Origin: Primulina eburnea
Lineage: Eukaryota; Streptophyta; Magnoliopsida; Lamiales; Gesneriaceae
Direction: 5' to 3'
DNA length: 64,000 nt
Assembly: GCF_022965805.1 (NCBI RefSeq)
Contig: NC_133110.1
Coordinates: 28,330,668-28,394,667, forward strand
Shown: positions 1 to 64,000 of the stretch, in pieces
Numbering within the stretch: the stretch's first letter is position 1
Layout: each line of letters opens with the position of its first letter
Notes under the pieces: model-generated
Database searches by the model: none
What the model saw: only the letters and a program-made list of their open reading frames with translations
Told to the model about the DNA's origin: nothing
Position numbers and translations under genes: made by a program

Positions 1-302
1 CAATTCCACTGCTAGAAATAATATGACCCAAAAACGCTACCTTCTCCAACCAAAACTCGCACTTACTGAACTTCGCAAACAACTTGCATCCCTGCAAAAC
101 TTGCAACACTGTCCTCAAATGCTGGCTATGCTCCTCATGGCTCTTCGAGTGAATGAGAATATCGTCAATGAATACTATGACGAACTGATCAAGGTAAGGC
201 TGAAATACTCGGTTCATTAGGTCCATGAAAATAGTTGGAGCATTCGTCAGTCCAAATGGCATCACTAAAAAATCGTAATGTCCTAATCTAGTTCTGAAGG
301 TT
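1..302 (-). pseudogene. Ty3/gypsy reverse transcriptase fragment, cut by window edge
   Basis: The minus strand is open from about 302 to the left edge and encodes the palm and connection part of a gypsy reverse transcriptase. Visible motifs in order are MPFGLTNAP, the active site FIDD (bases 161-172), KFSKCEFW and FLGHIISS. This enzyme copies retrotransposon RNA into DNA. The frame has no stop, unlike the gag remnants to its right. It belongs to the element whose 5' LTR is 2998-5657. It is odd that the RT follows directly after a non-coding block (303-1215) with no protease or RT N-terminus between. The rest lies outside the window. Confidence 0.85.
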
Positions 303-1215
303 GTATTAGTTTTACTTTACTATGACCTCGAGTTCTGACTTTTCTCACAATTCCCAATATTAGAAATGGAGGTTCAAACTTATCGTATCTTACCTTCCTT
401 ATACTATACCCGTAATGTTGATCGATCTATTACATTAGCATTTATGCAGTTCAATCTAAGAAATCTTAGCACCAAAAGTTACTGATCAACTTCTATCCTT
501 GGTACTACACTCAAAAGTTAAACCTTATCTTAACCCCGTAATTAATATTGACCTACGATCCTTTAATCGAGTCTTTACCATACGACACTAACTTACGTAA
601 CTTAGCTGTTTACAAGTACATCCCAAATAAAGATTGCTGCCAATCTTAAATTTCGAGTAACACTAATCCACAAAATCCTAAAATATACAATATCGATATT
701 CTGCTTAGATAATAAAACTTTCCTAGCATCAAACACATGCTTAAACTATTTCCTTCCCAATTACATTATAGTTAAGGCCTAAGACACTTAAATCTTCCTC
801 ATTCGAACGAATGTCACACTTTGACGTATCCTCAATACTTAATTCTTTCTAACGTATAAAGCTTAATAAGTTTCCCCCTATTAATGATGGACTAATTCTA
901 ATAAATCAACTTCACTTATAACCTTTAGAATTCTAGAATCCTCATATAAAGATTTTGGATTTTTTACTCGATAAAAATCTTAATATTCGACATTGGTTAC
1001 CTATGTTGAATACAACTAATTCCCTTTTTATTTCACCCAATATCCCCATATGATCACCTATTCCATAAAATTGAAATCAAAACTTACACGACCCAAGTAG
1101 TCTTAGAGAACCTAATTCCAGTACTCATATCCACTTAATCCTAAGTTTCTTAATGACTTACAAAGATTCCTCAAAACAAGGTGTCTGATAGGACCTCTTG
1201 CCAAGTCTATCGACC
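303..1215 (-). repeat. Non-coding internal block shared with the non-autonomous element at 48.6-49.5 kb
   Basis: AT-rich DNA with no usable ORF. It aligns by eye, with many substitutions and small indels, to 48590-49500, the internal region of the large non-autonomous LTR element. Shared stretches include the segments near 365-400 and 48655-48690. Its right end overlaps the decayed tail of the gag remnant (1158-1343). Here it sits between gag and RT of a coding element, which makes that element a mosaic. Confidence 0.75.
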
Positions 1216-1343
1216 TTAATGTCCCTTTGGTTCTGCCCTGCCGCCAAAGCTCTCGACACGGCAACTGTATAAGTCAAAGGACCAGCAACTCGAACATCAC
1301 GGCGCAAGATCGGCCGCAACCCATCCATAAAATGCATCATCTT
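1158..1343 (-). pseudogene. Ty3/gypsy gag fragment, 3' part
   Basis: The minus-strand translation contains HFMDGLRPILRRDV and VSRALAAGQNQRDI, typical of the retrotransposon gag (capsid) domain of plant chromovirus-like gypsy elements. It continues the gag at 2192-2765 after an 847-bp insertion: the upstream piece ends in AIDARGK and this one resumes at KMMHFMDG. The frame ends at a stop at 1158 inside sequence resembling the non-autonomous element. The capsid product would be non-functional. Confidence 0.8.
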
Positions 1344-1344
1344 C

Positions 1345-2191
1345 TGATGCGAAACCTCGTACGAATGAGAAGCAAACACGATTATCGAAGTCGCACCCTC
1401 AACTCAATAACAAACAAGGATCGATTATGTTGTCCCGATCTTTTGAAACAAGTAATGATTTGTGATATTCACCTCTAAGTGATTAAAACTTAGCAACAAA
1501 TATCAACGATGATAACAATCGAATTTCAAACGAACCTTCAAAGAACTTGTTTTGACAATCCGTGCGAGAAACAATCGACAAACGCCACAAAGATGAAAAT
1601 CTTTGATAAGTTTGATTTGGTTTTCTTCTTGTGAAGAACAAAGCTAAAAAGCCTTGGATATATGAGAGAAATCTCAAGAATTTGTTTTCATCTGAATTGG
1701 TTTCGTTCATGTCTATAACAATACATTATATAAGCAATAAAATACAAGAAAAGTAGTGTAGAAACATTAAATAAAGTTGTCTAGCAAGTTTGACAGGGCA
1801 GGGCGCGCGGTGGCGCGACTTCTCGCGCGATGGCGCGACTTCTCGCGCGATGGCGCGCGAGTTACTGCACTTCTGCAGCACCCGGCGCGCGGGGGCGCCA
1901 CTTCTGGCGCGGCCGCGCGCGCATGCGCCTCTTCTTGCGCGGCCGCGCGCGCAGCTCTGCTGGCCTGCGCTAGCGCGCGCTGCTGCGCTGCTTCTGGTGC
2001 GGCCGCGTGCACAGTTCTGCTCATCTGCGCTAGCACATGCTGCTGCTTCTGCACATCTGCGCTAGCGCGTGCTGCTGCACTGGTTCTCTCGGGCCATTTT
2101 GAACTCATATGCTTGGTTGTTCGGGACTCCTTCAATATATTCTTTTTTGAACTCCACCACTTGCTTGGATATGCTTGATTCATCATTATTG
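1345..2191. mobile_element. Unclassified insertion in gag (possible solo LTR)
   Basis: This segment interrupts a gag frame that is continuous on both sides. The flanks carry a likely target duplication ATCTTC (1339-1344 and 2192-2197). The left end begins TGATGCG, but the right end reads ATTATTG and not CA, so a canonical LTR is not proven. It has no convincing ORF. It contains a GC-rich array (1799-2085) and, to the left of it, a TATA-like TTATATAA near 1725-1735. That is the order expected of a minus-strand LTR promoter. A solo LTR with a damaged end, or a MITE, would both fit. Confidence 0.55.
1799..2085. repeat. GC-rich palindrome array, about 30-bp period
   Basis: A CpG-dense tract in otherwise AT-rich DNA. 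It holds 20-bp direct units TGGCGCGACTTCTCGCGCGA (1811-1830 and 1831-1850). Then come palindromes GCGCGGCCGCGC and GCGCTAGCGC, centred near 1912, 1942, 1971, 2002, 2031 and 2063. GGCC-centred and CTAG-centred forms occur in turn, and many are preceded by CTTCT or CATCT. ORFs through it on both strands are compositional artefacts. Confidence 0.8.
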
Positions 2192-2765
2192 ATCTTCCCC
2201 CGGGCATCAATTGCCATCAGGGGCAAAAAGTGACACCCTTTTTCAAACTTCCTGACGAAGTCTACCACGCTGCTGTCTCCCTGTCGCAGCGACATGAACT
2301 CCCTGGTCAGGCGAGAGCGTACTTCTTCAGTGAAGTACTCGGAGTAGAAAACCTCCTTGAACCCATTCCACGTCAGTGTTTGTAAGTTCACTGACACTGA
2401 AAAGCCTTGCGTCTCGAGTCAACAAACAGGTGGCACATCTAACTCTGTCAGCATCCTGTAGCTCCATAATTGCAAAGATTACCTCGATGGACTTAATCCA
2501 TCCTTCTGCTATCATCGGGTCAGTGGTCCCCGAAAAATTCTTCGGATTCATCCTCCTAAATCTTTCATAGACTGCCTCCAGTCTGGGCCTCGCCCCTGTG
2601 TCTACTACAGTCTAGTTCCCCGCAATTGTGCGAAGAACTGGGCCATCCCTGCAAGCATCTAAGCCTTCATATCTGGGGTGGACGAGGAGGAGTGACCCTC
2701 TCCCCATCCTGGGTTTTCCTATTCTCATCGCCTGCTTCACGCACAATCCTACGTCTGGGAGGCAT
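2192..2765 (-). pseudogene. Ty3/gypsy gag, 5' part, frameshifted
   Basis: A start MPPRRR is visible at 2765 on the minus strand, followed by a short basic N-terminus, an early stop and frameshifts. Clear gag-domain sequence then follows: NPKNFSGTTDP, GWIKSIEVIF, WNGFKEVFYSEYF, REFMSLRQGDSSV and KFEKGCHFLPLMA. The starting methionine and MPPRR-type N-terminus match the intact gypsy polyprotein at 44973. The leader and primer site lie immediately upstream (2766-2997). The frame is broken a second time by the insertion at 1345-2191. It is a dead copy of the capsid gene. Confidence 0.85.
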
Positions 2766-2983
2766 AGTGTTTTGACATTTACCCAACACGTAAACCCAAC
2801 ATGCATGTACATAATACCAAAATTAAGATGCACGTAGTTTGAACTTAAAACATGTACATGCTGAAATCATGAATTAATGCTTACTACATGACATAATTCA
2901 ATACTTTAAAACTTACAGACTTGAGGTGTGACTTCCTGAGATTCTTGTGAGTGACGGTAGGCATAACCTTTTACAAGAACAAC

Positions 2984-2995
2984 GCTCTGATACCA
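2984..2995 (-). other. Primer-binding site, tRNA-Met type
   Basis: The minus strand reads TGGTATCAGAGC, the complement of the initiator tRNA-Met 3' end, two bases from the LTR end at 2998. This fixes the minus-strand orientation and the 5' LTR identity. Confidence 0.9.
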
Positions 2996-2997
2996 AG

Positions 2998-5657
2998 TGT
3001 AACGTACCGTACTTTACTATTTAAAATTTGGGGAAAAATTAAAAATTTTATTAAATTTAAACATCCATACGGTCGTCAACTCATCGTTCATAAAAATTAT
3101 ATCTTTGAAATCATCCATCACCAATAAAAATTTTGCTAAAAGAAGAGCTGGCTCAAAACATCTCGCATCAAAACATAAAATCAGAGTATTAATATTTTAA
3201 TGCTTAAAATTTTAGAATAACGTGGGCGGTCCTCGGGTCTAGCCTTCTGTTCAGTCCAAGCCTGCTCCTTGGTCCCCACCCCTCGTCTCATCATGATCAT
3301 CCTCACCTGCATCGATCAAGTCTAGTGAGTCTAAAGACTCAACACGTATAAACTGGAAGTAACGAATAATACGTAAAAAAACCACATGCAATTTCAAAAT
3401 AGAGCATACATACTTAAACTTGAACTTGAAATAAACTTTAGCATACGTACATATCTTAGACGTGCCATAACGTGAAACTTTCATAAACATGCTTGCATTC
3501 TTGAACATACTTAAACATACATACTTCATAATTTTCTTTGCGTAGAGACATGTTTCAAAGCAAGTGGCCCATAACATATTTCGACTGATCAGACTAAACC
3601 ACAGAACTGGGATGACAGGGACGTATCCACTGCCACATACATGAGATCCCCATTCATAATTTAACGGGCTGATTGGTCCACGTTCATAATTTAACGCTTT
3701 CCAATCACGATCTAAACCCATTCATAATTTAACGGGGTGGAGAGGTCCTCGGCCACGTTCACCGACTTCCAAACCCATTCATAATTTGGCCACAAGACAT
3801 TTAGCATACCTCAAAAACTTGAAAGATTTTCTTTTGCACGTCAACATACTTACTTGGCGTTGAGGGATTCGTTGGATTTCACTTGGGGCCGCTACTGCAC
3901 ATAATAACATGAATTCTAAATCTTTAACTTGCATGTCTTAGGCGTAGGTACTCGAGCTCACCACCAAAGTGAATAAGCAGCTTATGACATTCTAGTTCGC
4001 TCCAGATTTGACCTCGTTTAATCATCGTACTAAACCATGACATAAAACCACAAAAAAATCATATATTTTAATAAATAAATTTTAACCATGGTGCTAAACC
4101 ATGATATAGAACCCCGAGGCAAATCCTAAAAAAAATATAAATTTTTTTAAACTTTATTTTTAAAAGGGGATACACGGACCCCGTGTAGGGGTTCGTGTAC
4201 GTGTCCGGGAGGCACTGGAATTTCGTATTTTTGAAGAAAACGGACACGGACTCCGTGTAGGGGTCCGGGTAGGCACTGGACTCGCAAACTCACGAAAATT
4301 TACTAACTTATTCATTCACCCTTTCAATCCAAGCCTAAGGACCATGAACCAACACCTCAAGACTCATCCTAGGATGTTATTACATTGATTCAAACCCATA
4401 CAAACACCCCGGACGTTCCCAAACATCGACAAGTAACTTCAATACAACAATAACCCGCAATTCGGCATCGTTTCGCTTCCTACGACTTCTATTACATCCC
4501 AAGGCAATCCCGACCCAAACGGACCACCAAATAACACCTAAATACATCTCATAACATATCTAAATGCAGTAGCACAAGCCCGTCGATGCCTAACGAAGCC
4601 TGCAACAAATAACTTCAAGAACATATCACTAACATAATTTTCAGGAAACACAATTTGAGCAATCCCACGAAAACGGTCATAACTCACTCAATTATTATCC
4701 AAATATTTCTAATTTTATATCAAATCGAAGGTATCGAAAAGTTCTACAATTTTCAAGTTGAACTCACGACCAAAAAGTCGTAGTTTTAAAAATGATAGCT
4801 AAAACGAGTTTTCAGATCTAAAATTATTTCAAAACTGATCCAAATAATTTTCCGATCAAACGACAAACGTCACACATATATTTTTACACATAAACAACGC
4901 AACACATAATATGACATGATCGATACAGCAAAAGAAAGAATATACGTGCCTTATGATGATAAAATTTACCGACACGGCGATACCGAAGCGGAGAAAGAAG
5001 CGAGGTTGATCCGGGATGATGGTGGCTCGGTTATCTTGCAATAAAATCGCCGAAAACTTGCTGGAAAAATAGAGGGGAACGGGGCGGCTGCTTGTTTTCT
5101 CAAGAACCCTAAGTTTTCTTTATTTAAAAATATGAAAATTAATGTGTAGGTGTGTTGTGTGTTTTAGTGTGTGTGAGTGTGTGTACGTGTGTGTGGGTTT
5201 TTGATTAGGAGAAATTAGTGCTAATTTAATTGATAAAAATATTAATAAAGGTTAACCCACACTAATTTTAACAAGACTCTTAAATTAAAAATAACACCCA
5301 CCAAAATGCTAATTTTAAAAGTTTTAAACTCTTAAAGTTACCAACTAAATAATTTGGGCTCAAAGATGCTAAAACTAAATAAATCATTAAATTGCCCCAT
5401 CCTCAAATTTAAAATAAATTACCACACTTTCAAATTTCCAAAAATCGTCACCGGTCTTTTCCACTATCCCGCCTCGAATAATCACCTGAAACATGAAACT
5501 CGAAAAACATTTTAACGTGCATCTCATAAACTCGAATAATTTAAAATAATGCATTTAAATAAATCATGCATGGCTTAAAACTCATTTTAAAATTAGTTAA
5601 ATGATTTAATAATTAAATAACTGCATGGTTATACGTGTACTGAATTTGGGCACTACA
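2998..5657 (-). mobile_element. 5' LTR of a minus-strand gypsy element, same family as the non-autonomous element LTRs
   Basis: On the plus strand it runs from TGTAACGTACC to CACTACA, about 2.66 kb, next to the primer site. It aligns along its length with the LTRs of the 36866-55885 element, including the CGTTCATAATTTAACG repeats (3650-3735), the ACACGG dyads (4171-4258) and a GT-rich stretch near 5145-5205. No long ORF is present. The 3' LTR lies beyond the left edge, so no target duplication can be tested. Confidence 0.88.
4171..4258. repeat. Two ACACGG/CCGTGT dyads 72 bp apart in the LTR
   Basis: TACACGG-ACC-CCGTGTA is centred at 4179 and ACACGG-ACT-CCGTGT at 4251. Each is followed by TCCGGG-containing sequence and GGCACTGGA. 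AT-rich TATA-like DNA lies on the downstream (left) side at 4130-4165. The equivalent dyads in the other LTRs are centred at 38100 and 38174, and at 54306 and 54368. Confidence 0.75.
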
Positions 5658-6107
5658 GTTCAGCGGCATAACTGCAGAATCTCAATATACCCAGCAATAC
5701 AATATCAATCAGATATCAATCCCAACATCTCATAATCGATAACAATATAATCTGATATAAAATCTCAGTCAAATCCATTCTGAAAATCATAAAAATTTCA
5801 AACGGTATCCGTTCTTCAATCCGGTTTCGATTATACGATGTCTAACATGTCAAGAACATCATATATGATTCTTATCCGATTTCTTCAATATCATAATTTC
5901 AATTCATATCAAAACATAAGAAAACTTACGTCCAGTTATAGCCTGTGTCGAGAGGAATACGGTATTGAGCTCGGATCGAAAATCAGACGGTTGGATTCTT
6001 CAAAATCAACTTTAATATCAAAAACTCAATTTACTTGAAGCTCTCGGTTTACTTGCTCGGAATGTCTGAATGATGGAAATCAATCAATTTACATATATAT
6101 ACACATA

Positions 6108-6120
<13 letters not shown>

Positions 6121-6138
<18 letters not shown>

Positions 6139-6139
6139 T
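6121..6139 (-). promoter_or_regulatory. TATA run of the truncated gypsy LTR
   Basis: An alternating TA run follows a GT run, about 43 bp downstream (minus sense) of the palindrome array. The arrangement matches the TATA box at 39917-39926 in the intact element. Confidence 0.6.
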
Positions 6140-6181
6140 GCATGTTTCAGCCATGTGGCTCATCTCTTTCACTTGCACGTC

Positions 6182-6420
6182 TCGCGCATATGCGCGACCT
6201 CAACCGGCGCATATGCGCGAGACCTACTGGTCTCAGCAGTTTTCCTCTCAGCATCTCGCGCATATGCGCGTCATCCTCTGGCACATATGCGCGAGTTCTC
6301 TGGAGTTGACATTGTCAAGTGCACATGCTCGCGTATATGCGCGCACCTCCTTCGCGCATATGCGCGAAGTTCTCTGCCCAACTCGCGCATATACGCGCAT
6401 CCTGGTGGCGCATATGCGCG
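6182..6420. repeat. Palindrome array, eight copies of TCGCGCATATGCGCGA
   Basis: Eight copies of a 16-bp perfect or near-perfect palindrome have centres near 6189, 6212, 6263, 6286, 6336, 6359, 6390 and 6413. The intervals are 23, 51, 23, 50, 23, 31 and 23 bp, so there are four pairs at constant 23-bp spacing. The array lies in the LTR upstream of the TATA run. It is rich in CpG, unlike its surroundings. Confidence 0.92.
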
Positions 6421-6549
6421 AGGGGTACTGTCCTCGCACATAATTCACGTCTTTCTTCGTCTTTCTCAGTCCGATCCTCTCCGTCTATAATCACATCAAT
6501 TATCAACAAATCATTTGAAATTATAATAACAAAATTCTCGGACATTACT

Positions 6550-6800
6550 GAAGGGGAGACGTAGGAGCATTTGAAGACTCCAAACATCCATAAACTCCGT
6601 GTGTTCTAGTTGATTACTTATTCAGTTTTCACAATATTCTACACTGAGTATTCAATCTATATTTCAGTCTATTTCCGTACTATAATCAGTTGACTGATTT
6701 ATATTGACATACAAGATTTCTAGATCAGTCATATACAAGACTGATTCATACTTAAAAAGATCTAAAAAAAACTGAGTGTTTATTCAACCCTCCCCCTTCT
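6550..6800 (+). mobile_element. Copia LTR fragment
   Basis: The segment beginning GAAGGGGAGACGTAGGAG aligns with the reverse complement of 24420-24465 within the solo LTR at 24111-25546 (shared GACGTAGGAGCA, TTGAAG and ACATCCATAAA). It is therefore the 3' part of a related LTR in plus orientation. The CAGTTGACTGAT-type words that follow are also typical of that LTR. The far boundary is unclear. 6801-7012 shows nothing I recognise. Confidence 0.5.
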
Positions 6801-7012
6801 GAACATTCTGACTATGTTAACCAATCCTATCAATTCTAAACGATGAGATTGGATTCTGAGATCTATAGCGATGGAACCAATTAAAACAATAATTTCTCAA
6901 ATGTTTCTACAGGACCCGACGAGTTGTCAATATACTAAAAAACTCACGACATTATAAAGAAGAGTATGTCTATGGCTATATTAATCATTGAAGGAACTTG
7001 AGTGCTAACTGC

Positions 7013-8079
7013 TGATCTAGAAAACTTGCATTGTGAAATCCTCAGTATAAAGTATATAAAATTCAAGCTCGATATGATCACAAGTGCACGATGTTAAGTA
7101 ATAATATAGTGTCACGAGTACGAGTAACGTTCGTCCAGAGACTGTATTTCACTGATATTGTTTTCAACTATGTTTTCTTTATTTCCGTGATTAACTACAG
7201 TACTTAAATGAATAAATAGTTGAATGCAAACAAACAAGATGAAATAAATATTTATAAATCAAATGGGAAATTAATTTATTGGGAATATCGATTCACCTAT
7301 CCCTAGTTATTTTCACTAATTAATCTTGACTATTGTTCATTTCTTTCGACCGAATTCCCGAAATGATTAACAAATTTTCTCGAGCTATATTGCAAAAATT
7401 CGACACGATGAAATAATTAAAAATCTTTAAATATTTATCAACGGTGAATTGCATGCACGAGAAATTTCCTTCTCTACTCGTGCTGAGGCGGTCGAGAATT
7501 CTTGCCCTAGCACGAGGTGTTCTGTCCATTTGGTTATTTTTCAGCATCTTATGCTGGGGTGTTCGAGAAATCTCGCTCTAGCTCGAGGTCCTCTGTTTCG
7601 ACTTAATTTCTTTATCTCATCACACTGGTCTGCCTCAACGAATTTCAACATACATTTCATTAAATAATGCACAAAGCTAGTTTTTGCACATCACCTCGAA
7701 GTTTATACACTATGATCTTTCATCGATTTGAAAACGTGTGTTTGTGTAATGTTGGTTCGAGCATCATGCATTTCCACAGTAAAAAATTTCAAAGCTGTAA
7801 GAGACTTCAATCAGCATGTCGGTGTAAGTATCCCTCTCTCACATCCATCTTCACTAATTACCGATTCGTAGCACAGATGGTTAGGAATTGTTAGGCATAA
7901 ATCAACACTAGATAGGGGGTACTTGAATAAGCAAAAATGGGAAAAGAAAAGGAGACAGTGGTGTATTATTGTTGCACATGTAGATTTTTCATCTGATTTT
8001 CTTCAACTCCATACATCTCTGTCCTTTTTAGCATAGGAATAAAATTTAATTCTTTTAATTGGCTCCCCTGCACCTTACA
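7013..8079 (-). mobile_element. Athila-type 3' LTR (right boundary tentative)
   Basis: 7013-7255 aligns with the 5' LTR remnant at 14976-15242, including a GTACGAGTA-rich stretch and an AACAAACAAGATGAAATAAA stretch, so this is an LTR of the minus-strand Athila element. The right end is uncertain because the mate is truncated. CTTACA at 8074-8079, followed by pyrimidine-rich DNA (a possible polypurine tract on the minus strand), is one candidate. 8080-8264 is non-coding. Confidence 0.6.
7480..7584. repeat. Inverted-motif pairs in the Athila LTR
   Basis: GTGCTGAGG (7480-7488) faces CCCTAGCAC (7505-7513). A second, more diverged set follows: ATGCTGGGG (7551-7559) faces TCTAGCTC near 7577-7584. 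Half-site centres are spaced about 25, 46 and 25 bp. The same motif set occurs at 9576-9674 inside the element. A TATA-like TGATAAATAT (minus strand, 7431-7440) lies 40 bp downstream. Confidence 0.7.
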
Positions 8080-8264
8080 TCTCCTTCGTTCTCCCAAAAT
8101 TCTTTTTGCTAGAACTTGGTTGTTTTTACAAGTTCAGCATAATTATTTTATTTTTCTTTACTCCCTCAGATAGGAATAAGAGGTATGGAAATGTGGATTC
8201 ATTTCAATCTTAGGGATAGGTAATAAGGCTAGATATAAAAGTGGCAAGCATCAATAAACAAATA

Positions 8265-9400
8265 TTACTGGTAATCTGGCTGAGGGTAACCATATCGGGA
8301 TGAGAATGAAGGCGGGTAAGCCGGTGGTGGTGCATAGGCCAAGATGTCAAGACCCATGTGCGAGGGAATACCGTGCACTAAAGACTCTATTGACATCATG
8401 TACGCGCTGTGGATGGCATTGTATTGATCCTGATGAAACCGAAAAAGCACATAGCTCATCAACTTTATCATTAACTATCCACCTTCTGGGCTGTGGTGGC
8501 AGTGGTGGTCAACTAACTGTGGCTTCCTCCTCAGACACCTCTGGGAAGTCTGAAGCGTGTTTTCTCCGTTTTGTTTTCATCCAAGAGTCGTCAATGGGTT
8601 TCATCGGTTGCATCCACTCATCATCCACATTGATGGCAAACTCTGCTCGCACACACAACTCCGTAATTATAGAGGGAAAAAAAGGCAATGTTGGGACTAT
8701 GTATGGACTATTGAATCTGAGAGAAAATCACCCTGCCCACATTTATCGAAATGCTCACCATTAGGGAATATATCATCGTGGCTCAGTACTTCTGAACATC
8801 GTTGGTGTGGGACACCAGCATGAAACGCTTCGACAGAAAAGCGTACCACAACGCAAGCCTAAATCGCAAATATTTCTCAAGCAAACAACTAGGAGTCTTC
8901 CAAATAGCTCCGGGTAACAAAGTGTTTGCAGAATTAATTCAAAGTCCAGGTTGGCTATTAACTCCTCCAATGCCGATTCATCAATAATAGGGGTGCCCAA
9001 CAATTCATTTAAAGTGGTAAAGTCAAAATAAATTAATTTACCCTAAACCATAGCCTTCCCATCTGTCAGCTCGGCGATTTTGGTATAGAATTCGCTCACT
9101 ATCACAACCACCGCAGCCTTAGGTATAGCAAAAAATGATTCTCATACTTTTTCCACAATATTTTTTTGAAGATTTATTGATTTAACGGAGGAATCAAACC
9201 CTCGCTCGGGAATAGGACGCCTATGCAACTTGGCATGATCATATTGTTTGCGAGATTCGTCATTCACAAATTTTCCACTATTTTTGAAAGAAGATGAAGA
9301 AGCATGTGTTACCTTTGATATCTTGGGAGCCTTGGACAAACTTGGGTGTGGGAGAGACAAGATAGCCACCAACAAGTTCCTTGAAAATTCTGAAGGGAGA
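8265..9400 (-). pseudogene. Athila third ORF (plant transposon protein family), broken
   Basis: Minus-strand fragments in order carry PIPERGFDSSVKSINLQKNIVEKV-type sequence (9142-9375), then TDGKAMV, GTPIIDESALEEL and DFELILQTLCYPE (8773-9003), then a segment that ends in a proline- and tyrosine-rich tail (8265-8471). This resembles the putative plant transposon protein found downstream of integrase in Athila elements. That is the position of the so-called env-like ORF, whose function is not settled. Several frameshifts and stops break it. A TATA box and motif pairs lie just upstream (9561-9674), so it may have had its own promoter. Family assignment is from memory of typical sequences. Confidence 0.65.
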
Positions 9401-9560
9401 ATGGAGTCGCTGACATGCTTAACTAGTTAGGGACGTAGGAAATCGGGGGCTGTGCCTGCAAATTTAACATGAGAGACTGAAAATCGAAAGGGAGGGGCGA
9501 AATTTTTTGTTGGAGGTGAAAGAAGGGTTCACACAGAATGGAGGAAAGACGAGAAAGAAG

Positions 9561-9674
9561 GGTTTTATAGCGCGGCACGCTGGGGCGGTCGAAAATGTCA
9601 GCCCTAGCACGAAGACCTCTGCCCAAAATAAAAGTATGGTGTGCTGGGATGGTCCAAAATGATCACCCTAGCAT
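9561..9674 (-). promoter_or_regulatory. Candidate internal promoter for the Athila third ORF
   Basis: On the minus strand CTATAAAACC (9561-9570) is a good plant TATA box. Directly upstream lie two motif pairs: CGCTGGGG with CCCTAGCAC (centres 9581 and 9606), and GTGCTGGGA with CCCTAGCAT (centres 9645 and 9670). The same pairs occur in the LTR at 7480-7584. The TATA box lies about 160 bp before the third ORF and after the end of integrase, where a subgenomic RNA would start. Confidence 0.6.
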
Positions 9675-9829
9675 GAGCTCCTCTGTTTTTGAATTTTTAG
9701 CATTTTTATTTTTATTTAATAAATAAAATGAATTAAATTTATACACTTAATATAAAAATAATTATCGAACAAAAGTACAAGATAAAGAGAAGAGAGAAAG
9801 TTCTCAATTTATAATCGAGAGCATGACTA

Positions 9830-10960
9830 TCGGCTGTTGTCTGTCTTGGAACTGGGTGATTCCAATTTATGGTCCAATCGCGCCACGCATTTAATGCTTA
9901 AATTGCTTGGGATTGACCATGAATGTCCCATCTTTCTATCTTTCGATGATATTGCAACTGAAGGGAACACCTTGTCGATCTTGAATGGGCCCGACCCTCC
10001 CGATTTGTGTTTTCCAGGAAACAGACGCAACCTGGAGTTGTACAACAGTACCGCTTCACCCTCTTTGAACTCTCTTTGTCTGAGCGCTTGTCATGTACTT
10101 TCTTTGTACGCTCTTTGTAGGTCAATGCCAGATCATAGGCTTGACCTCTAAATTCATCTAGTTGGTACAGTTGTAGCAATTGGTGTTCACCTGCAAGAGC
10201 AAAATCAAAGTTCAGCACTTTAGTTGCCCAATAAGCTCTATGCTCCAACTCAAAAAGCACATGACACCCCTTCCCAAAAAATAACCGATATGGAGTTGTG
10301 CCTATAAGTGTTTTAAATGCAGTTAGATAGGCCCAGAGAGCATCATCTAACCTGACAGACCAATCTTTCCAGCTAACACTCACTACCTTTTCCAAAATCC
10401 TTTTTATTTCCTTGATTTGAAATCTCAACTTGCCCACTCGTTTGGAAATGGAATGGAGTAGAGATCTTGTGGGTAACACCATATTTAGTTAATAATTTTT
10501 CAAAAATTTTGTTGCAAAAATGAGTGACACCATCACTTATGATTGTTTGTGGTGTACCAAATCGACTAAAAATATTTTTCTTTAATAACTTCAACACCAC
10601 CTAAGCATAATTAGTCACACAAGACTCTGCTTCTACCCATTTAGACATATAGTCGACCGCCACCAAAATGTATTTTTTTTGTAAAAGAGACAGAAAACAG
10701 TCCCATGAAATCTATCCCCAACACATCAAACACCTCTCACTCAATTATATTATTCAATAGAATTTCATGGTGATTAGATATGTTACCTGTTCGCTAGCAT
10801 CTATCTCAAGCAAGAACATGCGTACGAGCATTTTTAAAAAGAGTTGGCTAATAAATCCACATTCAAGTACCTTAGACGTCGTTCTGATTGGTCCAAAGTG
10901 ACCACCTACCTCGCGATCATGACAGGGGCTCATAATCTATCTCATTTCTTCTTCTGCTAC
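9830..10960 (-). pseudogene. Athila integrase, broken
   Basis: Minus-strand fragments spell an Athila-type integrase: FGPIRTT-type zinc-region linker, [51 protein letters not shown] (catalytic Glu region), [61 protein letters not shown] and a C-terminal [11 protein letters not shown]. The enzyme would insert element cDNA into the genome. Frameshifts near 10490, 10600 and 10700 and in-frame stops inactivate it. It continues into RNase H on the right. Confidence 0.8.
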
Positions 10961-12359
10961 ACATCTTTTTATCATGGAATCTGCACAAATTCTAGCAATA
11001 ATAATATATCGAATCAAATGTTGTTTGGCCTTTTTTTGGCAATAAATACTTAAGTGCAGAGTGGTCAGTGTACACGAAACTTTATATAGGACAAGGTATG
11101 AGTGAAACTTATCAAAAGCAAATACTATGGCAAGCAATTCCTTTTCAATAGTAGCATAATTTAGTTGAGCAACTTTTAAGGTCTCACTTGCATAGTAAAT
11201 CATATGAAATACCTTATTCTTCTGTTGTCCCAAAACAACATCAATAAAGGTATCCCTAGAATCAAACATCACCTCAAACAATAGGTCCCTGTCAGGTGCA
11301 ACCAGCACAGGTGCATTCGCCAATTTTTCCTTCAATGTCTGGAAGACCTCCACACAATTAACAATAAAATCAAATGTCATATCTTTCATTAAAAGCAACG
11401 GTAGAGGTTTAGCAATTTTAGAAAAGTCTCGAATGAAATGCCTGTAAAAACCAATATGTCTGAGGAAACTTCTAACTTCCTTTATTGACCTTGGAGGTGG
11501 AAAGTTCTTGATAACTTCCACCTTGACCTTGTCAAGCTCTATTCCTTGCTCTGAAATTTTGTGCCCCAATACAATCCATTCCTGCACCATGAAATGGCAT
11601 TTCTCACAGTTCAATACCAAATTCGTCTCCTCACATAGCCTCAACACCAAATTCAAATTTTGCTAGCAATCATCAAAAGTAGATCCAAATATAAAGAAAT
11701 CATCCCCAAATATTTCAAGGACATTTTCGATCATGTAGTGAAATATTGTGGTCAAGCATGTTTGAAAAGTACTGGGTACATTACATAACCCGAATGACAT
11801 CCGTCTATATGCAAAAGTACAATAAAGACATGTGAAAGTGGTTTTCTCTTGGTCCTCAAGTGCAATCATGATCTGAATATATCCCAAATACCCATCCAGA
11901 AAGCAATAAAATTCATGGCCCGCTAGCCTTTCAAGAATTGATCGATGAAGGGGAGAGGAAAGTGATTTTACGGGTGGCATCATTTAATTTTCTATAATCG
12001 ATGCACATTCTCCAACTCGTAATAGTTCTAGTGCGAATCTGTTCATTTTTCTCGTTGGTAACCACAGTTATCCCACCTTTCTTAGGGACACTTTGAATCG
12101 GACTCACCCATCCATTGTCAGATATATGATAGGTAATACCTGTATCCAGAAGTTTAATGATCTCATTTTTCACTACCTCTTGCATTTTCGGATTGAGTCT
12201 TCGTTGAGGTTGCACCAATGGTGTATACTTCTCCTCCATCAGAATTTTATGAATGCATATCGATGGATTAATTCCCTTTATATCAACCAGTTTCCAAGAA
12301 AACACACTCTTGTGCTCCTTGAGAACTTCCAACAATTTTTTCTCCATCCAATCTGTCAA
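10961..12359 (-). pseudogene. Athila reverse transcriptase and RNase H, broken
   Basis: The RT begins near 12359 with EHKSVFSWKLVDIKGI. The PKKGGITVVTNEKNE linker before CIDYRKLNDAT is characteristic of Athila. The palm domain has CFLDGYLGYIQI, SFGLCNVPSTFQ and the active site FGDD, where FMDD is usual. RNase H follows (10937-11656) with MFDSRDTFIDVVLGQ, YASETL and ATIEKELLAIVFA; its later catalytic region is degraded. At least two frameshifts (near 11660 and 11960) separate the pieces. 12360-12522 is a short linker with no clear domain. Confidence 0.85.
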
Positions 12360-12522
12360 ACAAGACGAAATAATAACATGAAAATTATTATTCTCACATA
12401 AATATACTTATTTCAGATGACGCGGTAGCGGTTTTAGCTCAAGGGTTGGTGGCTCCTCTAGGCTTGACTTCTGAGGGGAACAAATCTCTTTGATCTCCCA
12501 ACTCTTATAATCACATCCTGAC

Positions 12523-13407
12523 TTATTTCTTCCAAGGAGGGTTGGAATTTAAATATGTTGTCATTTCCGATTGTGCTTGGTCTATCTCGTCCTCGTGCAA
12601 CTCACTCGTGAGTGTGGCCTCAAGTGGATCCATCATAGCATCCTGCAAAACATTGCAAACATGTGAATCAAAAATATCAATTATAAAGAAATCATCAGTG
12701 TCCATTGTGTGCTTAAGAGCATTAAAAAAGTCAAACTTAATCTCTTCCTTGCCCACTCGTAATTGCAACTTCCCTTCTTGTGCATCGATGAGAGCTTTGC
12801 CCGTAGCAAGAAATGGTCTTCCTAAAATTAAGGGCATTTCCATATCGTCTTCCATGTCAAGTACCACAAAATCTGTAGAGAAAATAAATTTCTCTACTTT
12901 TACAGGAACATCCTCAGTCACTCCAGTTGGGTACTTGACAGACATGTCTGCCAGCTGCAATGACGTCCTAGTTGGATTTGGCTCTCCAAAACCAAGTTTC
13001 CTAAACATAGAAAATGTCATCAAATTAATACTTGCACCGAGGTCACATAAAGCCTTATGGAACATGACATCACCGATCATGTAAGAAATAGAAAAACTCC
13101 CTAGATCTTTTAGCTTAGGTGGGATCTTGTTTTGTACAATGGCCGAGCAATTTTTAGTTAAGTTCACCATCATGTGGTCCTCTGATTTCCTCTTATTTTC
13201 CAAGATATCTTTTAAGAATTTAGAATAGCTAGGCATCTCCATCAGCGCGTCAGAAAAAGGAATATTGATATGCGATTTCTTAAAAAATTCAAGAAACTGC
13301 GCAGCAATCTTAGCTTTCTTGAGTGTTGCAGAAAAAGGTGGAGGAATAATAATTTTTGACTGTGTAGTGGGTGCAGGTGAAGAGTTAGCAAACTTGCCTA
13401 TGGGCAT
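12523..13407 (-). pseudogene. Athila aspartic protease and flanking linker (open 294-aa frame)
   Basis: The longest intact Athila frame. It contains LKDLGSFSISYMIGD, then ALCDLGASINLM, where the protease active site reads DLGAS in place of the more usual DTGAS or DSGAS. VLDMEDDMEMPLILGRPFLAT and ALIDAQEGKLQLRVG follow. Proteases of this kind cut the Gag-Pol polyprotein. The frame starts inside the polyprotein; the methionine at 13407 is not a natural start. It sits between gag (right) and RT (left) in normal order. Confidence 0.85.
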
Positions 13408-13409
13408 GT

Positions 13410-14852
13410 CAGCTGATTCCTCTCTTTGCTCTCTCCTTTTTCAGTACCCTCTTGTTCAGCACTTTTCCATTCCTCAATGCAATAGCCTTCACTTGCCCTT
13501 CGGATTAGTTTCGGTGTTGCATGGAAATGTGCCTGGCTCTCTACTAGTAATCATCTTAGCAAACTGCCCTATGTGATTCTCTAACACTTTTATCGATGCA
13601 TCATGGTTTTGTAGTCTAGTTTTGGTGGATGAGATAAATTTAGACATCATATGCTCCAAATTAGACTTTTCCTCTCTAAGCTCAGGTCTATACATTGGTT
13701 GCTTTCCAAACTATTGTCCTCTTTGTGGGCGACTCTAACTGTTTTGACTATCCCATGAGAAGTTGAGATGTTGCCTCCATCTAGGATTATATGTATTCGA
13801 GTATGGATCGTTCCTAAGATGGTTTTGAGTCCCCACATGATTCACTGTTACCTCGTCTTGCTCATAGAAAGGACTTTTGTCTTGAAAATCCTTAGCAAAA
13901 TGTTCCCCTTCGCATTTATCACAGAATATCTCTTGAAAGTGCATCTTTGTCTCAGTCATATTTAAACTATCTATATTTCTATTCGGTGCTTCTAATTGTG
14001 CAGTAACAGCAGAAAAATCAGTTACCTGGTGAACTCGTGCACTTCTCCTCTTATTGTTTCTTTCAGATTGAGGATGATAACCGCTTGCAGCCATCTCCTC
14101 CAGTAAGTCGTATCCCTCTTCAGCAGTTTTTCTCAAAAGATTCTCACAGGTCGTAGCATCTATCATAGTACGATTAGAAGGTATTAGACCATAATAAAAA
14201 GTTTGTACAACTAACCAAAGAAGCAGTTCATGATGTGGGAATTTTTGCAGTAAATTTTTGTAGCGCTCACATGCCTCGTAAAGCGACTCCTACTCAAATT
14301 GGGAGAAAGTGGTTATGTCTGCTCACATTCATGGTCTTCGATGGAGAAAAATATTTCATGAGGAATGCCTTGGCCATGTCTTCCCAGTTCGTGATTGAAC
14401 CTAGAGGCAAACAACTCAACCAAACTTTAGCTTTGTCTATCAATGAGAATGGAAATAAGCGTAAACGTATAACATCATCAGAAACTCCATTATGTTTGAA
14501 AGTATCTCAAATTTCCAGAAAAGAAGCTATGGAGTGTTGGGGTCATCTAGTGCTTTTCCCTGAACTGGACTGTATCCTTAATCATTTGGATGATGGAAAG
14601 CTTGATTTCGAATTGATTTGCCCGCACAGTTGGTCGCACAATGCTTGGGCGTGTTCCATCAAGCAAAGGCTCTGCATACTCCAGCATGGGTATGCACCTT
14701 GGCTCCTTGACTTGTAGGTCTTCATGATGCTCTTCCTCACGCTCGTTCCTGTTCATCATGTCCTTGAGCATCTATTGTTGTCTTTGTCTGCGGAAGGTTC
14801 TTTCGATTTCGGGATCAAAATGATCGAAGTTCAAGTTCAGTGATGTTGGCAT
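13410..14852 (-). pseudogene. Athila gag, broken
   Basis: The start MPTSLNLNFDHFDPEIERTF is visible at 14852 and is followed within 30 codons by a stop. Later fragments carry RPTVRANQFEIKLSIIQMIKDTVQF, EEGYDLLEEMAASGY and a degraded zinc-knuckle-like CDKCEGEHFAKDF, and at 13489-13695 a coiled-coil-like ENHIGQFAKMI segment. This is the capsid and nucleocapsid precursor. The middle, about 14170-14540, is only readable in shifted frames on the minus strand. Confidence 0.8.
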
Positions 14853-14952
14853 GTACCGGAAGAGATATCTAGAATAAAATACAGAGTGTCAGCTCAAGCA
14901 AAATAAAATAATATTACAGAAAATATCTTAAAATAAAATTGTGAATAAATAG

Positions 14953-14970
14953 TCCCCGTCAACGATGCCA
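14953..14970 (-). other. Primer-binding site, tRNA-Asp type
   Basis: The plus strand TCCCCGTCAACGATGCCA differs at three of 18 positions from the complement of the tRNA-Asp primer site used by Athila and Tat elements. It lies just left of the LTR start at 14976. Confidence 0.75.
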
Positions 14971-14975
14971 AAATT

Positions 14976-15242
14976 TGATTGAGCAAAACTTACACTGTGA
15001 AATTCTGAGTAAAAAGTAAATAAAATTCAAGGTCGATATAATTGAAAGTGTGCGATGTTAAATAATAATATAGTGTACACGAGTACGAGTATCGTTCCTC
15101 CAGAGACTGTATTTCACTAATATTGTTTTAAGCTATGTTTTCTTTAGCAAACTATAATCGATTTGAGTGATTAACTACAATACTGAAATGAATAAATAGT
15201 TGAACGCGAACAAACAAGATGAAATAAATATTTATAAATCAA
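14976..15242 (-). mobile_element. Athila 5' LTR remnant
   Basis: It begins TGATTGAGC and aligns with 7013-7255 until about 15242, where homology stops abruptly. The rest of the LTR has been lost. 15243-15430 is AT-rich with no recognised content. Confidence 0.7.
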
Positions 15243-15429
15243 TTTCAGTTCCAGATAAATTTTCATCTTTTCCACCATTTTCCTGCACATTCGTAAAACT
15301 TGGTGAACGGTGATCATATGCAACAATTTCAGATAAAATGAACAAAATACGGACTTCATACACACAAAATAATGCAGAATAAAACTCAAACGATGAAATA
15401 AAATACGTAAATAGGACCTCAATCAACTG

Positions 15430-16660
15430 CAAAGATCAATTGTCAAAATCCTTATCGGCATCCAAGGCATGCACTGGGGGGCTTTGATTTATTCTTCAAA
15501 GAATTTAGCCAAATACATAGAACAATTAGCTACAAGATCTCATGATATGGAGCTGAGTATGGTTACAAGTGGATAAGATCGGCCTCCGGCTCAAGAACAT
15601 CGTATAACTAAAGAAATTGAATGTTCCAACGAAGGGGGAAAGTCTTTCTCCAAGACACCAACCAAAGAATCTATGACAATTATTGCGAAACCTGTCAATG
15701 CAATAGGAATAACAAGTGATAAGAGCAACCCAAAGAAAGCAATCTCGCAAGAAATAGAGCGGACAATATTGATTTTAAAAGATATGCAAGCGAAGTAGTA
15801 TGCTTTTCTTGGTTTTAATTTCTCTGGAATATTTGATTATTTATTTAAAGAAAAATTTACCGAGCTCCCGAAAATGAAGTTTCCTAAAGAATATGAGAGA
15901 GTGGATGACCCAAAATGCTTCAAATATCATCGATTGGTTGTGCATCTTACCCATGATTACTTTGTATTCAAAGATAAAGTCATGAAGTTGGCTTTCCAGG
16001 GAAAAATCAGACTTGAAATAGATAATGCAACTGCAAACAAAATCTTTACTCCATGGAACAAAATATATTGCCAAGATGATATGCCTTGTTATGTCACAAA
16101 TTTATAAGGGAGTCCTTTCAATGAACTCTATCATTCTGAAAATGAGGTCAAGAAACGACCTTGGCATTTATTGATGAATATCTACCATTCGTTTCTAGAT
16201 TTCCCAATAGGCCAAGCAATAGGTGAATATGATATTGGTTGATAGAGGCTCAGAGATAAATTTTATTCCTTTGTGCATGATGAAAGGATTGAACACTTCC
16301 ATGGAAAAACTTGCAAAAATTTGTTTTATGATACATGGATTCAATCAAGGAGGACATGTCCATAAGATTATAATTAAAAATGAACAATATTACCTCAAGT
16401 GCAATGTTTCACATCATAGATGTCAAAACATCCGACAACATGTTTTCGCTTGTCCATGGATTCTACATGGCATCAATATTTTAAATATTGACAAAAGTGA
16501 ATGGTGAAGAAGGTTCTTGGAGATGAAAGACCATTTAGCAATGTTGATTCACATTTTTTTGATGCCATATATTACTTTGAAAATGAAAATATAAAAACCG
16601 AGGAATATTTACCTCATCGAGAATCTAAAATTCATGATAATGAAGTCAATGAAACTTTAG
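15430..16660 (+). pseudogene. Tat-like gypsy gag C-terminus and protease, broken
   Basis: Plus-strand fragments read IEQLATRSHDMELSM, TPTKESMTIIAKP, FTELPKMKFPKEYERVDDPKCFKYHR and FKDKVMKLAFQGKIRLEID (15874-16107). This is typical of the gag C-terminal region of plant Tat-lineage gypsy elements. A protease remnant follows at 16223-16507: MILVDRGSEINFIPL, where Asp-Arg-Gly replaces the expected Asp-Ser/Gly-Gly, then MIHGFNQGG. Stops occur every 50-100 codons. The gag N-terminus, primer site and 5' LTR are missing to the left. Confidence 0.75.
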
Positions 16661-17559
16661 CAGCTCGCTAAGGTCGGTCAAAATGTAAACTACCTGTCCA
16701 AGAAATGGATCCCTTGAAAGAGATGATAATTCCTCTTACAAAACTTGAGGGAATGTTCATCCAATTCTAGGGGCCAAAGTAGAACACAGGGAATACTCAG
16801 AACCATAGAGCGTGAATGTTTTTTATACAAATCTTATAAAATTATCGATAAGGCTGGATACAATCCAAAGAAGAACCTTGCATCGAGTAAACTTCTTTTA
16901 ATATTTTCAGACAAACAAAGACACAAGCTGACTGCTACCCAAAAAATTCTAAAAGAAAGCAGGCATCTCGTTCTAAAAAACTAAATATGCCTTGGGTTCT
17001 TCACAAAAATCCGTATTCGCATTTCCATCAAAAGAGTCAGTATCAACTAAGGTCTTTCATGAAAAATGACGGGTGTCTGTCTTTGATAGGCTAGGACGAT
17101 GTAAAAGGTGGAAAATAAGGAACAACCGTCAAAGATTAAATACATCTAAATATTTGATGGAAGCGCATAACAACAAGACCCAAGAAGTTTGCGAACTCTG
17201 ATTCCATCCCGTATGAAGCGATACACTACCTTGATCATATTGTGCAATAGGTTTCTGAAGGCTAAAATGCAGACTGTGTTTACACACGAGTCAAAGAGAA
17301 CGAAGATGATATAGAAAGTGTAGCTTCATGACCATTTCATCTGCCAAAAGATCACAGTTAAATCACTCAAACAAACCCTCAAAATAATGCTTGGTATTGC
17401 TCAAATCGACAACGTGGAAAATGGGGTGAAGAAGTATGAAAAAATTATGGATATCGAGCATTTATACGAAAACATGGCGATAACATATCACATCACCTCA
17501 AAGAAAGAAGAGGCTCCATTAGAGGAAGATGTTGAAATCGCATCTCATGCTCGAGGAAA

Positions 17560-19060
17560 GAGTTAAAGCCATCGTAGATAAGTTAAAAGAGATTAACTTG
17601 GTAGACCTTGATAATCCTCGGCCAATCTACCTCAGTTTCTTGTTGTCCACTAATGAATAAGAAGCATATGTGGAGCTGCTACATGAATATAAGGATATAT
17701 TTGCATGGTCTTACAAAGAAATGCTCAGGCTAGATTCGAAGATGGCACTCCATAATTTGTGTGATAAAAGAGGAACTTTTGACCCTATCAAGCAGGCTCA
17801 ATGGAGGTTTTGTCCTGAAATAATCCCACTAATTAATATAAGGTTAACAAACTCATCGAGGTTGGATTCACCCCCAAAGTCAAGTATCATGCATGGATAT
17901 CCAGCATAATCCCTTTAAGGAAAATGGACAAATTTAAATTTGTTTTGACATTAGATATCCCAAAGAATCGTTCCCTAAATATGACTTCTCATTGTCTATA
18001 ACTTAACTCATGATCAACACTAACATGGGTCACAAGGCACCATCTTTCATGGAAAGATCATTTGGATATAATCAGATTTTCATGGTACCTAAGATGAAAA
18101 ATTGACAGCATTTCGCACTCCGAAAGGTACTATATACTATAAGAAATGATGTCATTTGGATTAAAGAATGCAGATACTACTTATCAAAGAGCAATGCAAA
18201 TTATTTCAGAAGATATGCTCTACAAAAGTGTTGAATGTTATGTTGATGATATGGTTGTCAAGTCCAAAATAGGGAGAGCCATCTTGAAGACTTCAGAAAA
18301 AGTTTTAAGCTTCTGAAAAAGTACAAATTTATTATGAATCCACGGAGATGTGTATTCGGTGTCACATTGAGAAAATTCCTCGGATTTTTTTTGCGACAAC
18401 TAGTGATTGAAATCGAGCAAGCCAAGAATAATTTGATCTTAAAAATGCTTGGGCCTCGAAATATACACGAGCTAGAAATTTTGCAAGTGAAATTAGCATA
18501 TATCAGGAGATTCATCTAAAATTTGGTCTGTCGATGTAAACTATTTAGCCGCCTCATGAAAAAAGGAGTTCCATTTTAGTGGGATGAATCTTGCAAAATT
18601 TCTTTCGAAAACATCAAGTCTTATTTGATGAAGCCTCTCGTGCTAGCTGCTTCAGTTCACGGAAGCCCATTAACCCTCTGTATCACTGCTCAGAAAATTT
18701 CTTTCGGCGCTTTATTGGCCCATGATAATGATGATGGGAAGGAAATTTCTTTGTACTATTTGAGTAGAATGATGACGCCCCAATGAAATTGAACTACTCG
18801 CCAATAGAAAAGTTATGCTTAGCACTTATATTCGTCATTCAAAAGTTGAAACACTATTTTAGAGCTTACATTTTTCATCTTTTTTCCAAAGAGAACCATT
18901 AAAATACATCATGACAAGACCAGTTCTTTCTGACAGGCTCGCGAGATGGTATCTCCAATTTCAAAAATTTGATATTATATATATTCCTCAGAACGTTGAA
19001 AAGGGGCAAAATTAGATGACTTCTTAGTGGAACATCCATTCCCTATAGATTGGGAGTTAT
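17560..19060 (+). pseudogene. Tat-like gypsy reverse transcriptase and RNase H, broken
   Basis: Fragments in order: LLHEYKDIFAWSYKEML (17670 on), a degraded fingers region, MMSFGLKNADTTYQRAM, the active site YVDD followed by MVVKSK (around 18240), MNPRRCVFGVTLRKFLGF, ARNIHELEI-type and KLAYIRRFI sequence (18334-18519), then RNase H pieces LMKPLVLAAS, YYLSRMM, KLCLALIFVIQKLKHYF and LSDRLARWYLQFQKF. This is the Tat-lineage signature. Many stops and shifts make it clearly inactive. 16660-17560 holds a degraded linker with no clear domain. Confidence 0.8.
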
Positions 19061-19559
19061 ATAATAACCTGCCAGACAAAGATGTTTTGGTGATAGAAGT
19101 TACTCACCCTTGGAAATTGTAATTTGAAGAAGCTGTGCATAAAGAAGAAGCTGGCACTGGAATTATCTTTGTCACATCTGAAAGGGAGATTTTGTCGTAC
19201 TCATTCTCTTTGACCCAAAAATTGTTCCAACAATGTTGATGAATACAAACTTTAATCCTTGGACTTGAAATGGAGGTTGACATAGAAAAATTACATCTTC
19301 AACTGTATTGAGATTCCCAACTAGTGATCAATCAGTTACTCGAATCATATGAAATCAAGAAGCCTGAATTACTTCCATATTACAATTATGCTAAGAGGTT
19401 TATGTGATGACTTGTTTACGTGGAAATTGAACACGTGATGAGAATGGATAATAGGAAGTCGATGCACTAGCTAAACTTGATTCGACACTTGCCATGCCAA
19501 ATAATGAGACTCGTGTACCGATATTTAATAGTTGTTTATACCACCATTGTTTGAAATGA

Positions 19560-20870
19560 TAACTACATTGTTGAAGCGTTCGAAATTAAAAAGATTAGAG
19601 TCAAACATTTTTTGATTAATTGATGTATGAGAAGCTACCGAAAGATCCATGTCAAAGGATAGACATTCAAAAACATGCAAATTGCTTTATCTACTATGAA
19701 AGTACCTTGCATAGATGTTCATTTGATGGATTATTCTTATGTTGCTTAGGAGATGAAGAAGAAACCCGAGCCATCGAGGAAGTTCATTTTGGAATTTAGT
19801 GCGCTCATCAATCGAGCCCAAAGTCACATTTTCTGATATAAAAAAAGGTTATTATTGGCCCACAATGGTAAAATATTGCATGGGTTATGCACAAAGATGT
19901 CATGCTTGTCAGTACCATGCAGATTTCATTCACCAAACTCCTAAGCCATTACATCCTACAGTAGCCTCTTCGTCGTTTGATGCATGGGGCTTAGATGTAG
20001 TCAGACCTATGACTAAGTCTTCCGTTGAACACTTGTAAATATTAGCTGCAGCAGATTACTTTTCTAAATAGGCTGAAGCAGTGCCTCTCAAAGAAGTGAA
20101 TAAAAAAAAGCGAGCTGATTTTATTTGCACTCACATTATCTACAACTACAGGATTCCTCGGTATACGATCACAAATAGTGAAAAGGCCTTGTGAAACAAT
20201 TTAATCGAATAACTCTATGAGAATTTCGATTTTAAACAGACAAAGTCTTCGATGTATTACACTGCTACCAATGGTCTGGCTTAAGCCTTCCACAAGACAT
20301 TATGCAATCGGTTAAAAAGATAATTTTTAATAAAAAAAGGCACTGCCATGAGAAAATTGGAGAGGCTTTATGGGCATATATGACAAATTTACAGAACATC
20401 TGCTCAAGCTACTCATGATGCATTAGTGTATGTTCTGGAAGCTATTGTTTTCCTAAAAATAAATTTTGTCACTAAAAATAGTCGTACAAGAGGGTTTGAC
20501 AGAAGAATAGAATGAACATATGGACCTTGAGGAATCAGAAGCTCTCGATTAGAGAATACTTGAAGCGCAATAAAGACTTGAGTCCTATCAAGCTCGTCTC
20601 TCTAGGGCATTCAACGAGAATGTACGATCCCGCTTATTCCAAATTGGTGATTTAATGCACACAGGAGAAGACCGATCATCACTGCCCATCAAACGAGGAA
20701 CAAATTTACATCCAAATGGGATGGTCCGTATGTTGTCAAAGAATTGTATACCGATAAATATACAAACTAATGGCAGAAGATGGTTTGAGAATTGGCCTCA
20801 TAAATAGAAAATTCTTCAAACGTTACCACAGATAAAAAAGAAAAAAAAAATCCTAAACCGCAAGAGTATA
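19560..20870 (+). pseudogene. Tat-like gypsy integrase, broken
   Basis: The clearest frame (19799-20038) reads KKGYYWPTMVKYCMGYAQRCHACQYHADFIHQ, covering the integrase zinc-binding Cys pair, then PTVASSSFDAWGLDVVRPM with the first catalytic Asp. Beyond a stop come AEAVPLKEVN, RIPRYT and GLAxAFHKTLCN-type sequence, then scattered C-terminal pieces to about 20870. Several in-frame stops inactivate it. It is the last coding part of this element. Confidence 0.8.
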
Positions 20871-22284
20871 AACTATGAACGGTGTTTACCAAAGGTAGTA
20901 CACGTGGCTAAATTGCTATGTACTCTACCAATAATAAATTCATTTGGTTAAACTATTAAAACCCAACCTAGTCTAGGATTGTTAAACAATAGATACTCTT
21001 AGCCCACATAAGTATAAATTGTGCATGACACCCATCCAAAAAAATGATCAAAACTTTATAAAAACGTTATGACTTGATCCCTCTGTTGTGTACTCGGCAA
21101 CTGAGATATTTTCTAAACAATCATAAATTCATTGTTTTTTTTCCATATGGAATAACTAGTTTACTTTTTTCCAATGAGAATTAAATATAATTAAAAGATC
21201 GCATTAAAAAATAGAGGTATGCAAATTTTATTATTTTCAAAATGATACATTTCACATAAAGCAGCAAATAAAGAAAAGGTCCTAATCAAATGCTAAACGA
21301 ATGGACTAAACTTCTTCAAATCTTTTTTGCCAGCTTCTAAATGGTCGTCGACGCGTTCAAATTCTAAATATTTCATAATCCAATTGGGAAATATTTCCAA
21401 CCATAGCAATTTCTTGTTTGATCCCACAAACCTCTACTTGAGCACCGAAAATCAATCGACAATCGTTGTTGTCTCTTCAATGAAGCAAATAAGATTTCTT
21501 TTCCTTTTTAAATCACCAGGTTCTTTAAATAGTGCGCTCAAAATCCTCTTGTTTGGATTTAACTTGGATAGCCTCTGATCTATTTAGTCTCAGATTCATC
21601 AAGACGATTCTTAGCTTCACTTAACTATTGTGAAAGAGCCTTCTTAATAGCATGTTCAGAAGTTCTTGACCAAATTTAATAAAAAAAAAGCAGCTTTGTT
21701 AAAAAAAAAAATCCTAGCAACTCGCTTAAACCAGAAAAATCAAAACTACTGAGACTCCTCATGGTATCAAGCACTAGAAATATGTCATCTTTGAAAAAAG
21801 AGATGCGGCCGATTGAGATGCTTGTTATCTTCTCACGAAGGTTCATCCACAATCTCAGAAAAAAATATTTTTGGTGGTCAAATAAAAATTTTCCCCCGTA
21901 AAAAACAGAAAATGCAGTAAGCCTAGGAACTAAATTCGGCACTGTTAAGATAGAACTCTTATTTTGGTATTGTCTCACCAGTTGAAATCATTGCAATCAA
22001 TCTATAGGGTCCTTTAATCGACTTTTGGCTATCTTTCGAATCTCGTTTATCATCAATGTTCAATAATCAGTGTTCCAACTAAAAAAAAGAATAGGGATGA
22101 AGTTATAAAATTTTTTATGGAGAGTGTTATGCTAATTAAGATAAAATAAGGGAGATAGTTTACCTCTCCCACAAAGATTCCTGTGTATTGCGGTCCCAGT
22201 TTCACAATCGATGTCAATGACTTTGTCCTCTAAGCATCAGAGTTATTTTTTGTTCTTTTCCAATGGAAGTTGCATTGTTACTCT
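20871..22284. other. AT-rich non-coding stretch
   Basis: No coding or repeat match is seen. It probably contains the decayed 3' non-coding region and perhaps LTR of the Tat-like element, but no mate is present for comparison. Short A tracts (20820-20850, 21680-21710) are the only visible pattern. Confidence 0.4.
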
Positions 22285-24110
22285 TGTTGCGATCTCGTTT
22301 TTCTCGTGTCCAAAACAAAGCGGAAGTTTAAAATTTTTTATTTGACATTCAAAATAATTTTGGACACTTGTTTGGTTTAAATGATATAATCATTCATAGT
22401 GTGTTCAATATATACTTTTAGTGAACCATTCACTCGGCTCCAACTACTCTGGTATTAGCGGATGTAGCTCTTGTTGTAAATTCCTACGAACTTTCTTCGA
22501 ACCTCCTTCTCCGATCTCCGAATCAAGTCCACAACCGGATTACTTGTCCTTCTTCTAACTTGTACTAGAAAATTAGAAGATATTTTTCGAAGAGATGGAA
22601 CATAAAGAAGAAATCGACTCAATGCTATAAGCCGATTTTTTCTTGCAAAACCAAAGGGATTTCGAGAGATCTTTCTTTCTTCAATTTTTTAGTGAATCTC
22701 CTTGCAATTATTTTAAGACTCTTGATGTATGCCATTTTTTTAGAAAAAAAAATTCTAATTATATTTCTAACCTTTCTTTTTACTTAATTAGTCCAATAAA
22801 TTAAGTTAAATAAAGATTCTAAATCCATGCCATATTAAATGAAATCTCGAATATTAATACATATATTTTGATAATATCATGCATTAATATTATTTTTCTT
22901 TATGTGCACGTTTCTAAAATTATGGTATCATGAATATTTCCACATTACATAAATCAATACCATACTTTACAAAAACTTAATGGGCTATATTTTAACTTAT
23001 TAAAATATAACTTAATTATTAAAGCTCATTTGAACATTAATAAATTTTCATGATGGGCTTATACTCTTGCAATCCCACGATCCATGCCCCTATTATATTA
23101 ATCTCATGATAATCATGATCGAAGATCCAATATCATCGACGTGACAATTTCAACTTGCTTGTTATTATAACACACACTTTAATTTCGAGATCATCAATGT
23201 CTAAGTAAGGCAGGTGCACTCCCTTTGACTGTGTTAGCAGTCATGCTCTCAAATTTTTTATAAAATCTTATAAACTTTATTTATAAGTTTAACGATTGAT
23301 CATATCAAACTTAATTCTTATAAATTCAACTAATTGAATTTATTATCTCAACGGGAACAAGTAAACCAGTGCCTGTGTGATCCTCAATGGTTCAGAGGTA
23401 CAGCTAGCCGTGGATTCACAACTCTTTGTGATTCAGGACAATTTCCTTTACTCGGGCTTACCTAATTTGCCCACATTTCATTCACCAACGTTTGATCATG
23501 AGAATGTCAGAAACTATTTCTGATTAAACTCATTGAATCATGGCAAGAGCTTCTAGTATCATCGCCCCATGATTCCCTAGGTATCACTGATAGTTCCTGC
23601 AAGAACCAATTGGTTATGATTAATGTACAGTATGGTCCCTTCATCTCATATATCTCCATTGAATCTGCAACCATTGGTTCATAGAGGGTTGCATATTAAT
23701 TCGATAGATATGTGATACAATCATAAAACATAAATAGTTTCATCGCATGTACAACTAGAGAACTCTTTGCCTAATGTACATCCCACACTCTGGCTAGATA
23801 TTTCATGCACAATTATTTCGTTAGACAACATAGGATATTCACCCCCATAGGTGAGAGGTGAATCCCCGACTACAATGCACTGGCTCCTACGCATTTCGCA
23901 ATTGCACCCAACCTCGCCACCTTGTGACCCTCGCGGAATCGGTAAATGAGTCAAAGCAGAATCCTAGTATGTAGAGTCTCAATGTTGTCCCGGGTCGTAA
24001 GGACTAATCATGTACAATCACAACAACGGATTATTCCTCTCGATAAATGATAACCAGTTGGAAAATCCGATAGAGGGTTGTTAGGTACAATCATCGTATG
24101 ATTATCCATC

Positions 24111-25546
24111 TGAAGCGACCTGAAATCTTTTCAGCACCCAATACAACAGGTGCTTCGAAGACACGAATTCTCAATGAGTTATAATAGCTCGTGTTCTAAG
24201 AATGTATACACCGACTAATTAAATCAAGTTTGGTTTTAAACCAAGCGGAATACACTCAAAATAATCCTTTGTTAAGAAACACTGATATATTTTATATCAT
24301 GTTCAACTGTATAACTGAAAAGTATATGGGATTAGTTTTGGATTATATGAATTCAGTTATGGACATAACTGAACTGATCAAATCATTTAAGAACAAAAAC
24401 AACCTATTAAACAGAAATAACACAAGATATGTTTATGGATGTTCGGAGACTTCAACTGCTCCTACGTCACCCCTTCTACCACCTCGGGTAGGATCCACTA
24501 GAAGACTTTGATTTATACAACACTTTGTACAAACCCACCCAGGTTAGGACTTACTCACTGCCTAAATGAAATCCTAGTCTAGACTAAAGGCATCATCTTC
24601 CAACCAACACTTGTTTAACATCTGTGTGTCAAATAATACATACATAAGCTTATTGTCTTTGTGCAAGACTGTATTTGAGTGGTGGTGTGTGTGCGTGTTT
24701 GAGAACTGATCTCTGAAAACAACTCGAGAGGTGTTCTCACACACTGAGGGAAATGTGCTTCTAATCTAAGCTGATAACACGTTGAAGTGTTCCCTCTGGG
24801 ATGATTGCTTCTTCAAAGCTGATATGCAATAAGCGTGCCCTATTCTTGACACTTGTTCTGTATATTGTTCTCTCTATTTCATCATCGTTTTCACCGAGCT
24901 TCGGCTTCTATTTATAGGTGTTTGGCTGAACGTACATTGAAACTCAGAGAATGAATCCATTGTAGTTTGAATTTTTTCCCCCAAATAGATATCTGGGACA
25001 TTTGGCTTTAAGCACTGCTGCAACGTCACTTATTGTACTTTGATCATACAATTTCTTTTGTACCTTTGTGCGTAGCTGGAATCCACTTAGGTAAGCTTCT
25101 CTAAATCTACAGCAGATTGGTTCTAACTGATGCTCTGAATAAATCTTCTGAATTGATCTTCAGTTGGGCTGGTGAAATCAGTTGACTCGTTAGTTGAACT
25201 GATTTCACTCTTTCAGTTTAATTGGTCTACTGGACTCTTCATCAGTTGATCTCTTCATTAGCTGGCCGGGCTTTTGAAGGTCTTCTTTTGAACTTCCTAT
25301 TAGCTGGACAATCAGTTAGGTTGTTCATTTACACTTTAGTTCTACTGGTTCAATTTGAACGATTAGTTGGTAGTCTTCAGTTTGAGACTTTACAACTCGT
25401 AAATGATCTCAGCTTCAGTTTTGGATCGATAACTGATCAATTCGAAACCTGATCAGTTCCAGCTACCGTAGGTAAATACATTAGAAACAAAATAACAAGT
25501 TTTGTTAACATCAAAATCAAGATTGTGAACATGAAATGTTTCAACA
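24111..25546 (-). mobile_element. Solo LTR of a second copia-like family, nested
   Basis: It runs from TGAAGCGACC to TTTCAACA, so on the minus strand it starts TGTTGAAAC and ends in CA, 1436 bp. Flanks CCATC (24106-24110) and TCATC (25547-25551) are a near-perfect target duplication, and the host LTR sequence rejoins across it as judged from the copy at 30830. A TATA box CCTATAAATAG lies on the minus strand at 24908-24920. No coding sequence is present. Confidence 0.8.
24908..24920 (-). promoter_or_regulatory. TATA box of the nested copia solo LTR
   Basis: The minus strand reads CACCTATAAATAG. About 200-540 bp upstream (25128-25460) lies a cluster of CAGTTG, CAGTTA and AACTGAT words. Confidence 0.65.
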
Positions 25547-25893
25547 TCATCTGTATGATTGGACATCTCTATGTCCTTACCATGAAACATCGTACACAAC
25601 ATCACAGATGATAGTCTCAATCTCAAGCGGGCTTTTTCCTTGTTTTTAGACGGCTGAATCGACTAGGAAAAATTTAGAATATACAGTATTTATAAATGAG
25701 TTTCAATATCGAATTACGATTTATTTGTATTAAAGTTTAATCATGGACTTCATCTATGCTGATTGTATGGGTATACAGTTAAAGTGAACTGAAACCATAA
25801 AAAATTAAATTAAAATAAAATAAATATTGTTCATTACCTTTGATTCAATAAATTCTGTAGTCAACTGTTGGCTTGCAGGCATCTACTCTAACA

Positions 25894-27389
25894 AATCTCA
25901 CTATTTTCAAGATTTTTTTCTCTTGTTATATTCAAAAAGCTTGATGGCGTAAGCAATGTGCTCTTTAGGAAGAGTGTTGTTTAGGCCTAAGGTGCAATTT
26001 TCTGATTTTTCAAATTTTTGAGAAAAATTGATATTTTTGTAAATTGGTTCAATTTTTCTTTTGGAAAATTAATTTTTGTAAAATTAATAATTTTCTTGCA
26101 AAATAAATAATTAGAATAAAATTATAATTATTTATTAGAAAAATGAGTTTTACAAGAAATCAATTATTATTTATTTAATTGGAAATTATTTAATAATTAT
26201 GGTGGTTAGTAATAAAATTACTAGATATATTATTTATCATATAATTAAATTTGTTTAATCAAATTGATGTTAATATTTGATATTAAATGCATGAAGGATG
26301 ATCGAGAGCCTTGATCAATGTCTTAGGTGTATGTTAGGATATTTTACTGTTTTATTCATTTTGTTAATATTTGATATTATTACCCATGAGATGTATCCTT
26401 ATGTGCCATGACTATTTAAATGTAATTAATAGAAATAGTGGGAGATCAAGACTGGAAGATGGTAGGACTGATGCACAAGATGAAGACATGTAAAATAATG
26501 GAAGCTTTTGTAATAAGTTGTATTTGCATCCCTGCATTCACCTAGGTTTTGGACCTGGATTCATGTTTGGCTCACATGGATCTAATAGTGTTGGCGATCG
26601 ATCTTCCTTATTTATTGTTGAATGTCATGTTATGATATATGCGATATATATTAGTATGCATGTATGTATATTATTAAATAATATAGTTGCATGAATCCGG
26701 CAAACATACAAACATGGCACGCGATTTTGAAAGAAAATGATGAGACAATTTTAAAATTAGAATCCCTCATTTTGAATATGATTCAAAATTTGTATCAAAC
26801 TGTAAAAGTAAAAATTAGAAGAGTTTAATTTTTCTTTGCCTTCCATCAACCGTGATTGCATGTTGATCGCTACCCGCAGACAGTGTCTGGTTCATATTAT
26901 TTTGGAGGCCTGGACGCCGTAAAGTTGTGATTTTCACCGGACATATGATGTGAATTGAGTGGAACTCCCATGAATTCGGCTCATATTATTGGTAGAACTC
27001 ATGGCGATCGTCTACTACAATTCAATATTGATGGGTCGATTTGACACGTGAAAATAAACGGCGTCATATTATTGGGTCCTTATTAAACGTGAGGCGAAAC
27101 ACGAGAGGTTGCATAGGGTTGCAGTTGGATTCTACCTTTTAGAAATTATAATTGGCTGATATTATTCGGGATTATAATTGACTAATTGGACTCTACGTGC
27201 CCACTAGGGAAATAATTTCCCTTTTTCATCAGATAGTGGTGAAAATGTCAAAATAGTGGGAGGGAATTTATAAATAAAAATCCATATTTTATATCTTATA
27301 ATTATTTTAAAATAATCAGCAACCATTATTCTGTTTCTATATAAGTATATTTTCGATTTCGTTACGTAATCCATTTTTGTTATTAACAA
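25894..27389. other. AT-rich stretch, no recognised element
   Basis: No coding frame is seen. 26892-27166 contains four TCATATTATT or TGATATTATT words at roughly 83-93-bp intervals. The stretch lies between the copia LTR and the copia gag and may hold 5' sequence of the latter, but no matching LTR start in plus orientation is present. Confidence 0.4.
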
Positions 27390-27910
27390 GCTAATCGAAT
27401 CAAATTTTCACGACTGGTTGGGAAAATTGTTATGAATTCGGAGAAAATGACATACACACTAATGTCAGTCCTGCTGAACTGACAAAGCATGCAAGATGGT
27501 AGGATCATAGTATGTAAGCTAAAGTGAAACATGCTCGCTTTTATATCGAATGGACTGTAGGGACAATTTGAGGACATGTTGAATGCTTCTGACATTTGAA
27601 TGCACTTTCAAGAGTTGCATGGTACATGAAACTCATACGATGATGCACACTACTTTAACGGAGCTCGTGACTACATACATGCAAGATGGGGCTCTGACTA
27701 ATGAGCATGGTGTACATATGACTGGTCGTATTGAGAATGTGGTGGGCCTGGAATATATGATTCTTAACGAGTTACTTGATGATATCAAATTGTTATCTTT
27801 CTCTTCCTTATTTGACGGGGTTATGGTGAACTTCAGTTTGAATAAGATACATGAGAGCCTTGAAGAGCTAGTCAATACGCTTATGACTTATGCGATCACC
27901 ATAAAATAGG
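27390..27910 (+). pseudogene. Ty1/copia gag, broken
   Basis: The frame from 27583 reads ELVTTYMQDGALTNEHG, HMTGRIENVVGLEYMI and NFSLNKIHESLEELVNTLM, matching the copia gag (UBN2-type) domain. Upstream pieces in another frame (27390-27560) continue the N-terminal part with stops. A degraded zinc knuckle FHCKQNGHKK lies near 28065-28100. The element continues into integrase and RT on the same strand. Confidence 0.75.
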
Positions 27911-28149
27911 AAAATGTTGTTTTTCTAATGGGCCTCACGTCAGGACAAAAAATGGCCCACAAAATAATTGAAATAAATGTTCTGCCTCTCATGAAAAACA
28001 AACTCAATAAGAGGCAAACTTTGAAGGAAACTTAAAAGGCCTACAAAGCCCGATAAATCGGAACATATTTGTTTCACTGCAAGCAGAATGGACATAAGAA
28101 ATTATCTGGGCCAGAAATGTTTTGGAAATGATAAGTTAATGTCCAAAGT

Positions 28150-29292
28150 AAACTGGATTTCAACAACAAACAAAAGAAAGTTAGATCATCCAAATCCCGC
28201 ACAAATATGGCACGCTAGACTAGGTCATATTTCCCAATAAGGATGCACAAGCTAGTGGGAGAAAGCATGTTTGACTTGTCAGACATAAATTCTCTACCTA
28301 CATGTGAGTCCTGTCTAAAAAAAATGACCAAGACTCCATTCAATGGAAACATGGAACATGCGCATGGTCTACTGGATTTGATCCACACAGAAATTTGTGG
28401 CCCGCTAAGTGTTAGCACAAAATATGGGCAGTCTTACTTCATTAACTTTACTGATGACCATTCGAGGTATGATTATGTTTAATTGATGACACACAAATCT
28501 GAAACATTTGAAAAGTTCAAAGAATTCAGAACTGAAGTAGAAAAACAACTTAAAATGAGTATTAAGACACTTCGATCTGATTGAGGTAGAGAATAGTTGA
28601 GTGCTGAATTTTTGGTTATCTAAAAGAGAATGAGATTCTCTCACAGTGGACTCCACCAGCAACACCACAATTGAATGGTGTTTCTGAACGTCGTAATCGA
28701 ACATTGATATACATGGTTCGATCCATGATGGGATTCACTGAATTGCCTATGTCGTGTTGGGCTTTGCGTTTTAAATTGCGGCAATGTTTTTGAATAATGT
28801 CCATACTACAGCAGTGGATAAAACATCATATGAGATATGGATGGGAAAAACTCCCAAATATTCTTACATGAGAATACGGAGATGTCTTGCTTACGTGAAG
28901 CAGACAGTGGAAACAAATTAGATAGTTGATCTATTTTGTGCTACTTTGTAGGATATCCAAAGAATTCTGTTGGATATTATTTCTATCGTACCAATGAAGC
29001 AAAAGTTTTTGTTTTAATAAATGCCACCTTTTTGGAAAAGGAATTTCTTTTAGATAGAAAAGACAAGGTGATAGAACTTGAAAAAATTCAAGATACTCCT
29101 TCAACTGTAGAAGTTGAACCTAATCCCCAACAACCAGTAGTTGAAGTACAAGCTCCTAAAAGGTCTGATAGGGTTATTAAACCACCTGCAAGATATACAC
29201 TTCTTCATGAACAAGGCCATGATGAGCCTGGTGTTGGATGTGATCCAATGAATTTCAAAGAAGCAATATCTGATACTGATTCTACCAAATAG
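28150..29292 (+). pseudogene. Ty1/copia integrase, broken
   Basis: 28243-28482 carries the zinc-binding Cys pair and early core: CESCLKKMTKTPFNGNME, LLDLIHTEICGPLSV and YFINFTDDHSRYDYV. It continues past a stop with SETFEKFKEF, LRSD, PATPQLNGVSERRNRTL and MVRSMMGF, so the second Asp and the Glu regions are recognisable. The C-terminal part at 28936-29292 has FVGYPKNSVGYYFY and EKEFLLDRKDKVIELEK. Integrase precedes RT, the copia order. Stops and a frameshift near 28770-28930 make it inactive. Confidence 0.85.
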
Positions 29293-30840
29293 CTTGAAGC
29301 CATGCAGTTAAAATGAACTTTATGTATTCAAACCAAGTCTGGACATTGAAGGATCCACCTGAGGGAATCGTTCCCATATGATGCAAATGGATCTACAAAA
29401 GAAAGCTTGGGGGGATGGGAAGGTATTGACCTTCAAACCAAGACTTGTTGCAAAAAGTTATACTCAAAGGCAAGGAATTGACTATGGGGAAACTTTTTCA
29501 CCATTTGTTATGTTTAAGTCTATTGGAATACTACTGGCCATAGCAGCATGGTATGACTATGAGATATGGAAAATGGATTCAAAGACTGAATTCCTCAATG
29601 GAGACATCAAAGAAGAAATTTATATGTCTCAACCTGAGGGATACACAACAGTAGGAAGTAAGCATAAGGTATGGAAATTTCAGAGATCAATATATGGTCT
29701 CAAGCAGGCGTCAAGGAGTTGGAACCTCAGATTTGATAGCATTATCAAGGAATTTGGTTTTGCTAAAAAAATCTTGAGGAACCATCCGTGTACAATAAAG
29801 TTAGTGGGAGTGCAGTGACATTCCCTATACTTTATGTTGATGATATCCTGCTCATTGGGAATGATGTAGGATTACTGCAATCAACTAAAGTATGGTTGGC
29901 AAGTAAATTCTCCATGAAAGACATGGGTGAAGCATCCTATGTATTGGGATTACAAATCTATAGAGATAGATCAAAAAAAATGCTGGGACTCAGCCAAGCC
30001 ACTTATTTCGATACCATTTTGAAGTGATTCTCTATGGAAGAGTCCAAGAGATGATACTTACCAATGTGTCATGGTGTTACTCTATCTAAAGCCATGTGTC
30101 CCAAAACTGATGAAGAGATAGAGATGATGACACGTATTCCATATGTGTCAGCCATTGCTATCATGAATGGTATGATATCAACACGTCCTGATGTTGCTTA
30201 CGCTTTGAGTGCTACAAGCAGATATCAGGCGAACCTTGGTCCAATGCATTGGAAGGTCATCAAAGATATTCTTAAGTACTTGAGAATGACTAAGAACTTG
30301 TTCATGGTCTATGGGGGTGGAGAATTGAAATTAGAAGGTTACACTTATTCTAGCTTCGAATGTGACGTAGATGATTCGAAATCGACCTCTGGTTTTGTAT
30401 TCATGCTATATGGTGCGGCTGTCTCTTGGAAATGTTCCAAGCAAGATACCGTTGCAGATTCCACCACTGAAGCTGAATACATTGCTACATCTGATGTAGC
30501 CAAAGAGCCAGTTTGGATGAGGTATTTTGTCCAAGAGTTGGGCGTTATTCCTAATGGAGTTGATCCAGTCCCGTTGTACTGCGACAACACTGGTGCCATT
30601 GCGCAAGCAAAGGAACCAATGTCTTATCAGCGATTCAAACATATACTGAGGAAGTTCCACATCATACGAGAGATTGTGGGAAGAAGAGACATATCAGTCG
30701 AAAGAGTCCCCTCTGCAGATAATGTTGTTGATCCACTTACAAAGCTCTTGCCAGGACCATTGTTTGAAAAGCATCGCGAAGCAATGGGATTAAAGTTATG
30801 GGTAGTTGGCTCTAGGACAAGTGGGAGATTCTTAGAGTAG
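29293..30840 (+). pseudogene. Ty1/copia reverse transcriptase and RNase H, broken
   Basis: Two frames. 29378-29818 has KPRLVAKSYTQRQGIDY, ETFSPFV, DSKTEFLNGDIKEEIYM and VWKFQRSIYGLKQASRSW. 29788-30027 carries the active site YVDDILLIGND and YVLGLQIYRDRSKK. 30064-30840 has TRPDVAYALSATSRYQ, then RNase H with DDSKSTSGFVFML, VADSTTEAEYIA and VPLYCDNTGAI, ending in DPLTKLLPG. Breaks fall near 29800 and 30030. The last frame is open for 258 codons and runs about ten bases into the LTR. Confidence 0.9.
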
Positions 30841-32839
30841 ATGCCCTGCAAGGCAACGGTTGGCTAAGAATTTATTGACTCAAGTGTAATAAACAATCTT
30901 TATTTTAATATAATTTAACTTTTCATTGTTTTGTTTTACTTTATCTGTATACCCATGAAATCAGTATAGATAAAGACCATAAATTATACTTTAATACAAA
31001 TGAATCGTAATTCGATGTTAAAACTCATTTGTAAACACTGTATAATCTAAATTCTTTCCTAGTCAATTCAACCACCTAAACCTTGGATAAAGGTCGCTTG
31101 AGCTCGAGACTAGCTTCTGTGATGTTGTGTACCGCGTTTCTTGGTAAGGACATAGAGAAGTCCAAATATGCAGATGGGTAGTCATATGATGATTATACCG
31201 AACTACCCTCCCTCAGACTTTCCAAGTGGTTATCATTCATCGAGAGGATAAGTCCGTGGTAATAATTGTACACCATTAGTCCTTACCACTCGGGACAACA
31301 CTGAGGCACTATATGCTAGGGTTGTGCTTTGACTCATTTACCGACTCCAGGAAAGTCATCAGGTGGCGAGGTTGGGTACAGTTGCGACACATATAGGAGC
31401 CAATTCATAGTAGTCGGGGTTTCACCGCTCACCTAAAGGTGTGGGTATCCTATGTGATCTGTTGAAATAATAGTGCGTGGAATGTCTGGCCAGAGTATGA
31501 GATATAAATTGGAGAAGGATTTCTTCAATGGTACATGCGATGCCACTATTATATGTATCACATAGTTATCGAATTAATAGGCAACCCTCGATGAACCAAT
31601 GGTTGCAGATTAAATCAGGATATATGAGATGAAGGGACCGTATTGTACGCTAAACATAAACGATTGTTTCTTGCAGGCACTATCAGTGATACCTAGGGAA
31701 TCATGGGACGATGCTACTATACGCTCTTACCATGATTCGATGGGTTTAATCAGAAATATGATTTCTGACATTCCCATGATTAGTTGTTGATACATAGAAT
31801 GGGGCGAATAAGGGTGAGCCCGAATAAAGGATTATGTCCTGAATCACAAGGAGTTGTGAACCCACGGCTAGCTGTATCCCTGAACCATTGAGGGTCACAC
31901 AGGCACTGGATCGTTTGTTCTAGTTGATAGAGAATAAATTCAAGGATTTGAATTCAAATTATGATATAATAAATTCAAGGAGTTGAATTTACGATAAATA
32001 AATTTTAAGAGGATAAATTCAAGGAGTTGAATTTATAAAATTTGAGAATTTAATTTATTAAACTCAAAAAATGAGTTTATTAAATATTAAATTTTTGGAG
32101 GTGATAAATTCAAGGAGTTGAATTTATAATTTAAATTTTAAATTCAAATATTGAATTTATAGTGGATTTAATTTTTTAAACTCAAAAGTTGAGTTTATAT
32201 TAAATTAAATTAAATATAGTGGAAAGTGTGTTTAATAGGCTTGTAGGGGTACAAAACAAACATACAAAATAATTAAAGTTCTTAATAGTCTTTAATTAAT
32301 TAATTAAACTAGTTGGACTAGCCCAATTAATTAATCAAGCCTATTAAAGTTAATTATGTGTCTTAGGTCCTGGCTTAATTATAAAAAGGTGTTGAGAGGT
32401 CATAACCCTAGCCATCACTATACACAAATTTCGAAAATCACTCTCCTCCTCCTATCCAAATTTCGCCACCTTGATTAGATTTTAGGGTTGAGCGCCCTTC
32501 AGTTTTGATCTCCAACGTAAAAACTTCTTCTAATTTTTCTAGTGCAAATTAGAAGAGGAACAAATTATCTAGTCGTGGACATGATTAGAAGAATAAAGAA
32601 AGGAGTTTCTGAAGAACATTCGTAGGGAATTCATCAAGAGCTATCTCCGCAAACCCCGGAATAGTTGGAGCCGTGTGAATATTTAACCAAAAGTACAAAT
32701 TCTAACGCCCTATGAATGTTTGATCATATAAACCACACGAGTGTCCAAATCAAATATATTTTGATTATCAAATAAAATTAAAAAAAAAATTAAAACTTCC
32801 GCTGCATTTGGATACGAGAAAACCGATCGAGATCCAACA
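30830..32839 (+). mobile_element. Copia 3' LTR
   Basis: It follows a purine-rich tract AAGTGGGAGA (30819-30828) and begins with a mutated TCTTAGAGTAG (TGTTAGAGTAG in the copy at 34950). It ends GATCCAACA at 32839, 2010 bp. A TATA box TTATAAAAAGG lies at 32379-32389. Upstream of it is a dyad array (31936-32196) that is a single dyad in the other two copies. The 5' LTR of this element is not in the window. Confidence 0.85.
31936..32196. repeat. Dyad array AAATTCAA/TTGAATTT, seven copies
   Basis: Seven inverted repeats have centres near 31945, 31980, 32024, 32069, 32115, 32149 and 32187. Five have arms AAATTCAA/TTGAATTT and two have AAACTCA/TGAGTTT, so T:A and C:G change together. Loops are 3-5 bases (GGAG is commonest). 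The related LTRs at 36054 and 23321 have only one copy. Confidence 0.85.
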
Positions 32840-33797
32840 TATATGTCTTTAAAGAAGACCATTGTTATGCATAATATGAGAAAAACAAGAAATCAATGAA
32901 AATCAAATATGACGCGGAAATCTGTTCGGAAACATGGAACTGAGAAGAATGCTAATGCATGCAATGTATTTCTTACGGTTGCATCATATGTTTTCTGTAA
33001 CGATCATGGGCCATTAGGCTGAACCAACAAAGGCCTCGGCCCATACCCACGCAACACTACAGGTCATGGGTCGTTAGGATGGTTCAGCATGGGCCCCATG
33101 CACCGCCACTCAAAGAATATCCCACTCCCAAGAAAGTGGTTTCTTTCGCCTTCCCCAACACTTGAACCCAGGACCTCCAGGATAAGTACCTAGATTCCTA
33201 AGTGTTGGTAACCAGTTGATCTAGTAGCTCAACTGGTTACCAACACTTAGGAATCTAGGTACTTATCCTAGAGGTCCTGGGTTCAAGTGTTGGGGAAGGC
33301 GAAAGAAACTACTTTCCAGGAAGTGGGATATTGTAACGATCATGGGCCATTAGGCTGAACCAACAAAGGCCTCGGCCCATACCCACGCACAACTACTGGT
33401 CATGGGTCGTTAGGATGGTCCGAGGCCCATGCCCATGCACCACCACTCACAGAATATCCCACTCCTGGAAAGTGGTTCCTTTCGCCTTCCCCAACACTTG
33501 AACCCAGGACCAACAGGAGAAGTACCTAGATTCCTAAGTGTTGGTACCAGTTGAGCTTGTAACGATCATGGGCCATTAGGCTGAACCAACAAAGGCCTCG
33601 GCCCATACCCACGCACCACTACTGGTCATGGGTCGTTAGGATGGTCCAACATGGGCCTCGGCCCATGCCCATGCACCGCCACTCAAAGAATATCCCACTC
33701 CCTGGAAAGTGGTTTCTTTCGCCTTCCCCAACACTTGAACCCAGAACCTCCAGGATAAATACCTAGATTCCTAAGTGTTGGTAACCAGTTGAGCTAG

Positions 33798-34034
33798 TGT
33801 AGCCCAACTGGTACCAGAGTTGTGCCAAGTATCTATATGTCCAGGAAATCTTGAGTTCGACTCTGGGGAGGCACATGCTCCAGTTCCTGGGCTGGAGAGT
33901 TCTATGAGTAATGACGCATGGGAAAGCCCGTGAGGGAAAAGGCCCCAGTGGGAACCCAAGATGGGACAAGGCCCCCGAGGGAGCCCAAGATCGGGATAGC
34001 CCATGGTCGTTACAAAAAAAGGCTCCTTTTTTTG
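33798..34034 (+). mobile_element. tRNA-derived SINE, family B
   Basis: An internal Pol III A box TAGCCCAACTGG (33799-33810) and B box AGTTCGACTCT (near 33854) match the tRNA promoter consensus. The 3' end reads GGTCGTTAC followed by an A run. A second copy is at 34222-34445. There is no complete tRNA fold, so it is not a tRNA gene. Confidence 0.8.
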
Positions 34035-34549
34035 TAACGATCATGGGCCTGGTCAAGGGTCGTTAGGATGGTCCAGCATGGGCCTCGGCCCATGCCCATG
34101 CACCGCCATTCACAGAATATCCCACTCCTGGAAAGTGGTTCCTTTCGCCTTCCCCAACACTTGAACCCAAGACCTCCAGGATAAGTACCTAGATTCCTAA
34201 GTGTTGGTACCAGTTGAGCTAGTAGATCAACTGGTACCAACGTTGTGCCAAGTATCTATATGTCCAGGAGATCTTGGGTTCGACTCTGGGGAGGCACAAG
34301 CTCCAGTTCCTGGGCTGGAGAGTTCTATGAGTAATGACGCATGAGAAAGCCCGTGAGGGAAAAGGACCCAGTGGGAACCCAAGATGGGACAAGGCCCCCG
34401 AGGGAGCCCAAGATCGGGATAGCCCATGGTCGTTACAAAAAAAAAAGGCGCCTTGTCCCATCTTGGGTTCCCACTGGGGCCTCCCCAGAGTCGAACCCAA
34501 GATCTCCTGGACATATAGATACTTGGCACAACTCTGGTACCAGTTGATC

Positions 34550-34790
34550 TACTAGCTCAACTGGTACCAACACTTAGGAATCTATGTACTTATCCTGGAG
34601 GTCCTGGGTTCAAGTGTTGGGGAAGGCGAAAGAAACCACTTTCCAGGGAGTGGGATATTCTTTGAGTGGCGGTGCATGGGCATGGGCCTCGGCCCATGCT
34701 GGACCATCCTAACGACCCATGACCAATAGTGGTGCGTGGGTATGGGCCGAGGCCTTTGTTGGTTCAGCCTAATGGCCCATGATCGTTACA
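34550..34790 (+). mobile_element. tRNA-derived SINE, family A, full-length copy
   Basis: An A-box-like TAGCTCAACTGG lies near the start and a weaker B-box-like GGGTTCAAGTG about 55 bp later. The 3' end is GATCGTTACA. Its 3' end resembles family B, as expected if both use the same LINE machinery. Four of the other copies are in reverse orientation. Confidence 0.75.
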
Positions 34791-34949
34791 TTTTCGATCA
34801 AGAAAAAAAAATCGAGTAATAAGTTGTTATTAATTCTATTCTTTACCAACCTTTAATTTCCTGAAATTCGAATCCTCAATATTTAAGTATGGAAGAAACA
34901 AGTGAATGTACGTCAACAACTACCTATCAATTCATAAACATGATTAAAG

Positions 34950-36580
34950 TGTTAGAGTAGATGCCCTGCAAGCCAACGGTTGGCTAGGTAATTTATTGAC
35001 TCAAGTGTAATAAACAATCTTTATTTTGATACAATTTACTTTTTAATGGTTTCGTTATACTTTATCTGTGTACCCATGCAAACAGCATAGATAAAGTCCT
35101 TGATTATGCTTTAATACACATGAATCGTAATTCGATGTTGAAACTCATTTGTAAACACTGCATATACTAAATTCGTTCCTAGTCGATTCAGCCACCCAAA
35201 ACATGGATAAAGGTCGCTTGAGCTCGAGACTAGCATCTGTGATGTTGTGTACTGCGTTTCTTGGTAAGGGCATAGAGATTTCCAAATATACAGATGGGTA
35301 GTCATATGATGATTATACTGAACAATCCTCCCTCGGACTTTCCAAGTGGTTATCATTCATCGAGAGGATAAGTCTGTGGTTATGATTGTACACCATTAGT
35401 CCTTACGACCCAGGACAACACTCTGGCTCTATATGCTAGGGATGTACTTTGACTCGTTTACCGGTTCCAAGAGAGTCATCAGGTGGTAAGGTTGGGTACA
35501 GGTTCGACACATATAAGAGCCAGTGCATTGTAGTCGGGGATTCACCGCTCACCTGCGGGTGTGGATATCCTATGTGATCTGATGAAATTATAGTGCGTGG
35601 AATCTCTGGCTAGAGTTTCAGATATACGTTAGAGAAGGAGTTCTCCAACAGTACATGCGATGCCACTATTTATAGTTATCACATAGTTATCGAATTAATA
35701 TGCAACCCTCGGTGAACCAATGGTTGCAGATTCGATCGGGATATATGAGATGAAGGGACCGTAATGTACGTTAATCATAATCGACTGGTTCTTGAAGGCA
35801 CTATCAGTGATATCTAGGGAGTCATGGGGCGATGCTACTAGACGCTCTTACCTTTATTCGATGGGTTTAATCAGAAAATAGTTTCTTACATTCTCATGAT
35901 CAAATGTTTATGCATGGAATGAGGCAAAATTAGGGTAAGCCCGAATAAAGGATTATGTCCTGAATCACAAAGAGTTGTGAACCCACGGCTAACTGTAACC
36001 CTGAACCATTGAGGGTCACACAAGTACATGTTTATTTGTTCCCGTTGAGATAATAAATTCAATGAGTTGAATTTATAAGAAATAAGTTTGATATGATCAA
36101 TCGACAAGTTTTTAAATAAAGTTTAAAAAAGCTTCGAGAAATTTTGAGAGCATGACCGCTAATACAGTCAAAATTAGTGCACATGCCTTATTTAGACATT
36201 GGCGATCTTGATATTAAAGTTTGCATCATAATAACAAATAAGTTGAAATTGTCACATCGATGATATTTGATCACCGATCGGGATTATGATGAGATTAATG
36301 TAATGGGAGCATGGATCATGGGCTTATAAGAGTATAAGCACATCATGCAAATTTATTAAAGTTCAAATGGACTTTAATAATTAATTATATTTTAATTGAT
36401 TTAAAATATAGCCATTAAGTTTTTATAAAATATGGTATTGATTTATGCAATATGGAAATATTCATGATACCATAATTTTAGAAACTTGCACACAAATCAA
36501 AATAATATTATTGCATGATATTCTCAAAATATATGTATTAATAATCGAGATTGGCTTTTGATATGACAAGCAATTAAAAT
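34950..36580 (+). mobile_element. Copia LTR, truncated by gypsy insertion
   Basis: It begins TGTTAGAGTAGATGCC and aligns with 30830-32839 at the 5' side and with the minus-strand LTR 22285-25893 throughout. It stops at 36580 where the G2 gypsy LTR begins. The remaining few hundred bases would lie beyond the far end of G2, outside the window. Confidence 0.8.
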
Positions 36581-36865
36581 TGTAGAGACCCGTATTTCGT
36601 ATTTGTAAATTTGCGGAATTATTTAAAATTTTCTCTTTAAATAAATAACATTCATCATTCATAAAATAAACTGATAAAAGATTTAATGTTCAAAGTAACA
36701 GCGGAAGTAAATATCGTTTTGAAAACCACAACTTAAAAATAATTCATCAATGTAAAAATTGAGTTTGAGCATAAATAGTAAATGATGACAAGTGAGGTCC
36801 TCGGGTTCCTACTACTACTGACCCAAGCTAGCTCACTGGTCCCCGCCCTCGGTCTCGACCTCATC
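36581..36865 (-). mobile_element. Gypsy G2 3' LTR, left part
   Basis: It begins TGTAGAGACCCG. It is separated from its other part (55886-58666) by the 19-kb insertion 36866-55885 with target duplication TCATC. Content is non-coding. The segment GTCCTCGGGTTCC resembles the start of the neighbouring LTR family, indicating related gypsy lineages. Confidence 0.8.
36861..36865. repeat. Target duplication TCATC, left copy
   Basis: It matches TCATC at 55886-55890 and defines the ends of the non-autonomous element between them. Confidence 0.85.
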
Positions 36866-37515
36866 TGTAACGTACCATACTTTTCATACTCAAAATTTGC
36901 GGAAAAATTAAAAATTTTCTTAAACATAAAATAACATTCAAAGTTTGCCACAAAAATATCCCAACCAAGTCCCCCATAAGACATGGCGGTTCAAAGTACT
37001 ACAATAAAATTTGCTCACAAAAGTTTTGCTCAAAGTATTTCCCTCGAAACAAGAAATCAGAGTAAATTAATATTTGCGTAATAACATAAACTTTGCGGTC
37101 CTCGGGTTAGCCTCCCGCTCAGTCCAAGCCTGCCCCTTGGTCGCCACCTCATGTCTCCTCATCAACATACTCACCTGGATCGATCAAGTCTAGTGAGTCT
37201 AAAGACTCAACACGTATAAACTGGAAATAACGAGTAATACGTAATAAAACCACATGCAACTTGAAAATATGACATACATACTAGAAACTTGAACTTGTCA
37301 TAAACTTGAATATACGTACATACATACTTAGACGTGCCATCAACATAAACTTTTCTTAAACATGCTGCATACTCGAACATACTCGAACATACATACTTCA
37401 TCATTTTGCGTAGAAGATGTTTCAAAGCAAGTGACTCATACATAATAAACGCCTGATCAGACACACCACAGTACTGGGTTGATAGGGACGTATCCACTGC
37501 CACATACATGAGATC

Positions 37516-37605
37516 CCCGTTCATAATTTAACGGGCTGGTTGGTCCCCGTTCATAATTTAACGCTTTCCAACCACGATCTAACCCGTTCATAATTTAACG
37601 GGGCG
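37516..37605. repeat. CCGTTCATAATTTAACGG repeats in the LTR
   Basis: Three close copies of CGTTCATAATTTAACG with complementary flanks (CCCGTT...AACGGG) lie 30 and 37 bp apart, plus a weaker fourth near 37640. The same set is at 3650-3735 and 53756-53842. They lie downstream of the presumed start site and could form RNA hairpins. Confidence 0.65.
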
Positions 37606-38091
37606 GAGAGGTCCTCGGCCACGTTCACCGACTTCCAAACCTATTCATAATTTGGTCACAAGACATTTAGCATACCTCAAAAACTTGAAATATTTTCTTG
37701 CACGTCAACATACTTACTTGGTGTGGAGTGATTCGTTGGATCTCGTTTGGGGCCGCTACTGCACATACTAACATGAATTTAAAAACTTAACTTACATGTC
37801 TTAGACGTAGGTACTCGAGCTCACCACCAAAGTGAATAAGTAGCTTATGACATTCTAGTTCGCTCCGGACTTGACCTCGTTAAATCATCGTACTAAACCA
37901 TGACATGAAAACCCAAAACAAATCCTGTATTTTTACATAAATAAATTTTAACCATGGTTCTAAACCATGATATAGAACACCGAAGCAATTCCTAAAAAAA
38001 ATTTTTTTTTAAAAAAAAAAAAAAAATTTTTTTAAAATTTTTTTTTTTAAAAAAAAAAATTTTTTTTTAAATTTTTTTTTTTAAAAGGGTG

Positions 38092-38207
38092 TACACGGAC
38101 CCCGTGTAGGGGTACGTGTACGGGTCCGGGTAGACTCTGGAAATTCGTATTTTTGAAGAAAAAAGGACACGGACTCCGTGCCGGGGTCCGGGAAGGGGTC
38201 CGGGTAC
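38092..38207. repeat. ACACGG dyads and GGGGTCCGGG repeats in the LTR
   Basis: TACACGG-ACC-CCGTGTA is centred at 38100 and ACACGG-ACT-CCGTGC at 38174, followed by two GGGGTCCGGG repeats. On the downstream (left) side lies an extreme A/T tract (37995-38088). Confidence 0.7.
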
Positions 38208-38440
38208 CCTCTGTCTTTGCAAATTCACGAAAATTCGCTAACTTAACCTTTCACCCATTCCATCCAAGCTTAAGGACCATGAACCAACACCTCTAGACTC
38301 ATCCTAAGATGTTATTACATTGATTCAAACCCATAAAAACGCCCCAAACGTCCCTAAGCATCAACAATTAATTCCAACACAACAATAACTCGTAATTAGG
38401 CATCGTTTCACTTCCTACGACTTCTATTACATCCCAAGCC

Positions 38441-38445
38441 AAACC
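38441..38445. repeat. Target duplication AAACC, left copy
   Basis: It matches AAACC at 47117-47121. The uninterrupted site is visible in the other LTR near 54634. Confidence 0.9.
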
Positions 38446-39916
38446 TGTGGGGACCCGGGCTCTAATTCTTTATCTTGGGATTAAATGGATCAATAATATA
38501 AAAAGTGGGTCAAATTTTCGCTTTTTAACATTCAATCAAATGTTACTAATTAAGCATAAAACATATATCTATTTTATTACATCGGCATAATATACAAACA
38601 TAGGATACAACATTTCTTGTTTTAGTCCATCCTCTGTAAACTAGTAGTGAAATACAATACAAGATAAAAGTAACTCTACTAGTCCATCTGCTAGGCCCGT
38701 GATCACCACGCTATGTCCATCGCTCATCTCTGTCGTGACCCAGATCCTGCCCCACCTGTTGTTATGCACACATACAGACATAACAACAGCCGGAAAACCG
38801 GTGAGAACAAATCCCAGTATAAACATGTATACATGCAATAAAACAATCTAAACATGAAACATGCTAATATGAATGTCATTCATATATAATCATGCAATGC
38901 GAGTCTAATCATGTCTAGATGCGACTCGACTAAAACTCTAGGGATCCCGTTGTGAATAAGACGTCACTGGCTGTCACCTACCCTACCAATCGAGGTGCTG
39001 TACGTCTTATTCCTAGACTTCGGCCTGATCTGTATCCGCGTCTACAATAGGGGCGGTGATCTTCCCCTAAGCTGAGATATCGCCGAACATCTAGTAGTCT
39101 GCCTGATCTCCAGACTGCCCTATCTTAATGCATGAATACAAAATCTGTAAACAAGCATAATGCAATGCTACACGATCTGTAAACAAAGCATAGCAAGATC
39201 TGCATACAAATTCTATAAACAAATCTATAACAATCATAATCATATCAAGGTATGAACAATAAAACAAGTATGTGATTTTGGTTGGGAAACTCAAATGTGA
39301 TCTTATTTGAGTCGTGATTCCCCAAACAAAACATGTACTATACCTTTCGTCGCACAATCGCTGTCACAGTCGTCCAGACGAATCTGAAATGGAAATGTTG
39401 ATACACAATCTATCAATCTCTAATCTAAATCAACACATAACCAAGTCACTACGTGATCTCAATAAAATCTGACGGCATAACGACGTAATTCTCGATACCG
39501 GTCAATCCAATTCTCAACCAATATCAACATTATCTTATTCTCAATCATATACACAAAACCATACTCACAATCGGTACAGCTTACATCTAAACATGCTGAA
39601 ATTCATAGGAAATGCATACGATATCATTTCTTTGTTCCGTTTTTGATTACAAACTCATAATCTTCACCAGAACAACTATCTACAATCATAATAGCATTTC
39701 CCTTACATGAAATTCCTAAAACATGTTAGAACTGAATACAAAGTATACCCTTTTGAAGCTTTCGATGCAAGGAACAATAATCTCCACTCGGAATACAATT
39801 TGGATGGCTAAATCTTGAGAAAACTAACTTGAAAGCGTGAAAACCTTGAAGCTTATGGGAGGAAATCTCGTTTCTGAAAGCTGGAAATGAAGAATAAGTC
39901 GACTCAGCATCTTTAT

Positions 39917-39926
39917 GTATATATAC
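39917..39926 (-). promoter_or_regulatory. TATA box in the 3' LTR (5' LTR copy at 46694-46703)
   Basis: GTATATATAC lies 49 bp downstream of the dyad array on the minus strand. The 5' LTR copy would drive the genomic RNA. Confidence 0.75.
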
Positions 39927-39974
39927 TATGCCACATGTCACGTTTAGAAGGAGAGTGGATTTCTCGGAAGTATG

Positions 39975-40202
39975 ACCGCGGGTGCGGTAACTCTAGTAGC
40001 GCGGGTGCGCTATGGCTTCGGCAGAACTATTATTTTTCACAAGTGATGACCGCGGGTGCGGTCATATAACTACCGCGGGTGCGGTCTCAGCACCGCGGGT
40101 GCGGTCTAGTTCTACTGCGGGTGCGGTGTGGGTACGGGAATGTTACAAATTTCTACTCATTGCACCGCGGGTGCGGTGCTTGCCAGACCGCGGGTGCGGT
40201 CT
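39975..40202. repeat. Dyad array in the 3' LTR, eight copies around ACCGC-GGGT-GCGGT
   Basis: Centres are at 39981.5, 40004.5, 40055.5, 40078.5, 40098.5, 40120.5, 40170.5 and 40193.5, giving intervals 23, 51, 23, 20, 22, 50 and 23. The GGGT loop is constant. Arms extend with complementary changes: ATGACCGC/GCGGTCAT (40046-40065), TAGCGC/GCGCTA (39997-40012), GCACCGC/GCGGTGC (40162-40179), AGACCGC/GCGGTCT (40185-40202). Confidence 0.93.
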
Positions 40203-40339
40203 TGCACATCTAAAATTTCATATTTTCCCGCATCGTTTCGCCCCGTCTGTTCTTGCATTTCGTATTCAACTACCTCCAACAATCTCAGGCATTACATTTC
40301 TTAATTTCTATCTATTCATATTCAATCTAGGGCATTACA

Positions 40340-40354
40340 TTTCTCCCCCTCTAA
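40340..40354 (-). other. Polypurine tract of the Tekay-like element
   Basis: The minus strand reads TTAGAGGGGGAGAAA directly before the 3' LTR start. It primes plus-strand DNA synthesis. Confidence 0.9.
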
Positions 40355-40437
40355 GACATAAGTTCGTCCTCGAACTGAATAAATCAATCAAAGTATTTAA
40401 AACAGCATTACTATCTAAAACTGAATAAATACTTACA

Positions 40438-43400
40438 TCATATAAATAGCTCGGGGTGTTTCTGTCGCATATTTGCTTCTGTCTCCCATGTCGCTTCTTC
40501 GATGCCATGACGACTCCACTGAACTTTCACAAGTGGAATAATCTTTGTTATGAGCTTCTTTTCTTTCCGATCAAGAATCTGTATCGGTTGTTCCACGTAG
40601 CTCAAAGTCTGATCAAGTTCAGCTTCGTCAGGTTGAATGACATGAGAAACATCTGGCATATATTTTCGCAACATTGATACATGGAACACGTCATGTATCC
40701 CGGATAGAGAAGGAGGAAGTTCAAGTCGATAAGCTCGATCGCCAATCTTCTCAAGAATCTCGTAAGGACCAATGTATCGAGGAGATAGTTTCCCGCGTTT
40801 GCCAAATCGAACAACGCCTCTGAATGGGGAAATTTTCAAGAATACTCTATCTCCCGCCTCAAATACTAACGGTCTACGTCTGATATTGGCATACTTTGCT
40901 TGTCGATCTTGTGCTGTCTTCATCCTCTTCTGAATCACTTTTACCTTCTCAGTCATGTCACGAATCATGTCTGGCCCAAGTTCTGGTACTTCTGAAACGT
41001 CATCCCAGTATAGCGGAGATCTGCACTTCTTGCCATACAAAGCTTCAAACGGTGCCATCTCGATACTCGTCTGATAGCTATTAATGTAAGAGAATTCGCA
41101 AAGAGGTAGGGAATCTTGCCAACTAATGCCAAAATCTAGCACAACGGCTCTCAACATATCCTCTAATGTCTGGATAGTCCGTTCTGACTGTCCGTCTGTC
41201 TGAGGATGATAAGCAGTACTCAGGTGTAATGTCGTACCTAAGGCCTGCTGTAAACTGTGCCAAAAGTGTGAAGTGAATCGTGGATCACGATCTGATACGA
41301 TAGACTTCGGCACTCCATGCAATCTGACTACCTCTCGAATATAAATCTCCGCCATCTGATCCTGTCTATACGTCATTCTGTATGGGATGAAACATGCAGA
41401 TTTGGTCAGTCTGTCAATAATAACCCAAATCGCATCACAGCCCTTGGATGATCTAGGTAACTTCGTCACAAAATCCATGGAAATGTGATCCCATTTCCAT
41501 TCTGGAATGGATAAACTCTGAAGCAATCCACCAGGCTTCTTCCTCTCAGCTTTCACCTGTTGGCAGTTCAAACACTTAGACACAAATTCGGCAATGTCTG
41601 ACTTCATTTGTTTCCACCAGAACTGTGTCTTCAAGTCATTGTACATCTTCCTGCCACCCGGATGAATGCTGAACCGACTACAATGTGCCTCTGTCAGAAT
41701 CTGCTGTCTCAAATCTGCAACATCTGGCACAACTAGACGGTTATTCACGTACAACACATGATCTCGTACCTGATATTCTGATACATGCCCTGATCTGACC
41801 ATTTGGATTGATCTTTGCACATTCTGATCAGTTCTTTGTGCTTCCTTGATCCTCATAATCAAATTGGGCTCAACTTGGATCGTAAAAAGTCGTAGTGGTT
41901 TACTATCTGTATCAAATTCTAATCCAGATGTACAGCAATTTTCAACTAACTTGTTAACACCTATCGTCGATAAGGACAGAGAACATACCTTACGACTCAA
42001 GGCATCTGCTGCTGCATTTGACTTCCCTGGATAATATTTGATTTCACAGTCAAAATCTTTCAAAAGATCAAGCCATCTACGCTGCCTCATATTCAGTTCT
42101 GATTGAGAGAATAGGTACTTTAGGCTCTTGTGATCAGAGAATATCTCAAATTTTTCGCCGTAGAGATAATGACGCCAAATCTTTAATGCAAATACGATAG
42201 CCGCCAATTCCAAATCATGAATGGGGTATCGTACCTCATGTGGCTTCAATTGTCTCGAGGCGTATGCGATCACATGGCCTCGCTGCATAAGAACACATCC
42301 CAAACCTCTATGAGAAGCATCAAAATATACAACGAAATTACCTGTACCTGAAGGTATCGTCAATACTGGAGCACTAGTCAGTCTTTTCTTCAATTCAACA
42401 AAGCTAGACTCACACTCCTCTGACCAAACAAATGGTGCATTCTTTTGTGTCAATTGAGTTATCGGCTTGGCAATACTGGAGAAATCTTTGATAAATCTTC
42501 TGTAGTATCCGGCTAAGCCCATGAAACTGCGTATTTCTGGTACAGAAGTCGGTCTCGACCAACTGATCACAGCTTCCACTTTACTTGGGTCAACAGAAAT
42601 ACCATCTCCAGAAATGATATGCCCCAAGAATACAACTCGATTCAACCAAAACTCACACTTTGACAATTTAGCATACAGTCGCTCGTTCCACAACGTCTGC
42701 AAAACAATTCTGAGATGCTCTGCATGCTCATTTCTGTTCTTTGAATACACCAAAATGTCATCAATGAAAACAATGACAAATTCATCTAGATATCTCTGAA
42801 ACACTTGGTTCATCAAGCCCATAAATACCGCAGGAGCATTGGTTAAACCAAAAGGCATGACAATAAATTCGTAATGTCCATACCTGGTTCGAAATGCTGT
42901 CTTTGGTATGTCTATATCTCGAACTCTGAGCTGATGATATCCAGAACGCAAATCAATCTTCGAATACACGGAGGATCCCTGCAACTGATCAAATAAATCA
43001 TCGATCCTAGGCAAAGGATATTTATTCTTGATCCTTGCCTTATTCAGCTGCCGGTAGTCTATACACAATCGCATCGAACCGTCTTTCTTCCGCACAAACA
43101 GCACCGGAGCGCCCCAAGGAGATACACTAGGTCTGATATATCCCTTGGCTAGAAGATCTTCTAATTGTGCTTTCAATTCTTTTAGTTCGATGGGTGCCAT
43201 CCTATACGGGGCTCTCGAAATAGGGACGGTACCTGGTGTAAGATCAATACTGAAGTCTACCTCACGAACCGGAGGTAATCCTGGGATCTCATCTGGAAAA
43301 ATATCTGGAAATTCCCGCACTACTGGTATATCTGCCAATGCCGGGCTCGACTTCTGCATATCTACAGCATAAATAAAGAAACCATCCGCTCTTTTTTGCA

Positions 43401-44973
43401 ATAATCTGTTCATAGTAAGAGCCGAAATCAAGGGAATCCGAGATCTGGAACCCTTCCCGTAGAATTTCCACTCGTCTGTCATCTCGGGTCTGAATCTGAC
43501 AATCTTGTGGAAACAATCCACGGTAGCTCTATACTTCGTTAGCATGTCAATACCGACTATACAATCAAAATCAGCTAGACCCAACACTATACAATCTAGG
43601 TCAATCTCATGCCCCTCAAACTGTAGAATGCAATGTCTAACCGTAGTCACAGATATCAATCCACTTCCCAACGGAGAATTAATAGACACAACATCTAGCA
43701 AAGACTCAACAGGCAATGAATGCATCAATGCAAATCGTTCTGAAATGAATGTATGCGATGCACCTGTATCTATCAAGATATAAGCAGGATAACCATAAAG
43801 AGAGCAGTTACATGCTATAACATCATCTGGTGCATCCTGTGCTTGCTCCTCTGTCAATGCAAACACTTGGGCCTGTTGCCTCGGAGATTGAGTCACAGTC
43901 TGACTACCTCGCCCTCTGGGTGGAGTCGATGCTGGTGGAGGCTGAAAAGAGTGAACCGATGATGCCTGCCGCTCAAACTGAGGTACGGAACCGGATGCTC
44001 TTCCACTCTGGCCTTGCTGTACGCCTCTCTGTGGACAGACTTTGGTAAAATGTCCCGGTTGCCTACAAATATTACATCGGCCTGTAACTCCTTGGCACTG
44101 TTCAGTCGCATGCCTACCTCCACAATTATTGCAATATACACCTGAAGTCCTTGAACTTTGATCAAAACCACTCTGTCTGGATCCGCTGGAGCTTGACGAA
44201 CTGCTCCCAGGTCGCTTAAAATGTTTCCCCTTCGCCTTCAGCTGTTCTTTGCGTCCACTACTACTACCACCACTTTCGAATCGAGGAGGAGGAACTTGGG
44301 ATGGAGGTAGTGGTGGTCTCGGACTCGGTGCAACATACGGAGCACTCCGTTGTCTCAACAATCCTGCTTCTGCACCTTTGGCTCGATTCAATGCATCCGA
44401 GAAATTAGCGGGTCTCCCAGTATTGACCAACGTAAAGATATCTGGATTCAGGCCATTTATAAACTGATCTGCCATGGCCTCATCATTTCCTGAAACATGA
44501 GGTGCAAAACGAAGCAAAGAAGAGAATTTGGCAACGTACTCCTCAATGTTCAATTGCCCTTGCCTCAGATTGGCAAATTCTGCACCTTTATCCTTGCGAT
44601 AAGAGATGGGAAAGAAACGCTGATAGAATTCCGTCTTGAATACCTTCCACGTAATCTCGGTACCCCGCTGCTCTAAAGCTCTCCTAATGTTCAACCACCA
44701 ATTCTTGGCTATATCTTGCAATTGATGGCTAATGAGCTTTATTCTCTTCTCGTCACTGTACTCCAAAGAGTCGAATAGCATTTCAATGTCCTCAAGCCAA
44801 CTTTCGCACTCGATGGCATTCTCGGTACCTTTTAATGTGGGAGGTCGAAAGGATTGGAATCGCTTCAGCAACGTCTCCATAGGGGTCGCCGTAACATCCA
44901 TAGGATCTCCGGATGTGCTCCCCTGTTCTGGTGCTGCTGGTCGTAGAGGTACGGCTGCTCTTCTAGGAGGCAT
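40438..44973 (-). CDS. Intact gypsy gag-pol polyprotein, 1511 aa
   Basis: A single frame starts [10 protein letters not shown] about 230 bp after the primer site and ends 98 bp before the 3' LTR. Residues are approximate. The gag capsid is at 50-205. Zinc knuckles are at 281-293 ([13 protein letters not shown], one residue short) and 300-313 ([14 protein letters not shown], canonical CX2CX4HX4C). Protease is DTGAS at 402-406. RT is at about 600-790 with active site FIDD 736-739. RNase H has D885, E922, D947 and D990. Integrase zinc ligands are H1097, H1104, C1134 and C1137, and catalytic D1167, D1228 and E1264 have the D-60-D-35-E spacing. A chromodomain-like end ([16 protein letters not shown], about 1483-1498) follows. 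It makes virus-like particles, copies its RNA and integrates the DNA. No catalytic residue is missing, so it may be functional. Confidence 0.97.
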
Positions 44974-45205
44974 ATCTAATAATCCAAAGGATTAGTATAC
45001 AACATATACCACCGTCTCAGCCATCCTCTAGTCAGTTACCTCTGATCTAGAATCAGTTCTGATTCAGTTTATCACATGCTGAAAGAAATCAAACACAAAC
45101 AACATGTAATAGGAAAACAATAATCATGCTAGCACATCATCAAGCAAGGAAGAAGACTCGATCTACCCCGCTCATTCTATTCTATCTCAGTCTATAGAAC
45201 CTACT

Positions 45206-45217
45206 GCTCTGATACCA
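45206..45217 (-). other. Primer-binding site, tRNA-Met type
   Basis: The minus strand reads TGGTATCAGAGC, an exact match, five bases from the 5' LTR. Confidence 0.92.
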
Positions 45218-45222
45218 CCTGT

Positions 45223-47116
45223 TGTGGGGACCCGGGCTCTAATTCTTTATCTTGGGATTAAATGGATCAATAATATAAAAAGTGGGTCAAATTTTCGCTT
45301 TTTAACATTCAATCAAATGTTACTAATTAAGCATAAAACATATATCTATTTTATTACATCGGCATAATATACAAACATAGGATACAACATTTCTTGTTTT
45401 AGTCCATCCTCTGTAAACTAGTAGTGAAATACAATACAAGATAAAAGTAACTCTACTAGTCCATTTGCTAGGCCCGTGATCACCACGCTATGTCCATCGC
45501 TCATCTCTGTCGTGACCTAGATCCTGCCCCACCTGTTGTTATGCACACATACAGACATAACAACAGCCGGAAAACCGGTGAGAACAAATCCCAGTATAAA
45601 CATGTATACATGCAATAAAACAATCTAAACATGAAACATGCTAATATGAATGTCATTCATATATAATCATGCAATGCGAGTCTAATCATGTCTAGATGCG
45701 ACTCGACTAAAACTCTAGGGATCCCGTTGTGAATAAGACGTCACTGGCTGTCACCTACCCTACCAATCGAGGTGCTGTACGTCTTATTCCTAGACTTCGG
45801 CCTGATCTGTATCCGCGTCTACAATAGGGGCGGTGATCTTCCCCTAAGCTGAGATATCGCCGAACATCTAGTAGTCTGCCTGATCTCCAGACTGCCCTAT
45901 CTTAATGCATGAATACAAAATCTGTAAACAAGCATAATGCAATGCTACACGATCTGTAAACAAAGCATAGCAAGATCTGCATACAAATTCTATAAACAAA
46001 TCTATAACAATCATAATCATATCAAGGTATGAACAATAAAACAAGTATGTGATTTTGGTTGGGAAACTCAAATGTGATCTTATTTGAGTCGTGATTCCCC
46101 AAACAAAACATGTACTATACCTTTCGTCGCACAATCGCTGTCACAGTCGTCCAGACGAATCTGAAATGGAAATGTTGATACACAATCTATCAATCTCTAA
46201 TCTAAATCAACACATAACCAAGTCACTACGTGATCTCAATAAAATCTGACGGCATAACGACGTAATTCTCGATACCGGTCAATCCAATTCTCAACCAATA
46301 TCAACATTATCTTATTCTCAATCATATACACAAAACCATACTCACAATCGGTACAGCTTACATCTAAACATGCTGAAATTCATAGGAAATGCATACGATA
46401 TCATTTCTTTGTTCCGTTTTCGATTACAAACTCATAATCTTCACCAGAACAACTATCTACAATCATAATAGCATTTCCCTTACATGAAATTCCTAAAACA
46501 TGTTAGAACTGAATACAAAGTATACCCTTTTGAAGCTTTCGATGCAAGGAACAATAATCTCCACTCGGAATACAATTTGGATGGCTAAATCTTGAGAAAA
46601 CTAACTTGAAAGCGTGAAAACCTTGAAGCTTATGGGAGGAAATCTCGTTTCTGAAAGCTGGAAATGAAGAATAAGTCGACTCAGCATCTTTATGTATATA
46701 TACTATGCCACATGTCACGTTTAGAAGGAGAGTGGATTTCTCGGAAGTATGACCGCGGGTGCGGTAACTCTAGTAGCGCGGGTGCGCTATGGCTTCGGCA
46801 GAACTATTATTTTTCACAAGTGATGACCGCGGGTGCGGTCATATAACTACCGCGGGTGCGGTCTCAGCACCGCGGGTGCGGTCTAGTTCTACTGCGGGTG
46901 CGGTGTGGGTACGGGAATGTTACAAATTTCTACTCATTGCACCGCGGGTGCGGTGCTTGCCAGACCGCGGGTGCGGTCTTGCACATCTAAAATTTCATAT
47001 TTTCCCGCATCGTTTCGCCCCGTCTGTTCTTGCATTTCGTATTCAACTACCTCCAACAATCTCAGGCATTACATTTCTTAATTTCTATCTATTCATATTC
47101 AATCTAGGGCATTACA
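45223..47116 (-). mobile_element. 5' LTR of the Tekay-like element
   Basis: It is 1894 bp, the same length as its mate. ORFs seen twice in the window (for example 39091-39357 and 45868-46134) are simply this LTR duplicated. Confidence 0.95.
46752..46979. repeat. Dyad array in the 5' LTR
   Basis: It is identical to the array at 39975-40202, shifted by 6777 bp. This copy lies upstream of the promoter that would make the genomic RNA. Confidence 0.93.
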
Positions 47117-48368
47117 AAACCCGACCCGAACGAACCACCAAATAACACCTAAATACATCTCGTAACATATATGAATGCAGTAGCACAAGCCCGGCGATGT
47201 CCAACAAAGCCTGCAACAAATAACTTCAAGAACACATTTTACATAAAAGTCGCAGCTTGAGCAGTCCCACGAAAAACGTCATAACTCACTCAATTTTCAT
47301 CCAAAAATCTCGAATTTTATATCAAATCGAAGGCATCGAAAAGTTCTACAATTTTCTTGTTGAAAGTTTTCTCAAAATCCCGACAGAAAAATCACAGTTT
47401 TCAACAGAACATTAAGTTACGAGATTTCAGATCTAAAAATATATCAAACGCATTCAAACCATTTTCCGCTCAAACGACGAACGTCACACATGAGTTTTCA
47501 CGCATAAAAATAACCCAACGCATACTATGACAAGATCGATGCAGAAAGAACAGAATATACGTGCCTTTTGATATTTAAAAATACCGTAACGACGACACCG
47601 AAGCGGAGATGGAGCGAGGCTTGATCCGGGACGAACGTGCCACCGTTTTCTTTGAATAAAATGCAACAAAACCTTGCTGGAATTTAAAGGGAGGGCGGCT
47701 GCTCTATGAAGGAAGAACCCTAGTTTTCTTTTAAAAAAATGAAGTGAAGAGAGAAATAGAATTGTGTGTGTGTATGCTTGTACGTGTGTATGAGTGTGTG
47801 TTAAAATGGGTGTGTGCGTGAGTTAGGAAATAGATTAGGGGAATGATTTGCTAATTAGTAATTAACAATGCTAATCAAGGTGCTAATTAAAATAAATTAA
47901 AAATACTAATTAAAGGGTAACTCACACTAACTTAATCAAACTCCACAATTAAAAATAGTTACACACCAATTTTAAAAGTTTCAAACTCTTAAATCACTCA
48001 ATACATAAATAAGGTTTGAAAATACTAAAACTCTATAATTTATTTAAAATGCCCCATCCTAAATCTTAAAATAAAATACCACATTCTAAATTTTCAAAAT
48101 CGTCACCGGTCTTTTCCTAGATCCCGCCTCGAATAATCGCCTGAAACATGAAATTCGAAAAACATTTTAACGTGCATCACATAAAAATCGATAATTGAAA
48201 CCAATGCATTTAAATCAATCATGCATGGCTAAAGCTCAATTTAACTTAAATGAATGCTTTAAAAATTAAATAAATGCATGAATTAAAATCAGTTAATAAA
48301 AAACATAAGGAATTTAATAACTTGCATGCACGTGGTTCATGTGAATCTCATATTTTCGTGACGTCACA

Positions 48369-50960
48369 ATCTATCCCCCTTAATTTGAATTTCGTCCCCG
48401 AAATTCGCTTATCCTCGATAATCCAAAAGTTAGATTCTTAATTCTAGCATCCCAACGATCCACGCTACCGCTGCGCTACTCTGAATAAAATTAAATCTTA
48501 TGTTGTCCTTACGTCTCTTCAATCCTAATTAAATTGCCTACCAAAAACTTTGTTTGCTAATCACAACTTAAAACGACTTATGGTAACTTAGTTTACTTTA
48601 CTACGACCTTGAATTCGGACTTTTCTCGTCGTTCTCAATATTAGAAATGAAGGTTCAAACTTATCGTATCTTACCTTCTCTATACTATACCTGTAATGTC
48701 AATGACCTATTACATTAGCATTTATGCAGTCCAACCTAAAAGGTCTTAGCACCAATGGTTACTGATCAACTTCCATCCTCAGCAATACACTTAAAAGTTA
48801 AACATTATCTTAACCTCATAATAATATTGGCCTACACTCCATGAATCGGATCTTTCCTTACGACACCAAACTTACGTAACTTAGCTATTTACAAGATCTT
48901 CCCAAATATAAAATTTTTGCCAACCTTTAATTTCGAGTAACCAAAATCCATAAAACTCAACATACACAATGTTGATCTTCTACTTAAATAATAAAATCTT
49001 TCTAGCATCAATCACAAGTTTAAACTATTTTCTTCACGATTACAATATAGTTAAAGCCTAAGACACTTGAACCTTCCTCATTGGAACGAATGTCCCACTT
49101 AGACATATCCCCAATACTCAATTAATTCTAGCGTGTAAAACTTAATAAGTTATCCCATAGTAGCTTTAGACTAACTTTAATAAATCAACTTTACTTATAA
49201 ATCATGGAGTTCTAGAATCCTCATGTCAAGATTTTAGATTTCTTATCCGATAAAAAAACCTTAATATTCGTCCATCGGTAACCCATGTTGAACACATATA
49301 ATTCCCATTTGTTTTTATTTCACCCAAAGTTTTCGTATGAACACATACCCGATAAATTTGAAATTCAACCTTACGCAACCCAAATAGTTTTGGATAACAT
49401 AATTCCCACACACATATTCACTTATTCTCAAGTTTCTTAATAACCTACAAAAATTTCCCAAGACAAGATGTCTACCTCAATTCTTACATACATCTATCGA
49501 GTAACCTAACATCAATCATACCCAACTTTCTAGAAAAATCAAATTCCAACAAAAGTACCTCAACTTACGTGCCCAACAATTCGTTATCTCGATGTCTACT
49601 CTTATAATTTAACTAACTGATCACTTTACCTTAAATTATCATCACGTTAAATTATTAATTTTCCACAACGTTATTTCTCTAAAGCTTAAATTTTCAAGCT
49701 CGAGATTGATTCATCCTACAATATCCTTGATTAACATTCTTTATAACATTATAACGCAGATTATTTCAAGGCTCGGACTATCTTTCCAAGCCTAAGTCAG
49801 CGAGAGCTCCTATCCTTTAAACCATTCAATGCTCACTTATCACTAAACTAGTCCCAAATTTCTTAAAAATTGCAAAATAAATTCCTAATTTCCTCGATAA
49901 TTACTCAACCTTGTCCATAATTTTCGAAAATCCTATAATCACCCATAAGTTCTTGGCGTTCCTAATTCCATCTTATAGATTTCTCGTAACATAAAGTTCG
50001 ATAATTTTAACCTTATTAAACAAAAAATCAATTCTATAACCTCGAAAAGCTACTGATCTTACTCAAATGTTCCTCAAAAGTTCGAACTTAATTTCCAAAA
50101 AATTTCTGAATTTGCAATTTGACCCTTAAAGTTCTCGAACTTACATTTTTGGCCCTACAACTCTTCAAAATTTGCATTTCCGGTCGCCAATAAAATCTTC
50201 GATTTTAGTCTCATTAAACCTTAAAATCCCCGAAACTCGGAATTTAATCCCAAACAATAACTTCGAAACTAGTCCCTTAGGATTTTTATCTTTGCACTTA
50301 GGTCCTGAAACTATTGGTCATTACCACTAGGTCCTTAAAATTCTCAATCGTGCAATTAAATCCTTAAATCCCACTAGGGGAAGCATGCATCCTAAATAAA
50401 TTATACGTATTTATACTTCCAAAGATCGTAGCAGTCTTCGAATCATTAATCCTTACATGAAATCCTCAAAAGTTAACTAAATTACAACCCCGAACCATCT
50501 ATATTTTCTTAGAAATCTATATGCCACAAAAGCATTCATAATTGTCCAGTTTAACTTACGACCCACAAGTAGAACATCGGTATTACTAACCAAAAATCAA
50601 TATGCTCAAATCATTAATAATAATTCGTAACCAATAGTCGAATTATCAAGCATGTCTAATATCACAAAACCAGCATGCATGAAAGTCATATAATTTCACA
50701 TTCGTGTCGTAACATGCAATAAAACTTTAAAGACTCATTCTCAAATCATAACTACAGGCAAACTTGTGCTCTAAAACGTATGTCATGTAAACATACAGGT
50801 GATAGAAATAAAACATGCACATGCTGAAATCATGACTTGATGCTTACTGCTTAAAAGACTTTAAAACTTTAAAACTTACAGACTTGAGGTGTGACTTCGT
50901 GAGCTTCTTGCGACTGGCAGTAGGCATAACCCTATACAAGAACCTGGCTCTGATTCCAAC
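48369..50960 (-). other. Non-coding internal region of the non-autonomous element
   Basis: The polypurine tract AATTAAGGGGGATAGAT (minus strand, 48369-48385) adjoins the 3' LTR. The primer site at 50947-50958 matches tRNA-Met at 11 of 12 positions. Between them no frame exceeds about 65 codons. 48590-49500 and 50810-50960 align with 303-1215 and 2800-2997 of the gag-containing element. 50090-50390 is a degenerate tandem repeat. Confidence 0.85.
50090..50390. repeat. Degenerate 30-35-bp tandem repeat
   Basis: Successive lines of the form AGTCCCT..AAATTCTCGAA..TTGCA can be read about nine times, for example at 50092, 50135, 50270, 50302 and 50330. Copies are strongly diverged and some extend to 49850. 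Confidence 0.6.
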
Positions 50961-53900
50961 TGTAACGTACCATACTTTTCATACTCAAAATTTGCGGAAA
51001 AATTAAAAATTTTCTTAAACATAAAATAACATTCAAAGTTTGCCACAAAAATATCCCAACCAAGTCCCCCATAAGACATGGCGGTTCAAAGTACTACAAT
51101 AAAATTTGCTCACAAAAGTTTTGCTCAAAGTATTTCCCTCGAAACAAGAAATCAGAGTAAATTAATATTTGCGTAAAAACATAAACTTTGCGGTCCTCGG
51201 GTTAGCCTCCCGCTCAGTCCAAGCCTGCTCCTTGGTCGCCACCTCATGTCTCCTCATCAACATACTCACCTGCATCAATCAAGTCTAGTGAGTCTAAAGA
51301 CTCAACACGTATAAACTGGAAATAACGAGTAATACGTAATAAAACCACATGCAACTTGAAAATATGACATACATACTAGAAACTTGAACTTGTCATAAAC
51401 TTGAATATACGTACATACATACTTAGACGTGCCACTTGAAAGGGGATCGGTTACGGTGACCGGAAGCGCAACGGAAGTTAAAAAATTTGATTTTTACAAG
51501 AAAAATTTCGGCCACCATGAGGATAATGTGTAGCAAATACAATAAACACAAAATGACATTCATAGTGTGTTAAGAAATGTACCTATCAATCTCTTGAGAT
51601 TGATGATGGCTCCAACTTAGTTGATATACAACTAAGCTCTTGATGGCAAGACAATCTACAAGCTTCACCTTGTTCTTGAATCTTTCCTTCAAAATTAGGC
51701 CCACCACCAACTAGCTAGAACCACCCTAATTTTGCACTAGAAAAATTAGAGTATTTTTCATTGAGAAGTGTAGGCTTTCATCAACAATTGAAGAAAGAAA
51801 AATTGGAGAGGATGAATAGTATTTTCGGCCACTATTCATGCTAGGAGTGAAGGAGAGACATTTTTTTGGTTGTGGGAAAAGTTAAAGTAAAAAAGTTGCA
51901 TGCCAAGCACTGGTTATACAAAAAGTTGTCTCCCAACCTTTCACCTCCCTTGCATGTCTTTCTATTTGGGTTTGTAACAATTACAAAGCCCATGAACTTT
52001 TATTTAAATGTCCCAAACACATTTGAGACCATTTAACCATTGCTTGATTTTACTCAAGCCCACTAGTCTAATAATTATTTTTAATTGGGCTCTACAAGAC
52101 CCAATATTGTTTAATTAATTCAACACTTGAATTAATTTAATTATTTGGACTCTACTAGGCCCACTAGTGTTTAATTAGTTCAACACTTGAATTAATTTAA
52201 TTTAGTCCATAATAATGTTTATGAAAATCACAATTTTCAAATACATTATTTGTTTGGCCAACTTTTAATTTAGGAACACTTCCATAAATTAAAATTTACA
52301 TTTCTCTCATAGAAGTCATACTTCTATTTTTTCTTTACGCTTATAAACTCATTATAAGCCGTTCAACACATTGAACTAATTTCTCCTTTATAGAAGTCAT
52401 ACTTTTAATTTTCCTTACGCTTATAAACTCTTTTATAAGCCGTTCAAAACATTGAACTATTTTACTTCTCAACGGGATCTAGAAAGCTAGTACTTGTGTG
52501 GCCCTCAATGGTTCATTGATACAACTAGCCGTGGGTTCACATCTCCATATGATTCGGACTAAACATGTCTTTATATGAGCATACCCCAATTGCTCCATTC
52601 TTACTTATCAACCCCTTGATAACAAGAACGTCAGAACTCCAGTCTGATAGTACCCAACCAACCATGTTAAACACCTAGGAACATCGCTTACATGATTCCC
52701 TAGGTATCAAATGATAGTGCCTGCAAGAACCATTCAAATATGGTTAGCGTACAGTACGGTCCCTTCAACTCATATATCCCGACCGATTCGACAACCATTG
52801 GTATATCGAGAGTTGCCAATGAATCGATACTATGTTTTATGTCGTAGTTGCATCGATGATGTAATCTATGAAACCCCTTCCATAATTACAACCATACTCT
52901 GGCCAGAGATTTCAACCTACATACACATGATAACACATAGGATATCCATACCCGAAGGTAAGCGGTGAATCCCCGACTACAATGCATCGACTCCTATATG
53001 TTTCGACATGACACCCAACCTTGCCACCTGATGACCCCATAAGAGTCGGTAAACAAGTCAAAGTGAAATGCTAGCACATAGAGTCTCAATGTTGTCCCGG
53101 GTCATAAGGACTAATGGTGTACAACCATAAACTAGGACGTTTCCACTCGATAAGTGAGAACCACTTGGAAAGTCCTTTAATGGAGGGTTGTTCAGTGCAC
53201 TCTACCAGGAGCACCTATCTGCATGCTCGGACATCACAATGTCCCCTACCAATGAAACATGGTACTCACATCGCAGATACTAGTCTCTAACTCGAGCGGC
53301 CTATATCCTTCTTAGTGGCGGCTGAATCGACTAGGAACCGTTTAGAATATACAGTATTAGAAATATGAGTTTCATGATACTCATCATATGAGCATCTCAT
53401 ATTCTTTCTACTATTTGTATATTCAAGGGCTTTATCTATTCAACTAGCATGGGTATACAGATAAAGATGTGCCAAAATAATAATTTCAAATATTACTAAA
53501 ATAAAGACTGCTTATACATAGAGTTTCATTGTGAACACTCGGCCAACACTTGGCTCGACGGGCACCTACTCTAACACCATCAACATAAACTTTTCTTAAA
53601 CATGCTGCATACTTGAACATACTCGAACATACATACTTCATCATTTTGCATAGAGGATGTTTCAAAGCAAGTGACCCATACATAATAAACGTCTGATCTG
53701 ACACACCACAGTACTGGGTTGACAGGGACGTATCCACTGCCACATACATGAGATCCCCGTTCATAATTTAACGGGCTGGTTGGTCCCCGTTCATAATTTA
53801 ACGCTTTCCAACCACGATCTAACCCGTTCATAATTTAACGGGGCGGAGAGGTCCTCGGCCACGTTCACCGACTTCCAAACCCATTCATAATTTGGTCACA

Positions 53901-55885
53901 AGACATTTAGCATACCTCAAAAACTTGAAATATTTTCTTGCACGTCAACATACTTACTTGGTGTGGAGTGATTCGTTGGATCTCGTTTGGGGCCGCTACT
54001 GCACATACTAACATGAATTTAAAAACTTAACTTGCATGTCTTAGACGTAGGTACTCGAGCTCACCACCAAAGTGAATAAGTAGCTTATGACATTCTAGTT
54101 CGCTCCGGACTTGACCTCGTTAAATCATCGTACTAAACCATGACTTGAAAACCCAAAACAAATCCTGTATTTTACATAAATAAATTTTAACCATGGTTCT
54201 AAACCATGATATAGAACCCCGAAGCAATTCCTAAAAAAAAATTTTTTTTTTTTTTAAAAAAAAAATTTTTTTTTTACTTTTTTTTTTTAAAAAGGTGTAC
54301 ACGGACCCCATGTACGGGTCCGGGTAGACTTTGGAAATTCGTATTTTTGAAGGAAAAAGGACACGGACTCCGTGCCGGGGTCCGGGAAGGGGTCCGGGTA
54401 CCCTCTGTCTTTGCAAATTCACGAAAATTCGCTAACTTAACCTTTCACCCATTCGATCCAAGCTTAAGGACCATGAACCAACACCTCTAGACTCATCCTA
54501 GGATGTTATTACATTGATTCAAACCCATAAAAACGCCCCAAACGTCCCTAAGCATCAACAATTAATTCCAACACAACAATAACTCGTAATTAGGCATCGT
54601 TTCGCTTCCTACGACTTCTATTACATCTCAAGCCAAACCCGACCCGAACGAACCACCAAATAACACCTAAATACATCTCGTAACATATATAAATGCAGTA
54701 GCACAAGCCCGGCGATGTCCAACGAAGCCTGCAACAAATAACTTCAAGAACACATTTTACATAAAAGTCGCAGCTTGAGCAGTCCCACGAAAAACGTCAT
54801 AACTCACTCAATTTTCATCCAAAAATATCGAATTTTATATCAAATCGAAGGCATCAAAAAGTTCTACAATTTTCTAGTTGAAAGTTTTCTCAAAATCCCG
54901 ACATAAAAATCACAGTTTTCAACAGAACAGTAAGTTACGAGATTTCAGATCTAAAAATATTTCAAATGCATTCAAACCATTTTCCGCTCAAACGACGAAC
55001 GTCACACATGAGTTTTCACGCATAAAAATAACCCAACGCATACTAAGACAAGATCGATGCAGAAAGAACAGAATATACGTGCCTTTTGATATTTAAAAAT
55101 ACCGTAACGACGACACCGAAGCAGAGATGGAGCGAGGCTGGATCCGGGACGAACATGCCACCGTTTTCTTTGAATAAAATGCAACAAAACCTTGCTGGAA
55201 TTTAAAGGGAGGGCGGCTGCTCTATGAAGGAAGAACCCTAGTTTTCTTTTAAAAAAATGAAGTGAAGAGAGAAATAGAATTGTGTGTGTGTATGCTTGTA
55301 CGTGTGTATGAGTGTGTGTTAAAATGGGTGTGTGCGTGAGTTAGGAAATAGATTAGGGGAATGATTTGCTAATTAGTAATTAACAATGCTAATCAAGGTG
55401 CTAATTAAAATAAATTAAAAATACTAATTAAAGGGTAACCCACACTAACTTAATCAAACTCCACAATTAAAAATAGTTACACACCAATTTTAAAAGTTTC
55501 AAACTCTTAAATCACTCAATACATAAATAAGGTTTTAAAATACTAAAACTCTATAATTTATTTAAAATGCCCCATCCTAAATCTTAAAATAAAATACCAC
55601 ATTCTAAATTTTCAAAATCGTCACCGGTCTTTTCCTAGATCCCGCCTCGAATAATCGCATGAAACATGAAATTCGAAAAACATTTTAACGTGCATCACAT
55701 AAAAATCGATAATTGAAACCAATGTATTAAATAAATCATGCATGGCTAAAGCTCAATTTAACTTAAATGAATGCTTTAAAAATTAAATAAATGCATGAAT
55801 TAAAATCAGTTAATAAAATACATAAGGAATTTAATAACTTGCACGCACGTGGTTCATGTGGATCTCATATTTTCGGGACGTCACA
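50961..55885 (-). mobile_element. 5' LTR of the non-autonomous element, split by a copia solo LTR
   Basis: 50961-51436 and 53577-55885 form one LTR. It matches the other copy (36866-48368) almost base for base. A/T tracts at 54231-54292 and ACACGG dyads at 54298-54376 correspond to those at 38 kb. Confidence 0.88.
51437..53576 (-). mobile_element. Copia solo LTR
   Basis: On the minus strand it starts TGTTAGAGTAGGTGCCCG and ends CCCCTTTCA, 2140 bp, related to the LTRs at 30830, 34950 and 22285. Flanks CCACT and CCATC are an imperfect target duplication; the uninterrupted site is seen at 37336 (GTGCCATCAAC). It contains two copies of a TTATAA...GTTCAA/TTGAAC dyad pair near 52341-52376 and 52421-52457. 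No internal region remains. Confidence 0.82.
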
Positions 55886-58666
55886 TCATCAGTACCTACA
55901 ACAATCAATTCTAGTAATTTTAAAGACTCAGCAAGCATATATCGTGAATAACAAGTAAATATATCATAAAAATTCGTGTAACATAAAAATATCGTATCGT
56001 AATGCGTAAGGTGAAAATCGTGTCATGAGTAATTATAAATACGTGCATATCTGAAAATCATACGTAAAAGCTTTGCTCGATAGAGCTCTGTCATAATATA
56101 TCATATCGTAATTTTTAGTAGAGATAATGTTTCTACGAAAGTGGCCCGTAAAATAACATGAACGTCTGATCAGACTAAACCACAGTATACTGGGCGGTAG
56201 AGATCATCATAACCCTTGGACTGGATATTCGTACCCATATATAATCATAAATCGGTCGTAAGTCACCGGTGAAGCAATCACATAAGCGTAAGGTGGACAC
56301 AATTCATATTGCATATATCTTAAAAATAAACATTTTATATTTTATGCACGTAACATAATTATAACCCTGTTTTACCGAATGAGTTGGACCGTTCTCAGGC
56401 TCGCTGCGACCTAATTCTAACATGAGAACATGTAAATAATCTTAACTTGGCAAAAACTTAACATCCAAACCAAAAACGAGACAAACGCGACCAACAAACT
56501 AATATTCCAACCATGACTCCGTACCAACCCGAACCAACATCGAACCATCATTTAGTCATGATTAAAATACACCTATCATGATGAAATATCATTCATAAGA
56601 ACTGTAATAAACGAAAATAGTTAATGGAGGCCAAATTGTAAAACGCTCTTTCGAGAGTCACTTTGGCACATTGCACCGTAAATTCTCGTATGACCTCTAA
56701 ACTTAACCAAATCACAAACGGCCAAAACCATGACCTTCATAATTCATTGAGGTACGGTCCAGTCCAAGGTCATAGGCTAAAAGCCAACCAAGAACTCAAA
56801 CACAACCTCTAAACCGAAGCCAAGTTGCTGTCAAATGCGCGATGGCAGCAGCTGCGCTTGTCGTGTTCATTTACGAGACTAATGGTCATTGGGGCTTGAA
56901 CCACCGACCAGAGCCTCTTCCCAACATCCTAAGGTGTGGCTTGAACCATGTCTAAGGGCCCTAGTCCAAACACAATCCAAGCAAACACCTAAGACAACAC
57001 AATGCTCCCACCCGAGAACCATATTGCACGTGTGGGGTGTATTGCCTTACTTGCTGCCTTGGTCATTCCAATGGCCATGTGATCGACCATGGCTTGATCT
57101 AGACATCATAAGGTATTGAGTGAACCATGGCTAAGGGCTAGAGGCCAACCAAGATCCACCCAAACACTCTCAAAAAAATTGAACTCACTCACCCATACCA
57201 GAAAAATAAAAGATGAGGGACACTTGTGTTGTTTGTTTCGAATTTCGATGGGACCTTGAAACATGCCTTGAAGGGTCATCTTGGTCACGTCCTAGACATT
57301 CTAAGGAAGGGTTCTAACCATGGTTACAGGCCCTGGGCCAACCAAGATTCAAACCCTCACCTTAGACAACAAGCAATGCAAATCGAGACTCGAAATTTGC
57401 ACTATGGAGAGTTGCTGTCGAATGCGTGTTTCTGGGGTGAAGGGACTTAAACCAATGGACCAACACCTTCCTAACACACTATATATCGTGTCTAGATTCA
57501 GCCTTGAGCGCCTGGAACCGACCAACTCCCTGTAATCATCAAAAACTCACAAACCGTAAAGCACAAAGAAGGGCCGAAAAATCTGTGCAGTTTTTTTTTT
57601 TAAAAAGTGATGTCATTTTGTTTTTTTTTCTCCATGAATCATGAACGTATTTTGCTTTAAAATATTTATAGGGCTTGATTGAAGTGAAAATAAACATATA
57701 AACATGCCTGGAAATTTGTTTAAGAAGAAAACAAATGCTACGAAGAACACGGCGCGGCGGAGATAGAGTTTATTTTCTTTCTTGTTTTTCTTGTGCAACT
57801 CACGATTTTTGCTGTGGCTTAGCTTTTGAATTTCGAAGGTAAGGAGTGGGAGGAAGACTAGGAAAAATGAGGGGAAGGTTACCAATTAAATGGGGATTAT
57901 ATTATGGGATTTGAGGGAGATTTAGGGGAGGTGATGGCCGAGATTATCCAACAAAATGAAGGCAATGATATTGCTTAATTATTAATTATTGGTGATTAAA
58001 AAGTGAGGGAATTGATACACTAAGAAAAGATAAGGAAAGGAATAAAAATAGAGAGTTGCCAAAACATGTAGGGATTTGATTCTGAGGGGGCCGAAATTTG
58101 CTTGATAAGTGGTGGTAAAATATTGCTTAATTATTGAATTTTAACTCCTTAATGTTTTAAACACTTATTATGTATTTTAGTGAATTAATAATTTAATTTA
58201 GGATATTAATTTTTCTTGCATGCATGGCTAAGTTCTAAAATAAATTACTAACATGTTAAGTTGAAATTTCTTAATTAAATAGGCCTAGATTAATTTATCC
58301 CAATTGGTTACACAATTTAATTTAGGCTTTTAATTAATTATTGGACATAAAAGAACTTATTTACTACTTAACTCCAATTACTTAAATAAATCCTTAAACA
58401 TTCTTTTACATTAAAATAAATTATTATTTATCTTAAATAAATTTTAGGAATATTTTCTTTTTATTAAATTTCATCTCAATACTCAAACTCCAGTCCGGCC
58501 TCGCTTGTTTATCCATAAAGATAAAACTAAACTTCTGCGTAAAATAATCATAACTCAACAAATTTTAAAAAAAATGAATTTAAACCCTCATGCTCAAAAA
58601 TCATTTTACTTTAAATAATAGTAATTATGCACGGCTTATACGTAATTTGATTTATCAGGTTCTACA
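55886..58666 (-). mobile_element. Gypsy G2 3' LTR, right part
   Basis: It begins with the TCATC duplication and ends GGTTCTACA next to a polypurine tract. With 36581-36865 the LTR is about 3.06 kb. Parts resemble the neighbouring LTR family (TCTGATCAGACTAAACCACAG near 56167). It contains ~180-bp tandem repeats at 56730-57490. The small ORFs here have no recognised match. Confidence 0.8.
56730..57490. repeat. Tandem repeat, about 180-190-bp unit, in the G2 LTR
   Basis: The anchor of a CTAAGG-type word, then GAACCATGGCTAAGGGC and GGCCAACCAAG, recurs near 56750, 56930, 57110 and 57300, with a second anchor (GTTGCTGTCRAATGCG) at 56826 and 57411. The units are diverged, so the duplication is old. 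Confidence 0.65.
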
Positions 58667-58693
58667 ACTCTCCTCCCCTCCCCCCCGTTAAAA
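58667..58693 (-). other. Polypurine tract of gypsy G2
   Basis: The minus strand is a long G/A run directly before the LTR start at 58666, confirming minus orientation. Confidence 0.8.
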
Positions 58694-58739
58694 GAAATTT
58701 TGTCCTCGAAATTAAAACTCACCGAATAACTCGGGGTAA

Positions 58740-59838
58740 CGACTCTTCATCTCTGATTCCAATTCTCACGTAGCTTCCTCCTCCGAATGATTAAGCCATT
58801 TGACCTTCACTAGCTTCACCAGTTTGTTCCGAAGCTTATTCTCCTGTCTGTCTAAGATTTGCACTAGTCTTTTTTCATAAGACAGGTTCGGAGTGAGCTG
58901 CAACGGTTCAAAGTTCAAGACATGTGAACGATTCGCCATATACTTCCTCAGCATAGAAACGTGGAACACATTGTGTAATCCGACCAGATTCAGAGGAAGA
59001 GCAACACGATAAGCTAACGTCCCAACCCTGTCAAGGATCTCGAATGGTCCGATGAATCTCGGACTGTGCTTTCCTTTCTTCCCGAACCGCATGACACCTT
59101 TCATAGGTACTATCTTCACGAAAACATGGCCGCCAATGGCAAACTCTAGATCTCTCCTCCTCTGATCCGCATAACTCTTCTGTCGACTCTGAGCAGTCCT
59201 CAACCTATTACGGATCCTGACTACTACGTCGGTAGTCTGTTGAATAATCTTCGGACCCAATTCTGATCTCTCCACTACTTCATCCCAATGAATAGGAGAT
59301 CTACACTTACGACCGTACAGTGCTTCATATAGATCCATACCTATAGACGACTGAAAACTGTTGTTATAGGTGAACTCTACCAATGGCAACTTCGACTCCC
59401 AACTCCCTGAGAAATCTATGACACATACACGGAGAAGATCCTCCAAACTCTGGATAAATCTCTCTGAGTGACCATCCGTCTGAGGATGGAAGGCTGTGCT
59501 AAACAACAACTTCGTACCCACGGCTGAATGCAGACTCTTTCAAAAGGAGGAAGTGAATCTAGGATCTTGGTCAGACACTATAGAAAGGTGAATACCATGA
59601 AGTCTGACTATCTCTCGGATATACAGCTCTGCATACTGAATCATGGTGAAAGTCGTCTTAATGGGCAAGAAGTGCGCTGATTTGGTAAGACGGTGAACAA
59701 TCACCCAGATAGCATTTGATCCTCTAGCTGACTTCGGCTAACCTACCACGAATTCCATGGTAATATTCTCCACTTTCACTCGGGAATAGGAAGAGGCTTG
59801 AGCAAGCATGCTAGTCTCTGATGTTCCGCTTTCACTAG
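58740..59838 (-). pseudogene. G2 integrase core and C-terminus, broken
   Basis: 58766-59521 is open for 251 codons: FHPQTDGHSERFIQSLEDLLR with the catalytic Glu, [53 protein letters not shown] and KLVKVKWLNHSEEEAT. To the right, in other frames, are AIWVIVHRLTKSAHFLP and SIVSDQDPRFTS with the second Asp. Stops at the TW position of the C-terminus and near 59530, 59740 and 59830 inactivate it. Confidence 0.85.
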
Positions 59839-60912
59839 CTAACACGTCAGACACTCAGATACAAAACGTCTAATATCCTTCTTCATTCCGGGCCACCAAT
59901 ACAACAACTGCAGATCTTTGTACATCTTCGTAATCTTAAGATGAATAGAGTACGGCGACATGTGGGCTTCAGATAAAATATCTGCTCGAATGGAATCACT
60001 GCTAGGAACCCACATTCTGTCTAGATATCTCACAATTCCGTCGCTAACTGTATACAAGATACTGCCCTTGGCTTCATCTCTCTGCTTCCACTTTGCCAAC
60101 TGCTCATCTGTTGACTGCCCACTACGAATGCGGTCTAGAAGAGAAGACTGAATCGTCAAAGTAGATAGACGGGGAACTCTACCTCGAGGACGTGTCTCTA
60201 GATCAAACCTCTGCATCTCAAACTGAAGGGGTCTCGGAATCGCCAAATGAGCCATCACTGCGACTTTCCTGCTGAGTGCATCCGCAACTACATTAGCTTT
60301 GCCCGGGTGGTAGCTAAGGTCATAGTCATAGTCATTCACTGGCTCCAACAAACGCCTCTTCCGCATATTCAGATCTTTCTACGTAAAGAAGTACTTGAGG
60401 CTCTTATGGTCGGTAAAGATCTGGCACTTCTCTCCGTACAAATAATGCCTCCAAATCTTCAAGGCAAAAACTACGGCTGCCAACTCCAGATCGTGGGTAT
60501 GGTAGTTCTTCTCGTGGATCTTCAACTGGCGAGAAGCATACGCTATCACCTTCCCATATTGCATTAACACTGAGCCTAAATCGAGCTTCGAAGCATCGGT
60601 ATACAAAACAAAGTCTCCGGGCCCTGACGGCATGGCCAGTACTGGTGCTGAGATAAGATCTTGCTTCAAAGTATCGAAGCTCTTTTGACACTCATCACTC
60701 CACACAAATTTCGCATTCTTCTTTGTCAACGACGTGAGTGGAACTGCGATGGAGGAGAATCCCTGAATAAACTTCCGGTAATAACCTGCTAGCCCAAGGA
60801 AACTACGAATCTCTGATGCATTTTGCGGAACAACCCAATCTCTGACTGCTCCAACTTTCGCTGGGTCTACCTCAATACCGCTGCTAGAAACGATGTGGCC
60901 TAAGAACGCCAC
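59839..60912 (-). pseudogene. G2 RT connection, RNase H and integrase N-terminus, broken
   Basis: 60379-60912: [27 protein letters not shown], then RNase H with [36 protein letters not shown] and TDHKSLKY. A stop just after this (near 60379) separates it from 59839-60366, which has YHPGKANVVADALSRK, SEAHMSPYSIH and WWPGMKKDIRRFVSECLTC, that is, the last RNase H Asp and the integrase HHCC ligands. Domain order is normal. Confidence 0.88.
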
Positions 60913-61448
60913 CTTCTCTAACCAGAACTCACACTTACTGAACTTTGCGAATAGCTTGTGCTTTTGTAAGGTCTACAAAACTGCGGTCAGATGTTTGCTG
61001 TGATCCTCTTGATTCTTTGAGTAGACGAGAATGTCGTCTATGAATACTATCACGAACTGATCAAGATACGGCTGAAATACGCGATTCATGATATCCATGA
61101 AGATCGCTGGCGCATTCGTCAAACCGAACGGCATCACAAGGAACTCGAAGTGGTCGTACGAGTCCTAAAAGAAGTCTTGAGAACATCGGCATCTTCAATC
61201 CTCGGGAGTGGGTATTTGTTCTTTACTGTAGCCCGGTTCAATTCCCGGTAATCAATGAAGAGCCTCATCAAACCATCCTTCTTCTTCACAAATAAGATTG
61301 GCGCGCCCCATTGTGAAAAACTTGGGCGAATGAACTCCTTGTCGAGAAGTTCCTGAATCTGATTCTTGAGTTCTGCCATCTCTGTCGGTGCTAATCGGTA
61401 CGGTGTTTTAGAGATCTGTGCGGTACCTGGCATAAGCTCAATAGAAAA
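60913..61448 (-). pseudogene. G2 reverse transcriptase with internal deletion
   Basis: 61134-61433 has [44 protein letters not shown] and [10 protein letters not shown], then jumps straight to [11 protein letters not shown]. The roughly 27 residues normally between, which carry the first catalytic Asp (the [11 protein letters not shown] block of the intact copy), are deleted. A frameshift follows. The palm with [14 protein letters not shown] is still readable at 61000-61060. Confidence 0.85.
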
Positions 61449-61990
61449 CTATACTTCCCGCACAGGTGGCATACCAGAGACATCATCAGGAAACACGTCT
61501 AGAAAGTCCCTAACAATTGGGACATCGAAGGCTGACTGACTGGGTGCTTCGAGAACAGATATAAAAGTCGCTAAAAACGCTCGACGCCCTCTACGCATAA
61601 GCTTCCTAGCCTTGACACAAGGTATTATACGCAGTAAATGAAAGTACCTGTCTGGTTCGAAAAGCGGTCGGACTAGCACAGATTTCCATTGGAAATCAAT
61701 CAAAACCCTGTTCTTCAATATCCAGTCCATCCCCAGAATGATATCAAACTCTGGCATCAAAAATATGATAAGATCCGCATAGACAAGATTACCATGAAGC
61801 TCGAGGTCTATGTCTGGGATCACATTAGTAGCTGCCAGCTCCTCTCTAGAAGGCAATACTACTGAATATGCTATGTCTAGCCCAATGGTCTCGACCTTGA
61901 GGAAATTTGCGAAGGTCACTGAAATGAATGAATGAGTAGCCCCTGAATCTATCAAGGCATTTGTAGCTGAACCAGCTATAAAAATTCTCC
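61449..61990 (-). pseudogene. G2 aspartic protease and linker
   Basis: The frame reads FIAGSATNALIDSGATHSFIS (DSGAT active site near 61945) and MPEFDIILGMDWI, then a linker ending PIVRDFLDVFPDDVSGMPPVREV, the usual junction to RT. Upstream, 61990-62107, no gag is recognisable before the G3 LTR begins. Confidence 0.85.
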
Positions 61991-63226
61991 CTAAAATGTT
62001 GGAACATCAAACTGAACCCAATAATTACTAGAACTAACTAATAGACATGTGAAGGTCAAAGTTCTTCTAATCTAAACTCTGAAAGCCACATTGATTAGAA
62101 CATACAATGTAGTGACCCGTTCCAGAATCACCTACTAATTGAGAACTAAGCATGCAATTAACTTAATTAAAAAAAATCAGAGTTATATGCGGAAAAGGCC
62201 AAAGAATCAAACGTTATACAACCCAATCGAAATCTAGAATAACCCAGAATAAAAATATTCGGTACAACCATATCGAATCAAATGGAAAACACTGAAAACT
62301 AAACCAACCAGCTACTCAACGTCCTCCTCCTGCTCCTCCTGAGCCATCCAACCTGAGGCCTGCCCCGTGGGAATGGGGTGTCCACGCATAAACAAAACCG
62401 AGGACGTGAGCGATAAGAACGCCCAGTACAAAAGTATGAGTATACAAACCTATATGAAATGCACATGCTATGATATGATACCAGGGTAGTCAAGAAACAG
62501 GAATCACAAAGGATCTCAAAATGCTCAGTCTAGAGGCGCCAAGTGGATAGTGCCGCGCGGTACACCTCTGGGTCACTGCATCCACTACAAGACAGACGTG
62601 GACCTAAAATGTCCCGGACCACCGAAGCCCTCCCGACCCGTCGGCCACTGTGTACTCTCGGTGTCCATGCGTCCACAAGACAGGGCTGAGCGGCCCCAAG
62701 ATATAGCTTATCTCGAAAGAGATACAGCTCAACAGTGAAGGCTATCTCGAAGGAGATACGGCTCAACGTGAAATGCAATGTGCATTAATAAACGTGACAT
62801 AATAGCATGCATCAAATGACATATATCAATGCACCACATAATCATGCAACACATATATGAATGTATACTCAACCAGGATATCTCGGATAGTACTTTCGTA
62901 CCTCTATCACAGCAATCCTAATCCACTGGAACAACCAGACAACAGGTCTAGAACAAGCCTACGCATCAAAAGCATATCCCAATCAATACTACCATGCTCG
63001 ACTAGCAAAACCAGTACTCCCTAGTACTACCAAAGGTTTAGGGTTTACCTTCGTCCGTCGACAGCCCTTTGATGTCGATTGCCTCGTAACTCAGACGTCG
63101 CTACGCTACCACTCCTGGCAGCTCCTGGCTATCGCTCGACCAACAACTAACCCTAGAACCTTCCAAATCTCTCACTAAAGACTCAATCTCAAGAAATTGG
63201 CAAGTCAAAATGAGGAAATCCGAGCA

Positions 63227-63237
63227 CTATTTATAGG
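63227..63237 (-). promoter_or_regulatory. TATA box of the G3 LTR
   Basis: The minus strand reads CCTATAAATAG, only five bases from the edge of the dyad array. Confidence 0.75.
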
Positions 63238-63241
63238 CCAT

Positions 63242-63466
63242 GTTCGGATCCTCCGAACAACACTTCGGAACGTCCGAACGCTACGTGTCCATTGGCTCTT
63301 GACAGCTCATGATCGGATCCTCCGATCATACACTTCGGACCGTCCGAACGTGCATGGAAAATGACGTGTCGATCCACTCTTGACACCTCATGTTCGGATC
63401 CACCGAACCTACTTCGGATCGTCCGAACTCTTCGGTGCTTCCGAACCAACTTCAGACCTTCCGATC
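63242..63466. repeat. Dyad array in the G3 LTR, eight copies
   Basis: Centres are at about 63250, 63271, 63319, 63341, 63400, 63420, 63438 and 63458 (intervals 21, 48, 22, 59, 20, 18, 20). The main form has arms GTTCGGA/TCCGAAC. At 63309-63329 the arms are ATGATCGGA/TCCGATCAT, a paired T-to-A and A-to-T change with longer symmetry. The last copy is degraded. Confidence 0.9.
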
Positions 63467-63521
63467 ATGATTAATCACCATTAGTCCGTTGATTACCCAA
63501 TTCGGCATTCGGGCTACTACA

Positions 63522-63537
63522 TTCTCCCCCCCTTAAA
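63522..63537 (-). other. Polypurine tract of gypsy G3
   Basis: The minus strand reads TTTTAAGGGGGGGAGAA next to the LTR. Confidence 0.85.
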
Positions 63538-63683
63538 AGATTTCGTCCTCGAAATCAGTCTTAGAGAGTGAACAAAACGAAATAACAACATCGTTATTAC
63601 AGCTCAATGGTTGTTGAATACAACTGATATTACGATTACAACTGAAAACACAACATACATCTATAATACAACTACAGTACAAC

Positions 63684-64000
63684 TCAAAAGAGCTCTGGAT
63701 GTTCTGAACGCATACGACTCTCTAACTCCCAAGTGGCTTCCTCAGTGCCTCTGCGCTGCCACTGCACTAAGACAAGAGGAATGATCTTATTCCGCAACAC
63801 CTTGTCTTTGCGATCTAGAATCCGAACTGGTCGCTCCACGTAAGACAAATCCGAATCAAGTTGAACTTCAGATGGATGCAAGATGTGAGACTCATCTGCT
63901 ACATAACGTCTCAACAAGGATACGTGGAACACATTATGAATACTTGATAGGTACGGCGGCAACGCAAGTCTGTAAGCTAAATCTCCCACACATTCCAGTA
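63684..64000 (-). CDS. G3 gypsy polyprotein C-terminus, cut by window edge
   Basis: Open from the right edge to a stop at 63684: VGDLAYRLALPPYL, NVFHVSLLRRYV, LSYVERPVRILDRKDK and PLVLVQWQRRGTEEATWELE. This is the integrase C-terminal tail with the chromodomain-like end, close to residues 1410-1510 of the intact polyprotein at 40438-44973. No stop or shift is seen, so G3 may be a fairly young element. The start lies outside the window. Confidence 0.9.
   Translation of the reverse strand, partial: LECVGDLAYRLALPPYLSSIHNVFHVSLLRRYVADESHILHPSEVQLDSDLSYVERPVRILDRKDKVLRNKIIPLVLVQWQRRGTEEATWELESRMRSEHPELF

Follow-up and report, generated by a model that had tools for sequence, protein, structure and literature searches.

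Paired-dyad arrays in Ty3/gypsy LTRs of Primulina eburnea: a layout apparently kept while the motifs change

The window analysed here, a 64,000-nucleotide stretch of the Primulina eburnea genome, holds LTRs in which short dyad-symmetric motifs form arrays of eight, different in sequence from family to family and yet laid out in pairs. Why should a layout be shared when the sequence that fills it is not? An earlier note on this DNA proposed that the geometry is selected and the sequence free to change. We followed this up in the window, in related elements and across the genome.

Three arrays and the elements that carry them

The arrays were found exactly with the intervals first described (Table 1), and all lie, as claimed, upstream of a predicted TATA box; the tabulated distances run from the first TATA[AT]A to the nearest dyad centre. 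All four LTRs originally cited carry arrays. However, those at 38-40 and 45-47 kb count as one observation, because both belong to a single element, whose LTRs are 1894 bp long with 3 differences between them. Dyads are more numerous than in shuffled LTRs: each LTR holds eight, where 300 dinucleotide shuffles per LTR gave means of 1.3, 2.2 and 1.2 and maxima of 6, 8 and 5, so that by this loose count a shuffle of the second LTR did reach eight. The genome-wide counts below give a clearer picture. The ratio of observed to expected CpG is 1.30-1.56 in the three arrays and 0.84-1.21 in the remainder of their LTRs.

Table 1. Features of the window, with array intervals in bp between successive dyads.
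Feature	Position	Strand	Basis
LTR of 6.1 kb family, solo or truncated	5636..6549	(-)	ends read from sequence
TATA box with CATGCA next to it, at 52 and 45 bp from last dyad centre	6132..6144	(-)	consensus prediction
Array M1, eight TCGCGCATATGCGCGA-like dyads, core CGC-ATAT-GCG; 23-51-23-50-23-31-23	6182..6421	(-)	motif scan
3' LTR of young element, TSD AAACC	38446..40339	(-)	sequence comparison
TATA box of 38-40 kb LTR, 56 bp from last dyad centre	39920..39925	(-)	consensus prediction
Array M2, eight dyads ACCGC-GGGT-GCGGT (sense ACCGC-ACCC-GCGGT); 23-51-23-20-22-50-23	39975..40200	(-)	motif scan
gag-protease-RT-RNaseH-integrase-(weak) chromodomain, single open frame	40438..44991	(-)	ORFs and Pfam
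5' LTR of 38-47 kb element; the primer binding site, a few bases past the 45223 end, is TGGTATCAGAGC	45223..47116	(-)	
TATA box of 45-47 kb LTR, 56 bp from last dyad centre	46697..46702	(-)	consensus prediction
Array M2, second LTR copy, same eight dyads	46752..46977	(-)	motif scan
3' LTR of third element, which runs off the window; purine tract 63522-63540	62108..63521	(-)	
TATA box (TATAAATAG), 15 bp from last dyad centre	63230..63235	(-)	consensus prediction
Array M3, eight dyads TTCGGA-N3-TCCGAA; 21-48-22-59-20-18-20	63243..63465	(-)	motif scan
Integrase/chromodomain frame end of third element	63687..63998	(-)	protein comparison

The families are not unrelated, as had been supposed: all are kin within Ty3/gypsy, in two related branches. 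Over 104 residues the frame end of the third element matches that of the 38-47 kb element at 65% identity. The 6.1 kb LTR shares a 58-bp segment with the 45-47 kb LTR copy at 76% identity (E 7e-7), no such match being found to the 38-40 kb copy. No target-site duplication was seen for the 6.1 kb LTR, whose high end is degenerate. Scanning of proteins against Pfam gave the 38-47 kb element a domain order that fits that of Tekay/Del chromoviruses and not that of Sireviruses (Ty1/copia), the integrase coming after RT, together with a C-terminal Chromo match (E 5.5e-4, 20.3 bits) below the curated cut-off of 25.1. The element is presumably a Tekay, a name that we take from its TGTAATG..CC LTR start and initiator-Met primer site. 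The large frame fills 4554 of the 4883 bp between the LTRs and no second large gene was found, the ATG, GTG or TTG frames that precede it or lie in the 5' LTR reaching at most 118 aa. A search of viral contigs with a piece of RT found no relative.

Arrays in related elements and across the genome

Other family members likewise carry arrays, and those of the window are typical for the genome. These are present in all 30 elements, the window element included, that were fetched by integrase/chromodomain similarity alone and whose integrase/chromodomain ends are 96-100% like that of the window element. Their motifs differ: the spacer is ATAT, ACCC or CCGR, and one is TCGGA-N3-TCCGA. Dyads number 6 or 7 in some fetched loci. 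Chromodomain types were assigned by reading the peptides at 40 sites, the first of 100 listed in order along contig C1: arrays accompany 13 of 14 of type A3, 4 of 6 of type A2 and none of 20 others. No array was detected in three elements of array-bearing types, L050, L064 and L085, the last examined over 699 bp only. In L064 two dyads 23 bp apart remain, followed by other sequence.

Distances to the TATA box were tallied with near-duplicate copies included: of the 31 loci of CGC type, 23 have the first TATA[AT]A 53-59 bp from their last dyad, 2 have it at 19 bp and the remaining 6 have none within 200 bp; in 10 of 10 loci of TCGGA type it lies at 15 bp. CATGCA occurs 43-52 bp past the last dyad in 25 of the 31 CGC-type loci and in none of the 10 others.

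Pairs of CGC-N4-GCG were counted at four distances over all genome positions, LTR or other. There are 1,137 at 21 bp (reversed control 54), 51,139 at 22 bp (651), 45,219 at 23 bp (3,316) and 96 at 25 bp (167); the roughly 96,000 at 22-23 bp are not independent events, since copies by descent dominate the counts. Pairs of TCGGA-N3-TCCGA number 8,450 at 20 bp and 2,686 at 22 bp (controls 0), and TCGCGCATATGCGCGA occurs at 9,352 places (reversed control 0). Within fetched loci, 8 of 90 M2 gaps measure 20 bp and 5 measure 24 bp, and 2 of 26 gaps of motif type M4 measure 19 bp. The repeat of about 72 bp previously noticed is the real main mode of pair-to-pair distance: in the first 50 listed places each of the 22- and 23-bp pairs, 25 of 42 distances between 30 and 100 bp fall at 70-75 bp, with 7 at 53-54 and 7 at 62-66. 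The plan extends less far than was thought. Athila intervals of 25-46-25 and 25-39-25 were not found by 10-mer scans allowing up to 2 mismatches each, and the ACACGG dyads, which another LTR family does have in three of its copies, stand singly and unpaired, at 72, 74 and 62 bp.

The motif changes at least eight times on a tree of the array loci built from pol, and pol segments up to 97.3% identical accompany different motifs. Elements with TCGGA arrays group with array-less elements as a subclade; their arrays have 20 or 22 bp spacing and a TATA distance unlike that of CGC arrays. Since spacing, TATA distance and grouping all differ, the two kinds of array may have separate origins. One element, L020, combines pol of the CGC subclade with a TCGGA array and its TATA box.

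What is kept, what changes and how this might be read

Between CGC motif types the arrays are no more alike than chance, with a median identity of 0.48 (222 pairs), the shuffled value also being 0.48, beside 0.91 for pol. An initial, looser measure, in which cheap gaps inflated the values (0.79 for shuffled arrays), was replaced, and only its pol identities were used. In one subclade the CGC-N4-GCG core is constant while spacer and outer flanks switch. That the geometry is held while sequence changes is strongly supported by the comparison of sequences, in that pair spacing is sharp genome-wide at the distances counted and common to types whose arrays cannot be aligned; the earlier claim that sequence is free goes too far, given the constant core. 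Within an array the N4 spacer is almost as uniform as the arms, so that a single protein of broad tolerance does not account for every type.

Covariation of the two arms, advanced earlier as a general property, is weak overall. The permutation test revealed it beyond chance at one M2 position (11 of 2000 permutations) and, with CGC types pooled, at two (10 and 2 of 2000); in M1, M3 and M4 there was none, ruling it out there as a general proof of selection on dyads.

The U3 region is transcribed at the 3' end of element RNA, and its dyads might have been selected as stem-loops serving packaging, stability or the production of siRNA, the last having been argued for the Sirevirus palindromes of maize, a reading that we consider unlikely for the arrays here. 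Small RNAs are attracted to Sirevirus palindromes, according to the portions of two accounts available (PMC10760457, PMC5311732), as this reading would have it. The three window arrays also fold much better than dinucleotide shuffles (z of -5.8, -6.3 and -10.3), and dyad centres of 3-4 nt would suit hairpin loops. Stems selected as RNA should, however, tolerate G-U more than A-C, and despite the good folding this test failed: across 36 loci, 5 near-duplicates having been left out, mismatches on the sense strand number 64 G-U against 66 A-C over all arm positions and 4 against 13 in the core. Compensatory change of the structured-RNA kind was seen only at the one M2 position and between CGC types, and neither the narrow pair distance nor the nearly fixed TATA distance is expected of RNA stems.

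The arrays might instead have no current function, a single origin of the pairs having been followed by spread through tandem duplication and through the copy number of successful elements, which inflates every count given above. Units within an array do resemble duplicates in M3 and M4, where linkers are still 0.67 and 0.58 identical and duplication explains more for that reason. Linkers have decayed to 0.45 in M1 and 0.34 in M2, though, while the dyads are 0.93 identical, a figure inflated because dyads were picked by core, and most paired spacings stay at 22-23 bp. Across distinct 23-bp pairs, among the matches listed, linkers are 0.34 and 0.28 identical. A geometry that outlived all the motif changes on the pol tree, and a TATA distance constant within each type, make this account improbable.

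Very unlikely, in our estimation, is selection on CpG spacing and not on the motif, through methyl-CpG readers or through sparing by a bound protein. Both arms of the main dyad types do contain CpG, in which the window arrays are rich. In the portion of the account available, the 5' CpG island of Del (Tekay) LTRs is plastic, their most variable part in length and sequence, and has been suggested to present silencing with a moving target (Cruz et al. 2014, PMC4029996). It occupies the same place in the LTR, in what is presumably the same kind of element; that account reports no CpG island in its eudicot Del elements, has no word beginning 'palindrom' or 'tandem' and, in the same portion, no dyads or geometry. 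Against selection on CpG spacing, letters outside CpG are kept within arrays (the outer A-T and C-G pairs of M2, the N4 spacer) and the CpG distance varies by type, at 8 and 9 bp.

Highly improbable is an element-encoded anti-silencing protein with family-specific targets, the VANDAL analogy of the earlier note: VANC targets (YAGTATTAY and AGTTGTCC/AGTTGTAC) are likewise short noncoding motifs in fast-evolving tandem repeats that differ between related families (PMC5735166, PMC10398659, neither paper having a word that begins 'palindrom'), but VANDALs are DNA transposons encoding their own binding protein, whereas in the window element a second large gene would not fit, and pol segments that are almost identical accompany different motifs.

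Known palindromic arrays and a proposed host factor

Palindromic arrays before a TATA box are already known from Sireviruses (Bousios et al. 2010, PMC2829016). There, as far as the available portion of that account goes, family-specific palindromes occur in at least 8 copies per element within CpG islands, with a CGG-CCG core in all but one of 13, and the TATA box lies in the LTR, on average 37 bp after the island. The window arrays share this layout, with eight palindromic repeats each, a CpG-rich composition and a place in the LTR ahead of the TATA box, and TTCGGA-N3-TCCGAA resembles the Osr9 motif TTTTCGGACWTRTCCGAAAA (PMC2829016). Unlike Sireviruses, the elements here are Ty3/gypsy; the CGG-CCG core is present in TCGGA-N3-TCCGA, and CGC-N4-GCG differs from it. 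Pair spacing, unit length and motif replacement among near-identical elements do not figure in that portion of the Sirevirus account (PMC2829016). Among the titles and abstract openings listed, no description of paired dyads in Ty3/gypsy LTRs was found, and five exact motif strings had a bacterial paper as their sole match. The LOB domain, considered as a candidate plant factor family, yielded nothing usable in the literature consulted and is not claimed. The arrays would seem to be a variant of those already known.

We favour, at a probability of roughly 0.6, a reading in which the arrays act as enhancers in U3, recognised by a dimeric host protein that would bind the DNA as a pair of dimers, some two helical turns from each other. 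They would occupy U3 and the predicted TATA box would be the one used, each dyad would bind one dimer, and each pair would take two dimers on one face. The last point, raised in the earlier note, is suggestive only: pooled gaps fit helical phasing, but distinct lengths taken alone do not beat chance (76 and 83 of 500; 54 of 1000) and TCGGA arrays are out of phase, so one-face phasing is not claimed. We infer a host factor because no further large gene would fit in the window element and almost identical pol segments are found with different motifs. A DNA-binding protein gripping two sites at once likely accounts for the different motifs that close relatives bear in one shared layout. Motif types might correspond to paralogous factors, or to one factor with shifted preferences. 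Arrays likely grow and shrink as the pair unit is duplicated, and entire arrays likely pass between elements by recombination, of which L020 may be an example; escape from siRNA-guided silencing directed at the array segment would favour replacing whatever the protein does not read.

A bolder extension, which we put forward tentatively and regard as rather doubtful, is that a single structural rule (paired dimer sites, separated by two helical turns and at a set TATA distance) governs both Ty3/gypsy branches and is obeyed by the Ty1/copia Sirevirus arrays too. Both superfamilies would then depend on one class of dimeric host factor, with whole-array motif switches arising through capture of paralogous factors and siRNA escape.

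Overall, then, the initial observation stands for arrays and intervals and is not borne out for Athila, unrelatedness and general covariation, while its interpretation is supported in part. What it offers is a countable geometric rule for LTR promoters, with about 96,000 pairs at 22-23 bp against the 96 at 25 bp in one genome, and such a rule makes the proposed binding protein findable, by means of bait DNA and spacing mutants. It offers also a system in which a cis-regulatory module is swapped wholesale among near-identical elements with its layout kept, and such swapping bears on the chase between transposons and their silencing.

Array-bearing elements in the window

The three arrays described in the earlier note are borne out exactly by the window sequence, intervals included: M1 dyads (CGC-ATAT-GCG) in the 6.1 kb LTR, M2 dyads (ACCGC-ACCC-GCGGT, sense) in both LTRs of the 38-47 kb element and M3 dyads (TCGGA-N3-TCCGA) in the 63 kb LTR. 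The three elements are all in minus-strand orientation; read in the sense direction, each LTR runs from its start through the array to the TATA box. In the 38-47 kb element, a Pfam scan placed gag, protease, RT, RNaseH and integrase domains in a single frame, together with a weak match to a chromodomain; this element has inserted into, and split, one LTR of a second element. The 63 kb LTR belongs, as its 3' LTR, to a further element of the same kind as the 38-47 kb element: the integrase/chromodomain ends of the two are 65% identical over 104 residues. The 6.1 kb LTR has the same promoter layout as the 45-47 kb LTR, with a predicted TATA box 52 bp and CATGCA 45 bp from the last dyad. These two LTRs share a 58-bp segment (76%, E 7e-7), a match that was not obtained between the 6.1 kb LTR and the 38-40 kb copy, which differs from the 45-47 kb copy by three letters.

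Features located in the window
Feature	Position	Strand	Description
Young element	38446-47116	-	LTRs of 1894 bp with 3 differences; target duplication AAACC
Second element	36862-55885		2.8 kb LTRs, matching pieces 94-99% identical
ACACGG-N3-CCGTGT dyads	4172/4244, 38093/38167, 54299/54361		Two per LTR copy
GC-rich short-repeat block	1804-2080		Periods 20, 30 and 60; CGC-GATG-GCG dyads ~20 bp apart; TATATAA near 1730, on the minus-sense downstream side
Repeat-rich region	32996-34795		Direct and inverted repeats of 200-400 bp, rich in GGGCCTCGGCCC and CAGTTGAGCTAGT dyads

The ACACGG dyads belong to another LTR family, whose copies differ in dyad spacing: 72, 74 and 62 bp in the three copies, in the order tabulated.

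Distribution among related elements

In the genome that contains the window (812 Mb, 1224 contigs), 9,352 places carry the exact M1 dyad and none its reversed control. A 217-residue query from the integrase/chromodomain end had 32,675 candidates, 150 of them scored as matches; the best 30 (96-100% identity, window element included) were taken with 1.5 kb of flank including the 3' LTR promoter. Scanning for both cores gave 6 to 15 dyads at each of these loci, and a motif-blind detector found at least seven copies in 27, with just 3 or 4 in L030, L041 and L042. All 30 loci, chosen by integrase/chromodomain similarity, have an array. Fourteen are of type M2 (spacer ACCC), 11 of M1 (ATAT) and four of M4 (CCGA/CCGG), these three types sharing the core CGC-N4-GCG, and one, L020, is of type M3.

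A less biased sample was taken by searching for the chromodomain residues EATWE with degenerate codons, a pattern that has 7,951 and 7,876 occurrences (7 and 5 for the controls). Arrays were present in 17 of the first 40 of 100 places listed, ordered along one contig (11 among the first 30 and 6 among the following 10). With peptides typed by eye, they accompanied 13 of 14 A3 chromodomains (..QWQRRG..), 4 of 6 of type A2 and none of 20 others, the last group including the somewhat A2-like L053 and L079. In a pol tree of 55 loci the array bearers fall in two subclades, the A3 subclade joining array-less subclades, and at least eight motif changes are required among array loci. An array-less sister of the TCGGA (M3) subclade, L050, has a lone TTCGGA-TTT-TCTGAA in U3, before and near the TATA box, possibly a founder dyad. 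Elsewhere, five TCGGA-type dyads (gaps 21, 46, 22 and 21) share a single 3-kb stretch (L011) with an array of CGC type, the two arrays lying within 1.6 kb.

Spacing and position relative to the TATA box

Genome-wide CGC-N4-GCG pairs, counted at four spacings, number 1,137 at 21 bp (reversed control 54), 51,139 at 22 bp (651), 45,219 at 23 bp (3,316) and 96 at 25 bp (167). In the fetched loci M2 gaps of 20 bp (8/90) and 24 bp (5/90) also occur. TCGGA-N3-TCCGA pairs number 8,450 at 20 bp and 2,686 at 22 bp, with controls of 0. Pair-to-pair distances of 30-100 bp (n=42) were drawn from 50 places listed at each of the 22 and 23 bp CGC-N4-GCG spacings. The repeat of ~72 bp noticed earlier is their main mode (25 at 70-75 bp), although further modes lie at 53-54 bp (7) and 62-66 bp (7). 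The longer gaps depend on the motif (36 loci), being mostly 31 bp for M1, mostly 50-52 for M2, 42-43 and 49 for M4 and 48-49 for M3. As to the proposed phasing on one helical face, pooled CGC-type gaps fit multiples of ~10.4 bp but the distinct lengths do not.

Of 31 CGC-type loci, 23 have their first TATA[AT]A 53-59 bp past the last dyad centre, two have it at 19 bp and six have none within 200 bp; all 10 TCGGA-type loci have it at 15 bp. CATGCA is found 43-52 bp past the last dyad in 25 of the 31 CGC-type loci and 0 of the 10 TCGGA-type. Across L016-L045 it was noted in CGC-type loci at ~46 bp, immediately upstream of the TATA box. We take CATGCA to be the RY element of seed B3 factors, and its placement before TATA hints at embryo or seed expression. 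L020 combines pol of the CGC subclade with a TCGGA array and the corresponding TATA at 15 bp; this mixture suggests transfer of promoter modules between elements through recombination.

Origin and possible function of the arrays

Dyad identity within arrays is 0.93 for M1, 0.93 for M2, 0.85 for M3 and 0.77 for M4, while equal-length linkers, the sequences between the dyads of a pair, are 0.45, 0.34, 0.67 and 0.58 identical, respectively. When distinct listed pairs at 23 bp were compared in sets of 18 and 17, their linkers had identities of 0.34 and 0.28, near random despite the fixed distance. Recent duplication alone thus does not explain the geometry of M1 and M2; it accounts for more of that of M3 and M4. 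For 222 pairs drawn from 27 loci and differing in CGC motif type, the median array identity of 0.48 equals that of shuffled arrays, with pol at 0.91; the 300 bp past the promoter are 0.64 identical, against 0.52 when shuffled, and single pairs reach 0.89.

The covariation of dyad arms put forward earlier is significant at one M2 position and for the pooled CGC types, but in no other case. RNA stems are not favoured, although the window arrays fold well as RNA, because G-U mismatches on the sense strand show no excess over A-C (64 vs 66 overall, 4 vs 13 in the core).

Palindromic repeats of Sirevirus (Ty1/copia) elements (PMC2829016) and CpG islands in Del (Tekay) LTRs (PMC4029996) are precedents, but neither strict pairing nor motif replacement with kept geometry is reported in the relevant portions of either paper. 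Judged from its sequence, the array layout fits enhancers bound in pairs by a dimeric protein. This protein would be host-derived, and recombination together with escape from silencing may shape the arrays.
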